Assembly: GCA_963693315.1 (NCBI GenBank)
Contig: OY856188.1
Coordinates: forward strand, 194,194,322 to 194,258,321
From: Diogma glabrata
Lineage: Eukaryota > Arthropoda > Insecta > Diptera > Cylindrotomidae
DNA: 64,000 nt
Direction of reading: 5' to 3'
A program made the translations under genes and the position numbers. Every line of letters begins with the position of its first letter. Position 1 is the first letter of the stretch. The notes under the pieces are model-generated. The model did no database searches. It was not told the DNA's origin and was given only the letters and a program-made list of their open reading frames with translations. Below are positions 1 through 64,000 of this stretch, one piece after another.

Positions 1-880
1 GTCAGCAGTTGTATGGTAGACCCCCCACCACTTTGATCAATGTGTTCCAAAAGATGATAATTATCTTCTCACACTTATCAAAACCTTTTTTATAATCACT
101 TCATTATTGTAGGCTGTAGGGTGCATAAACACACTGAAAAAACTTCAAAAAATTACAAACAAAAAATTTTTACCGGAAGTGAAAACCCGGAAGTTGGGTT
201 TGGGGTCGGACCCCCCACCACTTTGTTCAATATCGCTCAAAAAATCTAATCAGTTCCTTGCCATACATATTTGCATCTTTTCCCAAAGTTTCATCAAAAT
301 TCATTCACGAACGAGTGTTGTATGCCCCCAACAAACATAAAAAACATGGTGGAAAAACCACCTGTTGTATGGTGGACCCCCAACCCTTTATCCAATGTAC
401 TCCAAAAGCTGATAAAATCTTTCTCATGTTACTTGAAAGCTTTTTCCAACGTTTCATGAAAATCGAACGGTAATTGTAGGCTACAGTAGGGATAATCACT
501 TGAAAAAAAAACTTTTTAACCGGAAGTGACAAACCGAAAGTTGGTATGCAGAAATATTGGAAACAGTACTAAAACCTTATATATCAAGTTTTCATAAGAT
601 CATAATCCGGGATTAGAAGTTATTTTAGATTTAAACTTAGAGGTGTTCGGGAGACCCCCCGCCATTTTGTCCAAATTTGAAATGATCTTTCAGTTTCAAG
701 TGAACCTGGATCATTTGCCAAAGTTTCATCGAGATCCTATGCAGGAATGTCACGCACCAGCCCACCCACACACAGACGTACACCGTTTTGGCTATTTAGA
801 TAGAGGATGGTCCAAAACAAAAGTAAAAACAAAATTTGGGGTATGTAAGATTTTTTTTTCTCGAAAAATTTAGCAAACAA
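1..880. repeat. Degenerate tandem repeat block
   Basis: The block contains at least four diverged copies of a unit around a GACCCCCCACCACTTTG-like core (near 22, 208, 372 and 648), each followed by a stretch about TCCAAAAG..GATAA. Blocks reading CCGGAAGTG..CCGGAAGTTGG recur between them. Spacing varies from about 160 to 280 bp. The short ORFs across it follow the repeat and look non-coding. Family not recognised. Confidence 0.6.
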
Positions 881-1716
881 ATGTTTTAATGTAAGAAATT
901 GGGGAAAGCAAGTTTGATCACCTACAGTCCACTCTAGGCTTTTTTCGTACGCTACATCTAATAGTAGTTTAATTAATGAGTGTATAATGAAATAGTTTAT
1001 TCTCAAGCAAAAGTTTAAAATTTGAGCGAGGCACGAGCGAGAATTTTAATTTGCGAGAGAATAAAATTCATTCAACACGAATCGATTACAATACTTTATT
1101 CGCTGACAAAGAATTATGTATTATGTGAAATAAAAACGTTTTCTTCAATTAAAACAATAAATCTTTATTGTTTTAATTGATAAATCAAATTTCTGATTAA
1201 AGAAAAACCTGATGATAAAAAAACCCCATCCCATGCAATCAACCAAATTAAACTAAAGGGAATAAGAGAATTTAACTTAAAATTTGATTTTTGAGCAAAA
1301 CTTATCAAAGCAATTGTGACTATAATTTGAAAATAATTTTAATGAAATCAAAACAATTTGACCAATTGGAATCATACCAATTGAATAATGATAATTTTTT
1401 TATAGGAAAATTTTTATTAGACAATAGGCTAAGTTCATTAGGCTATAGGTTAGAAAACAATACAATAATACATACTATTATTATCGAAAAAACATACAAA
1501 TAAATCTGATATAATTAAATGGAAGAGAATAAAATATATTAATAGTAGAAATCTGAAATAACGTTAGTTGTAGATAATATTCACTAGACACTTAAGACAA
1601 ATGTTATTTAATTACCCAGAAACAAAAATAAATAACTCATATCATAAACTGTAATATATTCCTTATCCATAACTATCAAAAATTTATTTGTTTATTTACT
1701 TATCGATATCTTTCTA
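881..1716. other. AT-rich stretch, no gene seen
   Basis: I see no coding signal, RNA gene or repeat boundary. A 70-codon ORF at 1291-1503 has low-complexity composition (rich in N, I, L and K) and no recognisable motif. Confidence 0.5.
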
Positions 1717-4306
1717 CAGTCGAAACTCGATTATCCGGGATCCGATTATCCGTAAACCTCTATTATCCGTGATTTTTGTTGGTAACTTTTTCAACCGGGG
1801 TTTTGATTGATTAACCCGATTTTTTAATTATTTTACTGTTAAATATTGGTAGTACTTAATATTGCAGACATTATTTTTTTTATTTTTTTAACGGCGTTCG
1901 TGCTCCATGTAAGAGCGTTGCCAGGCTAATCAGCTTTGAATATTCACTACGGTCATTCGCAACAGCGACATAATTACCATGGCAGCCGAATTTTTGAAGG
2001 TCGTTTATTACGTCAGTCTCCCATTGTAGTCATGGTCTACCTCGCCCACTCCCTGGAGTACCAACGTACATTTTTCTAAACATTCCAGACTGTGAATCGG
2101 CTAGTAGAGCATGCCCAAACCAAGCAATCCTATTAGAACGGATACAGCCTATTATATCAGCACCCTCAAGAAGGTCTTTGATCTCAAAGTTATTTCCGGT
2201 TCTATACTCTCCATCGTATGTCTTAAGTGGACCAAAAATGTAGCGTAGGATCTTACACTCAAATACAGATAAATGCGATTCGTCGTTTTGTGTAAGGGTC
2301 CACGTTTGTGATCCATACATCAAAACCGGTCTAATCATTGTCTTGTATAACTTGAGCTTGGTGTTAGTTGATACATACGATGATCTAAGGAGAGGTTTAA
2401 TTCAGTAGAAAGTTCGATTACCTGCAGCGATTCCAGCTTTTATATCTGTAAGTATGCTGTTGTTTGAGTCAAGCATTGATTCCAAATATTTAAAAGATTC
2501 ATCTCCCTCAATTCGTTCATCGCCGCACATCAAATCTTTCTTCTCAGCCTCTCTTGAAACATTCATATGTTTGGTTTTAATGTAGTTAATTTGAAGACCA
2601 ATTTTTCTAGCACCACTCTCAAGCGACTTAAAAGTCTCACTCACAACAGCTTCACTGCCTGCCTGAAATCATTGAAGAGTTGGTGCACATGTAAGTTGAA
2701 CTCTCGGTACTTTTCCAAAATCATCCTTATCTCAGCCCCGCCGGAAGCCACACTGATACTCTCCAAACAGTTGTTCAGCAGAAGGATTGATTTTTGATAG
2801 CAAAATATAAGAAAAGATCTTATATGCTGTGCAGAGTAGAGCGATTCCTCTGTAGTTTGCACATAGTAGGCGATTACCTTTCTTATGAATTGGTATCAGC
2901 AAAGCTGTGTTCCAGTCCTGTGGCATGGTTTCAGTCCTCCAAATCATTTGAACAAGCTCAAAAAATCTTAGGGATAGAGTTTTACCACCATGTACAATCA
3001 TTTTGGATGGTTATCATTTGGATCATTTTGGTTATATCGTCGATACCAGGTGCTTTATTGCGTTTTAATTTTGACAGCGCCGCTTCGAATTCCTCTTTGG
3101 TTGGCTTGTCTTCATATAACTTTGACGCACGAATAAGCTTTGCTTGACACCCGACTTGTTGCTGGTCACTTAAGTTGAGAAGATTTTCAAAATAAGCGGC
3201 CCAAGTATCTAAAATATTTTTAAGGTCTATACTTGAAGCTCCCCATCTTTGTTTTGAATAGCAGTCGATCTAGTTTGAGGACCCTTCTTTAAGGTTTTAG
3301 CCTGTTGAAAGAAGTTACGCGATTGATGTTCCTTATTGAAGCTTTCAATCTCCTCACACTGTCTCTTCCACCATTCTCGCTTCGTTCGTCAACTTAGTTT
3401 TGTAACGGCTTATCTTGCCAGTTTAGAGTTCTCCTTCGTAGACCTGGTGTTGCGTCCTTGTAGACATTTTAGATAGCAATCTCTTTTGTATTGAATAGCG
3501 TCAGGGCATGCTTGATCCATCCATGGCTTCTGGGAGTGGTTCTGTGGTCGTCCAAGTATTCCCTCAGCAGCGCTTAAAACAGCATCTTTGAGCAAATACC
3601 ATGACTTACCGACGTCTCCATTAATGGTTTCTAATTTCTCCAATGTTTCGGAAATATTGTTTTGATATCTCTCTTCTGTTTCAGCATTCTTTAATGATGA
3701 GATGTTAAAACGTTTCCGTTAATTGAATTTTGGAATGCCTGGATTTGGGAAGTGAAACCTTATCGTTGCACATACAAGGAAGTGGTCACTTCTAATGTAT
3801 GCACCTCTAAACAATCGTACGTCCAGAACGCTCAAAAAGAAACATGCTGTAACTAGCACATGATCAATTTGATTTCGAGTGTTTCCATTCGGTGAAACCC
3901 AAGTCTGTTTATGAATCGATCGATGCGAAAAGAAAGTACTGGCAATTCTTAAATTATTTGATAGTGCAAACTAAGTCATTCTCTCACCATTATCATTCGA
4001 ATTCAAATGTAGACTGTGGGCCCCAACCCCATTTCCATAAGAGATATCTCTTCCAACCTGCTCATTAAAGTCACCAAGAACCATAATGAAGTCACCAAGA
4101 ACCATAATGAAATATGTACATATATTTGTGAATTATGAATTATTATTTTTATTTATATATGAATCACTAAAAATACATAGATATGTTCAAAATTACTGTG
4201 AATATTGTGTACTTCTTTATAACACTGAAAAATTCGATCAACCGGGATTTTCGATTTTCCGGGAAGCCTCCGGTCCCAAGTGTCCCGGATAATCGAGTTT
4301 CGACTG
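1717..4306. mobile_element. Pogo/Tigger-like TIR element (non-autonomous shell)
   Basis: The ends are perfect inverted repeats of 24 bp beginning CAGTCGAAACTCGATTATCC and are flanked by TA on both sides (1715-1716 and 4307-4308). A CAGT-start TIR with a TA target duplication is the signature of the pogo/Tigger branch of Tc1/mariner. No transposase of that family is visible inside. The interior is mostly a reversed LINE fragment, so this is a non-autonomous copy that later took a LINE, or that captured it. Confidence 0.8.
1877..4112 (-). pseudogene. LINE fragment D (endonuclease plus reverse transcriptase, broken)
   Basis: Read on the minus strand, pieces of a non-LTR retrotransposon ORF2 follow in order. 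First comes an APE-type endonuclease tail (a GDFNEQVGRD piece near 4090 and SPNGNTRNQIDHVLV near 3900). The reverse transcriptase start follows, with PIHKKGN..NYRGIALL at about 2900 and LFNDFRQA near 2670. Last comes the C-terminal part (MYGSQTWTL.. at 2030-2338). The catalytic ADD block between the FNDFRQA and SETFKSLE pieces is missing, so an internal deletion removed the RT centre. Frameshifts separate the pieces. The tail at 1875-1893 is A-rich on this strand. Dead copy, 5'-truncated; clade uncertain (RTE/CR1-like C-terminus). Confidence 0.8.
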
Positions 4307-5857
4307 TACTTTATAAAGTAAAATTGGAACAGCTGTGTTTATGTTAATGATAAATAATATGTTTTAAGATTAACAAGATAAGTCACTTCGTCAGAAATTT
4401 GTCTATTTCATCATTTTGTGGCCAATTAAACATGCAGTTTGGGTCGCGCCGCAATCATATGCCATGTAATTAGTCCACAATTTTTTATAAATTTTTAATT
4501 CACAAATTTTTATAAAATTTATTTAGAGTTCGTTTCAGAATGTATATATTTTCAATATTAAACAATTTCTTATCATTGTTAATAAAAGCAACATTTTTTC
4601 AACGTAAACAAATTTAACATTTAAATAATAATCTCATTGCGATTATATTTTTCACAAATCAAATGCAAATTTTAGCTTATAAAGGATAAAAACGTGACTA
4701 GGAGGTCAACAAAAGATCAACAAAATTATTATATTTTCTGTGTGTAACAATATTATACCATTTCCAGTTACGGGTGGTATAATGTTTTTATTATAATTAC
4801 TTATACCCATAAAATTAGATTGAATTTCATCCCAGGTTAGGCATCCACTTTCATCGTCTTTTTGACTATCTTCATAATTTTCACTTTTTGTTGTATTTAC
4901 ACTATTCATACTTGAAATACAATCACTTCCACTAATGTTCCCGTTCATCAAATTCAATTGAATTTTATATTGTTGTAGCTTTCGAATGAAATCTTGCTTA
5001 GACAATGAATCTTGTTTATTAAAGTTCATTCTTTTCAAAACATTACCGTTCGCTTGTAGCACAAAATTTTTACTGATACTCTGAATAATTTAAAGTTATT
5101 GTTGGTTGACACAGCACATAAATTATTTAAAATAAAAATTTATTTCAGTCATTTAATTCTGATGTTTTTTTGCATTATCTTTTTATTTAAATAAACACAA
5201 ATTTTCCGTCGTTTTTTATTGGTCTAAGCCAGTTGTTTGTACCAACAGTTATTGTCTCAAAATTCATCTAGCGTATCGGTTAATCTGTTTTTACTAACAC
5301 AATCAGAGGAACTTTAATTTTGGAATATCTTATCTTTTTTAAAATTACTAGAATAAAGAAATACTTGTTGTTTTATTGATAGTCAAAAAGATGTACAAAT
5401 TGTCAGTGAACCTTAACCCGTAAATTGTAAAAAAAGCTCGTCCACTCTGCGACAAATAATTTTTTTACATTTGTTTAAAAAGTAAAATTTTAATCAATGT
5501 ATGAGAATATTGTATGTGGGGAAACGTTATTAATTCGTTTGTAATTAAGAATTATTTGGCAAATATTCGAAGAAACGGTTGTGAAAATTACATGTCAATT
5601 AGATTAATTGATTTAGTTAAATGCGCCTACACCAAAAATGACAAAGTAATTGTTTCTAAAACTAAGTACAGAGTAACATGAAATAAAGAGTTTTTAATAT
5701 CACTTACCATGGCCTTAAGAAATCTTTAGGCCAATCAATAAAACTCGTATTATTTAGAAGTTTTTATGGAATAGAGTTTTCATACTAGACAAGTTGATGT
5801 AAACACACTTCAAAGTTGATGAAAACACCAGTAGGTAACAAACAAATATGATATGTT
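4307..5857. other. AT-rich DNA, mostly without features
   Basis: Apart from the exon-like segment at 4807-5080, I see no gene, RNA or repeat here. Confidence 0.4.
4807..5080 (-). CDS. Candidate host-gene internal exon (unknown protein)
   Basis: A minus-strand open frame of ordinary composition encodes about 91 residues, rich in S, N, D and Q, with a mixed-charge stretch (KQDFIRKLQQYKIQLNLM) and an acidic part ending CLTWDEIQSNFMG. It is bounded by a plausible acceptor (AAATTATTCAG just upstream, with an in-frame stop beyond it) and a strong donor (G|GTATAAGT) just downstream. The open frame continues past the donor to 4706, where it becomes hydrophobic and low in complexity. It matches no mobile-element protein that I recognise. 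It could be an internal exon of a real host gene or a chance ORF; I cannot name a family. Confidence 0.35.
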
Positions 5858-6898
5858 AGGATATGTTAGTAGTACTGTGATAAGAAAAAGTGCAATTTAC
5901 CACTTCTTAAATCTGGCGCGTTTGAACTTGAACAGAGGTCAAAGTTTAAGATCACGGGTAAATCGTATAAATTATATGATCATTTTACTCCATAAAACCA
6001 TGAGTGACCCATGAAATTTCTTTTGAATATGGATTCTACTTGATACTAGGTAGGTGTTAGCATAAATAATTTGGCGGCTCATTCATGGCTTTGAGGGCCG
6101 CGGTCATTCGAAAATGTTGTTTTCGTTCCTTTTTTTGCCCTGTTATGTAGCTAAATATCTGGTAAGCCCATAGGTGACCCACAGCAATAACTATTAGATT
6201 AATTACACAACATATGAAAGAATTTAAAACAGCTTGGGATACTCTTGGCTTTAGGAGCTAAACGGTCTCAAAGTTGATAATTTTTCAAAAAAGTTCAAAG
6301 TTCAAGGTCAATAACTCTAGAAGCAATCAGTCAAAAAGTATGAGACATAGCTGTAATTATACTTTATACTGTGTAGTTTAAGGTCCAGGCTTAAACTCCG
6401 TGGGGGGAAGTGTTTGTTTTTTTAATACATGCTTTTTTGAAAATGTCCAACATGCGTTTTACAAAATGTATCATTATGCACATTTTACATATTTTTCAGG
6501 CAATTTTTGTTTTTATAATAATTATAAATTAATTTTTTATTAGGTCCATAATCGATTTGCTGTTTTATTGTTGTGGGTCACCTATGGGCTTACCAGATAT
6601 TTAGCTACATAACAACAAAAAAGCAACTAAAACAGCATTTTCGAATGACCTTGGCCCTCAAAGCCATGAGTGAGCCACCAAATTATTTATGCTAACATCT
6701 ACCTAGTATCAAGTAGAATCCATATTCAAAAGAAATTTCATGGGTCACTCATGGTTTTATGGAGTAAAATGATCATATAATTTATACGATTTGCCCGTGA
6801 TCTTAAACTTTGACCTCTATTCAAGGTCAAACGCGCCAGGTTTAAGAGGTGGTAAACTGCACTTTTGCCTATCACACACAGTACTACTAACGTATCCT
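5858..6898. repeat. Long inverted-repeat (fold-back) element
   Basis: Arms at 5858-6189 and 6567-6898 (332 bp each) are reverse complements with scattered mismatches. The outer ends read AGGATATGTTAGTAGTACTG on the left and its near complement on the right. The spacer of about 377 bp is unrelated. No ORF of note. It looks like a MITE or fold-back element; I could not define a target duplication. Confidence 0.8.
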
Positions 6899-7589
6899 GA
6901 AGATTTTAGGAAAATCGAAGGCATCAACTATCACTCGCTCATACAAAGTGTCCAACTTTAAAAAAAATGACTCTTAATCTATGTTTCATATGTTTTAAAT
7001 ATATACTACACTACACCAAATTTTATATATACGAAAGCAATAGATAACATTATCTGTTTTAGAGTTACAGTTTAAATCTCTACACTGAAAATGAATAGAA
7101 TTGAATTAGTAAGGGTTTTTGTGAGCATTTTTGTCTTCCAAACTCATAAATCACAATATAGTTATTCATTCAATGCAAACGTAGAGTAAATGAAAATATC
7201 AAAATCGTGGTAGACACAGCCAATGCAAGAAGAAATAAATTCTCTAAGGGATAACAGTACGTAAATGTTGACAGCTCTAATTAACTGGTTGTTTTAAATC
7301 AAAACAAAAGCAAGAGGAAAATTGTTCACATTTTTGGCGCCAAACCACAGATTCGAGCCAGATATTTTAACAGATAAATAGGATTAAGATTAACAGAATT
7401 TAAAAATCGTCTCCGCAAAACTTTGTTTTTTTCTCAGACATTTTCTTTACAATCTCTTAAAAATTACATATTTATTTTTCATCTATGTAGCCTTATATTT
7501 TCTTGTTATAGCAGAATTTATGGAATGCTAAGTTTGTTGGTACAATATTTGGTTTAGTTGAATTGTGGATGAACAATCTTGCGTCGCGA
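6899..7589. other. AT-rich stretch, nothing recognised
   Basis: No ORF, RNA or repeat boundary could be supported. Confidence 0.4.
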
Positions 7590-7592
7590 ATT

Positions 7593-7760
7593 TTTTTAAT
7601 AAAATGTGTTGTGCTATAGGAATTATACAATATGTGTCACAACAACACAGAGATGCCTTTTAAGACGTAGGGCCCATAACAACATGCGTTCCGAGGTGTT
7701 GATGGACGCTTTTTTTTAAACCTTTGTGGATTGAACGCAACCAAGACTATTTAATCAGGC
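7593..7760 (+). repeat. Dispersed repeat family A, partial copy
   Basis: This copy begins with a T-rich run and AATAAAATGTGTTGTG, followed by ..CAATATGTGTCACAACAACAC and ..CAACATGCGTTCCGAGG. The same order of blocks recurs at 10938, 18437, 31040, 45100 (reversed) and 62145. Confidence 0.7.
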
Positions 7761-8089
7761 ATAGTGCATTCCATTTGTACCATGTATGGACAAACAAATC
7801 CCTCTGCATTCTGTCACTATGATAATGAGAGATCTCGACGGTTTGACTATTTGCACAAACCAATTGACGAGTAAAACAAGGAAAAAAATATGGTTGAGGC
7901 ATGATAACTCCGAGCACTGCTGGTGACAATATTTATAAAAAGCTTCTCAAGATGGAGGGGTCTACGCCCCAGGGCCAGAAGTACTCTTAACCCAGTTCCG
8001 ACCAAGGACCATCACAAAAATTTCGTCGAAACGTGCTACTCCGTCGCTCCATTTTTTGGATAAAGAAGCAGTTGTCACTGGCCCCACTG

Positions 8090-8137
8090 CTTCAAATCCT
8101 CATCGTCATGGATGGTATTGAAAGAAATCCTGGACCA
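8090..8137 (+). other. 2A-like motif in LINE-A
   Basis: The frame reads LLQILIVMDGIERNPGP. The NPGP core with preceding Glu and Ile fits the 2A ribosome-skipping consensus, and a hydrophobic run precedes it. In the canonical motif, Gly-Asp precedes the I/V-E pair; here the order is Asp-Gly. Activity is therefore doubtful in this copy. Confidence 0.55.
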
Positions 8138-8157
8138 ACTGAAACATGGCATTGTGC

Positions 8158-8163
8158 AATATG
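8158..8163. repeat. Polinton target-site duplication, left copy
   Basis: AATATG lies directly before the element start (AGTAGTGTTGTG). The identical hexamer directly follows the element end at 36602-36607. Six-bp duplications are typical of Polinton/Maverick insertions. Confidence 0.93.
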
Positions 8164-8599
8164 AGTAGTGTTGTGACACTATGTAGGATCTTGTGGGCTT
8201 TCGTAAATGGCACAATATACTAAGCTTGTGCACCCAAAAAAATTTTCAAGTGCCACAAGGGTATTTTGGACTTGGGTATTGACTCAAGCATTAAATTAAC
8301 TGAATTGTACAAATTTCACACATCTCTGGCATAAGCATGATCGTTTAGGAGGTTTCTCGAGTAATAATTGAATAGGTTAGCGCCATTTCAAAGGTGTGAA
8401 GCCTATGTTATGTGTAATTTAGCTCTGTAATAGTTTTCATAGGCTTAATTAATAGTTACGTAGGTCATGTAATGCATAATTTATCTGCGTACTTGTTTCA
8501 CACACCTAACTCACATGGTCGCATTAAATTAGCTAGGTGTCAATATAAATTTATATATATAATTTACATTTTCAATTTTTGTGACATTTGAAATGAAAT

Positions 8600-9070
8600 A
8601 TGAATTCGTTATCATTGTTAAGTAGAAATCTGTTCTGAATTCAGTTCTCACGCTACTGTTATCTTTTAATTAATTACAATTGATTATGCCACTACATCTT
8701 AAAAATTATTTAATTTTTGCTATCAGTTTTTGAATTCAGAAATAAAATCTTTGTGCCACTACATTTTAAAAAATATTAAATTTTCGTTATCAGTTTGAAT
8801 TCAGAAATAGAGAGTTTTGTGGGATTACATCTTAGCAGTTATCACGCTTCTGTTATCTTTTAATTAATTACAATTGCTTGTGCCACTACATCTTAAAAAT
8901 TATTTACTTTTTGCTATCAGTTTTGAATTCAAAAATAGAATGTTTTGTGGGATTACATCTTAGTTGTGACATTACATCTTAGAAAGCAAAATTTAATTCG
9001 GTTATCAGTTTTTGAATTCAGAAATAAAATCTAAAATTGGTTATCATGTCAAGCATTTGTATGTTTGAAT
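8600..9070 (+). repeat. Polinton subterminal repeats, left
   Basis: Three to four diverged copies, spaced roughly 100-150 bp, of a block combining GTGCCACTACATCTTAAAA (or GTGGGATTACATCTTAG) with TTTTGAATTCAGAAATA and GGTTATCA-type words. The same array is present in the right arm at 35690-36165, so it predates or was copied with the arm. It lies between the terminus and the first gene and may contain replication or packaging signals; that is inference. Confidence 0.65.
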
Positions 9071-9325
9071 ATATTTTAAGTATATATTTTCACGTTTGTG
9101 GGATTTCAGTTAAAGAAATAATTCAATTCGGTTATCGGTTATCATGCCAATGTTATCTTTTAAATAATTATACCTATTGAATTAAATTTCTTTGTAGTTA
9201 TTTAATTGTGGTTTATTGTGTTTTAAGCTTTTGTATCCAGTTGTTGTGAAAAGGTTTAGAACATAAGATTACAGATCCTGTTAATTACTTGAGTTTACTG
9301 CTAAAACAAAACTGCCATGAAAGTT

Positions 9326-9333
9326 TATAAATA
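9326..9333 (+). promoter_or_regulatory. Putative TATA box of ATPase, left arm
   Basis: TATAAATAGCAG lies about 45 bp before the ATPase start codon. The same 11-mer TATAAATAGCA occurs at 23770 before the spliced gene in the centre and is conserved in the right arm (35434). Confidence 0.5.
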
Positions 9334-10937
9334 GCAGTTCGATTTGTACAGATTATTTATTGCTGACAAAATGTTTAACATGGAAATTCCCTTCACGATG
9401 CAGATAAGTGGACCATCAAGTTGTGGGAAAACAACTTTTGTCTTGAGACTCCAACCACAATTTCAGGGTATAAAGAAACTGATTTGGTGTAATGGTGAGA
9501 AGAACTCAGTATCGGCAAATGATTTAGAATATTTTGAAGAAGTTAATATGTTGGATTTTGTTCCCACAAACTTTGACAACTTAGAAAATACGTTAATAAT
9601 TTTGGATGATTTGATGACGGATGCCTATACCAAAAATGTTTGTGAGCTGTTTACTAAAGGTTCGCACCATCGAAATGTTTTAGTGGTCTTGATCACACAA
9701 AATGTCTTTCACACACAAAAAAATCGCATGGTTATCCAGTGAGATGTTTTAACCATACAATGTTTGAAATTTTGAAAAATGGTGAAAACAAACAAAACTT
9801 TAGTTAAAATAACTAGATTTATTTCTGTTTTAACCATAATCAAATTTCAACCATGATAATTTATTTATGTATACAAAAAATTGTTCTAAAATATATAGTC
9901 TGTACCATGTTATAGTTCTTTTAAAAATAAACATATGGTTATTAACATGGTTAAACATAACCATTGCATGGTTAAAATCAATCATGATTATGGTTGATTT
10001 TAATCATACATAAATATAGAAAACTAACCAAACTTATGGTTATTAGCATGGTTAAACATAACCATTGCATGGTTAAAGTCAACCATGATTATGGTTGATT
10101 TTAATCATACACAAATAAACAAAACTAACCAAAATATGGTTGTTTTCAATCATAATTACGAAACATAATATGGTTATTTTCAATAATATACATGGTCATT
10201 TCAACCAATACAATTCTTAATATGGTTGTTTTTCATCATATGAGTGAAAATTTAAAAATTAACTTCCGCAGTTCGCATCGTTAGTTTTAAATCAACATCC
10301 AAAGCGAAAAGAAGATTGAACAAAAGTACTTAAAACATCGTTTAAGTGAAAAATTATCATATTTTTAATTTTAATAAGTGAAATATAAATATTAATAAGT
10401 GAAATATAAATAAAGTGCATAAAATATTTTCAAATACGACAGAGCAAGTGGTAAGTTTTATAATTTACGGACCATTCTTTTGTAAGTGTACATCGATTTT
10501 TTTACGCCAAAATTCTAAATATTTGGTATTCTATCTTATTGGTATTAACAAATGGAAAAATCTAAATTCATGATAATTTTTTGCTCTGAAATTGAGGTTA
10601 TGTGTTTTGGACAGTTTTTAAAGTGTTTTCGGTATAACGTCGGCATTTTTATTAATAACTCTCAGAAATTTGATTCAATTGTTATTAATTTTTGTAAGTG
10701 GTTGTAGAAACAATTATTTTATCGAGGAATGGTTATTAGAAATTTATGATTAATCTCATTTCCGTGTGGTGCGTTAGAACTAGTGCTATAGGGCTAGCTA
10801 TAGGGTTAGCTGATTTAGTTTTTCTTTTGTTAATACCAATAATAACATAACTAATTTACAGATTTGAAAAAAACCGACAGAACAATGTACATTTTCAACA
10901 AAATAGCCCTTCAATATTACAATTTAATGCCTTAAAT

Positions 10938-11615
10938 ATTTTTTTTTTTTTTTTTAATAAATTGTGATGTGTAGTAGGCATTACAATATGTGTCACAACA
11001 ACACATAAAAACCTTTTAAGACCAAGGTCCCACAACAACATGCGTTCTAAGGATGTTAATGGACGCAAATCTGTTTATTTTTGTTTTTTTTTAATATTTT
11101 TTTGTTAAATAACGGATAACTAAACCATAAATCCTATCACATATAAAATATGACATAGGCCAATATTTCGTGATAGGATAGGGAAAATAAAAATAAAATA
11201 AGAGATAAAAAGCAAATTTGTTTTAAAAATTTGCAGGAACAAAACTAAAATTGGTTTGCCAATAGTCCAGGTAATGGCATAATCCTTGATTATGGGACGC
11301 AGTATATTTTTCAATGATTAAAGCTCAGATATATAGTTATATGAAGGCTCGTTTCTTCGAGCAAGCTACAGCGTTCCAGCATCAAGGAATATTCATTAGC
11401 TAAGATTGAGAGTGCTACCGTTGACATGAATACAGTTCATCCGCCAGCACCCCTAAAATATCACCTTGGCTAGTGATATCTCACTGCTATTGCCAGTGGT
11501 ATGTGATATCTCACGTTAACTCATATGTCAATAGCAGGGACTGGAGTACGCGGGGTTGTCACACCCGTGAAATAGAAAAAAATTAACAAATTAATAAAAA
11601 CTGATCCCTCCATGC
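10938..11615 (+). repeat. Dispersed repeat family A, long copy
   Basis: Starts with a T run, then AATAAATTGTGATGTG. It passes the CAACATGCGTTC block and a segment on TCGTTTCTTCGAGCAAGC, and ends near GTTGTCACACCCGTG and a TAATAAAAACTGATCCC tail. Read on the minus strand it ends in poly-A, so it resembles a retroposed sequence. Nested in E1. Confidence 0.7.
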
Positions 11616-11841
11616 GTTAATTTGGTAATATTTACGTATATTTATGTTTTGGCTGTAATCGTGTTTTGAAATAAATTTTTTATTCGCCTAAATATTAAAG
11701 CGTAACTCTGTGTAACTACTGTGATTTGCGGCTTTAAAATGTCACTTTTTAATATGTATTTTGTATATGTTTCAATTCTTTAAAAAAATAGAAAGTTTAA
11801 TCAAAGCAACCTTTCAATTCAAAATTTGATAATCCAATGAC

Positions 11842-12019
11842 CCTTTCAACACTTGTTTGCAGTGCAACGCATCACTTCTTTATTTTTTACCTATAAACTA
11901 AGCCTTCGTACCTTATCTATAAACTAAATTGGGGTTGCCATATTTTAGTTTAGTTTATGGAGCAAAGAAGCAAGAAACGAAGAAGTGATGCGTTGCATTG
12001 CTTACCCGTGTGGAAAGAG
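11842..12019. repeat. Small palindromic MITE-like repeat
   Basis: The arms include TGCAACGCATCACTTCTT and its reverse complement and extend imperfectly to about 45 bp per side. The spacer holds two TATAAACTAA-type words. Nested in E1. Confidence 0.6.
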
Positions 12020-12184
12020 CCAATCAAAATAATTGTTTTTTATTAGTGTCATAGTCATAAGATTTGTTTGAAAAAAATAACAAATACTTTGGTCAAAGGT
12101 TACTCTTGTTCAACATATTTTTATTTCAAAATTTATAAATTTTTTAATTTTGATTTAGACTAAACAATCTTTTTTAAATATTTT

Positions 12185-12345
12185 GCTTACGGCGAATTAA
12201 AAATAGTATGTATATGATGTACGGACGTAAGCCATTTTGGACTTAATGTAGGTGCAAATCTCAGCTAGCGAAAACTCCACATACGTCCAAAAACCTTAAC
12301 TTTACGTCCTTGCATCATAATGTACTATTTTACGGCTTAACTAAA
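12185..12345. repeat. Imperfect palindromic repeat
   Basis: Arms around ATAGTATGTATATGATGTAC and GGACGTAAG on the left pair imperfectly with the complement on the right. Non-coding, probably a small MITE. Nested in E1. Confidence 0.45.
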
Positions 12346-12652
12346 ATTCCACCATTTTATTACAATTTTTAAAAGTACTTCGTTTGATATTGTTTTTTTT
12401 CATTTCAGATGGTCAACAACTATAGTTAATCTATACTATATCTTTCATGAAATACATCAGAATAATTAATGAAACTTGTTTTTTATATTGTAATATTATA
12501 ATTAGATATATAATAATTGTATTGTAATTAGATATTAGAAATATATAGTTAATGAATTTCATAATAAATATTTCTATTTTCAAAAAATTACATTTATTTG
12601 TTTGTGTTTTTTTTATCAACCAGGTTTTCTCTTTTTGATTATATTTGATGTA

Positions 12653-13944
12653 CTAGGTCATTCAATAAGTCCGTAGGATGACACATAGATGGCATTACTA
12701 GAATTTTTTCCATATGATTTTTATTTAGTACTAACCTTCAAACGATACGTGTATAAATTTGACAGCAATCTGACTATTTATTCGTGAGTTATAGCATTTT
12801 GTGTGAAGCAACTTTTGTTTTTGAAAAAAAATGGAAAAAAGTGAATTTCGAATTTTAATAAAGCATTGCTTTTTGATGAAAAAAAATACAGTGGAAACCA
12901 AACAATGGCTTGATAAACATTATCCAAACTCTGCTCCATCGAGACAAATGGTAGAGAAGTGGATGGCTGAATTTAAATGTGGTCGTACCAGCACAAAAGA
13001 TGCAGAGCGCAGTGGACGCCCAAATGAGGCTGTTATTCCAGAAAACATAAAAAAAATCCACAAATTGGTTATGAACGATCGCAAATTGAAGGTGCACGAA
13101 ATAGCTGACATTGTAAAGGTAGCAGATGGTAGTGTTTTTACCATTTTACATGAAAATTTGGGTATGCGAAAGCTCTGTGCAAATTGGGTGCCGCGTGAGC
13201 TCACAGTCGACCAAAAACAACAACGAATCGATGCTTCAGAGGAGTCTTTGGCACTGTTAAACCGCAATAAAAGGGAATTCTATCGTAGATATGTGACAAT
13301 GGATGAGACATGGCTTCACAATTACACACCAGAATCCAAAAGACAGTCAGCTGAGTGGACAGCAGTCGACGAACCGAATCCAAAGCGAGCAAAGACGCAA
13401 CAGTCGGCCGGTAAGGTGATGGCGTCTGTATTTTGGGATACGAACGGAATAATATTCATCGACTATCTCCATAAAGGAACCACCATCAACAGAGAGTATT
13501 ACTGTGAACTTTTGGATCGATTGAAGGCTGAAATCGCAAAGAAACGGCCACATTTGCAAAAGAAAAAAGTGTTGTTTCACCAAGATAATGCACCGTGTCA
13601 CAGATCGATGAAAACGATGGCAAAATTGAATGAATTGGGCTTTGAATTGCTTACCCACCCACCATATTCTCCAGATTTAGCCCCCAGCGACTTTTTCCTG
13701 TTTTCAGATCTCAAGAGAATGCTTGCTGGAAAGAAATTTAAGTCCAATGATGAAGTAATCGCTGAAACTGAGGCCTATTTTGACGAGAAAGAGAAATCGT
13801 ACTATAAAAGTGGTATAGAAAAGTTGGAAAATCGCTATACTCGTTGTATCGCCCTCGAAGGCAACTATGTTGAATAAAAAAATCGAGTTTTGTCAAAATG
13901 TTGTTTTTTTCTTACTTATCCTACGGACTTATTGAACGACCTGT
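12653..13944 (+). mobile_element. Mariner element (irritans-type), apparently complete
   Basis: The element is 1,292 bp with TIRs built on AGGTCRTTCAATAAGTCC GTAGGAT at both ends, and TA on each side (12651-12652 and 13945-13946). Size, TIR and TA duplication are those of Mariner. It carries one uninterrupted transposase gene. It sits inside E1, inside the Polinton, inside LINE-A, so it is a late arrival. Confidence 0.95.
12831..13877 (+). CDS. Mariner transposase, intact
   Basis: A 348-residue uninterrupted ORF of full mariner length. The N-terminal part (about 1-110) is the paired-type HTH DNA-binding region. A WVPRELT motif, matching the WVPHEL motif of mariners, falls near 123. The catalytic DD34D triad is complete: MDETWLHNY (first Asp), HQDNAPCH (second) and YSPDLAPSDFF (third, 34 residues after the second). 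The sequence closely resembles the irritans subfamily (Himar group). It cuts and pastes the element at TA sites. Start chosen at the ATG after the 5' leader; stop is 67 bp before the right end. No frameshift or nonsense seen, so it could still encode active enzyme. Confidence 0.95.
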   Translation: MEKSEFRILIKHCFLMKKNTVETKQWLDKHYPNSAPSRQMVEKWMAEFKCGRTSTKDAERSGRPNEAVIPENIKKIHKLVMNDRKLKVHEIADIVKVADGSVFTILHENLGMRKLCANWVPRELTVDQKQQRIDASEESLALLNRNKREFYRRYVTMDETWLHNYTPESKRQSAEWTAVDEPNPKRAKTQQSAGKVMASVFWDTNGIIFIDYLHKGTTINREYYCELLDRLKAEIAKKRPHLQKKKVLFHQDNAPCHRSMKTMAKLNELGFELLTHPPYSPDLAPSDFFLFSDLKRMLAGKKFKSNDEVIAETEAYFDEKEKSYYKSGIEKLENRYTRCIALEGNYVE

Positions 13945-14024
13945 TATACTAAATAAAACAATAGTATATTCAACTATATAGGGTAAACAAAATATGGTTC
14001 AAATATCGTCATCATATGGTTTTC

Positions 14025-14480
14025 TTTAAATAACATTAACCATAAAATTTAGTTAATATATCACCATAGTATGGATATGCATCTATAACATCAACCATAA
14101 AATATGCTCAATGATAACCATAGTATAGTTCTGTATGCATAACGTTAACCATAAAATATTGTTAATATACCACCATACTATGGTTATATATCTGTAACAT
14201 CTACCATAAAATATGCTTAATGATAACCATAGTATTGTTCCGTATATATAATATTAACCATGAAATATGGTTAATAATCACCATAGAATGGTTCTGTATA
14301 TAAAATATCAACCATAAAATGTGGTCAATTATTACCATAGTATGGTTCTGTATCTATAATATCAACCATAAAATGTGGTTTATAATTACCATAGTATGGT
14401 TTCTTATATACAACAGCAACCATAAAATATAGTTAACATATAACCATAGTATGATTCTCTAAAAATTTGATCAATATAAC
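14025..14480. repeat. Tandem word repeats in the right end of E1
   Basis: About seven to eight diverged units of about 60 bp, each carrying ACCATAAAATATGGTTAAT followed by ACCATAGTATGGTTCTGTAT. They make up most of the right terminus of E1. Confidence 0.7.
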
Positions 14481-14716
14481 CATAAAATTTTTTTGTGTGC
14501 ATCAAGGGAAAATTTGCCGGGATATATCATTAAACTGTAAATATTTAGTTGTGTTCAACAATCCAAGGGATAAATCACAAATTTACCCCCTTGCACGGCA
14601 AATTTATTCTGAACGTGTAGCTGAGCTTGTAAGGGTATATAAAGAGGCTGCGTCGAAACCGCATGGTTATTTATTCATGGATTTAATTTCCCAGCTCAAC
14701 CGTTATGAAACGTCTA

Positions 14717-15037
14717 ATGGAGCACAAGCATACGTTACATTTCTTAAAAAATTGTAAGCCTTGCGAACGTAAATATATTTTATCAAAAAGTCAACCAGAT
14801 CTAATAAAAACCTTATGTGAAATTTGTATGAATGTTTTAAATGGAAATGTCAAATTAAGCAAAAGCTGCAAAACCCATTTGAGTAATTATAAGCGTTCTT
14901 TACGTAAAATTACCGATCCAAAAACTAAGCTATCAGCGAAACGTAAGGTTTTGATTCAAAAAGGGGGGTTCTTACCAGTTATTTTAACAGCTGTATTATC
15001 TGGACTAGTAGCTGGAAGCTGCTTGAAAGAGCATTAA
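14717..15037 (+). CDS. Polinton pX-like small virion protein, left copy (intact ORF)
   Basis: About 106 residues. The N-terminal half has Cys residues (CKPCERK, CEIC). A basic middle (LSKYKRSLRKI-like, here SNYKRSLRKITDPKTK) leads to a QKGGFLPVILTAVLSGLVA tail that is hydrophobic. A basic body followed by a GGF..hydrophobic end is a recurring small Polinton virion protein, compared with adenovirus core or minor capsid proteins; the exact role is not proven. It overlaps the ATPase end by 41 bases and is 1 base from the next gene, a compact virus-like layout. The right-arm copy has a nonsense codon and an insertion. Confidence 0.65.
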   Translation: MEHKHTLHFLKNCKPCERKYILSKSQPDLIKTLCEICMNVLNGNVKLSKSCKTHLSNYKRSLRKITDPKTKLSAKRKVLIQKGGFLPVILTAVLSGLVAGSCLKEH

Positions 15038-15038
15038 A

Positions 15039-15881
15039 ATGAGTTTACAACGCATGTTTGATGTTCATCCTGATACGTTTGAACGTTGGAAGAAAATTAT
15101 ACTTGATGACAATAATTTATCAGTTTTAGATCGAGAAATGAAAAAAATTTTATACAATAATAAATTGAATGATGTTGATAAATGAAATCTTTACCGTCAC
15201 AATCTTGTAAAGTCTTTAAACGTGAGGAGTAGGTCAGACGGTATGCTAAATCTCCGGTCGCGATTATCAGATGAAATTGGCCATGGTGAACCCCCAGTTA
15301 GGAAAAATGTATATTCGCAAACGAAATTCTTTAGAAAACAAAACGTAAAAATGCAAACAGAGAAACCAACCAATCAAAATGCTGTTACACAGATTTATAG
15401 AATGATGAAACAACTTGAAGAAATGCCATCGTTGGAAGAAGTTTTTCAAACTTCAAATAAATTTTCTAGTTTCGAACATGATCTAGATCAGGAAAACGAT
15501 CAGGGTCAGATTAATTTTAATCGTAAAAATATTGAGAACGATGAATATCAAGAACTTGATAGAGATGATAGTTATCGTAAAATAGCTTTAGAAGGTCAAC
15601 CACCAAACGTACGAATTTCGAAGGAGCGAGAATCTTTGAACCCAAATGAATATAGATTGTTCGAATTGAATACGAGTCAACAGGTTAATGTACCCGTGGA
15701 AAAGCGATTTACTCGATCAGCATTAAAAAGATCTAGAGACGATCCTAGTCAAACTGTTCTAAATTTTCCGCAACAGCGTAAGAAAACTAAAAGTGAAACA
15801 AGTACACCGAAGAAATCAAGTAAAGTTGCACCGTCACAGTCAAAAATGTCAGATATACCCTGGCAAGTATATAAATTTTAG
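15039..15881 (+). pseudogene. Polinton virion-type protein (280 codons), left copy with nonsense
   Basis: The frame opens at an ATG one base after the pX-like stop, with a conserved-looking N-terminus (HPDTFERWKKII, LDREMKKIL). Codon 49 is TGA; the right-arm copy has TGG at this place, so this is a point nonsense. The rest stays open to 15881 and is hydrophilic, with acidic middle and basic, Ser/Thr/Lys-rich C-terminus (KRSRDDPSQT, KKTKSETSTPKK). Length and position match an uncharacterised protein regularly found beside pX in Polintons. Function unknown; perhaps a core or scaffold protein. Confidence 0.65.
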
Positions 15882-15990
15882 TTTTGGCTTTATCTTCATC
15901 ACTTATCATCACAAGTTGTTAACAAACATCAACTGAAACAATGTTAACATTCAAAAATCTTTTTATGTAACATTAACAAGTAATAGTTCA

Positions 15991-16821
15991 TTGGATTTAT
16001 TTCCCCAAAATACTTTATCAAGGATTACTGTAAAATTACCTTATGCACTTAATCTTAGATGTAACGATGACACAGAATGGTTTATGGTTATAACGAAATT
16101 TGCTTGCACATCTATCGAGAAAAAACTAGATAAAGAGAAAGATCCAACTCTAACGTTTATAACAGAACGAGGTAATGCTGGGCTAGATATAGTGGATATT
16201 TTAAAACAATTTCCAGTTTTATTTGAAATTGTTCAACATGAAGAGTTTTTCAATCGATACACTGATCCAACAAATCTTCCAAAGTATGTGTTCTCAAAAG
16301 CTTTCGTTCAAGTTAGTCTTGATAAACATAACTACAAATTAAAATTCGGTAAAACATATACCGTTACTCAACTCTTCGACTCTCTTTTTTCACAAATTGA
16401 AAAAAAAGATTGGGCTAACATTATTAAAAATGTGAAAGCGTCAAATACAAATGAATCGTCCTCAGTCTTAACTGAACCAACACTGGATGTTATCAGGAAA
16501 CGTGTAAAAGTAAATACAAAAGAAAACGAGCAGCAACCAGAAAATATACCAAACTACATGTGTATTTATTGTGATTTAGCCAGACCTCAGATGTTTGGTA
16601 ATGTTATGGCTAGAGGTTTAGTTATGCATCCAGTTAAGTATGGAAAACAATACGAGAGTTATCAGAATTTAGATATCGTAAATATTCAATATGTGCCAAT
16701 TGAAAAAACACAAGTTACCGATATTAGCATTTTGATAACGGATGAAAATGGTGTACAAATTAATTTCAAAGACGATTCATTTAGCACAATGGTATTATTA
16801 CATTTTCTCAAAGATATATAA
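15991..16821 (+). CDS. Penton-like minor capsid protein of Polinton, left copy
   Basis: An open frame of about 276 residues, with no clear ATG. The frame is open further upstream (to about 15945) and the first codon shown is TTG, so the true start is uncertain or lost. The C-terminal third contains YMCIYCDLARPQMFGNVMAR and VPIEKTQVTDISILITDENG, the conserved tail of the smaller Polinton capsid protein, the putative vertex/penton protein. It precedes pVI-like and hexon genes in the same direction. The right-arm copy is broken by two insertions and a frameshift, so this is the better copy. Confidence 0.7.
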   Translation: MDLFPQNTLSRITVKLPYALNLRCNDDTEWFMVITKFACTSIEKKLDKEKDPTLTFITERGNAGLDIVDILKQFPVLFEIVQHEEFFNRYTDPTNLPKYVFSKAFVQVSLDKHNYKLKFGKTYTVTQLFDSLFSQIEKKDWANIIKNVKASNTNESSSVLTEPTLDVIRKRVKVNTKENEQQPENIPNYMCIYCDLARPQMFGNVMARGLVMHPVKYGKQYESYQNLDIVNIQYVPIEKTQVTDISILITDENGVQINFKDDSFSTMVLLHFLKDI

Positions 16822-16854
16822 AGAGGTGAAACTAGTCATTAGATTTATTACACT

Positions 16855-17392
16855 ATGCATAACACCTATTTAAAGTATTACGCAATTCAACATGGGGGTT
16901 ATAGTAATAATAATCAAACCGTCAACGATGAATTTGGAAATGTGTTAAGATTGCCGCATAAGTATATCAGCGTGGTCGTGGGTTTGGTAGTGTCTTCGCC
17001 AGTTTTTGGAAATATCTTCAACCACTTCTAAAAAACGGTGCAAATTTCATAAAGAACGAGTTGATTGATACCGGAGGCGACATATTGAAAAATATTAGTA
17101 TACAAAAACCAATTCAAAATATTTTACGTGATCGATCGACTCAAATAGTTGATAAATTAAGAGATAAGGCGGTCGAAAAAATTAATACAATGGCTGGGTC
17201 AGGTTCAAGAAAGAGTCGTAAACGAAGAAAACGTAGTAAAAACAAACTCTTGACGAAACCAATAAATAGGAATTCAAAACGAATTGAAAAATAATCGAAG
17301 ACGTTATTAGTTCGAGTTAAGAGGCCTCCTCCACCACGCTCTAGAGTATTCAAACAATCATCACCGCGAGTTTTAGATATATTTACATAAAA
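16855..17392 (+). pseudogene. pVI-like minor capsid/membrane-active protein, left copy
   Basis: The ATG at 16855 starts a frame reading NTYLKYYAIQHGGY. Near 16955 the coherent frame shifts, continuing in another frame as RGRGFGSVFASFWKYLQPLL, then INTMAGSGSRKSRKRRKR. A Gly-rich amphipathic segment followed by a basic tail resembles the pVI-like small proteins of Polintons, thought to help membrane passage; that role is inference from the family. The same frame break is present in the right arm. The left copy also has a private nonsense (TAA at about 17292), where the right copy reads on to 28477. Confidence 0.55.
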
Positions 17393-18436
17393 TTTTATAA
17401 CGTTCAAACAAATACAAAACTAAAGAAAATAAAATGTCTTTTCGAGAATGTATGAAATCCGAATTAGATCTTTTTGCCCCTCGTAACATTCAAACAAACA
17501 TTTTAAAAGCCGAAGAAGTTGCTTATAAGCTTTTAACCAGTTTAGAAAATCAATCAATTATCGAATTCATATGTCATGGACACGGGGATATGTACATAGA
17601 TTTATCTTCAATAAATATTTGTGTGAAACTTCAATTGACTAAAGGGAATGGAACCTTGTACACGGATAAAGATACAGTTCAGCCAACTGTAGTAAATAAT
17701 ATGCTACATTCATTGTTTCGGCAAGTTAACGTTTCGTTAAATGGAAAGAACATAAACGTTTCGGACGGAAATTATAGCTACAGAACAGGGGCGTCAATTG
17801 GGTAGGGCTGGGGGGGGCATTGGCCCCCCCAAGGATCTGATACTATCAATAATTCAATACATCGATTCAATAAAACCATCCAATCGTGGTAGAATTAACA
17901 CTATAAAAATTTCAATGCACGGTTATTTTGTGAATTCGTCTAATTAACTAACTATCTAACTTAACTAATATACCAATTTTATCGCATACTATTAATTGAA
18001 ATATATCTGATAATATAATTATTACGTTACATATTATTTTGGCCCGACTAAAGTACAGTTCACCGCAATATTCAAACCGTTATCGTTCTTTGTATCAAGG
18101 ACTAGAGCGCCGCCGATACGAAAGGCGGTCGTATTGCTTCTAATCTTCTGATGAAATCAGTTTTATAAACAAAACACGATCGTTCTTCCAAAAACGCCGT
18201 GGGTGCGTATTTTGACAAAATTCTATCGTACTAGGCATTACCGCTTTTAGAAGAACGATTGTGTTTTGTTTATAAGATATTCGTGTCTGAGCCAGAGGAA
18301 ACAAAACATTTCATTAGTATAGGGCTCCTCGAGGGTTCATAGTGCAGTATTTAATATTCAAATTTCAATTGTTATTGGCCATTGGTAATTTATATAAACT
18401 TAAAAGTAAGTACATGCAGGAGAACACAGCCTAATT

Positions 18437-19105
18437 ATTTTTTTTTTAATAAAATGTGTTGTGTAGTAGGAATTACAATATGTGTCACAATAACACATGA
18501 AAACCTTTTAAGACCAAGGTCCCACAACAACATACGTTCGAAGGTGTTGATGGACGTAAATCTTCCTTTTTTTTGTTTTTTTAATATTTTTTGTTAAAGA
18601 ATGGATAACTAAACAAAAAATCCTGTCACCGAGAAAATATGACTTAGGCCAATATTTTATGATAGAATAGAGAAAATAAAAGTAAATTAAAAAGTAAATA
18701 GCAAATTTTGACAAAAATTTGCTGAAACAAAACAAAAATGTAGTTGCCAATAATCCAGCCGGTTGCCTATTCCTTGATCCTGTGACGCACCATCTTTCCT
18801 AATGATTAAAGCCCACACATAGTTACATGAAGGCTCGTTTCTTCAAGGAAGCAATAGCGTCTCATCATCAAGGATTATTTCACAGCTAAGATTGAAGGTG
18901 CTACCGTTGCCTGAATACAGTTCATCCGCCACCACCCCTAAGATGTCACCTTGGCTTGTGATATCTCACTGCTATTGCCGGTGGTATGTGATATCTGACG
19001 TTAACTCATATGTCAATAGCAGGGACTGGAGTACGCGGGGTTGTCACACCCGTAGATCAAAAATAAAAAAAAAATTTAAAACAATAAAAACTGATCCCTC
19101 CATGC
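18437..19105 (+). repeat. Dispersed repeat family A, long copy in hAT
   Basis: Same block order as the copy at 10938: T run, AATAAAATGTGTTGTGTAGT, CAACATACGTTCGAAGG, GGCTCGTTTCTTCAAG, GTTGTCACACCCGTAG, and a tail ACTGATCCCTCCATGC. Confidence 0.75.
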
Positions 19106-20944
19106 CCCACTTATTTTGAGAACCCTGACTGTTTGGCCCTGTTTTTTATCTATATCATATTGTACAAACTTTACAACTTTTTTAAAAACCATAAATTAAA
19201 AACAATTCTAAATGTAAAATCCTATAACATATCTAAAATTTTCTTGATAGTTGTGCTAATTTTTATAAAATGAATGAAAGTAATTACGGGAGTAATTTAA
19301 ATTTTTTGTGTTATTTCCAGTGATTTTATAATAGTGAATGTTTTATAATGGAGAAGCAATATTTTCTAACGACACGAACAAATTAAGTTATGTAAATATT
19401 TTCAAAATATGTTATGAAAATTTGCTGACAAATTCTTTTCGCTATATGGACTATAATTTTTAATTCAAAAAATAGCAAAAATTATATGTTTGGTTGGTTA
19501 TAATAAAATCCAAAACGTATCCTAAACGTCAATCTTTGTTCATTTTTTTTATACTGTCACAAGGAGGGAGAAACTATTATTTTTTTGTGGTAGGGTTTTC
19601 TTATAGATTTAAAAGAAGCTCGCAATAATTGTACAATTTTGAATCAAATGAAAAATTTACGCACATTTATGGGTAGTAAACTGCCCAGACGTCCCACGCT
19701 GCGTGGAAATGTCCCACATTTCGTTGCGTTGTCCCACGAAGAAATTTGTCCCACAAAGCGTCCCACGAAACAAATATTTCCACCACATTTACCCGTATTA
19801 TCGAAATAATCAAAAAACCTTATATCTACCTACGTACAGTTTGCGCAATATCTTAGTCAAAGCAATGGCTTCACAGTTTTTTCTTGCAGTTTGTATGATG
19901 TTATGTATATGTTGATTTAACTATATTGAGAGAACAAACCAGTGCAATATTTTTTTTACTAAATAGTGTTTCAACTATAATTTTCATAGAAATACTAAAC
20001 TCAGTTTTTTCACTTCAATAATTTACATTTTATTTTGCAAATATCTTTTGATGTCTAACACATCTACCTCAGCGAAAAGGTTTCCTTGTTTATAGAAACA
20101 TCTCCTCGGTGTATATACGAGAGATCGAAGGTATATTATGAAAAATAAAATACAAAATATTTTACTTAAAAAGACGCAGTTTTCCGTATAAATTCATAAA
20201 CATTTAAATTTTCAAACCAGAGTTTACAATTTTACTTTATTCGAGCACTCATTTCAATCCTTTGAAATAATATTCAAAAATTAAAATGTTCATAATTGGA
20301 ATATCGTTCTTACTCGTAAGAGTATTATTTTTGTTTTTTCGATTTTACTCCTTTGGAGCAGATTACATTTTCCTGTTCTTTCATTCGATTTGCAAAAGAG
20401 CAAAATTAGTCATCCTTTATATTCATTTTTCTAACAATACATGAATAATTGAACGAATCATTCGAAGCATTTTACGTTGGAAAGCATCAAATTTGAAGCA
20501 AAAATAAAAGTTTTGAGTATTTGAAAGAAAATATTTATTTCAATTTAGTAGCAAGAATGATATTTTAGTATTTTCACTCCTCTGTGTGGGAGTGTTATAT
20601 TTTTTTTAAGCTACGCACTCTCAAAGAACAAAGTAAAGGAGTGATATAAGTAGCGTTTCAAACTCTGTTTAAAACACACTTTAACTAGGTAGCTCAAAAG
20701 TAAAAGTATTACTTTCTAATTTCTAATTTTTTTTTCTCAATAAAGAAATCAAAATATAACGACGCAAAAGTTTATTGTATTACCAGTCGGAGTGAATTTG
20801 CAAATTAACAGTGGACATTATGATATTAAAAGACATATATGTTAGATACAGATAAACATAAAAAAGCGTTGCTATAATCCGCCAGCTCCAGTAGCTTAAA
20901 CAAGTTTTGTTGTTATTTTGTTTTCTTGTTGTTATTTAACATTG

Positions 20945-21295
20945 ACAAAAAGCTGGTTGCAATTTGCGCTGATAACACGAACACCAATTATAGTGGTGTC
21001 ATGTCAAGGGGTGAAAATTTAAAAGCAAACTAAACGCGAATTTGAACCAGAATGTATTGGGTATTGGATTCGCAGCCCGTATTCTAAATAATGCAATAAG
21101 AAGTGCTGCGGATTTAAATGGCAGGGTTAAACAAATTTGGATATTTTACTGTCTTTACTGGTTTAAGTTGAAGGAGTTCTGCGGCAAAAGTAATGTCAAA
21201 CATAACCAACTTATTGGATACAGTGAAACTCGCTGGCTGGCGGTAATGCCAGACCTAGAAAGAATTTTGAAAATGTACGAACCACTGTAAGCAGA
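20945..21295 (+). pseudogene. hAT transposase fragment
   Basis: Reading ICADNTNTNYSG, then LGIGFAARILNNAIRSAAD and LIGYSETRWLAVMPDLERIL, it aligns with the transposase at 51240-51640 (ISADNTNTNFGG, LGIGCNAHIASNAI, LLGYSSTRWLALSNAI). It carries one catalytic Asp region and the RW motif, has frame breaks, and lacks both ends. It is the only transposase remnant visible in the hAT at 17786-22094. Confidence 0.75.
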
Positions 21296-22288
21296 TTTCC
21301 TAACGGTTGAAAAATGTCCAATTAAAATAAAAGAATTTTTTGAAGAATTAAATAGTAAATAAATAGTAAAGGAAAGCATTAAATAGTAAATTTATGCACA
21401 ATCTAGTTAGCACGTTTTCACCGTCCCTCTTTCTCGCAATAGAAATTCTAATTAGTTAGTATTTGGAAGAATGTTTGCATTCTGTCCCATATTTTAACGA
21501 TTTGGCTCTGGTCAGTTTAGGGTAGACATAACTCTTTCTCTCTGAGACAAATAAAGGAAAACAAACAAAAAAACGATTCGACATAAGAGAAGTCACGTAG
21601 GGATTGCAATCACGTGGTGTTGTATGGATTCTGGGACTACGTGACTCATAAATTTTAAATCCCGGGATGCCTGGTATCGTATATAAAAACCATCCTTTTT
21701 TTATGCTGCACGATCTGCTGTCGTTTACAAATTCACTCTCTGAACAGTTACAAAGATATAATAATTTCTAGCACACGCGCTTTAATTAAAACTACTTTCT
21801 TGATGCTTAAACAATGCAGAGACGGTACTAAATTTAAAATTATTTTTAACAAATGAAGGGATTTTGCAGAACTTTGCGGCATTCGCTTCAATGAAACAAC
21901 ACCAGAAGACAAAGATCTAGCAGAGTAACCAAGGTAGCTCAAAAGCATTTTATTTTTATTTCTTAGTCCATGCATTTAAATGCTTTTAAATATATGTGTG
22001 TATAAAAATGTGTATGTTATGTTTTACGAAAAAAATCTTTTTATGTCATTTAAATTCTCGCCCCCCCCAAGATTTTGGTGAAATGACGCCACTGCTACAG
22101 AACGTACATTGAAACGTTGTTGAATTTTGGCGAGGATGCGAGCAGAACGCATTTAGAGCTATCGGGGTTTTACCCGGACACAAAAAAACTTGATACATTG
22201 CAACCATTACAAGAAGGATTAGCAAAAAGGCAAACCTTGTTGAAAAATAGTAACATCGTGAAATTATATGGAAAAGTGCATGCAGATA

Positions 22289-22412
22289 GATTCAATAAGT
22301 TTTTTGGAAATTGTAAGAAATATATCCTCTTTTGTTTTTTTATCTTTTGTCGCCTTGCAATAATCCACCAAGTCATTGATGGAGATTCTATCGATGTTAA
22401 TTAAAAGATGAT
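22289..22412 (-). pseudogene. Start of an unknown Polinton gene, cut at the arm junction
   Basis: On the minus strand an ATG near 22412 opens a frame of about 41 residues (NHLLINIDRISINDLVDYC, KATKDKKTKEDIFLTISKKL) that runs straight into the left-arm hexon sequence at 22288. The composition is protein-like. It looks like the N-terminus of a gene of the original central region whose remainder was lost when the arm was copied in. Identity unknown; the missing polymerase gene or a neighbour would fit the position, but nothing in the sequence proves it. Confidence 0.45.
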
Positions 22413-23769
22413 TCATTTCAATTAATTCAATTTAATTATTTAGCTTGACTTGTAACTAATGAATTAAGTTAAATTGTTAAACACATTTGCTTTTATATAG
22501 TCAAACGTCTTATCATGGTAATCTATAAATTAAAAACTTTTTTTTACTACTTGCATGAGAAATTTCAATTATTTACTCAAAAACCCAAGACAAAAGTTAT
22601 TTTTCTCAGCTATGGTTACTAATAATTATTCCCCACACCTAATAATAAGTATTTTAGCACCTTCGTAAATAATGAAAATATAATTTTTGTTCGTTTGTTA
22701 ACTGAGTTCATCTTTGAATTTTTTTTAGTTTCTTCCTAAAATAATAATAATAAATTAAAAAATAATAAGCGTTTTGATTTTATTTTAATAATAATAAATA
22801 ATGAATGAATGCAAAAACTTCTTTGCACTATACGTTAGTTTATTTGAATTTTTAATTCGTGTTAAACAGAATTCTGTTGGAATTTAGTTTAGTTGTGAGT
22901 TGTAGACTAAAAAAATTCTAAATTCGGCTCAACAATATTGAATAGATTTTCAATTTCATGTCAAAAATAAATAAAAGCTATATTTTTTAATGCAAAGCAT
23001 ATGTGATTTTTATATAGTTTTAAGAAAGTTCATTGAAAAGTTAGAAATTAACTAAGCAGCCCAGAATAATAAATATCCAATACGCAATCCAATGATATGA
23101 TAAACTATGTTTCACCAAATCAAAATTTTTATTTATTCACCATTTGCTTATTAATTGACATTTTATTTTGTGAATAATTAAGAGTTTTAGTGCATTTTTT
23201 ATATCAAGTAGTAAAAAAAATAGTATATAAACCTCGGTGAAGAAAATTTTCTCCATTTCGGTGCTTAATTCGCTCGAAACTTCGTTTCTCGCGAATTAAT
23301 ATCCACCTCAATGTAGAAAATTTACTTTATCACCTCGGTGTATAATGTACTATTTTTACTCTTATGAATCTAGTTTGTTTTTGCAAGTTTTATTTACATG
23401 TAATAATAAAAATTTATCAACCTAATTCTAAAAATGGATTAATCTCGTTTGAACTATAACTTTTACAACTATGTAAATGATACAGTTATAAAGTATGTAG
23501 TTGATAATAGATAACCTTTAAATAACTTTTAAAATTGATTTGCATTTATATGGGTTCAGTTACCTCGGTTATCTTGAAAGTATAAACTTTTTGAAAAAGA
23601 GTTAGATAACAGAACTGTCCAACGTAAAATTGAAGTAAGATAACCCCTCAAATAACCCTATACAGATTATTTTTGCTCATATTGATTTTTATTAATAATA
23701 AATTTTAATTAACAAATCGAAATATTTCCTTATTAAGCCTTATTACATTTACCCTATTAAGAAAATTTG
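22413..23769. other. Central Polinton non-coding stretch
   Basis: Very AT-rich, with no ORF of note. It contains a palindromic repeat at 23212-23352 (arms with AAAATAGTATATAAACCTCGG and TCGCGAATTAATAT-type words), probably a small MITE. No remnant of DNA polymerase B could be seen. Confidence 0.5.
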
Positions 23770-23777
23770 TATAAATA
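23770..23777 (+). promoter_or_regulatory. Putative TATA box of the spliced central gene
   Basis: TATAAATAGCAA lies 92 bp before the ATG at 23862 and shares TATAAATAGCA with the box upstream of the ATPase (9326). Confidence 0.5.
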
Positions 23778-23861
23778 GCAACCTGCAACACATTTCTATT
23801 GTTGAAATCATAATTGGAAAAATCAATCAAGACAAGGGTAAACACCAATTATTACGAATCC

Positions 23862-24273
23862 ATGGTAAGCTATTAAAATTGTTTTATTTTAAAAAATAAA
23901 TTTGATTTAATTATTTTTTAACTTGTAGGATAACTTAATAAAAACTTTAAATAAGGCGGCAAACACCGTCTTAAACAAAGTGGTCAACCCTGAAGAGCTA
24001 GGGACGACGGAACATGAAATAACCGGATGGAAGCTTATTAAAACAAAATTTGGAGATCGGATTCTCTTGAATGTGGAAGAAGACCTAAACCTATGGATGC
24101 CGCCAAGATTGGTCAAGCTGTTTATCGAGGGAGAGGTACCCCAAACAGGAATGACCATAAAATTTATTGGTCGAGATGTGACCAAATTGAACGCTCCTTT
24201 ATTTGCGTTCAATAAAAAAGAGATTAATTTAAACGACACAGTATTCGAGCAGGATGGTCAGCCTTGGGAATGA
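23862..24273 (+). CDS. Spliced small Polinton protein (115 aa), unknown function
   Basis: The ATG at 23862 is followed at once by a consensus donor (ATG|GTAAGC). A 64-nt intron (23865-23928) ends TTTTTTAACTTGTAG and joins in frame to 23929. The product is 115 residues: an amphipathic N-terminus, then a compact part with GWKLIKTKFGDRILLNVEE, LWMPPRLVKLF and IKFIGRDVTK, ending DGQPWE. The K-T-K-[FY]-G..L segment recurs in small proteins of insect Polinton-like elements as I remember them; a nucleic-acid-binding role is possible but unproven. No break is seen, unlike most genes here. It is encoded toward the integrase, which lies on the other strand. Confidence 0.6.
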
Positions 24274-24641
24274 TAAAATATTTTCAATTATTAATATAAT
24301 GTAATTTTCGTAAACATATTATATTTTTTATTATATTTTTAAAATAAAACTGTTTATGTATGTCCTAAAAAGACGAGGTAAAATTAAATCTTTTATTTTT
24401 TTAAATGTCTATTAACGTACGTATAAAATAAACGCTAAACAAATATGTTATTCAACGAATTAGACCAAGAGTGTGTGGCAAAAAGTGTAACATATAAAAA
24501 GTTTAAGTTTAAATAAAATTGTTTTGGTCAATTCGGGTAAAAGTTTGTATAAATTTATGTATATGTATATTTCTGAAAACAAGTATAAGTAATTTTCTAT
24601 TATATTTTTTTATATATAAAACATTATTAATTTTATAAAGT

Positions 24642-25440
24642 TTAAATAAAGTTGTTTTTATGTATCCATGTGTTTTGAGTTTCATTAAACCCTAACCATT
24701 TCACAAAAATTTGGTTTTTCTTCTGTGTTATAACTTTCTCAACCAGGTACAAATCGGGGTGTTTTGTTTTCTGCAACTCATGTTCATAAAAGCGACCGGC
24801 AATTGGTTGATTGTAATAATCTATAAGCAAATAGGTTGTTGGCAACTTATGCTTGACCTCACTGATTTTAAATATTTCAGTTGACCAGCAGTGTACGATT
24901 TCTCAAATATTGTTTTATGCTTGCTAATTCGAACGTAATCTCCTTTCTTAAATTTTGCATTATCCAATTTTGGAACAGGTGTAAATATATTCTTTAGAAG
25001 AGTTGATTCATTTTTTTTCGAGACATCAGCTGGTGCCATGTTAATAGTTCGATGTTTGGTATGATTGTAATCTTTAATAATTTCTTGAATTTTATCGATC
25101 CATTTATAGGTGCCACGATAACTAAACATTTTCCACATACGTTGTTTAATCGTACGATTTAATCTTTCTACAATGCTAGCCTTTAAGGGGGGCAACCCAA
25201 CAGTATTTAGAAAATGTATCGATAACTACCCAAAGAAAACAATAATTTTCATTTATTTTTTTGTAAGTAGCTAGTTCAACTAGATCGGCCTGCCACAGAT
25301 CGTCTATTCCTTTTGTGATAACTTTGCGTCTAGGAAAATTTTTTCTGGCCTGTTGATTTAATTGCTGTTTGATCGTTCGATTGTTCGATTGCTTTGAGCT
25401 TCAATGAAGGTTTCGACAAAGGAATTTATTAATATTGTTT
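24642..25440 (-). pseudogene. Polinton integrase (retroviral type) with chromo-like tail, deleted
   Basis: On the minus strand: a basic lead-in (QQARKNFPRRKVI), the first catalytic Asp in LWQADLVELATY, then WVVIDTFSKYCWVAPLK, then directly KASIVERLNRTIK with the catalytic Glu. The segment that should lie between, with the second catalytic Asp (the T-D-x-G-x-E-F block), is missing. The join falls at CCTTAAAGG and changes frame. A second frame change near 24835 separates the C-terminal part, where DLYLVEKVITQKKNQIFVKW and NTWIHKNNFI match a chromodomain-like fold. The enzyme inserts Polinton DNA into the host genome; this copy cannot be active. Confidence 0.88.
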
Positions 25441-25793
25441 GGTTATTTATAGGGGTTTGTATTAATCGAGGAAAAATAGATTAAAAATAAGTGAAATTTT
25501 TTCGTTTAAATACCTGTTAGTCATAATTTAATTTCAGTTGCGTGTAGTACTCAAATCTAATATAATCTAACAAAAAAAAGGGCAAATAGGCAAAAATGAA
25601 CAAAATAAAGAGTGTCAAGGAAAAAGATGTATGCAAAACTGGCCTATAAGTCATATACCGGAACTGCTTTTATCGTATGTTTATTTTTTAAACGATTTCA
25701 CATCCTGTTTTATCGTTATTGGATACGATACGGAATTGTTCCCAAAATTATGATTTTGAAGGATAAGGTTTGCAAGTCACTTACATGGAATGA

Positions 25794-26258
25794 TTATGGT
25801 ATACATTTTACAATCAAATTGGTAACGTTCAACAATATTTTGATGCAGGAGACATAAATCAAAACTGTAACAAGACAACAGCAAATGTGAAAAACAAAAA
25901 CTTCGAGCTTACACTTTGCAAGAGAGAGAAATTTTTAATTTTTAAAGAAAATTCATCGAAAGCAAGGTTGAACGCAGGTGAATGGGAAAGATTACGAGAT
26001 TTGGCACCTTTTTTACATTCAATATTTAGCTGGTATATGCTCACTTATATGGAGATAAGTGCTTACTACAATCTCTATTTGGATAAATGCATTCTCCAAA
26101 ATTGCACAAAATTGGACTATCAAGACTTTTTCTCGCCTTCCACGGTAAATAATAATTACTGCAATTATTCAAGATTATTCAACGAAATACCAATTCTGTG
26201 TAAGAATAAATTATTTTCTGATCTTTATCATAATCTATGTACGAATACGATGGAATAA
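25794..26258 (+). CDS. Unknown Polinton ORF, possibly PC4-like
   Basis: Open frame of about 155 codons; first internal ATG at 25887. The segment FELTLCKREKFLIFKE.. followed by KARLNAGEWERLRDLAPFL is reminiscent of the PC4-type single-stranded DNA-binding fold (beta strands, then a W/L-rich helix). The C-terminal half is rich in N, Y, C and L. The start is unclear; upstream DNA (25612-25790) has protein-like stretches in other frames, so the gene may be frameshifted or spliced. It lies between integrase and protease. The PC4 comparison is from memory and tentative. Confidence 0.4.
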   Translation, partial: LWYTFYNQIGNVQQYFDAGDINQNCNKTTANVKNKNFELTLCKREKFLIFKENSSKARLNAGEWERLRDLAPFLHSIFSWYMLTYMEISAYYNLYLDKCILQNCTKLDYQDFFSPSTVNNNYCNYSRLFNEIPILCKNKLFSDLYHNLCTNTME

Positions 26259-26278
26259 ATAAAACAAACTGTTTTGAA

Positions 26279-26382
<104 letters not shown>

Positions 26383-26500
26383 TTTTATTAATATCCAATA
26401 AATTTACATTAAATATTTGATTTTAAAATTAGCTGTTAACAGAAGGTGCTTTAAGAAAAAGGTAGCGTATTCGTTATTTTCGTTCGATTAAGTTTTTAAT

Positions 26501-27051
26501 CTAGTAAATGTTGTTGAGTTTTTTCCCTTTTTTTTTCAACCCTCCACCGTTTAGCTTTTTCTTTTTATTATAAAATATTTTCTTAAATAAGAAATTTGCA
26601 ATGCGATCATTTGATCTACCCATATTTGCTACAAAACTTTTTAAAAACTCTCTCAAAGACTTGCCCTTACACCGGTACAGAAGATAGAGACAGCAGTATT
26701 TGCCACACGTTAAGCTATAAGCATCTTGTAGCTCGATCGGATTGTAAACGTAGGTCTTCGAATTGTTCAATAAAAAAGTTTTGAATCTTTTATCTAACGA
26801 TGGTGGACGCCCAAATGAATCAAAAAACTCAGCTGGCCCACGAAGAGGAAAATGAATTGCTGTCCAATTTGAACAATGTAGATGTGAGATTAACATTTAC
26901 ACTCAAATGATGGATCTGTGTTGATAACATAGCTAGCAGGTCTATTATTTAGTATTTTCTTTGGCAATTGATTAATTGCATATACACCATGGAAACTTTT
27001 CCTTGTGAAGTAATTTTTCCGGAGAATTTTGTCTATTTCGGATGTGTTCAT
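26501..27051 (-). pseudogene. Adenain-type cysteine protease of Polinton, disrupted
   Basis: The frame starts at the ATG at 27051 (NTSEIDKILRKNYF..) and reads to 26906, then is broken by a 39-bp insertion of hexon sequence. It continues with NWTAIHFPL, AEFFDSFGRPP and LQDAYSLTCGKYCCLYLL. The Asp of FFDSFG, the Gln of LQD and the Cys seven residues later match the adenain catalytic set. The expected His before the W-x-A-I motif is replaced by Asn at the insertion edge. The enzyme would mature capsid proteins. It lies 80 bp after the hexon stop, in the same direction. The Lys-rich tail to 26501 may be non-native. Confidence 0.85.
26867..26905 (+). repeat. Inverted hexon fragment inside the protease gene
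   Basis: About 37-39 bp (AACAATGTAGATGTGAGATT..) are identical but for one base to the hexon gene at 27831-27868, in inverted orientation. The source lies only about 22 bp past the point where the left arm stops matching (27890). It breaks the protease frame and adds a stop. Confidence 0.85.
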
Positions 27052-27131
27052 TGCTTTAGAGGTAAAAGGTTATGATGCTTGCGGTTAAAGGGATAATGGT
27101 TTTGATTATGTTTTGTTATAATTTATAAGTG

Positions 27132-28428
27132 TTATTGATCTAAAATTATATTTCTATTTTTATCAATCTCTAAGGTTGTATCGTATTCCATGTAAATTAA
27201 ACAAGTTGTGGTAGTTGGAATCGGTGCTTCAAAACGAGCTTCGAAACGTATATTTCCTTGATTAAGTAAAGACGAACAGTTATCGTTGGCCGATAAATCT
27301 GATGTAAGATCGTACGCAATCATAAAATATCCGTGTGCGTACATCTCCTTTGTGATGAGGTTGCCGTGAGATGAGTGTAGTATACCCATCGTAGAAAATA
27401 AGCTCGAATACGCACGCGCATACGAATCACCGACTGTGAATAAGGTTGTAATCGAGGCACTTGGTGTTGGAACCCCATTCACATACAGGATACATGATGT
27501 AACTTTATTGTGTTTGAAATTATAAGGACTCTTTTTCTTCGTCCCAATATATGCATCGTTATCAACCATGAAAAATATTAGGTTAGTTGGCAGCTGGCCC
27601 AACACAATATTATCCAAGTTTTAGGAGTTACCACTTGCCGGAATCGTATATGATTTCACCTCACATCTCTTAGAATGATACTTTGCCTTTGTATGTTCAA
27701 GCATCTTATGATGTGCAATTAAAACATTTGTATTAATTGTACATTGTTTTACGTAAATTGTTGCTTCAAGTATTTTTATCAATGTGTCATCGTTTGCCGA
27801 ATCGGTTAAAACATAAAATTCAGGTTTGTTGAGCGTAAATGTTAATCTCACATCTACATTGTTCAAAAGCAATAACGGTTGATTTAACATATCTGCATGC
27901 ACTTTTCCATATAATTCCACGATGTTACTATTTTTCAACAAGGTTTGCCTTTTTGCTAATCCTTCTTGTAATGGTTGTAATGTATCAAGTTTTTTTGTGT
28001 CCGGGTAAAATCCCGATAGGTCTAAATGCGTTCTGCTCGCATCCTCACCAAAATTCAACAATGTTTCAATGTACGTTCTGTAGCTATAATTCCCGTCCGA
28101 AACGTTTATGTTCTTTCCATTTAACGAAACGTTAACTTGCCGAAACAATGAATGTAGCATATTATTTACTACAGTTGGCTGAACTGTATCTTTATCCGTG
28201 TACAAGGTTCCATTCCCAAGTCAATTGAAGTTTCACACAAATATTTATTGAAGATAAATCTATGTACATATCCCCGTGTCCATGACATATGAATTCGATA
28301 ATTGATTGATTTTCTAAACTGGTTAAAGGCTTATAAGCAACTTCTTCGGCTTTTAAAATGTTTGTTTGAATGTTACGAGGGGCAAAAAGATCTAATTCGG
28401 ATTTCATTTTATTTTCTTCGTTCGAAAA
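27132..28428 (-). pseudogene. Hexon-like major capsid protein, right copy, nearly full length
   Basis: The only copy reaching the C-terminus. The start at 28428 runs into a local sequence change and stop after a few codons; the next ATG (28407) joins the KSELDLFAP frame. A one-base deletion near 28210 (TTGGG where the left has TAAAGGG) shifts the frame. A TAA near 27620 interrupts it again before NLDNIVLGQLP. The C-terminal part with MVDNDAYIGTKKKSPYNF follows the Polinton major capsid pattern. Total span about 430 codons, slightly short for the family. Product would be the capsid shell protein. Confidence 0.85.
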
Positions 28429-28476
28429 GACATTTTATTTTCTTTAGTTTTGTATTTGTTTGAACGTTATAAAATT

Positions 28477-29000
28477 TTATGTAAATATATCTAAAACTCG
28501 CGGAGATGATTGTTTGAATACTCTAGAGCGTGGTGGAACTCGAACTAATAACGTCTTCGATTGTTTTTTAATTCGTTTTGAATTCCTATTTATTGGTTTC
28601 GTCAAGAGTTTGTTTTTACTACGTTTTCTCCGTTTACGACTCTTTCTTGAACCTGACCCAGCCATTGTATTAATTTTTTCGACCGCCTTATCTCTTAATT
28701 TATCAACTATTTGAGTCGATCGATCACGTAGAATATATTGAATTGGTTTTTGTGTACTAATATTTTTCAATATGTCGCCTCCGGTATCAATCAACTCGTT
28801 CTTTATGAAATTTGCACCGTTTTTTAGAAGTGGTTGAAGATATTTCCAAAAACTGGCGAAGACACTACCAAACCCACGACCACGCTGATATACTTATGCG
28901 GCAATCTTAACACATTTCCAAATTCATCGTTGACGGTTTGATTATTATTATTATAACCCCCATGTTGAATTGCGTAATACTTTAAATAGGTGTTATGCAT
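28477..29000 (-). pseudogene. pVI-like protein, right copy
   Basis: Same gene as at 16855-17392. The frame break near 28880 (between PHK and YQRGRG in sense) is shared with the left arm. After it the frame runs through GSGSRKSRKRRKRSK to VFKQSSPRVLDIFT without the nonsense codon of the left copy. The basic, Arg/Lys-rich C-terminus ends 49 bp before the hexon ATG. Confidence 0.55.
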
Positions 29001-29861
29001 AGTGTAATAAATCTAATGACTAGTTTCACCTCTTTATATACCTTTGAGAAAATGTAATGCTACCATTGTGCTAAATGAATCGTCTTTGAAATTAATTTGT
29101 ACACCATTTTCATCCGTTATCAAAATGCTAATATCGGTAGCTTGTGTTTTTTCAATTGGCACATATTGAATATTTACGATATCTAAATTCTGATAACTCT
29201 CGTATTGTTTTCCATACTTAACTGGATGCATAACTAAACCTCTAGCCATAACATTACCAAACATCTGAGGTCTGGCTAAATCACAATAAATACACATGTA
29301 GTTTGGTATATTTTCTGGTTGCTCGTTTTCTTTTGTGTTTACTTTTACACGTTTCCTGATAACATCCAGTTTTGGTTCAGTTAAGACTGAGGACGATTCA
29401 TTTGTATTTGACGCTTTCACATTTTAATATTGTTAGCCCAATATTTTTTTTCAATTTGTGAAAAAAGAGAGTCGAAGAGTTGAGTAACGGTATATGTTTT
29501 ACCGAATTTTAATTTGTAGTTATGTTTATCAAGACTAACTTGAACGAAAGCTTTTGAGAACACATACTTTGGAAGATTTGTTGGATCAGTGTATCGATTG
29601 AAAAACTCTTCATGTTGAACAATTTCAAATAAAACTGGAAATTGTTTTAAAATATCCACTATATCTAGCCCAGCATTACCTCGTTCTGTTATAAACGTTA
29701 GAGTTGGATCTTTCTCTTTATCTAGTTTTTTCTCGATAGATGTGCAAGCAAATTTCGTTATAACCATAAACCATTCTGTGTCATCGTTACATCTAAGATT
29801 AAGTATTGTGACACGTATTGTTATTCCTACTACACAACACATTTTGTTAAAAAAAAAAACA

Positions 29862-30584
29862 GCAAAGCTATTAGCTACTTTGGGTTTAGCATTTCGTGGT
29901 CATCGAGAAGGTATTGATTCGAACAGAAAAGGAAATTTTATGACATGCATTGTGTACCTATCCCAATTTGATGATTTTCTTAAAAATCATTTGGAGAAGT
30001 ACAGCCATCCAGGAAAAGGTAATGTAAATTATTTATCACATACCACATATGCGATGAATTTATAAATTTAATGGGAACTGAAGTAAAAGAACACCTTTAT
30101 AATTCAAAAAATTCAGGACTCTTTATATTATTCAATTATTGTTGATTCTACGCTAGACGTGAACCACACTGACCAACTAAGTTTTATATTAAGGTACATT
30201 GATAAAGTGGGCGATGCGATTTTTACAAAATGAAAATTACAATTCAGAATATCTAGCACAACTTATTTTGAAAACTTGAAACAATTTGTCTTTGGATATT
30301 AAAAATATTATATTTTTTATGTTTTTATATTATAGTTTTTTTGGGTATTATATGTTGCATATTTATTAAATCTGATAACTTTTTGTATAAAATGACAGAC
30401 AATTAAATAAACATAGGTATATATATTTTTTTATATCAAATTTTCTATCTTTTTATTAAAAAGTTTAAAAAATAAAAATGTGTTTTTAGTCAGAAATATA
30501 CATATAAAATTTTTGGTAAAATCTTAAATTTGGCCCCAAAACTTTGTTCCGCCTCAGGCCCTTTAAAGCCATAATTCGCCACTG
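29862..30584 (+). pseudogene. hAT (DUF4371/ZMYM1-like) transposase fragment with right terminus
   Basis: The plus strand reads LLATLGLAFRGHREGIDS, then NRKGNFMTCIVYLSQFDDFL, NYLSHTTYAM and SIIVDSTLDVNHTDQLSFI. This is the N-terminal to first-catalytic-Asp region of hAT transposases with a DUF4371 domain. A CAGTGGCGAATTATGG end (complement, at 30584) looks like the hAT terminus. Stops interrupt it and most of the gene is gone. Confidence 0.75.
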
Positions 30585-31039
30585 CTTTTGACAAAATCAA
30601 CGACACCACAATAAATTTAATTCACCAAGAGTTCGTCACGGACCTGCTGAGATACCAAAAGTTTTTACAGTCGACTTCTAAGCAAATACTTCGTTGTACG
30701 CAATGAAATTCGTTTATAGTTTGGCACAAAATATACTAGAAAAGCGAAATGGCTGGCACTTATATATAGAATGCAATTTTTGACTAAGGTTGACCAAACG
30801 TTGCGACCAAAGAAATGTATTGTATTGAAACTGTAAACCGAACCTAATTTCATCAATATTTTATACAGTAATATTTTAAAAAACTATACAAAATAGGGGC
30901 CCGGGGGAAATGAAATACGGGCCATCTTTACATTTATGTTATTATATTAACCAATTTAATAATTTAATATCACAAAAATTAAAATGTTGTATTTGTTTAA
31001 AAACAATTTTACAAGAATGTTAAATATAGGTGAATTCAT

Positions 31040-31670
31040 TTTTTTTAATAAAATGCGTTGTGTAGTAGGAATTACAATATGTGTCACAACAAAACATAAA
31101 AACTTTTTAACACCAATATCTCACAACCACATGCGTTCTAAGGTGTTGATGGACGCAAATCTTTGTTTTTTTTTGTATTTTTATACTTTTTTCAAAGAAT
31201 TAATAACTAAACACTAAATCCTATAACATAATATAAAATATGACATAGGCCAATATTTCGTGACAGGATAGAGAAAATAAAAATATGAAATAAGAGATAA
31301 ATAGCAAATTTGATTTAAAAATTTGCAGAAACAAAACAAAAATGGGGTTGCCAGTAATCCAGCTACACTGTCTTCCTCAATGAATAGTTCACACATAGAT
31401 ATGAAGGCTCAATTCTTCGAGCGAGCAATAACTTTCCATCGTCAAGGAATACTTCATAGCTAAGATTGAGGGTGCTACCGTCGGCTGAATAGAGTTCATC
31501 CGCCAGCACTCCTAATTGCTATCATCTTGGTTAGTGATAACTGATACCTCATTATTTTCGCTGCTATTGCCAGTGGTATATGTGATATCTCACGTGAACT
31601 CGTATGTCAAAAGCAGGGACTGGAGAACGTGCGGTTGTCACAACTGTAGATTAAAGATTAAAAAAAAAAT
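31040..31670 (+). repeat. Dispersed repeat family A, long copy
   Basis: T run, AATAAAATGCGTTGTGTAGT, CCACATGCGTTCTAAGG, GCTCAATTCTTCGAGCGAGC and GGTTGTCACAACTGTAG in family order. Confidence 0.7.
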
Positions 31671-32020
31671 TACAAATAAAAATATGACAATCGCATCGAT
31701 CCAGAATGAAAATAAACAACTATTTTGAGATATTATATTTATTTTATATTTTGTATGATATTTTAAATCAAAATGGTGATATTTTTCCCTTTTGACTAAC
31801 ACATGAGACTGTCAAAATATTTGAAAAATTATTTTGGTGTCAACAGAAAATGTTTATTCTGTTCTCAAAAATTTCTCAAAAGGATTTTGACGTAATTATT
31901 TTCATTCTGGATCGACCCGATTATCCCTCTTCCATGCGTATATTTTTTAAGCACGAAGCATAAGGTAATTTTACAGTAAACCTTGATAAAGTATTTTGGG
32001 GAAATAAATCCAATGAACTA

Positions 32021-32682
32021 CACAGTTAAAAAAAATTGAATATGTAATGTAAATTGCTACACATATAGGTCCTACGGAAGTTTCCATTACAAAACAATAC
32101 AAAGCTTGCTATATAAAGTTAAACTAATGCTCTTTGCATCAATATTTAACAGAGTACTTGGAGTAAAATAAAAAAGCTTGTTGTTTAAAAATGTCTGTTA
32201 TTTGCATTAAATAAATTACGCACAACTTTTTTTTAGTATGACATTTTAATACAAATTATATCATAATTTCGAGATACTTTGATTATTACGCACTTGCCTA
32301 AATTAATCAAATTAAAATAAAAAAATTACAACGGAAAAAATTAAAACATACATACCGCCTTAATCACTATTATTATAGACTTTCAGCTGAGAAGCGATAA
32401 CTAAAACATACATGAAACGATTTTAACTATATATTTTTAAAATGGATAATACTCTAGTGAATTTTAAAATTTCATTAATGTATTAAATTGTAGCAAGGTG
32501 CATTAAAACTTCTAGCTGTTCTATAGAAATACATTATGATGCAAGAGTTGTTTTAAATTTTATAGAAATGCATTGAAATTAGGTTTAATGCAACATTTAC
32601 TTTACAATTCAATAATAACCTGCAACGCATAGCTCCTATTGCACGACTTGCTTTAAATGTTGCAGTTACTTTTTCAACTGTG
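32021..32682. mobile_element. Element E3: 662-bp MITE with TA duplication
   Basis: The ends CACAGTTAAAAAA and CACAGTTGAAAAA (complement) are inverted, with TA on both sides (32019-32020 and 32683-32684); the left arm shows the empty site. The right half is rich in the words ATGCAAC, GCATTAAA and GTTGCA. The core (about 32330-32470), with GCGATAACTAAA and GATAATACTCTAGTGAA, recurs in E2. Confidence 0.88.
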
Positions 32683-32802
32683 TATTACTTGTTAATGATA
32701 CATAAAAAGATTTTTGAATGTTAACATTGTTTCAGTTGATGTTTGTTAACAACTTGTGATGATAAGTGATGAAGATAAAGCCAAAACTAAAATTTATATA
32801 CT

Positions 32803-33627
32803 TGCCAGGGTATATCTGACATTTTTGACTATGACGGTGCAACTTTACTTGATTTCTTCGGTGTACTTGTTTCACTTTTAGTTTTCTTACGCTGTTGCGG
32901 AAAATTTAGAACAGTTTGACTAGGATCGTCTCTAGATCTTTTTAATGCTGATCGAGTAAATCGCTTTTCCACGGGTACATTAACCTGTTGACTCGTATTC
33001 AATTCGAACAATCTATATTCATTTGGGTTCAAAGATTCTCGCTCCTTCGAAATTCGTACGTTTGGTGGTTGACCTTCTAAAGCTATTTTACGATAACTAT
33101 CATCTCTATTAAGTTCTTGATATTCATCGTTCTCAATATTTTTACGATTAAAATTAATCTGACCCTGATCGTTTTCCTGATCTAGATCATGTTCGAAACT
33201 AGAAAATTTATTTGAAGTTTGAAAAACTTCTTCCAACGATGGCATTTCTTCAAGTTGTTTCATCATCCTATAAATCTGTGTAACAGCATTTTGATTGGTT
33301 GGTTTCTGTTTGCATTTTTACGTTTTGTTTTCTAAAGAATTTCGTTTGCGAATATACATCTTTCCTAACTGGGGGTTCACCATGGCCAATTTCATCTGAT
33401 AATCGCGACCGGAGATTTAGCATACCGTCTGACCTACTCCTCACGTTTAAAAACTTTACAAGATTGTGACGGTAAAGATTCCATTTATCAACATCATTCA
33501 ATTTACTATTGTATAAAATTTTTTTCATTTCTCGATCTAAAACTGATAAATTATTGTCATCAAGTATAATTTTCTTCCAACGCTTAAACGTATCAGGATG
33601 AACAACAAACATGCGTTGTAAACTCAT
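32803..33627 (-). pseudogene. Polinton virion-type protein, right copy
   Basis: Right-arm partner of 15039-15881. The codon that is TGA in the left copy is TGG here. However, a 2-bp deletion near 33310 shifts the frame and a CAG-to-TAG change stops it at about 32829. Arms thus carry different lesions in the same gene. Confidence 0.75.
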
Positions 33628-33635
33628 TTTAATAC

Positions 33636-34756
33636 TCTTTCAAGCAGTTTCCCTCCCATACAAGGTTGTACAACTGGTCCAGTAATGGTCCATTACTGGC
33701 AGCCAGTAATGCAGCAATGGGCGAGTACTGGCAACCACGACTGGGCCATTAACATAATTTTACTGTATGATAACTACGGACAATAAATGGTTGCCATTCT
33801 TGGGCCAAATACTAGCAACCATGACTGAGCCGTTAAAAAAATATACATTATTATCATACGTAAATTTAAATAAATTAAATACAAACTAATTTAAAATAAA
33901 ATAAAAATGACGGAAAAAATTCAAAACTCCCTATACAACTGGTTCAGATGCAAGAATGGCTGAGTAATGGCAAACACCGCCAGTACTCCGCCATTAAAAA
34001 AAAATATAAAATAATATTTTTTATACATAAATTTAAATAAATTATTTACAAAATAATTAAAATAAAATAGAAATGAAAATAAATTAAAACATATACCAAC
34101 CTTTTCTTTATTACCATAGTCTTTCAACCGACAAGGCGATAACTAAACTATATGTGAAATTTTTCAAACTATGTACATATTTCTAAAAGGGATAATACTC
34201 TAGTGAAATTTAAAAAAAATGACATAGATCGGCAAATTCATGGCTACAGTACTGGCCCAATAACAATAGCCAAGTAATATTTACCATTCATGGGCCAGTG
34301 CTTGGCCATTCAAAGGTAACAATATACTGGCTATTTTCTGTAAACCATAGATCGGCCGATGATTGGTTCTAGTATTGGCCCAGTAACAATAGCCAAGTAC
34401 TGTTAACCATTAATGGACCAGTGCTTGGCCGTATGCCAATGTCTGGCGAAACCTACTTGGGCTACTAGTCCAGATAATACAGCTGTTAAAATAACTGGTA
34501 AGAACCCCCCTTTTTGAATCAAAACCTTACGTTTCGCTGATAGCTTAGTTTTTGGATCGGTAATTTTACGTAAAGAACGCTTATAATTACTCAAATGGGT
34601 TTTGCAGCTTTTGCTTAATTTGACATTTCCATTTAAAACATTCATACAATTTTCACATAAAGTTTTTATTAGATCTGGTTGACTTTTTCATAAAATATAT
34701 TTACGTTCGCAAGGCTTACAATTTTTTAAGAAATGTAACGTATGCTTGTGCTCCAT
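33636..34756 (-). pseudogene. pX-like small virion protein, right copy
   Basis: Same gene as 14717-15037. A TCA-to-TGA change near 34690 stops it, and E2 is inserted near the C-terminus after SGLVA. The GGF..LTAVLSG hydrophobic tail is still readable. Confidence 0.75.
33653..34460. mobile_element. Element E2: about 808-bp insertion with ACTGGCCA words
   Basis: It interrupts the pX-like gene; the left arm shows the empty site. Both ends are packed with ACTGGCC/GGCCAGT-like words (for example TGGTCCATTACTGGC and GGCCCAGTAACAATAGCCAA). The core (33840-34220) shares GCGATAACTAAA and GGGATAATACTCTAGTGAA with E3. No clean terminal inverted repeat was found. Confidence 0.75.
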
Positions 34757-35396
34757 TAGACGTCTCATAACGGTTGAGTTGGGAAACTAAAGTTGATGGT
34801 GCATAACACTCTTGATAATCCTTATTGAAAATATTAGTACGAAAACGAAATAAATCGTTACACGATTGCGTTAAATCCATGAATAAATAACCATGCGGTT
34901 TCGACGCAGCCTCTTTATATACCCTTACAAGCTCAGCTACACGTTCAGGATAAACTTGCCGTGCAAGGGGATAAATTTGTGATTTATCCCTTGGATTGTT
35001 GAACACAACTAAATATTTACAGTTTAATGATATATCCCGGCAAAATTTCCCTTGATGAAAGACATTTTGTGTGATCAAGACCACTGAAACATTTCGATGG
35101 TGCGAACCTTTAGTAAACAGCTCACAAACATTTTTGGTATAGGCATCCGTCATCAAATCATCCAAAATTATTAACGTATTTTCTAAGTTGTCAAAGTTTG
35201 TGGGAACAAAATCCAACACATTAACTTCTTCAAAATATTCTAAATCATTTGCCGATACTGAGTTCTTCTCACCATTACACCAAATCAGTTTCTTTATACC
35301 CTGAAATTGTGGCAGGAGTTTCAAGACAAAAGTTGTTTTCCCACAACTTGATGGTCCACTTATCTGCATCGTGAAGGGAATTTTCATGTTAAACAT
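34716..35396 (-). CDS. Packaging ATPase, right copy, intact ORF
   Basis: 226 residues from the ATG at 35396 (the open frame extends 9 codons further without an ATG). Walker A GPSSCGKTT near residue 15 and Walker B TLIILDDLM near 80. Downstream, SVVLITQNVFHQG matches the sensor-like segment of A32-type packaging ATPases, and a C-terminal helix ends VTFLKKL. About full length for Polinton ATPases. It would power genome packaging in a capsid made by the hexon and penton-like proteins. It overlaps the pX-like gene by 41 bases. This is the only morphogenesis gene in the right arm without a break. Confidence 0.9.
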   Translation of the reverse strand: MFNMKIPFTMQISGPSSCGKTTFVLKLLPQFQGIKKLIWCNGEKNSVSANDLEYFEEVNVLDFVPTNFDNLENTLIILDDLMTDAYTKNVCELFTKGSHHRNVSVVLITQNVFHQGKFCRDISLNCKYLVVFNNPRDKSQIYPLARQVYPERVAELVRVYKEAASKPHGYLFMDLTQSCNDLFRFRTNIFNKDYQECYAPSTLVSQLNRYETSNGAQAYVTFLKKL

Positions 35397-35433
35397 TTTG
35401 TCAGCAATAAATAATCTGTACAAATCGAACTGC

Positions 35434-35441
35434 TATTTATA
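35434..35441 (-). promoter_or_regulatory. Putative TATA box of ATPase, right arm
   Basis: TATAAATAGCAG on the minus strand, about 40 bp before the ATPase ATG; identical to the left-arm site. Confidence 0.5.
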
Positions 35442-35689
35442 AACTTTCATGACAGTTTTGTTTTAGCAGTAAACTCAAGTAATTAACAGGATCTGTTATC
35501 TTATGTTCTAAACCTTTTCACAACAACTGGATACAAAAGCTTAAAACACAATAAACCACAATTAAATAACTACAAAGAAATTTAATTCAATAGGTATAAT
35601 TATTTAAAAGATAACATTGGCATGAGAACCGATAACCGAATTAAATTATTTCTTTAACTGAAATCCCACAAACGTGAAAATATATACTT

Positions 35690-36165
35690 AAAATATATTC
35701 AAACATACAAATGCTTGACATGATAATCAATTTTAGATTTTATTTCTGAATTCAAAAACTGATAACCGAATTAAATTTTGCTTTCTAAGATGTAATGTCA
35801 CAACTAAGATGTAATCCCACAAAACATTCTATTTTTGAATTCAAAACTGATAGCAAAAAGTAAATAATTTTTAAGATGTAGTGGCACAAGCAATTGTAAT
35901 TAATTAAAAGATAACAGAAGCGTGATAACTGCTAAGATGTAATCCCACAAAACACTCTATTTCTGAATTCAAACTGATAACGAAAATTTAATATTTTTTA
36001 AAATGTAGTGGCACAAAGATTTTATTTCTGAATTCAAAAACTGATAGCAAAAATTAAATAATTTTTAAGATGTAGTGGCACAATCAATTGTAATTAATTA
36101 AAAGATAACAGTAGCGTGAGAACTGAATTCAGAACAGATTTCTTTAACAATGATAACGAATTCAT
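35690..36165 (-). repeat. Polinton subterminal repeats, right
   Basis: Mirror copy of the array at 8600-9070, with the same order of TTCTGAATTCAAAA and TTTAAGATGTAGTGGCAC blocks. Confidence 0.65.
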
Positions 36166-36601
36166 ATTTCATTTCAAATGTCACAAAAATTGAAAATGTA
36201 AATTATATATGTAAATTTATATTGACACCTAGCTAATTTAATGCGACCATGTGAGTTAGGTGTGTGAAACAAGTACGCAGATAAATTATGCATTACATGA
36301 CCTACGTAACTATTAATTAAGCCTATGAAAACTATAACAGAGCTAAATTACACATAACATAGGCTTCACACCTTTGAAATGGCGCTAACCTATTCATTTA
36401 TTACTCGAGAAACCTCCTAAACGATCATGCTTATGCCAGAGATGTGTGAAATTTGTACAATTCAGTTAATTTAATGCTTGAGTCAATACCCAAGTCCAAA
36501 ATACCCTTGTGGCACTTGAAAATTTTTTTGGGTGCACAAGCTTAGTATATTGTGCCATTTACGAAAGCCCACAACATCCTACATAGTGGCACAACACTAC
36601 T

Positions 36602-36607
36602 AATATG
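36602..36607. repeat. Polinton target-site duplication, right copy
   Basis: AATATG directly after the terminal CACTACT; the LINE-A finger reading frame resumes here. Confidence 0.93.
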
Positions 36608-37375
36608 CAAAAACATTTTAAGGGCAAACACTACATCCGTCCAGTGTAATAGCTGTAAAGAATGGTGCCATCTCAAGAACTGCTCATACCTTGCAACACA
36701 TAACCAATGGACCAAAAACTATATAGTGCCATGTTGCCATGCATCAAGTCAACATACAAACACGAGCTCGCAACAGAACCAAATGCGAACTAACACACAT
36801 CTGGAAACTCCAAGTGATGTGAAAATAATGCAGCTAAATTGTAACGGTCTCATAAACAAAACCGATGATATCATCAACTATATGTACAAAAACAATATTC
36901 TAGTCGTGGTTTTACAAGAAACCAAATTAAAAGTTAGATCTAAGATTAGTGATAGAATCTGTGATTATAGAATTATAAGACTGGATAGAGGAAAGGACAA
37001 AGGTGGTCGCCTTGCCTTTATCCTACACAAAACCATTATCTACCGTGCAACCACATTACCAGCAGTCCCGGGAACTGATAAACACCTAGAACAACCGGGT
37101 ATTACAATAAAATCCGGAAATACGGAGATAAATCTAGTCAATATTTCTATTCCACCAGTAAGCAGCTGTGCTACAGGTTATAAACCGCCCATAGGACATT
37201 TATTTTATACCAAAGACTGTCTAATTCTCGGCGATATGAATGTGCACCACGATCTATGGCATTCACACTTGAACACTGATTCAAGAGGCGAAAACATTAC
37301 TGATCAAATTGACGGCTCTAACTTTGGAGTCCTCAATGAACCACAACCAACAAGAGTAACAAATAACTCGTACTA
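36608..37375 (+). pseudogene. LINE-A: Cys finger and endonuclease N-terminal part
   Basis: The frame continues with a second half of the Cys-rich finger (VQCNSCKEWCHLKNC, then C-C), followed by an APE-type endonuclease: KIMQLNCNGLINKTDDI, VLQETKL, GGRLAFILH and LILGDMNVHHDLW. The endonuclease is open but is cut by LINE-B at 37376-37390. It would nick target DNA for target-primed reverse transcription. Confidence 0.85.
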
Positions 37376-37390
37376 TTCTCCAGATGTCTC

Positions 37391-40300
37391 TTGTGGTCAA
37401 GACGACAACATCACTTACAAGGAAGTTAAGCAACACTGTGAAGGTCTACAACTTAGACGGGTGACCGCTTGGGAACTTCATCAGAATAAAATATGGAAAT
37501 ATGATTGAATCCAACTGAAGCAGGGATACATCGCCCACGGTATGCCAGTATACCTTATCCAGCAGCCCTGGAAACTGACTAGGATTCGATGGCCCAATCA
37601 CCCGTCAATCCGAAAGGGAATCCGAAATTCAAATGATTAAAGAAACGTACACTAGAAAGAAAACGAAACAAAACCAAAACCGGAAAAATCAAATGTCGAC
37701 GCTTGGCTACCGTACCCGGACACGAGTAGGAAACTAGAATGTCAGAACTCTGATAGAAACATCGAGATTAGCACAAGTTGAGAAAGTAATGGAGGAATAT
37801 AACATCGAGATACTAGGACTCAGTGAAGTAAGATGGAAAAACAGCGGAGAGCTAACAACAAGTAAAGGAAACTACATGATGTTCTCTGGTAAATCCAACA
37901 CACACGAACAAGGCGTAGCAATATTAACAACACCTAACGCAAAGAAAGCACTTCTCGAATGGAAACGAATGGAAAAGTAGTAGAATAATAACACCAAGAT
38001 TACAATCGAAAATTAGAAATACAACGATCATACAGTGCTATGCACCTACCGAAGAAGCTGATGATGCGACCAAAGATGAATTCTACGAACAGCTCCAAGC
38101 AACACTGGCTAGTGCACACCGAAATGACATGAAAATAATACAAGGTGATTTCAATGACAAAATTGGAACCGACAACACCGGAATGGAATCAGTCATGGGC
38201 AAATATGCACTAGAATCAACACGTAACAATAATGGAGACAGGCTAATCGATTATTGTGTCACAAATCAACTATTCATAGGAGGCAGCAAGTTCCCACACA
38301 AGAACATACACAAATACACTTGGACCTCACCAAATGGAAGAACCAAGAATCAGATTGATCACGTACTGGTGAATAAGAAGTTTCTATCCTCACTACAAGA
38401 CGTCAGAGCAAAGCGGGGAGCAGACATACACAGCAACCATCAACTGGTAATTGCAACATTCAAAATTAAACCAGTCGCTGTAAAACACAACAAGTCATGT
38501 CAGATGAAGTTTAACATCAATATATTGAGCGATAATAGTACAAATAACATCTTCAAAGAATCGCTCCAGTTCAATCTACCAAACAACGAAACCACCAGCA
38601 TTGATGAAAAATGGGAACAAGTTAAAGAAGCTTACGTCAAAACTGCTACAGATGTGCTTGGATACCAAGACAAATTGCGGAAACCATGGATTAGCGATGA
38701 TACCTGGAAGAAAATTGAAAAGCGTCGTCAGCTCAAGTTGCAATTGTGTCACCAGAACACAACCGAGATCCGCAGCAAATATGAAAGTACAGCAAAACAA
38801 GTTAAAAAGGTGGCAAGGAATGATCGCAGAAGATACACAGAAAGCATTCTCAAGACTGCAGAAATAGCAGCAGCTAATAGAAATATGCGAACACTACCCA
38901 AATGCGTGAGAAAGGTCACTAACAAATACACAAACACTCCACCAATAATGGATGAATCTGGTCAAACGCTCACAACACATGAACAACAGCGAAATAGATG
39001 GAAAGAATACTTCGAAGACACCTGCCAGCAACATGAAGATAATTTGCAGTCTCCGGATGACAACTATAACGAAACTATCCACCCATCCACCAACGGAACG
39101 GAAAGTTAGCGATGCCATACAGAAACTCAAGAATAACAAATCTGCTGGTACCGATAATATATCAGCAGAATTACTCAAAGCAGATGTAAACACAACAGCA
39201 GAAGCTCTAACACCACTACTAGCTGATGTATGGAACAAAGGTAAAATACCAACCAAATGGAAAGAGGGTTTAACCATAACAATTCCAAAGAAAGGTGATC
39301 TAAGAGAATGCAAAAATTGGAGAGGTATATCTCTGCTCAACACAACAATGAAAATACTAGCGATGATCATTCTCGAAAGAATATCAACATTAATTAACAT
39401 GAAACTAAGAAATGAACAAGCCGGCTTTAGACCAGGAAGAAGCGGTACCGATCATATCAACACAATCCGTATCATCATAGAGCAATCAAACGAATGGAAT
39501 TCACCACTGTATCTCCTCTTCGTGGACTTCGAACGCGCCTTCGACTCAATCAACAGAAGCGCGATATGGAAGACACTTTGTGAAATGGGCGTCCCGAATA
39601 AAATAGTTGATCTAATCAAAGAAATGTAACGGGATGCTGAAAAAAGAATACAATAAAAAGGACAGCAAAGTGATAAATACTACAACCACCGAGGAGTGAG
39701 ACAAGGCTGTGTATTATCCCCGCTACTCTTCGTAATAGTACTAGATAGTATCATGAGCAAGCTCGATGATGCAAGTCCAAATGGAATCCAATGGAACACA
39801 ACAAGACGGCTCAATGATCTAGACTACGCAGATGACATCTGTCTACTTACACACATACGGACATGCAGCAGAAAATACAGAAGCTATCAGCCCTTGCACA
39901 TGAAGTCGGTCTCAACATTAATATCAGGAAAACAAAGGCTATGAGATTGAACACCAAAACGATAACACCAATTGCCATCAAATCAACAATACACAAGTGG
40001 ATGAAGTTGACAAATTTGTGTACCTTGGTTGTACTGTAGCAAAAACAGGCGGGACTGAAGAAGATATCAGTCAGCGTATTAACAAAGCCAGAAATACGTT
40101 CAATATGCTTCACAAGATCTGGAATGCATCCGTCCTGTCAAGAAAGACAAAGCTACGAATGTTCAATGCATGTGTCAAGTCACTACTGCTGTATGGGTGT
40201 GAAACATGGAAAAATACAAGAAAGATCACAAATCAACTACAGGTGTTTGTGAACAAATGCCTGAGAAGACTGATCAAATGCTTCTGGCCGAACATCATCA

Positions 40301-40646
40301 GTAACCAGGAACTTCTACGGCAGACAGAGCAGTTAGACATTGAGACCGAGGCAAAACAAAGGAAATGAAGATGGATAGGACATACACTGAGGAAATCAGC
40401 TGAAGATATAACAAGGATGTCCCTAGAGAGGAATCCACAAGGTAAAAGGAGAGTTGGAAGACCACCCATGGAAGAAAACGGAAGAAATGGAATGGAAGAA
40501 ACCCAATGGAAGAAAATGGTGCTAGCTGAAGCAAAACAAATTGGCAAGACATGGGGTGAACTGAAAGCGATTGCCCCCAATCAGAGGCAGATGGTCCAGT
40601 CTAGTAGACGCCATATGCTCCTAAAATGGATGTAAAGGAAAAAAAA
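37391..40646 (+). mobile_element. LINE-B: RTE-like non-LTR retrotransposon, degenerate
   Basis: Inserted into LINE-A with a 15-bp duplication TTCTCCAGATGTCTC (37376-37390 and 40647-40661) and a short A tail. Endonuclease pieces: IEILGLSEVRW near 37800, IQGDFNDKIG at 38140, SPNGRTKNQIDHVLV at 38330. Reverse transcriptase: IPKKGDLRECKNWRGISLL (39290), LFVDFERAFDS (39520), VRQGCVLSPLLF-like (39696), DLDYADDICLL (39820). C-terminal part LLYGCETWKNTRK and a GHTLRKSAEDITR region. Several frameshifts and a TAG in place of Trp near the endonuclease start make it inactive. The C-terminal pattern recalls RTE elements; clade call is tentative. Confidence 0.85.
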
Positions 40647-40661
40647 TTCTCCAGATGTCTC

Positions 40662-42960
40662 ACTTGCCAGCTTGTCACTAATGCCAATCGCTGAATGGAG
40701 AACTGAAATTGCTTTGGGATCAGACCATGTGCCGATCATAATCACCTTAAGCCGTTACTTAAACGAAATGAAATCCGAGAAGAAGACATATATTAATTTT
40801 AACAAAGCTGACTGGGATAATTTTACCAATTTTACTGAAATGGAATTCAGTAAGCAATTTTTACCAATTGACGCCTTCTCTGGGGAAAGAAAATTCAGAG
40901 AAATTGTTAACATAGCTAGATCTCGCTTCATTCCAGCCCGCAGAATACAAAAGGTTAAACCAAACTTCCCACAAGAAGCTTGTATACTTTCCTCCCAAAG
41001 AGATGACATCCGTAAGGCAGATCCGACAGATTCTAAAATTCCGGGCCTGAACAAGCAGATAAATAAGCTAGTAATGGAACACAAACGTAACAAATGGAAA
41101 GATTTCGTAAGTCAAGCTTTGGCACAAATAAAAGTCTGTGGAAGGTGATTAAGGGTTTAACACATCCGCGTCAAACGCGTAACAACTGCATGATCTCCAT
41201 CGATGATATCCCAATCGAAAACAATAGGAAATGCGCAACAAAATTCAATACGCAGTTTACAGAAAAGCAAAGTAAACATGAAAAGAAGAACTTAGGTCAG
41301 TATTAAGACAGATGCGCAAACTTAATACTGAAAATTTCGAAGATATCACATTTTACGAAGAAGAGGTTGAAAACGCAATAAAGAAAACCAAACCATCTAA
41401 AGCTATTGGACCACACAGCATCTCAGCCATCATCCTGAAACACATTGGACCCAAAGGGTTGAACTTTCTCACTACCAAAGTCCATACTCAACACATCTCT
41501 AAATACGCTCCAGATACCAAATATGTGGAAAACGGCTAGAATAAGTCCCATTTTGAAACCTGGCAACCCTGAAGAAAAGGTACAATCCTATAGACCGATC
41601 TCTATCCTCTCATCGGTTGCAAAATTGATAGAAGCACTGCTGCTACCTCGGTTAACTGGATCTTGCAAATTGGCGTCACATCAACATGGCTTTAGGAAAG
41701 CACATAGTACAACCACCGCTTTTCATAGAATCCAAAACCAAACCAGCGATGGTCTAAACCAAAAACAACCCTGTGCTAGAACAATTTTAGCACTTGACCT
41801 GTCAAAAGCTTTCGACACAGTGGCACACGCTGCACTACTGAACGACATATTCAACACTAATCTGCCAGGTTTAATAAAGCGCTGGTTATGGAACTACCTT
41901 AGAGGCCACCAAACACACGTTGAGTTCCGTGACTCTAGATGTAAGATGAGAGTGCTCAGACAAGGAGTTCCACAAGGTGGATGGAGTTCTCTCACCTTCA
42001 TTATTCAACCTTTACCTAAGTAGTTTATCGGCCGGAAGGAATAACCATCAAGTCATATTCAGACGACTGCACGGTGTTTGCAACAGGAAACAACCTGGAA
42101 CAACTCACTAATGTTCTAAACACCTACCTTAACATCTTGAATGAACGGTTTAAAATCAAACAATTTAAATTGCCCACTGAAAAGTCCACTTCCACACTTT
42201 TCACCACATGGCCAAAGGAGGCAAATACAACACTTAACATCTGCATTGGCAACATACTAATTCCTACGGTCAAAAATCCAAAACTGCTGGGAGTAACATT
42301 TGATCGACTACTTAAATTCAACGCTCATGCTCAACAAGTGAACGCAAAACTAAAAACAGGAATAATGCACTGAAAGCTCGTTCTGGCGGGTGTTTCGTAG
42401 GGTAAGGATAAAAACACAATAATAACAGCACACAAAAGCAAAAGGAAGGCCTTTCATAAATTACGCTGTTCCCATATGGACACCCCAAGTCGCTGACACC
42501 CACTGGAATAGGTTACAAATAACGCAGCGTTGCGTACAGCAACCAGATATCATTTGATGGCCCACCGAGATCACCTACACGAGGAATGTGTAACATATTA
42601 CCGGTCCGTGAACATAACGAAATGCTTACCAAACAATATCTATGGGCCTGTCATAAAGAGCAACATCCCTGCAATGACGCACCTTATTCATGACAACACC
42701 ACCTAGAGACATAAGAAGGCTGCGAAATGCTTTCTACAAGATGTTAAAAACAATCAAGTTATCGGTAATATCGACGAGCCTACGTATAAGACGGGCTTAA
42801 AAAATATACATACCAAAGCTGTTGAAGACACAATAAAGAACTACGCCCGAATCGAGTTCTTAATAGCAAGCCACCACAAGTCGCTGCCGAAGAGGTAAAA
42901 TTGCCACGCAGCACCAGAACCATCCTAGCGCAATTAAGATACGGTTGGTCACGCATTTTA
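40662..42960 (+). pseudogene. LINE-A: endonuclease end and reverse transcriptase
   Basis: Resumes after LINE-B with SLSLMPIAEWRTEIALGSDH (endonuclease end), a linker, then RT: ISPILKPGNPEEKVQSYRPI (41530), LALDLSKAFDTVAH (41790), VLRQGVPQGG (41950), YSDDCTVFATG (42060) and LLGVTFDRLLKF (42280). Further weak pieces to 42960 (LPRSTRTILAQLRYG) are the C-terminal tail typical of Jockey/CR1-group LINEs. At least five frame breaks; dead. No poly-A end is seen; it is cut near 42960 by a short AT-rich hairpin. Confidence 0.82.
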
Positions 42961-43044
42961 AATAACTATTTAATAAATATTTAAAATATTTATCTATGAT
43001 GATGAAATAGTTATTTAAGTATTAAGGGCAGTAAGAGTGTTTTA

Positions 43045-44775
43045 TTGGTTAGTATATTGAATACCAGTATTCAATATACTACTATTTACGCGCCACAACA
43101 AAAGGGCGTAGCGGAGCGCAAGAATAGAACACTACTAAAAATGGCTAGATGTATGTTAATTGGCACCGATCTAAAACACATTTTTTGGGCTGAAACAATC
43201 ATGACGGCAAACTTCATTCAAAACTGTTTACCATCAAAGGCAATTTTAAAGACAACGTATGAATTGTGGTCAGGCACTAAACCGGATTTATTGAATATGA
43301 AAACATTTGGACAAAAATTTTATGTTCATATTCCAACTGAATTGAGGCGTAAATTAGATTCAACATCAGATGAAGCGATTTTTCTTGGTTACGATTTGCA
43401 ATTTAAGGCCTATCGTTGTTATAATCATCGGTCACAAAAAGTTATTATTAGTCGTGGCGTCAGTTTTATAAACGATTCAACAACAACCATAAATGAAGAA
43501 AAATCTGATGACACAAATGATGAACATTTACTCGTGAAAAGCATATTGAAGTGGAATCACCGAACGAGCCTCTTGAAGGAGATGAATCTTTTATCAGCGC
43601 TAACGACGACATTGTTGACATTAATGAAGAAGAATCAAATGTTCGACGATCATCAAGATCTAATAAAGGGGTACCACCAAAGGGATTTATCAAAGAAATG
43701 TGTTTAGTGTATTTAATTCAATCTGAACCGAAATCGATTAAAGACGTCATACATTCAAAAGATAAGGATCATTGGCTTGAAGCAATGAATGACGAGATAG
43801 AGTCGCATAAAGAAAACGGTACATGGGAAATCACTGCGTTACCACCAAATCGAAAAGCTATAGGATGCAGATGGGTTTTTAAAATCAAATCAAGCAAATC
43901 ATGGAAACATCAAACGGTATTAAGCAAAATTAGTAGCCCATGACGTTTTCGCTCCAGTAGTACGGCAAACCACATTTCTTCTATTATTAACAATTGCTGG
44001 TAAAGAAAAATTATCAGTATATCATTTAGACGCTAAAACAGCCTTTTTGAACGGTAATTTGGAAGAAGAAATCTGTATGGCACAACCACCAGGTTTCGAA
44101 TCGAATAACAAAAATCTAGTATGCCGTTTAAGGAGGAGTCTATATGGCTTAAAACAATCAGCTCGTGTTTGGAACATCGCCCTCAACAAAGTGATGATGG
44201 ATGCAGGTTTTAAGCAAAACGTAACTGATACTTGTTTATATATAAAGGAGAGTCGTACTGGTAGCTGCTATGTGATGATTTATGTTGACGACATCGTAGT
44301 GGCAACCAAACATAATGCTGATTTGGATGAATTACTATCAAATCTCAACAAACATTTCAAAGTGACCAGTCTTGGACCGATTCAAAATTATGTCGGTATC
44401 GAAGTTGTGAAAACAAATGACGGAAATTATCAGGTATGTCAATCTAATTAATCAATCAATTATTGATCGATTTGGCTTATCAAATAGAGTCAAAAATGCC
44501 TATAAAAGTTGAGCATCAAAAGGGTCCTAAACCAGAACTACTTCTGAATAATACCGAATATCAACGTCTAATTGGCAGCTTATTATATGTGTCAATTAAC
44601 ACAGGACCATGTAATGAAAGGAACTGTCGACTGCAAATATTGTCCAACCGAATCCATGATTGCAGACATGTGAACCAAACCACTATCAGCGAATCGAATC
44701 GAATATCTAAGGGGCTTATGTGGAATCAAATAGTATTAATTGATCAAGATTTTTTTATTAATTGAATTGAGGAGG
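43045..44775 (+). pseudogene. Ty1/copia polyprotein relic (integrase end, RT, RNase H scrap)
   Basis: Integrase C-terminal part with YAPQQKGVAERKNRTLL (catalytic Glu region), KTFGQKFYVHIP and EAIFLGYD. The linker SNVRRSSRSNKG shifts frame at about 43550. RT follows: DHWLEAMNDEIESHKENGTW, GCRWVFKIK, LDAKTAFLNGNLEEEI, LYGLKQSARVWN and MIYVDDIVVA. Most of RNase H is deleted between SLLYVSINT and the end piece. The gene ends just before a purine tract. The 5' half of the element (gag, protease, integrase front) is absent. Confidence 0.88.
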
Positions 44776-45100
44776 TGTGTTAAAATATTAACATTAAATT
44801 TATCTAAATATTTTAATTTCAATTCAATCATCTCAATTTTTTGCATCTGGCAATAGTCGTCAACTATTGTTCTAGTACTTTTTGTATTTCTACTTTGACA
44901 TTTCTTATTGTATTCACTTCTCTTTAAAAAATCATCAAACGTATAACACAGAATTAATTACAGAATTAATGTAGTATAGATATACATAGAGATATCTAAA
45001 ACTACCAACAACAATATAAATATCTAAAACTACCAACAACAATATAAATATCTAAATCATACCAATAACCCTATAAACTACAGAAAAACTTATATGTAAT
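44771..45100 (+). repeat. Copia polypurine tract and partial 3' LTR
   Basis: GGAGG followed by TGTTAAAATATTAACA (44778) is the expected purine tract and LTR start. The LTR end could not be fixed because a family A copy begins at about 45100. Confidence 0.55.
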
Positions 45101-45773
45101 TATATGCAATTTGTTAATTTTTTTCTATTTTTTGATCCACGGGTGTGACAACCCCGCGCACTCCAGTCCTTGTTATTGGCACATGAGTTAACGTGAGATA
45201 TCACATACAACTGGCAATTGCAGTGAGATATCACTAGCCAAGGTGATATCTTAGGGGTGCTGGCGGATGAACTGTATTCAGTCAACGGTAGCACTCTCAA
45301 TCTTAGCTAATGAATATTCCTTGATGCTGGAACGCTGTAGCTTGCTCGAAGAAACGAGCTTTCATATAACTATATATCTGAGCTTTAATCATTGAAAAAT
45401 ATACTGCGTCCCATAATCAAGGATTATGCCATTAGCTGGACTATTGGCAAACCAATTTTAGTTTTGTTCCTGCAAATTTTTAAAACAAATTTGCTTTTTA
45501 TCTCTTATTTTATTTTTATTTTCCCTATCCTATCACGAAGTATTGGCCTATGTCATATTTTATATGTGATAGGATTTATAGTTTAGTTGTCCATTATTTA
45601 ACAAAAAATATTAAAAACACAAAAAAAACAGATTTGCGTCCATTAACATCCTTAGAACGCATGTTGTTGTGGGACCTTGGTCTTAAAAGGTTTTTATGTG
45701 TTGTTGTGACACATATTGTAATGCCTACTACACATCACATTTTATTAAAAAAAAAAAAAAAAAAAAAAAAATA
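45100..45773 (-). repeat. Dispersed repeat family A with poly-A, reverse copy
   Basis: On the plus strand it runs from ACGGGTGTGACAACCCCGCG through the AGAACGCATGTTGTTG block to CACATTTTATTAAAA followed by about 25 A. The terminal A run suggests that the family spreads as a retroposon in this orientation. The copy at 10938 matches its interior closely. Confidence 0.78.
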
Positions 45774-46084
45774 AACAAACAAAAACCAATTAATTAATTA
45801 ATGCATAATTCGTATTATTTATAAACACACAAAATAATGTAAAAATCAATTCAATCATAGAACTAAAAATGTCTACGAAGGGAAAATAATATTGGGAAAC
45901 TTTTTTTAAACAATTGTTGACAAATTAGCACAATTGTTGTTGTTTTGCTTATTGTTAATTTAGTATATATTCAATGAAAAGTTCTTTAATAAATCAGTAT
46001 TTAAGTTATACTCAAATCAACAGTATTTTATTTAGTGTGAAGTCCAAGTGTAAAAAGTCATCAAAGTTCAAGTAAGTAGAATTT
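45774..46084. other. AT-rich, no gene seen
   Basis: No coding or repeat signal is evident. It may be leader DNA of the gypsy relic that follows. Confidence 0.35.
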
Positions 46085-46390
46085 ACTATTCGGTAGAAGT
46101 TGTTCTTTTAAGAGTCTATGGCTCATAAGAATAACCGATACCATATTAAGTGGTTCGGTAGAAGTTGTTTTTTTAAGAGTCTCTGGCTCATAAGAATAAC
46201 CGATACCATATTAAGTGGTTCGGTAGAAGCTGTTCTTTTAAGAGTCTCTGGATCATAAGCACAACCAATTCCATTTCATGTGGTGACCAGTTTTCCTATT
46301 TGGAGAACTTATTATTTGGTGGATCTTGTTCTCTTAAGAGTTTCTGGCTCATGAGAACAACTGAAACCCTAGGGACTTCACGAATATAAG
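46085..46390 (+). repeat. Tandem repeat of about 66 bp, four units
   Basis: Units start TTCGGTAGAAGTTGTTCTTT and continue AAGAGTCTCTGGCTCATAAG..AACCGATACCATATTAAGTGG. The first three are close, the fourth diverged. It lies in the likely 5' region of the gypsy relic. Confidence 0.8.
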
Positions 46391-46751
46391 AGGACTCACC
46401 ACAGATCCCATATTCGTCACTAATTATTGTTTAGGATCCTTGGATCCCTGTTAAATTTAAAACTCGTTACACTCACTCATTCCCACAATACAAACATATT
46501 ATATGGCGACCATATGCCACTTTCTTGGACCTTCTGACCAGATAAAAAATTAATTATCCGCGACATATGTTTCTCGTTTCCATTGGTCAAATTTATACAG
46601 ATAAAACACTTAACAGAATACTTGAAATTATTAAGGTAGAAAATTATTTATTTTGAAAACATTTTGTTGTGAATTTAAAAAACTTTTAGCTATTGTTTCA
46701 GGTTTGTACCTACCCTAACAAGAAATTTGTAGTTTTGTATTTTGTATATTT

Positions 46752-47018
46752 TTGCGAAAGATAATTTTATCTTTAATTTTGATTAGAATAGGAGGAGCAA
46801 CGTCAAAAAAAGAAGAGGAACTTATTATAAACAATAACTCTCCTAATCCGATTAATACAACAAACCATGGAACAAAACTGTATGAAGATTTGTTCACTGA
46901 TATAGAACTAATCATAGTGGTGATAGTTATAATCATTTTTCTAAAAATCATCTACCACAAGTTTAAAGAGCTTTTTACAAAGAAAATGCAAGAACAGATA
47001 ACTATTTCTAATGTATAA
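46752..47018 (+). CDS. Small membrane-type ORF (about 88 codons), unknown
   Basis: A hydrophobic N-terminus (KIILSLILIRIGGA) could be a signal peptide, followed by a short Asn-rich hydrophilic part and one strong transmembrane segment (IELIIVVIVIIIFLKIIY) with a basic Lys-rich tail. This looks like a type I membrane stub or the end of an envelope-like protein, but there is no family match I can name. It lies upstream of the gypsy protease. Codon bias is simply AT-rich; could be chance. Confidence 0.3.
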   Translation: MRKIILSLILIRIGGATSKKEEELIINNNSPNPINTTNHGTKLYEDLFTDIELIIVVIVIIIFLKIIYHKFKELFTKKMQEQITISNV

Positions 47019-47460
47019 TTCTCTAGAATCATTTCAAATTGATTTAATTATTGTTCTTAGCTTCTTTGATTTCTTCTCTCGTAAGAGACAGATTTTTCTA
47101 ATCTAAAAAACTCTTTGACAAAAAAAAAAAGATTGCTAAATACCTATAGCCAAATTTTTCAAAATTAGTTGTATACAAATAAATTAAGTCCGGAAAAATA
47201 AAACAACATACTGTACATGTTGTTGTGTTAGAAGAATTTAAAAAACAAAAATTTTTTTTTACAAATTGCGTAAGCAATTTCTGTTTGTCGAAAAAATATT
47301 GACTATCAACGAAACTTACAGAAGTTTCACCAGAAATAAATTTAATGATAGTCGTGTACATATAGTACACGGGAAATGAGTTTGAGGAATGAATGTCTGA
47401 ATTATATTAAGTGGGCTAGTAAAGATTTTAAATAACCTAACTAATTATATATCTTTATCA

Positions 47461-48240
47461 ACGGATAAAACATCTGCATTAGTCTCATTTTTAATCGACA
47501 CCGGGACTGATATCTCTATATTTAAACGAGATGCAATTAATGATAATATAAAACATAATCAATCAATCAATTTTAGAATCAATAAAAACAAGTGCAAGAT
47601 CACCTGTTACATAGGATGAAAACTAACTCTATGGGTACTATAATCTCTAAGCTTAGCATAGACGGACACCAAGTAGAACAAGAATTACACGTAGTAGACA
47701 ATAATTTCCCGATTCAAACTGTTGGAATCCTGGGTAGGGATTTCCTAACATATAATCTGGAAAATGGAGTTTTCAGGGTTAATTCTCTTAGCTGAAAAGG
47801 TATTGCTCATATATAAGAATAGAAAATTCAATTACACCGTTGCAAATAAAAAACAAAAAATACTAAAAATTTTGTTCTATTCTTATAACCTTTAAAAAAA
47901 ATTATCTCATACTTGTTACAAATATTAAAGAGCAACCTGACCTCTGTCGTCACCTCTGTTGGCGGCTAGAATCAAAAGCAAAAGAAACTATCTTAACAAT
48001 ATGTAAAGAATTCTCAGATATATTCTACTTGGTAGGTGACAAACTGTCAGTAAATAACTTTTATAAACAAACTATTTTGGTCATTGATAGAAATCCGACA
48101 TATATGGAATAACGCAACATTTAACAAAATGGAGCTAGAAACAAGTTCTAGACCAATAGCGATTGCAAGTTTTTCTAATAACAGCAAATATTTTAACTTC
48201 AAAAGACAAACATTTGGTTTGAAAATCTAGACAAATATTA
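47461..48240 (+). pseudogene. Ty3/gypsy pol relic (protease and RT scraps)
   Basis: Aspartic protease active site FLIDTGTDISIF near 47490, a frame change, then the flap-side GILGRDFL at 47730. Further on, FSDIFYLVGDKLSVNNFYK (about 48010) is the linker before RT, and KYFNFKRQTFGLK (about 48195) a scrap of the RT palm. Everything between is shortened or lost. Gag and integrase are not seen. Dead copy. Confidence 0.7.
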
Positions 48241-50490
48241 TACTTCGTAATATGTATAAAGTTGAGTATTTTTATTCATAAATAGAATCACTTAAATTCA
48301 CTGTAATTCAACATTACAGAAACACAAACTTCTGAAAACTATCCCTATGACGTAACACTAAATCCCAAATATACGCTTGAATCAGCTTTTAAACTTCATC
48401 AAGGTGTATGTGCATACTGCATACATTCATGAGAGTGTTGCATATATAAACGCTTTCCAAATTATGAACTACATGAACTACAGTAGTATTAAAGGTTTGT
48501 CTACCTGAAATTTTTTTTCTCAATAGCTCTATACCGTTATAGCCCGAAACCATTCAATTCGGCATTAACAAATTCGTTCCCTTTTCAATCATGAAACCCC
48601 AACAAAAATATTTGTTTTCGAAGACAGCCAAATTGGCTCTTGTAACGGGCAAGATCTTTATGCTGAAATTTATGCTGACCGAGTAGTTTTCATTTTGCTC
48701 GTGATAAAATGTAAGAGAATTAATGAGTTGGTGGTTGGCAGTTGAATTGGAAAATTCATTCAGTTTTCGCAACATGGGATTGCATGTTTTTTTTTCAATT
48801 AGTTTTTTTGAGAACCAAATGAGTGGGTTGGTGTTTTACCCGTAGGATCGGACAGTCGAGTTCCGATAAGATTAGTATGTTTTTTTTGTTGTGTTCTTTT
48901 TGGGGAGTTAAGATGAGAGTATTTTTGAGAAAATTTATGAAATTAATGTTAAGTCTAGCTATAAAAGTTGTTTAGTTAGCATAAGAATGAACCATAAAGT
49001 TTAAAATTAAGTGTGAAATAAAGTTTGTTTTAAAATACAAGTTTGGTTTTATTAATTAATTAGAGAAATCAAACTAATACTAAACAGAGTGATCAATGAT
49101 GATCAGAGAGTGAATCAATAACTTCATAAAAGTAGTAACAAAAACAAAAGAAAACTGAATTGTAAAAGAAAGTGAATTAATGCAATTAATTAATGTGTAA
49201 ATATATGTTTGATGATGGTGCCCAGATGAAACAACAAGTTTTGGAGAAAATAAAGGTAATAGATCGAGCTGGTGGGAAGTAAGTTTAAAACCTAAGGCGA
49301 AGAGATTTTCTTTATCATCGGACAATTACCTACTAGCAGGCATAGGACACAAACATCAAGACGCTCAGGAAGGTATTTGTTTTAGTTCACTTTTAAATAG
49401 ATAAATGTATGTGATATTCGTTTTCATTATTGCCTGAAGGGTGTAATTTAATTTACAATGGTTCGCTAAGTTAAAAAGTTTGGGGAGAGTTGTGACCTGG
49501 CAGTTCTCCCTTCTGGGGAACCTGGGTGAAGTTTTAAGGCACGCATTTTTTTTATATGTTAAAATTTCTTGTTAGTGAGGTTGGTCTTGAACCTTCGCTC
49601 TACGAGCTAGTGGCAGGGTTTTTGGCGTGCAAGACCAAATGGTAGACCTTCACGGTCTACCAGATAAACCTCCCATTACACTCTTAGAAACAAACGTAGA
49701 TTATTTAATATTTAGATTCATAAAAAGAACTCTGTTAATCGATCTCAATATTTAAAGGCCAATAAAATATCAAACCAGATAAATGAAAACGGAAAAGCAG
49801 AGATTGACAGAGCGAAAGCGGCAAAACTTTCGAGTATGTCAATTTCTGACAAAAGTTTTTACAGTGCCATTAATTCTTTAAATTCTGGTACTAAATCTTC
49901 TATCCCCCTTATCATTGATGGTGACTTCAACAAAAAAGTTTGTAACAATCCCCGACAACAACAATTTGCAAAAACCTTGTAACAGTCGATGAAAAAAAAT
50001 AAAACGACTGGAATTGAAGAAACTAATTTTTTTTTCTTAGAAATAAACTATTTCGATATTTTGCAGTAATTACACGACATATGATATAGAGCAGGTTTGT
50101 TGTGTTTTTCATATAGTGTCATAAATTGTCACACATATGTTCTGTGGTAGATTTGATATTTGTTTGTTGCAAAATTGGATAGATGTAGTTTTCTTATATG
50201 TAGCTAATTTTCTTTTTTAAAATTTGTTCGATATCTGTTTGTAATTAGTTTATGTTGTTTAAACTAATCTGATACATCTGATTCTACTGGCACACAAAAC
50301 TGTCTGATCTTGAAATCTACCTATTTCTAGCGGAAATCTTGCCGCTCGGACTTTTTTCAAAAGAAATTGCTTTTAAAACTTGTAATTGCAATATTTTTAA
50401 AAGAATATTATTTAAAATTAAAGCATAGTAAACTGACATACATAATTATATAAAAAAATCACTGTTATTCACACCCCGGGGTCACCCTTA
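48241..50490. other. No firm gene; possible LTR-like and gag-like remnants
   Basis: A CTATAAAAG box near 48958 followed by AATAAAG at 49017 could belong to an LTR. A GTTGTGACCTGGCAGTTCTC stretch at 49489 and a perfect hairpin TGGTAGACC-TTCAC-GGTCTACCA at 49640-49662 are unassigned. A frame at 49785-49980 (AEIDRAKAAKLSSM..) is protein-like but broken. Confidence 0.35.
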
Positions 50491-50937
50491 CTGGTAAGTA
50501 GAGTTTCTGCTCGAGAGATCTGGTCTCGAGATTCTCGAGAAAGAATTGTAATTTTGAACTCTCGGATTCTCGAGAAATGATCTTTCCACATTTTCGAGAT
50601 TCCCATTTCTCGAGAAAAATTGTCGAGAATCTCGAGATTTAACAAACCACCATAAATCATTCAATATTATTATTTTAAGTATTTTTTTACTAAATTAAAA
50701 TTGTTAATGTCAATCTCCATCACTTTCTGATTGTTAAATCTAGATGTCGATGCAAACAGTAATACCTAATACGAATTTAGGATAATATTGTTATTTGTTA
50801 TAAATGTATTGGGAAAAACCTATTTTTATTTCTATGCAAGGTGACCATCCGTCCTCTTTTGAAGAGGACAGTCCTCTTTTTTGCCCGACTGTCCTCTTTA
50901 AAAAACTTGTCCTCTTTTTGTCCTCTTTTTTTAGTTT

Positions 50938-52476
50938 TTGAATCTTTTGTTCAAAATTCAAAATTTATGGGAAAAGAAATATGGATGTGCTAGAACAAAA
51001 TCAAATGCAATTGTGCGAAATATTTTGTTTCCTTATGCCAAACAAGTTGTAAAAAAAGCTTTAGATACTAGCGCATTTGTTACAATCTTATCAGATGCCT
51101 CAAATCATAAGGCTACAAAGATGTATCCAATTGTTATTCAATATTTCAACATTGAATTTGGTGTTCAAAGGAAAGTATTGGATCTCTCATATATAAAAGG
51201 CGAAACTTCTGACATACTATCAGATCATATTTACAAAACTTTAGTAAAAACTAACACTACTACTAAAATAGTAGCTATATCCGCCGACAATACAAATACC
51301 AATTTTGGCGGTCTTCGTAGAAAAGGAACCCAAAAATGTGTATGTTAAACTTCAACAGTTATTAAAGAGGGATATATTAGGAATTGGCTGTAATGCTCAC
51401 ATTGCTTCAAATGCTATAAATACGGCAGCTGGTCAGTTGCCAATAGATGTAGAAGTAATTTTACCTAAAATCTATCTCTATTTTAGAAATTTTACTGTTC
51501 GTACAGAGTCCTTAAAAGTTTTTTGTGAGGAAAACAATGTTGAGTATAAAAAACTACTTGGTTATTCTAGCACGAGATGGTTGGCCCTATCCAATGCTAT
51601 CAAACGAGTGATACTTTTGTTTAGCCCACTAAAATCATTTTTTTGAGTTAAAACCATATACCAAATATTTTAAAAGTTTTTTTTGAAAAGGAGGAGACTC
51701 CAATTTATTTAAAATTTGTGCACAACATGGCCGAAATGTTTAAAATTACTATTTTGAAAATGGAAAAAAATAATTTAAGTGCAATGGAGGCATATGAAAT
51801 ATTAGAAGAACTCAAAGTTCAAATAAAATCACGTTATGATAATAACTATGTTCCTATTATGGTAAGACAGGATATATCAGAACTGGAGAAGTTTGAACCG
51901 AATATTCGTAAACAAATTTCTGGAAACATTCAACAATTTTATGGTACCTGCTACGAATATTTAGATGAGTGGACAAAACCTCTGCAGATTGTTAGTAAAT
52001 ATGGTTGGATTCTACTCAGGAATAAAATTTCTTGGACACGTCTGGTGGATTCTAATTGCATAGAAAATATTTCAACAATGATTCCAATAAATGAATCAAT
52101 TATATTTGATGAGATCCAAAAGATAAATGTATATTGTAATGATGTGAAAATTGCTGAATGGAACGACCATAATGTAGAATATGATCAACAATGGGTTGAA
52201 ATTTTTGCACACTTTTATAAGGCCAAGATTACATTGACTGAAATCGTAAAAGTGGTGCAGTATTGTTTTTCACTGCGGGGAACAAATGCAGCCGTAGAGC
52301 GTTGCTTTTCAATTGTGAATGATATTTGGACAGCAGAAAAATCCCAACTATCATTAGACTGTTTGGAGGCGGAAATTAATATTAAAATAAATATTGGAAA
52401 AAAATGTACAGATTTTTTGAAGGAAATCGAAACAAACAAAGAATTACTTGAAACCCTGGTTAAACATTCCAATTGA
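50938..52476 (+). pseudogene. hAT transposase, three frame pieces
   Basis: Piece 1 (50938-51345): FVTILSDASNHKATKMYPI with the first catalytic Asp and VAISADNTNTNFGG with the second. Piece 2 (51305-51646): LGIGCNAHIASNAI and YSSTRWLAL, the conserved C/H and RW area. Piece 3 (51718-52476): the long insertion domain and the C-terminal catalytic/dimerisation part TNAAVERCFSIVNDIW, ending in the MITE E4. Two frameshifts (about 51310 and 51645) break an otherwise complete gene; the BED finger N-terminus is missing. Recently active family, judging by the few breaks. Confidence 0.85.
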
Positions 52477-52976
52477 AACCAATTGAAAAAAATGAATTGG
52501 ATTAATCGGAATTCTGCATTGGGAATTTTCAATTAATTCCTATTCAAAAAATCTATTTCCAATACAATCCTATTCATTCCTGTTAAATATCTCTATTTTA
52601 TTTTTCAACCGGAATGGATAGGATTCTATAGGAAATGTATATAAATAGGAATTAATTGGAAATTTCCATTGCAGAATTCCGATTAATCCTATTTATTCCT
52701 ATTAAATCTTTTCCAATTAAATCCTGTTAAATTCATAAGATTGTTTATCTTTTTCTAAGTTCTTTTTTCCTATTGAATCTCTTAATTTCCGATTGAAATT
52801 CAATTGGAAATCTCCATTAGAACCTCTTTTCCTGTTGAATCCCATTCATTCCGATTGAATTTTAATTGGTAGATCGAAGTCTTCCTATTAAACCAATTCA
52901 ATCCGATTTAATCCTATTGCAATTTTATTGGATTTAATAGGATTCAATAGGTTTGAATTGGAATGTTTAACCAGGG
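52454..52976. mobile_element. Element E4: 523-bp MITE with ATTCCTATT words
   Basis: Inverted ends CCCTGGTTAAACATTCCAAT, then SAAACC, 27 bp in total. Flanks read GAAA and AAAG, so a short A-rich duplication is possible. Almost the whole interior consists of variants of CCTATT-AAT, CCAATTGAAT and GGAATT in both orientations. It cuts the C-terminus of the hAT transposase. Confidence 0.85.
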
Positions 52977-53259
52977 AAAGGTGCACATTTGAATATTAGC
53001 ATCTATGCTAGGGTCATCATTTCGCCTTCGAATCGTGCAGACGTATTTTTTCAAAGTGAAAACCAAAATTTAATAAAAATTAAAATCATAAAATATAACA
53101 GTACAGCATTGTGAAGTTTTATTACTAAAAACTGAATCGAAATATAGTTAACATCTATTTTAAATTTATAAATAAAATAAGGACTATTTCGTCCATATTT
53201 ATAAAACTATACTTTAAACAAAAGAAAAAACTAATAACTATAGAAAATATATAGGTGCT

Positions 53260-54273
53260 ATGCCTATTAACTGTGTTGAGTGCAAAAAAAACGTAACGGC
53301 AGTAAGAGCACCAGGATTACAGTATAGTGGTCCGTGTAATAATTATTTTCATGATAAATGTGCAAAAATTTCTAGTGAACTTTTAAATACAATAGCAAAA
53401 GGTTCAGTTATATGGTCGTGCAAAAATTGTCGAAAGCAAGGTAGAAAATCGTTAGTATTTCCAGCTGCTACAAGTTCGATCGTTTTAAATCAAAACTCAG
53501 AAACCTCTGATACATTAAACATCTGCACGGGAGAATCTGATATATCTGCTACTGGTGAGTTATTATCAATTAAAAAATCGATTATTTCATTAGAAAAGCA
53601 ACGTCAACTTGATTATCAATTAATAAATGAATTGTTAACCAAAGTATCCATTCTCGAAAGCAAAGTTATAAATTTTGATAAAATTCTATTTGAAAATACA
53701 GAATTAAATAAAAAGGTTAGCGAACTTCAAATAAATGTTTCTGATTCCGAACAGAAGTTTAGGCTAAATAATTTAGAAGTTTTCGGTATTCCAGAGACAA
53801 TCGGTGAGAATCTGAGTGACATTATTAAATCTTTGTCAGCAGCTATTGACTGTCCAGTGAATGAAAATACCGTTGAATGCAGCCAGCGTGTGAATAAATT
53901 TCACGATTCCAGCAATTCGGTTACTGATAATGAAAATCGTAATATTTTAATAAAATTCACAAATAAATTTTATCGAAATAAATTTCTTCGATCGTTTAGA
54001 AAAATAAAACCGCTTACATTGGGACAATTGCATTTTAACAAAACTGATGATCGAAATACAAACAAACGAATATTTATTAATGAGCATTTAACAACTACAA
54101 ATAAAACGTTGTTTATTTCATCAAAAAAACTTGCTAAACAATATGAAATTAAATATACTTGGACTAGTAACGGGAGTGTTTTAATGCGCAAGAGTGACGA
54201 ATCAGAAATTTTTAAAATAAACAATACTGACGAAATATACAAGTATTTCAATATTGTAAAAACACAGCTGTAA
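53260..54273 (+). CDS. LINE-C ORF1 protein (zinc finger, coiled coil, RRM-like)
   Basis: 337 residues. Residues 1-62 form a PHD-type finger (CVECKK..C..H-x2-C..W-x-C-x2-C). A Leu-rich region around 95-160 (ISLEKQRQLDYQLINELLTK..) should form a coiled coil. An RRM-like part follows (NLEVFGIPETIGENLSD.., NILIKFTNKFYRNKFLR) and a C-terminal domain resembling L1-type ORF1 ends (IFINEHLT, KKLAKQYEIKYTW). It would bind LINE RNA and act as chaperone in the RNP. The frame has no break. The start is the first ATG after an AT-rich leader; ORF2 starts 65 bp after its stop. Confidence 0.88.
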   Translation: MPINCVECKKNVTAVRAPGLQYSGPCNNYFHDKCAKISSELLNTIAKGSVIWSCKNCRKQGRKSLVFPAATSSIVLNQNSETSDTLNICTGESDISATGELLSIKKSIISLEKQRQLDYQLINELLTKVSILESKVINFDKILFENTELNKKVSELQINVSDSEQKFRLNNLEVFGIPETIGENLSDIIKSLSAAIDCPVNENTVECSQRVNKFHDSSNSVTDNENRNILIKFTNKFYRNKFLRSFRKIKPLTLGQLHFNKTDDRNTNKRIFINEHLTTTNKTLFISSKKLAKQYEIKYTWTSNGSVLMRKSDESEIFKINNTDEIYKYFNIVKTQL

Positions 54274-54338
54274 TAATCGATTGTTTTGATATATCGTTAT
54301 TATACCATAAGCACAATCAATATAATCAACACATACGA

Positions 54339-57254
54339 TGGAAAGGTTACTTACACTATATTATCAAAATTGCCGAGGACTATCTAATTTTATCTAAGTT
54401 TACTTTCACAGGACAGTGATATAATTTGTTTATCTGAAACATGGCTTAATGATTCGATCTTAAGCTCAGAACTATTTGACGACCGATATGAAGTTTTTCG
54501 TCGAGATCGAGCTTACGAATCATGTAATCAAAAAGGAGGTGGTGTACTTATTGCCATTAAAAGTTCTACGTTCAAAAGTTTTAAACCGTCCTTTCAATGG
54601 AATTCTATCACTGAAGATATTTGGATAACTCTGAATACTAACGAATCAACAATTCACATATGTGTGTGCTATCTTGAACCTAACATAAATATCGATAAGA
54701 TGGAGCAACATCTTAAGCAAATAGAAGCAGTTAATATTCAGTTTCCCGATGACAGAATTATTTTGCTAGGAGATTATAACATCACAAATCTGTTTGATGC
54801 CAATGGTATTGTATCTACAGGCTTCAATAAAAAGAGTTCGCTTTTCCTGGAAACTTTAAACTTTTGTGGATTTGATCAATTTTCATCTGTTTTAAACAAA
54901 AACCACCGTATATTGGACTTTATCTGCAGCAACTTTGAATTGGATGTTTCGAAAAGTGCAAACAAACTGGTTGAAGAAGATCCACACCATCCACCGTTAT
55001 ATGTAAGTTTTTTAATATCAACAAATTCTCAGTCTAGTTTTATTGACACAACCAAAAAATATAATTTTAATAATTTTGATTTTAGTTTAGTAAATGATTT
55101 TTTAGATTCCTATGATTTTAATTCAATTTTTACTACCGTTTGTGACGTTCAATCTAAAATTTGTAATATTAATAATTGTTATATCGATTCATTTATTTTA
55201 AACAATATAAACCTTGATGATTCCATTTCAAAATTATACAAGCTTATTTTCCATATCTTAGATGAATTTGTACCAGTTATGAAGTTAAAACCATTAAAAC
55301 ATTTTCCTGTGTGGTTCTCTAAAGAAACCATTTCAATATATAAGACCAAAATAAAGTTGCACAAAAAATATAAAAGGTTTGGTTGTCCTGTTGATCTATC
55401 TAACTTCTCGAAAGCCAGACGCGAATTGAAGCACCGAATCAAAATTGACTATGAAACATATATAATTAAAACTCAAAATAGTATTTGTTCTAGTTCTAAG
55501 TACCTCTGGAAACATGTCAACAATAAAAGAAAGGCTACTTCACAATACCCATCATTGATGGTGTATAATAAAACAAAATTAGAAAATAAACTCGATATTG
55601 TCGATGGATTTGCTGAATTTTTTAAAACAAATTTTTCCAATAGTACTTCGTGTAAGATCCCTACTGTAAAAGCTGATGCTTTGAATGTTCATTTGTCAGA
55701 CATTCGTATTACACCCAACGAAGTTTTCCGTGAACTGATTAATTTAGATATAAGTAAAAATCCCGGTTCCGATAACATCCCCATTACTTTCTTAAGACAT
55801 TGTGCATTGAACTTAACGAATCCATTGACAATCTTATTCAATGCCTCACTTCATCAAGGGATTTTTCCACGAAAGAATCACTTATAACTCCGGTTCACAA
55901 AAAAGGACCAAAAAATAACATTGAAAATTATCGTCCAATTTCAATCATTTCACCAATCCCCAAACTTTTTGAGAGATTAATAGCACATAAACTTACGCCA
56001 GTTTTTCGGGAGTTTATTATAAACGAACAGCATGGGTTTGTGAAAGGCAAATCGATTGATACCAATCTGTGCTTGTTTTCTGAATTTGTCGTCAATGCTC
56101 TTGATAAAAGAACACAGGTTGATGTGATTTATACCGACTTTGCCAAGGCGTTTGACCGAGTTTGTCATAACACTTTAATTTGTAAACTTAAAAACCTTGG
56201 CTTTGATGGTTCAATATTGAAGTGGATTGATAGTTACATAAGATCTCGCTGTCAACAGGTATGCATTAAGGGATGTGTTTCGAAGAAAATACAAGTAACA
56301 TCCGGAGTGCCACAAGGTTATCATCTTGGGCCGTTGCTTTTTATATTGTTTCTCAATGATATTGGCAATTGCTTTGAAAATAGCTCTTTTCTTCTTTTCG
56401 CTGATGATATCAAAATATTTCGAAAAATAAAATCAAAACAAGATAGTGTACTTCTACAAAATGATTTATCGAGGTTTGAAGATTATTGCAAACTTAATAA
56501 CCTTTCTTTAAATACACAAAAATGTTTTTCAATGCCTGTGTTCGGTCAAAAGAAGATAACATTGGTAAACGAATACTTTATAAATGGTACAAGACTTGAA
56601 ATAGTCAATCAAATGAACGATCTAGGTATAACATTTACATCAACATTTTCTTTTTCCGAACATATCAAAGACTTAAGCAATAGAATGTACAGAATTCTTG
56701 GATTTGTGCTGCGAACTTGTAATGATTTCTTCTCTCTCCGCACTATTCTGTTGTTATACAAGAGTTGAGTTCGATGTCATTTTGACTTTGGCTCCCTTAT
56801 TTGGTTTCCTTATCACGCAAAATATATTGCACTACTTGAACGAATTCAAAAAAAGTTTGTCAGATACTTATTTTATCGTGGCTTTCTGCATGGCATCTCA
56901 TACAATTTTAACTATCAAGTTTACTTGGAGTACTTAGAGCTGGAAAAATTCATTGTAAGAAGAACCCGTTTTGATTTGATCTTTGTATACAAGCTATTCA
57001 ATTCACTAATTGACTGTTCTGAATTGTTATCAAAATTCAATTTCAATGTTCCTTGTCGTAACAACAGGATATCCAAAACTTTTTATGTTTCTGCCAGTAA
57101 ATCTAATTTCAAATTTTTTAGTATATCAAATAGATTAATGACGCAGTGCAATAAATTCATCGAAATTGATATTTTTAATATAGCAAAATTAAATGATTTT
57201 AAAAAAATAAGCTTGTTGACCAACCAAGTCCTCATTCCTTCACACATACTATGA
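54339..57254 (+). pseudogene. LINE-C ORF2 (endonuclease and reverse transcriptase), frameshifted
   Basis: Endonuclease start YYQNCRGLSNF at 54360 is followed by an early frame break near 54397, then CLSETWLNDSIL, GGGVLIAIKSS and IILLGDYNI. RT motifs: ISKNPGSDNIP (55755), then a shift near 55870, ITPVHKKGPKNNIENYRPI, VIYTDFAKAFDRVCH (56130), VTSGVPQGYHLGPLLF (56300), LLFADDIKIF (56395). Breaks near 56765 and 56920 separate the C-terminal part (RTRFDLIFVYKLFN). Jockey-clade pattern. Three to five frameshifts make it inactive as read, although all catalytic motifs are present. Confidence 0.88.
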
Positions 57255-58379
57255 TTCATTTGATAATTTAAAATAGTATAAAATAATATATAATAGAATA
57301 AAATATAAAAGCAAAAAAAAAAAAAGGCAAAAAAAAAAAAAAAAAACTATAACAATAACAAAATATAATTAATCAATATGCATAACAGATATAAACTAAC
57401 CAATATATAATAAGAAATTTACTAATTAGAATAAAATTAAATAAACAAAACAAGGTAAAAAAGATAAAAAACAAATAGTAATAATAGTAACAATATAATA
57501 TTAAAAACTAACTAATATATAACAAAAAATTAAATTATACATATTGCATAAATTGGATTGTAATCCGTCTTGTAATCGTCTTAAAATAAAATAAAAATAA
57601 AAAAATCAGGAAAATATTAAATGCTGAAAAGTTCCTATGTTTTGAAATCTCATGTTTCTATTATTTTATATTATATTTCTTTTTAATTTATATTCACTAA
57701 ATCAGGCATATTTAACTTATTTTATATACGTGATATTTTTTTTATAATTTATTTATTCACTTATGTACCAATGTGCAATTTGCTTGAAATTAAATCTTGA
57801 ATTATTTGTGTTGGATACATGGTTTTTTTTGTAACATTTTGTCCTCTTTTTTGTTTTTGAAAATATGGTCACCTTATTTCTATGGCAAAATCACCCAAGA
57901 TCACCAAAATGAAGGCTTTTAATCTAAAGTTTATCATAGCAATTGATGAATAGACAAACTTCCGCAAGCAGTAGATGTTTGAACTTACATTTGTATTATA
58001 TTAATGGAGATCGGAAAACCTAGGATTGATGCGAATTGAAGGTTCATATCCAGCTGAAAAGGCCTACGAAAATTACGTTCCAGATATTGTTTACACTACA
58101 AGCGATGAGCCAGTGTAATGTTGTAACACCGCAAAATATCTCCAGCTTACCAACAGTTATGTTACAGTCATGGGAAACACCTAACGATAATGTCAATATT
58201 TTCTAAAGAAAATGAAACCAGTTAAAAAATAGTGAAAGTGAAGCTTCCAATAGCGATTCCGATTCAGTTCTACAACAAAATGAAGTTTAAGCTGACAATT
58301 TAGTATGGAATCAAAATACGAGAAACGATTTAATTAACAAAAGGGTAATTGTAAAATTATTTAAAACTCTCCAGGTCGC

Positions 58380-59271
58380 AATGCTATTTTGCAAAATATA
58401 TAAAAAATTAAATGGAGAGAAAAATGAGTTTCCATTACTCCTGGATTACAAAACTAAACCAAATTCTATTGAAACCATGATTCAACGGTTTTTGCCAGTC
58501 AAGCCAGCAGTTTAAAAAACTTTAAATCTTCTAAATTTAAATCATTTTTGGAATACTAAATAAGATGATGTAGTTGCTTTAAATATTTTGAGTGCCATTG
58601 GTTCCACAAAATCAATGAAAGCTTTCAACCGTCAGGTTGTCTCATTATATTATTATCTGCAGATGGAATCCTAAAATTTCTATTCAAATCATTTCGGAAA
58701 AGCAGTTCAGAAATAAGCTCTAAATTTTTATTTGAAATACAATCTCAAATTTTTAAAGAAGAGATAGCTCAATAAATTCGTTATTGAAATTTCTTCACAT
58801 CCAAAATCAGTTAGTCAACCCTAGGAAAAAGAATTTTTTCTATTTGCTCTAAAAGCGAAATGATAAAAACTGCAAAACAATTTTCTCGAAGATTATTTAA
58901 AGATCCAGAAATTGATACTTCTAATTACAATGAAAGCATTACATATATCGACGAATGATATCAACGAAAGTGAAGAGCTTATACAGCCCATCGGACTCAC
59001 AATTAGAGGAAAATGGTTGCGTTGAATTAAATTTAAAAGTATTCGTGAGAGATTGAGAATGCAGTCAACAATAAATGACAACTACCGCTCACTATCTCAG
59101 GAAATGAATATATTTGAAGCTACTGTTAAGATCACTTTCAATTCAGAACTTCTAAAAAACACTCTAATTTTGATAAAACCTAAATACACTGAAAACGAGA
59201 GAAATTTTTCTGTATCTGGAAATTTTGACAGTAAACGGAGAGCTACTTTTTTTGTTAAAATTAATGTTTAA
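58380..59271 (+). pseudogene. Outer hAT transposase remnants
   Basis: At 59053-59271 a frame with EMNIFEATVKITFN and NERNFSVSGNFDSKRRA matches the C-terminal dimerisation region of hAT transposases (E-R-x-F-S-x-S-G). Upstream scraps (MIQRFLPVKPAV near 58480) are too broken to assign. Confidence 0.6.
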
Positions 59272-60074
59272 TAATTCTCGAGAATCTCGAGAAATTCAAA
59301 TAATTATTCCCAATTTCTCGAGAAAGTCAATCGCTGAAAAACTCGAGATTCTCGAATCTCGAGATTCATAAAAGGTTGGGAAATCAGAAACTCTACCGGT
59401 AAGTAATTAGTTACCTCCCGCATGATCGGTAAGTAATTACTTACCGACCTGTGATTTGTAAACGAAACTTACTATATTTATTTACGAATCAGTATAATCA
59501 ACATGCAAAATCGCCTGATCGTGCAAAAAGTATATTTTCAAGCAGGCTTAATCCCCTTTAAAAATTGGTTCCTTTTTCTCTAGTGTAAAAAGAATAACAA
59601 ATTGTAGTTGCTATGGTATTTTCATATAATTTTACAAAGTTTTTAAAACAAAGCAACCATAAAAAAATAGAATATGAATTTTGAATATTACTTGGTCGAT
59701 TTCTAATCTTTGATCGCTATCTTTGATCGAAGTTGTGGAAGGTCGCAGAATTAAGTAAAAAAAAAAATCAAAAATCAAATCATGTTACTTCTAAAAAATC
59801 AAAGGGGGGGACCAAGGTAAAATTGAAAGTTTGATCCTTTATAACTTTTGATCCCCTCATTTCCGTTAATTTTTTTATCATAATTAGGATGCAGAGGACC
59901 TAATCTATCTATTGATCTAAAAAAAAAACGCAAATCTATTTGGGAGGATAAACTAGGAATGTTCCATAATTTCTAATAAATATCGTGTATATATTTACTA
60001 TCATAAAAAAATTGTATTTGCTACGTGAGATAATAACATTTTACGTTCGTGAAATTTCCCCATTCGACGCTAAA

Positions 60075-60186
60075 GGCTTGAAACCACATACAACAGAAAC
60101 AGAAACAGAATTCCATACAAATTTTACAGAAACAGAATTTTTTTCTATCAAATTTCTATGAAAGTCTGTTTCTGTTATATGTGAAT
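60075..60186. repeat. Short palindromic repeat, copy 1
   Basis: The arms contain CACATACAACAGAAACAGA and ..TCTGTTTCTGTTATATGTG, with CATACAAATTT inside. A second copy lies at 61450-61556. Likely a small MITE. Confidence 0.65.
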
Positions 60187-61380
60187 CCCTGGCTTAACGC
60201 GTCTCGTGAACAAATTTTCACTCACGAAAAAGCAGCGTTTTCATCGTTTGGGGCAAAACATACTATTTTTTCATATGCATCACAGAAAAACAAATAATTT
60301 AAAAAAACTTAAATCAAAGTTACCTTTCTTTCCAAAAAAAGCCGTTTTTAAGAATATCGGACTTTTAGCCAATGGTATATTTTCGAAATCAAGAGTACTA
60401 TCTGTTGAATCCGTACTAATCAATACACCACGTGAACTCATATTTATTGATTAAACAAACGTTTTTTTGTACTTTATATTTTTTGATTGTATAAATCACA
60501 CTTTGTTTTCAAATAAGTCGAGTTTTCACTAATATATATTTTAATTGAAACAAATAAATTCTATGCACAAAGAAAATTGAAAATAAAACTTGACTGTGGC
60601 GATGAAGAAATTACAAAAATAATAAAAAACGTTTATCACGAAGACAAAGTGGTAATTGTTAAGCAAATAAAGATAAGATAAAAAACATATTACAGTAGTT
60701 AAATGCACTGACGATATTTAAATCAGGATCTTCTACAATTTAGAAGATTTTCGTTAAGAATTTTGTGATCTAATTATATAATACAAGTTGTCGGTATTTA
60801 ATTTTTTCACATTATTTGGGTATAATATGACTTTTAATTAATTGTTTAATTTTACACAATAATCAAAAATTTTTGTCACTTTTTTTCGATAGGTCGTTGA
60901 TTTTTTCGATGAAACTAATTTTTTAATATGACATTTCCAAACAACTGTAAATCGGTTACTGTGATATATTAAACTTATAATAATTCAAAAACGTTAAACA
61001 ATGAAATTTCTTCGATATAAAGAAAAGCAAAACAGATTTTCTTGTCGTAGTTTTATTATTTTAGTATTCTATTCTAGAAAGTTACTATAAATAAATATAA
61101 AAACATTGGGTACCAGCCAACAACCAAGAAAGAAAATTTAGGTTTTCATGAAAACAACTCGTTCAAAATTAAAGTGGAATGATTTTGAAAAAAGAAAGTT
61201 ATGTTTTGTTTTGATTTTGTGATGTGAAATGTGGGCGACTGCATTAAATATTGTGAATCATAAAATTTTTTATTGTGGTTGATTACGTCTTTGAAATGTC
61301 AACAAATGAAGTTTACAGTATGTTTTCATTAGACTATAATTTCATAAGTCATAAAAAGCAAATTGTAATAGCTATATAGT

Positions 61381-61444
61381 TGTCAGTAACTCAGTAGTTA
61401 AAGCGCTACTCTTGTAACTCAAGGGTGCTGGATATTCGTAGTTA
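61381..61444 (+). other. tRNA-like sequence (degenerate)
   Basis: AACTCAGTAGTTAAAGCGCT resembles a D-arm/A-box, CTTGTAA an anticodon loop (TGT) and GGATATTCGTAG a B-box. The acceptor stem does not pair well. It may be a tRNA-derived SINE head or a tRNA pseudogene. Confidence 0.3.
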
Positions 61445-61449
61445 AGCCG

Positions 61450-61556
61450 GGCATTCACAATTCACATACAACAGAAACAGAATTTCATACAAATTTGACA
61501 GGAAAAAATTCTGTTTTTGTAAAATTTGTATGGAATTCGGTTTCTGTTGTATGTGG
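61450..61556. repeat. Short palindromic repeat, copy 2
   Basis: Same arms as at 60075-60186: CACATACAACAGAAACAGA on the left and TTTCTGTTGTATGTGGTT on the right, around CATACAAATTT..AAATTTGTATG. Confidence 0.65.
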
Positions 61557-62144
61557 TTTCAAGCCTTATGTAATAGTTTTTGGACAGACTGATCGAAAGT
61601 AATTTTTGGGTGGAAATTATGTACTGTTATATACAAACTGATGAATTGCAAACTGATTTATCCCTATTTTGGCTATACAGTTGAAATTTCTGTTAACATT
61701 TAATTTTAAGTAATTTCCACCTAAAGGCAACATGTGCCGGTTGTTTTTTCACCGAACTCAATTTTATTTTTGCGACAAATTTTACTACTTTTCTAAATCT
61801 AAATTTTCTATTTAAATTGAAATAAAAATGTGTCCATAAACACAAATGTTTATGCAAATCATTATTAATTTCGCTTAAATTGACATGAATTTATAATGTG
61901 ATTGTTTCATTAGTTACAATAGTTTATTACATTGGCACAGTTTTTGGTAATTAGATAGTAAATTAACATTAATCAAGTTGAATAATTTACAGAATAATAA
62001 TATAGTATGCTACCGATTACTTAAGTATTATTGATCATAAATGAAATGCATTATATTTCTAAAATGTTAAAATTCCTAATTCTAAATGTTAAAAAATATA
62101 AAACTAAAAACACATATATTAGAAGTTCTTTTAGTAATATTTTC

Positions 62145-62990
62145 AAATAAAATGTGTTGTGTAATAGGAAACTCAATGTTTATCATAACAACATGTAAAT
62201 ACCATTTAGAACCTACTTAGGTTTCAAAACATGCTTAAAGGTCGCTAAGAGTGCAGCTATTATAAACTCGCCAATCATGTGTCGTAGTACATCAATTATT
62301 GATTGAAGTTATGTGGAAACTCAGTTCTTCAATCAAGAAAATGTTTAGTATCAAAATTATCAAAGAATGGTCACCAGATAGATTGCTGCCATTGATAAAT
62401 TCTACCAAATTCTACCATTTGACTAATTTAAATTCGTCACCCAGACCAGCGATACCATTGGCTAGTAATATTTCACTGCTATTACCAATAACACATCGAT
62501 ACATTTTAAGACCAAAATCCCACAACAACATGCGTTCCGAGGTGTTGATGGAAGCTTTTTTAAACTTTAAAAGATTTTAGTCACTCAAGACTATTGACTG
62601 CGGTAATAAATACGTATGAAGAGATCAATGGGTTATAAACCTCGTGATCCACGGGTTATCAGCTTCGTGAACATCAGTCCCTACGGCTGGTATATAAGTT
62701 GATCTTAGATATGGCAAACATCTAATCTCAACTTATACACCAACCGTAGGGACTGATGTTCACGAAGCTGATAACCCGTGGATCACGAGGCTGACAACCC
62801 ATTGATCTCTTCATACGTATTTATTACCGGAGTCAATAGTCTTGAGTGACTAAAATCTTTTAAAGTTTAAAAAAGCTTCCATCAACACCTCGGAACGCAT
62901 GTTGTTGTGGGATCTTGGTCTTAAAAGGTATCGATGAGTTATTGTGGCACATTTTGTATTTCCTATTGTTTTACACAACACTTTTTAGTA
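62145..62990. repeat. Palindromic family A array with large hairpin
   Basis: 62145-62490 is a diverged family A copy in forward order. 62488-62710 and 62720-62942 are near-perfect reverse complements (223 bp each) around a 9-nt loop ATGGCAAAC. The outer part of each arm is family A sequence (CAACATGCGTTCCGAGGTGT); the inner part (GTCACTCAAGACTATTGACT.., CACGGGTTATCAGCTTCGTG) is not seen in the other copies. The array ends in a reversed family A start. Confidence 0.85.
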
Positions 62991-64000
62991 AAAAAAAACT
63001 TTATACGCATTAAGCGGTCAATCTCCATGCTGTTACTGTTACTACCAAAAAATAAGATTACCTTTATTTACGTTTTTTTATGTGAAGATTAGTGAAATAT
63101 ATTCGTTTAATTTAAAATATATACAAATTAAAAAAAAATTGAAATCATGCCAATAAACAACAATTTTATATTAGTGTTCTAATTTCTTATTTTTAAAGAC
63201 AAATTTCAATGAGCTCAATAGTACGTTGTAATTTTCTCCAACGAAGCTAATGCATACAATTGAAAACGATAATTTAGCTCTTCCTTAACATAAAGTATTT
63301 ATCAACTCACAATTGTCTACATTTTAACTAATTAAAATTCCAGTTTTGTTGTGACCGTGGCCTTTTTATGTTATCGTCTTGTTTGCGAATAAAAACCGGC
63401 TTTAGCTATTTTTTATCTAATCACGATTAGTTCAATTCCAATTTATCATTAGAGTAATTAAAAATGTAACAAATTATTAAACAAACCTTCACTTATAAAA
63501 TCGCAGTTTTTATTAAATCCCAAAGAAAATTAGTTTCTACATAAAAAAGGCCTATAAAAATCATGGCGTTGAAAAATACATGCGTCATAAAAATGTCGCC
63601 TTGCCTGTAAGCTTTATAGTCCAGTCATTATAGGTTTTAACTGCGGAAAAAATTCCTATTGAGCTGAATTTTTGTATACACCTTTATTACGGCATTTTAA
63701 TTAATATGTGAAAAATCGACATTTATATCGTGCCGGATAAAAAAGTTATCAAGGTCAAAAGGTCACGAAAATCAGTTTTTCGCGAATATCTCGCGACCTA
63801 TTACTCCGAAGTCAATTAAGGTCAAACAAAAATTGTTTATCGTCCAATTATCTACAAAACATACATCAATCATTTTTCTGTAAGATCAACCATTTTTTTA
63901 GCAGAGCGCTGAGAAAGCGACTATACATTATGATTATGCACTCGTTTCTGCACCACGCATTTTTTACATGGTTTTCACAGTGAAAACGTTCCATGATATG
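62991..64000. other. AT-rich window end, nothing recognised
   Basis: No ORF, RNA gene or terminal repeat could be supported. The last 300 bp have a more mixed composition (TCGCGAATATCTCGCGACC) that looks like a dispersed repeat of unknown type. Confidence 0.4.

Follow-up and report, generated by a model that had tools for sequence, protein, structure and literature searches.

The element at positions 8164-36601 of the window (the whole 64,000-nucleotide stretch of Diogma glabrata DNA that was analysed) is a single Polinton-derived insertion of 28,438 bp. In place of its left end it carries an inverted duplicate of the right arm, with the join inside polB. It was inserted once, with a 6-bp duplication. 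The element is probably an integrated snap-back (copy-back) Polinton genome, which would have formed during protein-primed replication and then been inserted. Its features are as follows, with the strand given where there is one.

8158..8163, left target-site duplication AATATG; together with its right partner it yields an open LINE frame once the flanks are joined
8164..22288 (+), left arm, which copies the right arm in inverted orientation between the terminus and mid-hexon, composed of inverted blocks and holding two later insertions; against L036, L041, and L042, the two arms group together
9712..14499, later left-arm insertion, carrying a mariner transposase (12825-13877)
17787..22093, later left-arm insertion, with a target duplication seen as a 10-bp overlap of the blocks in right-arm coordinates
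22288..22289, putative copy-back junction of hexon and polB, with 2 nt of shared sequence
22289..22416 (-), start of polB (~43 codons), truncated at the junction, 81% identical at the amino acid level to the polB frame of L048 (residues 7-49)
24645..25379 (-), integrase, with traces of an rve core and a chromodomain, both below the Pfam cutoff, and ~54 codons missing inside
25794..26258 (+), 154-codon open frame between integrase and protease, with no function assigned
26501..27051 (-), protease, which from its motif and the gene order we take to be adenain-like, interrupted by the filler
26868..26906 (+), 39-bp filler, an inverted hexon piece inside the protease, copying hexon 27829-27867 with 38/39 identical
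27132..28220 (-), most of the hexon (major capsid) gene, with one stop at ~27621
27890..36601 (-), right (donor-type) arm, continuous with the remaining hexon and the protease, holding three later insertions
28477..28893 (-), pX-like basic protein frame; left copy ~16960-17380
29034..29899 (-), predicted penton-like frame, interrupted, named from gene position only; left copy 15937-16821
29805..31957, later insertion in the right arm, with a DUF4371 trace below cutoff, presumably linked to hAT
32021..32682, later insertion in the right arm, with a TA duplication
32829..33639 (-), PZ-like frame, named from gene position; left copy 15048-15881
33653..34460, later insertion in the right arm, without a clear target duplication
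34716..35396 (-), packaging ATPase of FtsK/A32-like type with an open frame; its left copy (9371-9721 and 14500-14754) is interrupted
36602..36607, right target-site duplication AATATG

The termini are AGTAGT...ACTACT, so that both AG..CT ends have been kept as originally predicted, and AATATG lies immediately outside each. Once the flanks are joined, the LINE frame across the target site is open for 357 aa, and therefore all 28,438 bp belong to a single insertion. The aligned arm blocks total 5,019 bp (left) and 5,005 bp (right), and the centre between the arms (22289-27889) is 5,601 bp, giving a net length of ~15.6-15.7 kb without nested insertions, close to the 15.7 kb that had been estimated. 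Long inverted repeats are hard to assemble, and the locus might be an assembly error or two separate Polintons. The matching target duplication and restored LINE frame rule out the latter and also count against the former, as do the 71 differences and the private insertions that distinguish the arms, and the location of the locus in a 290-Mb contig; this explanation is very improbable.

Both arms are tiled by inverted blocks of 97-99% identity, in agreement with the prediction that the two ends are inverted copies of the ATPase-to-hexon module. The longest inverted matches are 1,748 and 1,560 bp (E = 0), and on these matches a chance origin is out of the question. The 71 differences are spread over 4,997 sites, and dN/dS between the arms is 0.65, which is not different from 1 (P = 0.15), in a count in which the pX frame was misread.

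The gene content is that of a Polinton lacking most of polB. The packaging ATPase was assigned by Pfam and by a named relative in Drosophila-associated adintovirus 2, at 50% identity, and the capsid and protease by their sequence resemblance to frames, themselves unnamed, of a contig that carries polB. A retroviral-type integrase is present, with 68-74% identity to the 306-aa relative P0121, but has lost ~54 codons, and so integration by the element's own integrase cannot be assumed. Only ~43 codons of the protein-primed polB are left, while other copies in the genome (L040, L043, L059) carry the gene, and because of this the element is classed from its sequence as a Polinton derivative and not a complete Polinton. 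A polB hidden inside the nested insertions was not found, either by Pfam six-frame scans of 9712-14499, 17787-22093, and 22289-36601 or by tblastn across the window; as a positive control for the Pfam scans, polB of L001 and L002 matched PF03175. The PZ-like frame gave no match to the L002 frame, and nothing useful came from PDB sequence searches, a homologue search with the frame 23941-24273, viral-contig scans, or a phage-collection search. Structure models had a mean pLDDT of 32 for the hexon piece and 30 for the penton.

The replaced segment was expected to hold polB. This is what is seen in the relatives: among the copies sampled, polB is at the end replaced here in L040, L043, and L059, and in part in L039, and ordinary sampled copies have polB at the left end and ATPase to hexon at the right. 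In one such copy of 15,659 bp (C4:184095471-184111129), the counterpart of the missing end is 5,676 bp and that of the copied arm 5,092 bp. One end has thus been copied over the other and the polB end lost, as had been proposed. Two other arrangements were considered and dropped: that polB lay on the outer side of the ATPase, an order seen in contaminant contigs L001-L004 (in this genome it is at the other end), and that the replaced end was only ~1.3 kb, as L024 had suggested (dropped after the hexon/junction spacing and the polB position in other copies).

Seven other pairs of termini in the same genome, probably representing 6 insertions, have terminal repeats of ~0.6-1.6 kb. A 6-bp duplication was found in 4 of the 5 pairs looked at, and the fifth could not be judged. 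The hexon site and the junction site are apart in 14 copies, separated by 4.87-4.90 kb in 12 of them, and each of the 14, among 40 scored places, has one hexon-site match. The element carries no polB beyond ~43 codons, and might therefore belong to an established subfamily in which 5-kb terminal repeats and the absence of polB are the rule. The genome was searched for the inner junction as had been suggested; 40 places out of 97 candidates were scored, and only at this element is the junction whole. In addition, none of the 7 other pairs shows ATPase near both termini (within ~1.9 kb). The short repeats of these pairs and a junction whole at only one of the scored places led us to reject 5-kb repeats as the family norm, and the relatives, with polB present in those sampled, are not the kind of parent that would have overturned the original prediction. 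There is hardly any likelihood left for a subfamily of this kind.

The timing of the duplication bears on whether it was made in the chromosome. A left-half break after integration could have been repaired by synthesis-dependent copying that ran inward from the right terminal repeat, stopping in hexon and end-joined in polB. This would give the same final structure, and the 2-nt junction and templated 39-bp filler also fit end joining. However, the outer terminal repeat shows no excess of differences over the inner arm (5/458 against 66/4,539, P = 0.68) and so is not the older part. None of the five nested insertions is common to both arms, each being private to one, and none of the coding lesions looked at is shared. 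Around the ATPase, the distance between the arms is about that of either arm to the separate copy L037, as expected if they had diverged within the pool of replicating genomes rather than later, in the chromosome. Repair must therefore fall soon after insertion, and we regard it as unlikely. By a simple timing model, duplication when the element was inserted is favoured 5 to 7 fold. The timing evidence for formation before integration is moderate, since the 458 bp of terminal repeat are also compatible with a duplication soon after insertion.

Alternatively, two right-end fragments, one broken in hexon and one in polB, could have been joined tail to tail and then integrated. The same structure would result, and the 2-nt junction is in keeping with it. 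Over 742 bp of the ATPase region, the arms share only 1 base lacking in L037 (private bases: left 5, right 6, L037 5), because of which the donor may be a sibling genome; the nearly equal distances mean that the two arms could likewise stem from two sibling genomes. In the hexon-penton stretch, by contrast, 13 sites have a base common to both arms and absent from L036, L041, and L042, against 1 site that groups the left arm with L036 and 1 that groups the right arm with L036. Fragment joining also leaves unexplained a filler template that ends 22 nt from the start of the long inverted copy and runs in the same direction. It is an unlikely origin, though slightly less so than chromosomal repair.

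The filler is absent from all 3 other copies that cover the protease site (L042, L051, and L052 do not cover it). The link between filler and junction was made post hoc, and rough arithmetic gives 0.4-2% by chance. The end of the filler template and the arm start, 22 nt apart, fit an aborted and then a productive fold-back.

A snap-back genome would arise as follows. In protein-primed, strand-displacing replication, a strand would start at the right terminus and pass the capsid genes. At the protease it would fold back on its own hexon sequence over 39 nt, return to the template, and proceed through integrase into polB, where the junction cuts inside polB codons after about 43 codons. A second fold-back, on the same hexon template but 22 nt further on, would let the strand be copied to its own 5' end. 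The product, with two right-type ends, could be copied and integrated by proteins from an ordinary genome. We infer that the template was the same molecule rather than a near-identical sibling genome. This full account, with two fold-backs of one protein-primed strand and a defective genome of near-normal length (~15.7 vs 15.66 kb) integrated in trans, is tentative, its chances falling just short of even. Of the original proposal that a displaced strand folded back and was inserted as a defective genome, the fold-back before integration is favoured by the arm ages and the filler, and is inferred, not shown.

The element resembles the adintovirus group of Polintons/Mavericks in its AGTAGT...ACTACT ends, 6-bp duplication, and ATPase, integrase, protease, and hexon-like genes, and differs in having only ~43 codons of polB, a doubled ATPase-to-hexon arm, and inverted repeats of ~5 kb. 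Defective adenovirus genomes have long inverted duplications, in which one end of a protein-primed linear genome has been copied over the other; the element differs in being preserved in a host genome, integrated by an integrase. AAV replicates by hairpin priming. In an excerpt of PMC8235507, asymmetric AAV snapback genomes have one end inverted and duplicated round a unique loop, with the other end and its genes lost. The element has this same structure, although the AAV forms described there were found in particles, and a Polinton is known here as a chromosomal insertion. Intact vertebrate Mavericks have inverted repeats of 46-1,447 bp, according to part of PMC8097293. Adintovirus contigs with a duplicate or C-truncated hexon are listed in part of PMC11071296, with Adinto21560 having both; this is what snap-back would give, although that part of the paper does not describe the structure. 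No Polinton with such a snap-back structure is among the literature matches listed.

To our knowledge, animal Polintons are difficult to catch in a free, replicating form. Indirect evidence that they replicate as linear, protein-primed, strand-displacing genomes, and that they make the same errors as such viruses, comes from a snap-back derivative integrated with a clean target duplication. If true, the locus with its two fold-backs would be a chromosomal fossil of a DNA-virus defective genome, and would be evidence for free replication of this Polinton as a protein-primed linear genome. Any assembly can be searched for the pattern, which consists of two ends of the same type, one hexon cut, a loop, and a filler by the fold point, and the error rate of Polinton replication would thereby be measurable from fossils. 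Such fossil defective genomes may have interfered with active elements.

Two stretches of the Polinton, window 8155-22288 and 27890-36609, are tiled by blocks in inverted order with 97-99% identity. The aligned blocks sum to 5,019 bp in the left arm and 5,005 bp in the right, which bears out the original prediction of inverted capsid-module arms of about 5 kb. The centre (22289-27889) is 5,601 bp long, and the arms are interrupted by later insertions:

9712-14499, later insertion in the left arm
17787-22093, later insertion in the left arm
29805-31957, later insertion in the right arm
32021-32682, later insertion in the right arm
33653-34460, later insertion in the right arm

The element runs from AGTAGT to ACTACT and is flanked on both sides by AATATG, the 6-bp duplication predicted around one unit. 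When the flanks are joined and one AATATG is kept, a LINE frame is open for 357 aa across the insertion site, and 8164-36601 is therefore a single unit, inserted once. The right part of the interrupted frame matches endonuclease models, and upstream of the endonuclease it contains what we take to be a 2A-like stretch and a PHD-like cysteine pattern. The host LINE is recorded at window 8158-8163 and 36602-39629. Remains of an RVT_2 retrotransposon (presumably Copia-type) and of another LINE are found at 43006-44451 and 53218-57254. Direct repeats about 127 and 67 bp long lie subterminally in both arms (window 8642-9032); their blocks vary in number and spacing between copies.

Inward from the right end, the gene order is ATPase, PZ-like, penton-like, basic pX-like, hexon, protease and integrase, all on the minus strand. 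The matches are:

ATPase, right end, minus strand: Pox_A32 model; named relative in Drosophila-associated adintovirus 2 (50% identity)
hexon, minus strand: 28% identity to an unnamed frame in the polB-bearing contaminant contig L003
protease, minus strand: 32% identity to an unnamed frame in the same contig, L003
integrase, innermost, minus strand: weak rve and chromodomain matches; 68-74% identity to a 306-aa relative

The names hexon and protease lean also on motifs that we take to be characteristic, while penton-like and PZ-like are named from gene position. The hexon carries a stop, the right-arm PZ frame has a 2-bp gap, and the integrase lacks about 54 codons. A (TA)48 microsatellite lies between integrase and protease (26282-26378); matches to L036, a piece of a 9.4-kb copy, break off at 26294 and restart at 26366, so the repeat seems longer in the window element.

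One arm was predicted to have replaced the segment holding polB, and three or four of the relatives sampled do carry polB at that end. In the 15,659-bp copy at C4:184095471-184111129, the piece from left terminus to junction site (L040) has a minus-strand frame matching residues 50-1188 of the polB of L002; outside the junction site its left end measures 5,676 bp, against 5,092 bp for the right arm. Two further copies, C1:151354733-151370991 (L043) and C1:353150465-353183034 (L059), have polB at this end too, and the C-terminal part of polB is seen in C1:166522903-166541665 (L039) and in a capsid-less copy (L035). The polB-start region is present three times, about 4.7 kb apart, in C1:353150465-353183034. 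L002 is one of four Polinton- or adintovirus-like contigs (L001-L004) that are probably contamination in MAGs assigned to bacteria: Photobacterium, Rhodocyclaceae, Limnohabitans and one unnamed bacterium. In 4/4, polB is upstream of the ATPase on the same strand, with one frame intervening in L001; Pfam identifies the polB of L001 and L002, and sequence similarity that of L003 and L004. Window 22416-22288 encodes 43 residues, 81% identical to residues 7-49 of the L048 polB frame, and no polB beyond these was found anywhere in the window. At the junction, 2 nt are common to hexon and native polB sequence, and its right side is 99% identical to L044. The structure of the element, and its origin from an ordinary polB-bearing relative, are shown.

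The terminal repeat has at least 46 matches in its own genome of 1.328 Gb (40 of 103 candidates scored). Seven other pairs, probably representing six insertions, have terminal repeats of about 0.6 to 1.6 kb, unlike the window element, where the end-to-end match continues beyond 1.55 kb. A parent with 5-kb repeats and no polB was sought in this genome; among the places scored, the relatives have the shorter repeats, and three or four sampled copies have polB. A 200-bp query spanning 22288|22289 gave 97 candidates, of which 40 were scored. The junction is whole at one place, the window itself; another is the right arm of the same element, 30 belong to 14 other elements with both halves apart in opposite orientation, and eight hold one half. 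All 14 have a single hexon-site match, which starts 4,870-4,904 bp from the junction-site match in 12; one has three junction-site matches, and some may be haplotypes of a single insertion.

Other copies differ in content. In C1134:17577-31818 and C4:41363905-41378548 (L008, L009, L016, L019, L035, L037) the ATPase end runs directly into the integrase, and neither the capsid genes nor the protease gene are present there; these are probably two haplotypes of one insertion, since they have the target duplication AAAGTT in common and flanks 98-99.7% alike. The 9.4-kb copy C3:257566891-257576329 (L013, L015, L036; target duplication GACGCC) has an open integrase frame beside the left terminal repeat, the expected place of polB. 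L024 (C3:188979398) has a Polinton-type end and, after it, a frame that by eye resembles Pif1 helicase and stretches matching window 22524-22986.

The arms differ at 71 of 4,997 sites (K2P 0.0144), with 5 differences in the terminal 458 bp and 66/4,539 in the rest (P = 0.68), and divergence is homogeneous among blocks (P = 0.60). Assuming about 3e-9 substitutions per site per year for insects, the insertion would be about 2.5 million years old. dN/dS between the arms is 0.65 (P = 0.15 against 1). Each nonsense change found in PZ or pX is private to one arm, as are all five insertions. Given the substitution counts and either 5 or 9 private lesions, a timing model with a uniform prior on duplication time prefers duplication at the time of insertion, 5 or 7 fold. 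Over 1,424 gap-free hexon-penton columns (328 gapped columns set aside), 13 sites group both arms against L036, L041 and L042, one pairs the left arm with L036 and one the right. Around the ATPase, 5 sites are private to the left arm, 6 to the right and 5 to the capsid-less copy L037, one is common to the arms alone, and 14 are common to arms and L037 against L011, L015 and L012. In this region L037 stands at about the same distance from either arm as one arm from the other. The same molecule may therefore have been the donor, or else a sibling genome of the same burst. The arms would have separated at about the time when that burst's copies did, and this speaks against late copying in the chromosome.

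The protease contains a 39-bp filler (26868-26906), the inverse of hexon 27829-27867 with 38/39 identical. The site is shorter in the three other copies covering it (L036; L041 with L049; L050), and the protease match continues across it in L036 and L041. The left arm starts at the hexon position that corresponds to 27890, which is 22 nt beyond the filler template, on the same template and in the same direction; by rough post hoc arithmetic, the chance of such nearness is about 0.4-2%. A strand starting at the right terminus and folding back on itself would give right arm, loop and inverted right arm, the whole structure without extra assumption. For the filler, the same strand would have folded onto the same hexon stretch and then left again, in the orientation observed; this first fold would leave a 39-nt self-complementary stem, ending 22 nt from the start of the final fold-back. 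An identical product would come from joining two right-end fragments, or from repair in the chromosome with the other terminal repeat as template; filler and timing speak against both, and we consider each improbable, the second slightly more so.

TIR lengths and gene order have been reported for vertebrate Mavericks (PMC8097293), symmetric and asymmetric snapback genomes for AAV (PMC8235507), contigs with duplicate and truncated hexons for adintoviruses (PMC11071296), and lengths of 13.3-14.6 kb for Drosophila adintoviruses (PMC8363768). No snap-back or inverted-duplication Polinton appears in titles or abstract openings among the matches listed from the open-access literature. Adenovirus has defective forms comparable to snap-back. 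The best reading of the Diogma element, which we consider fairly probable, is replicative fold-back before integration.
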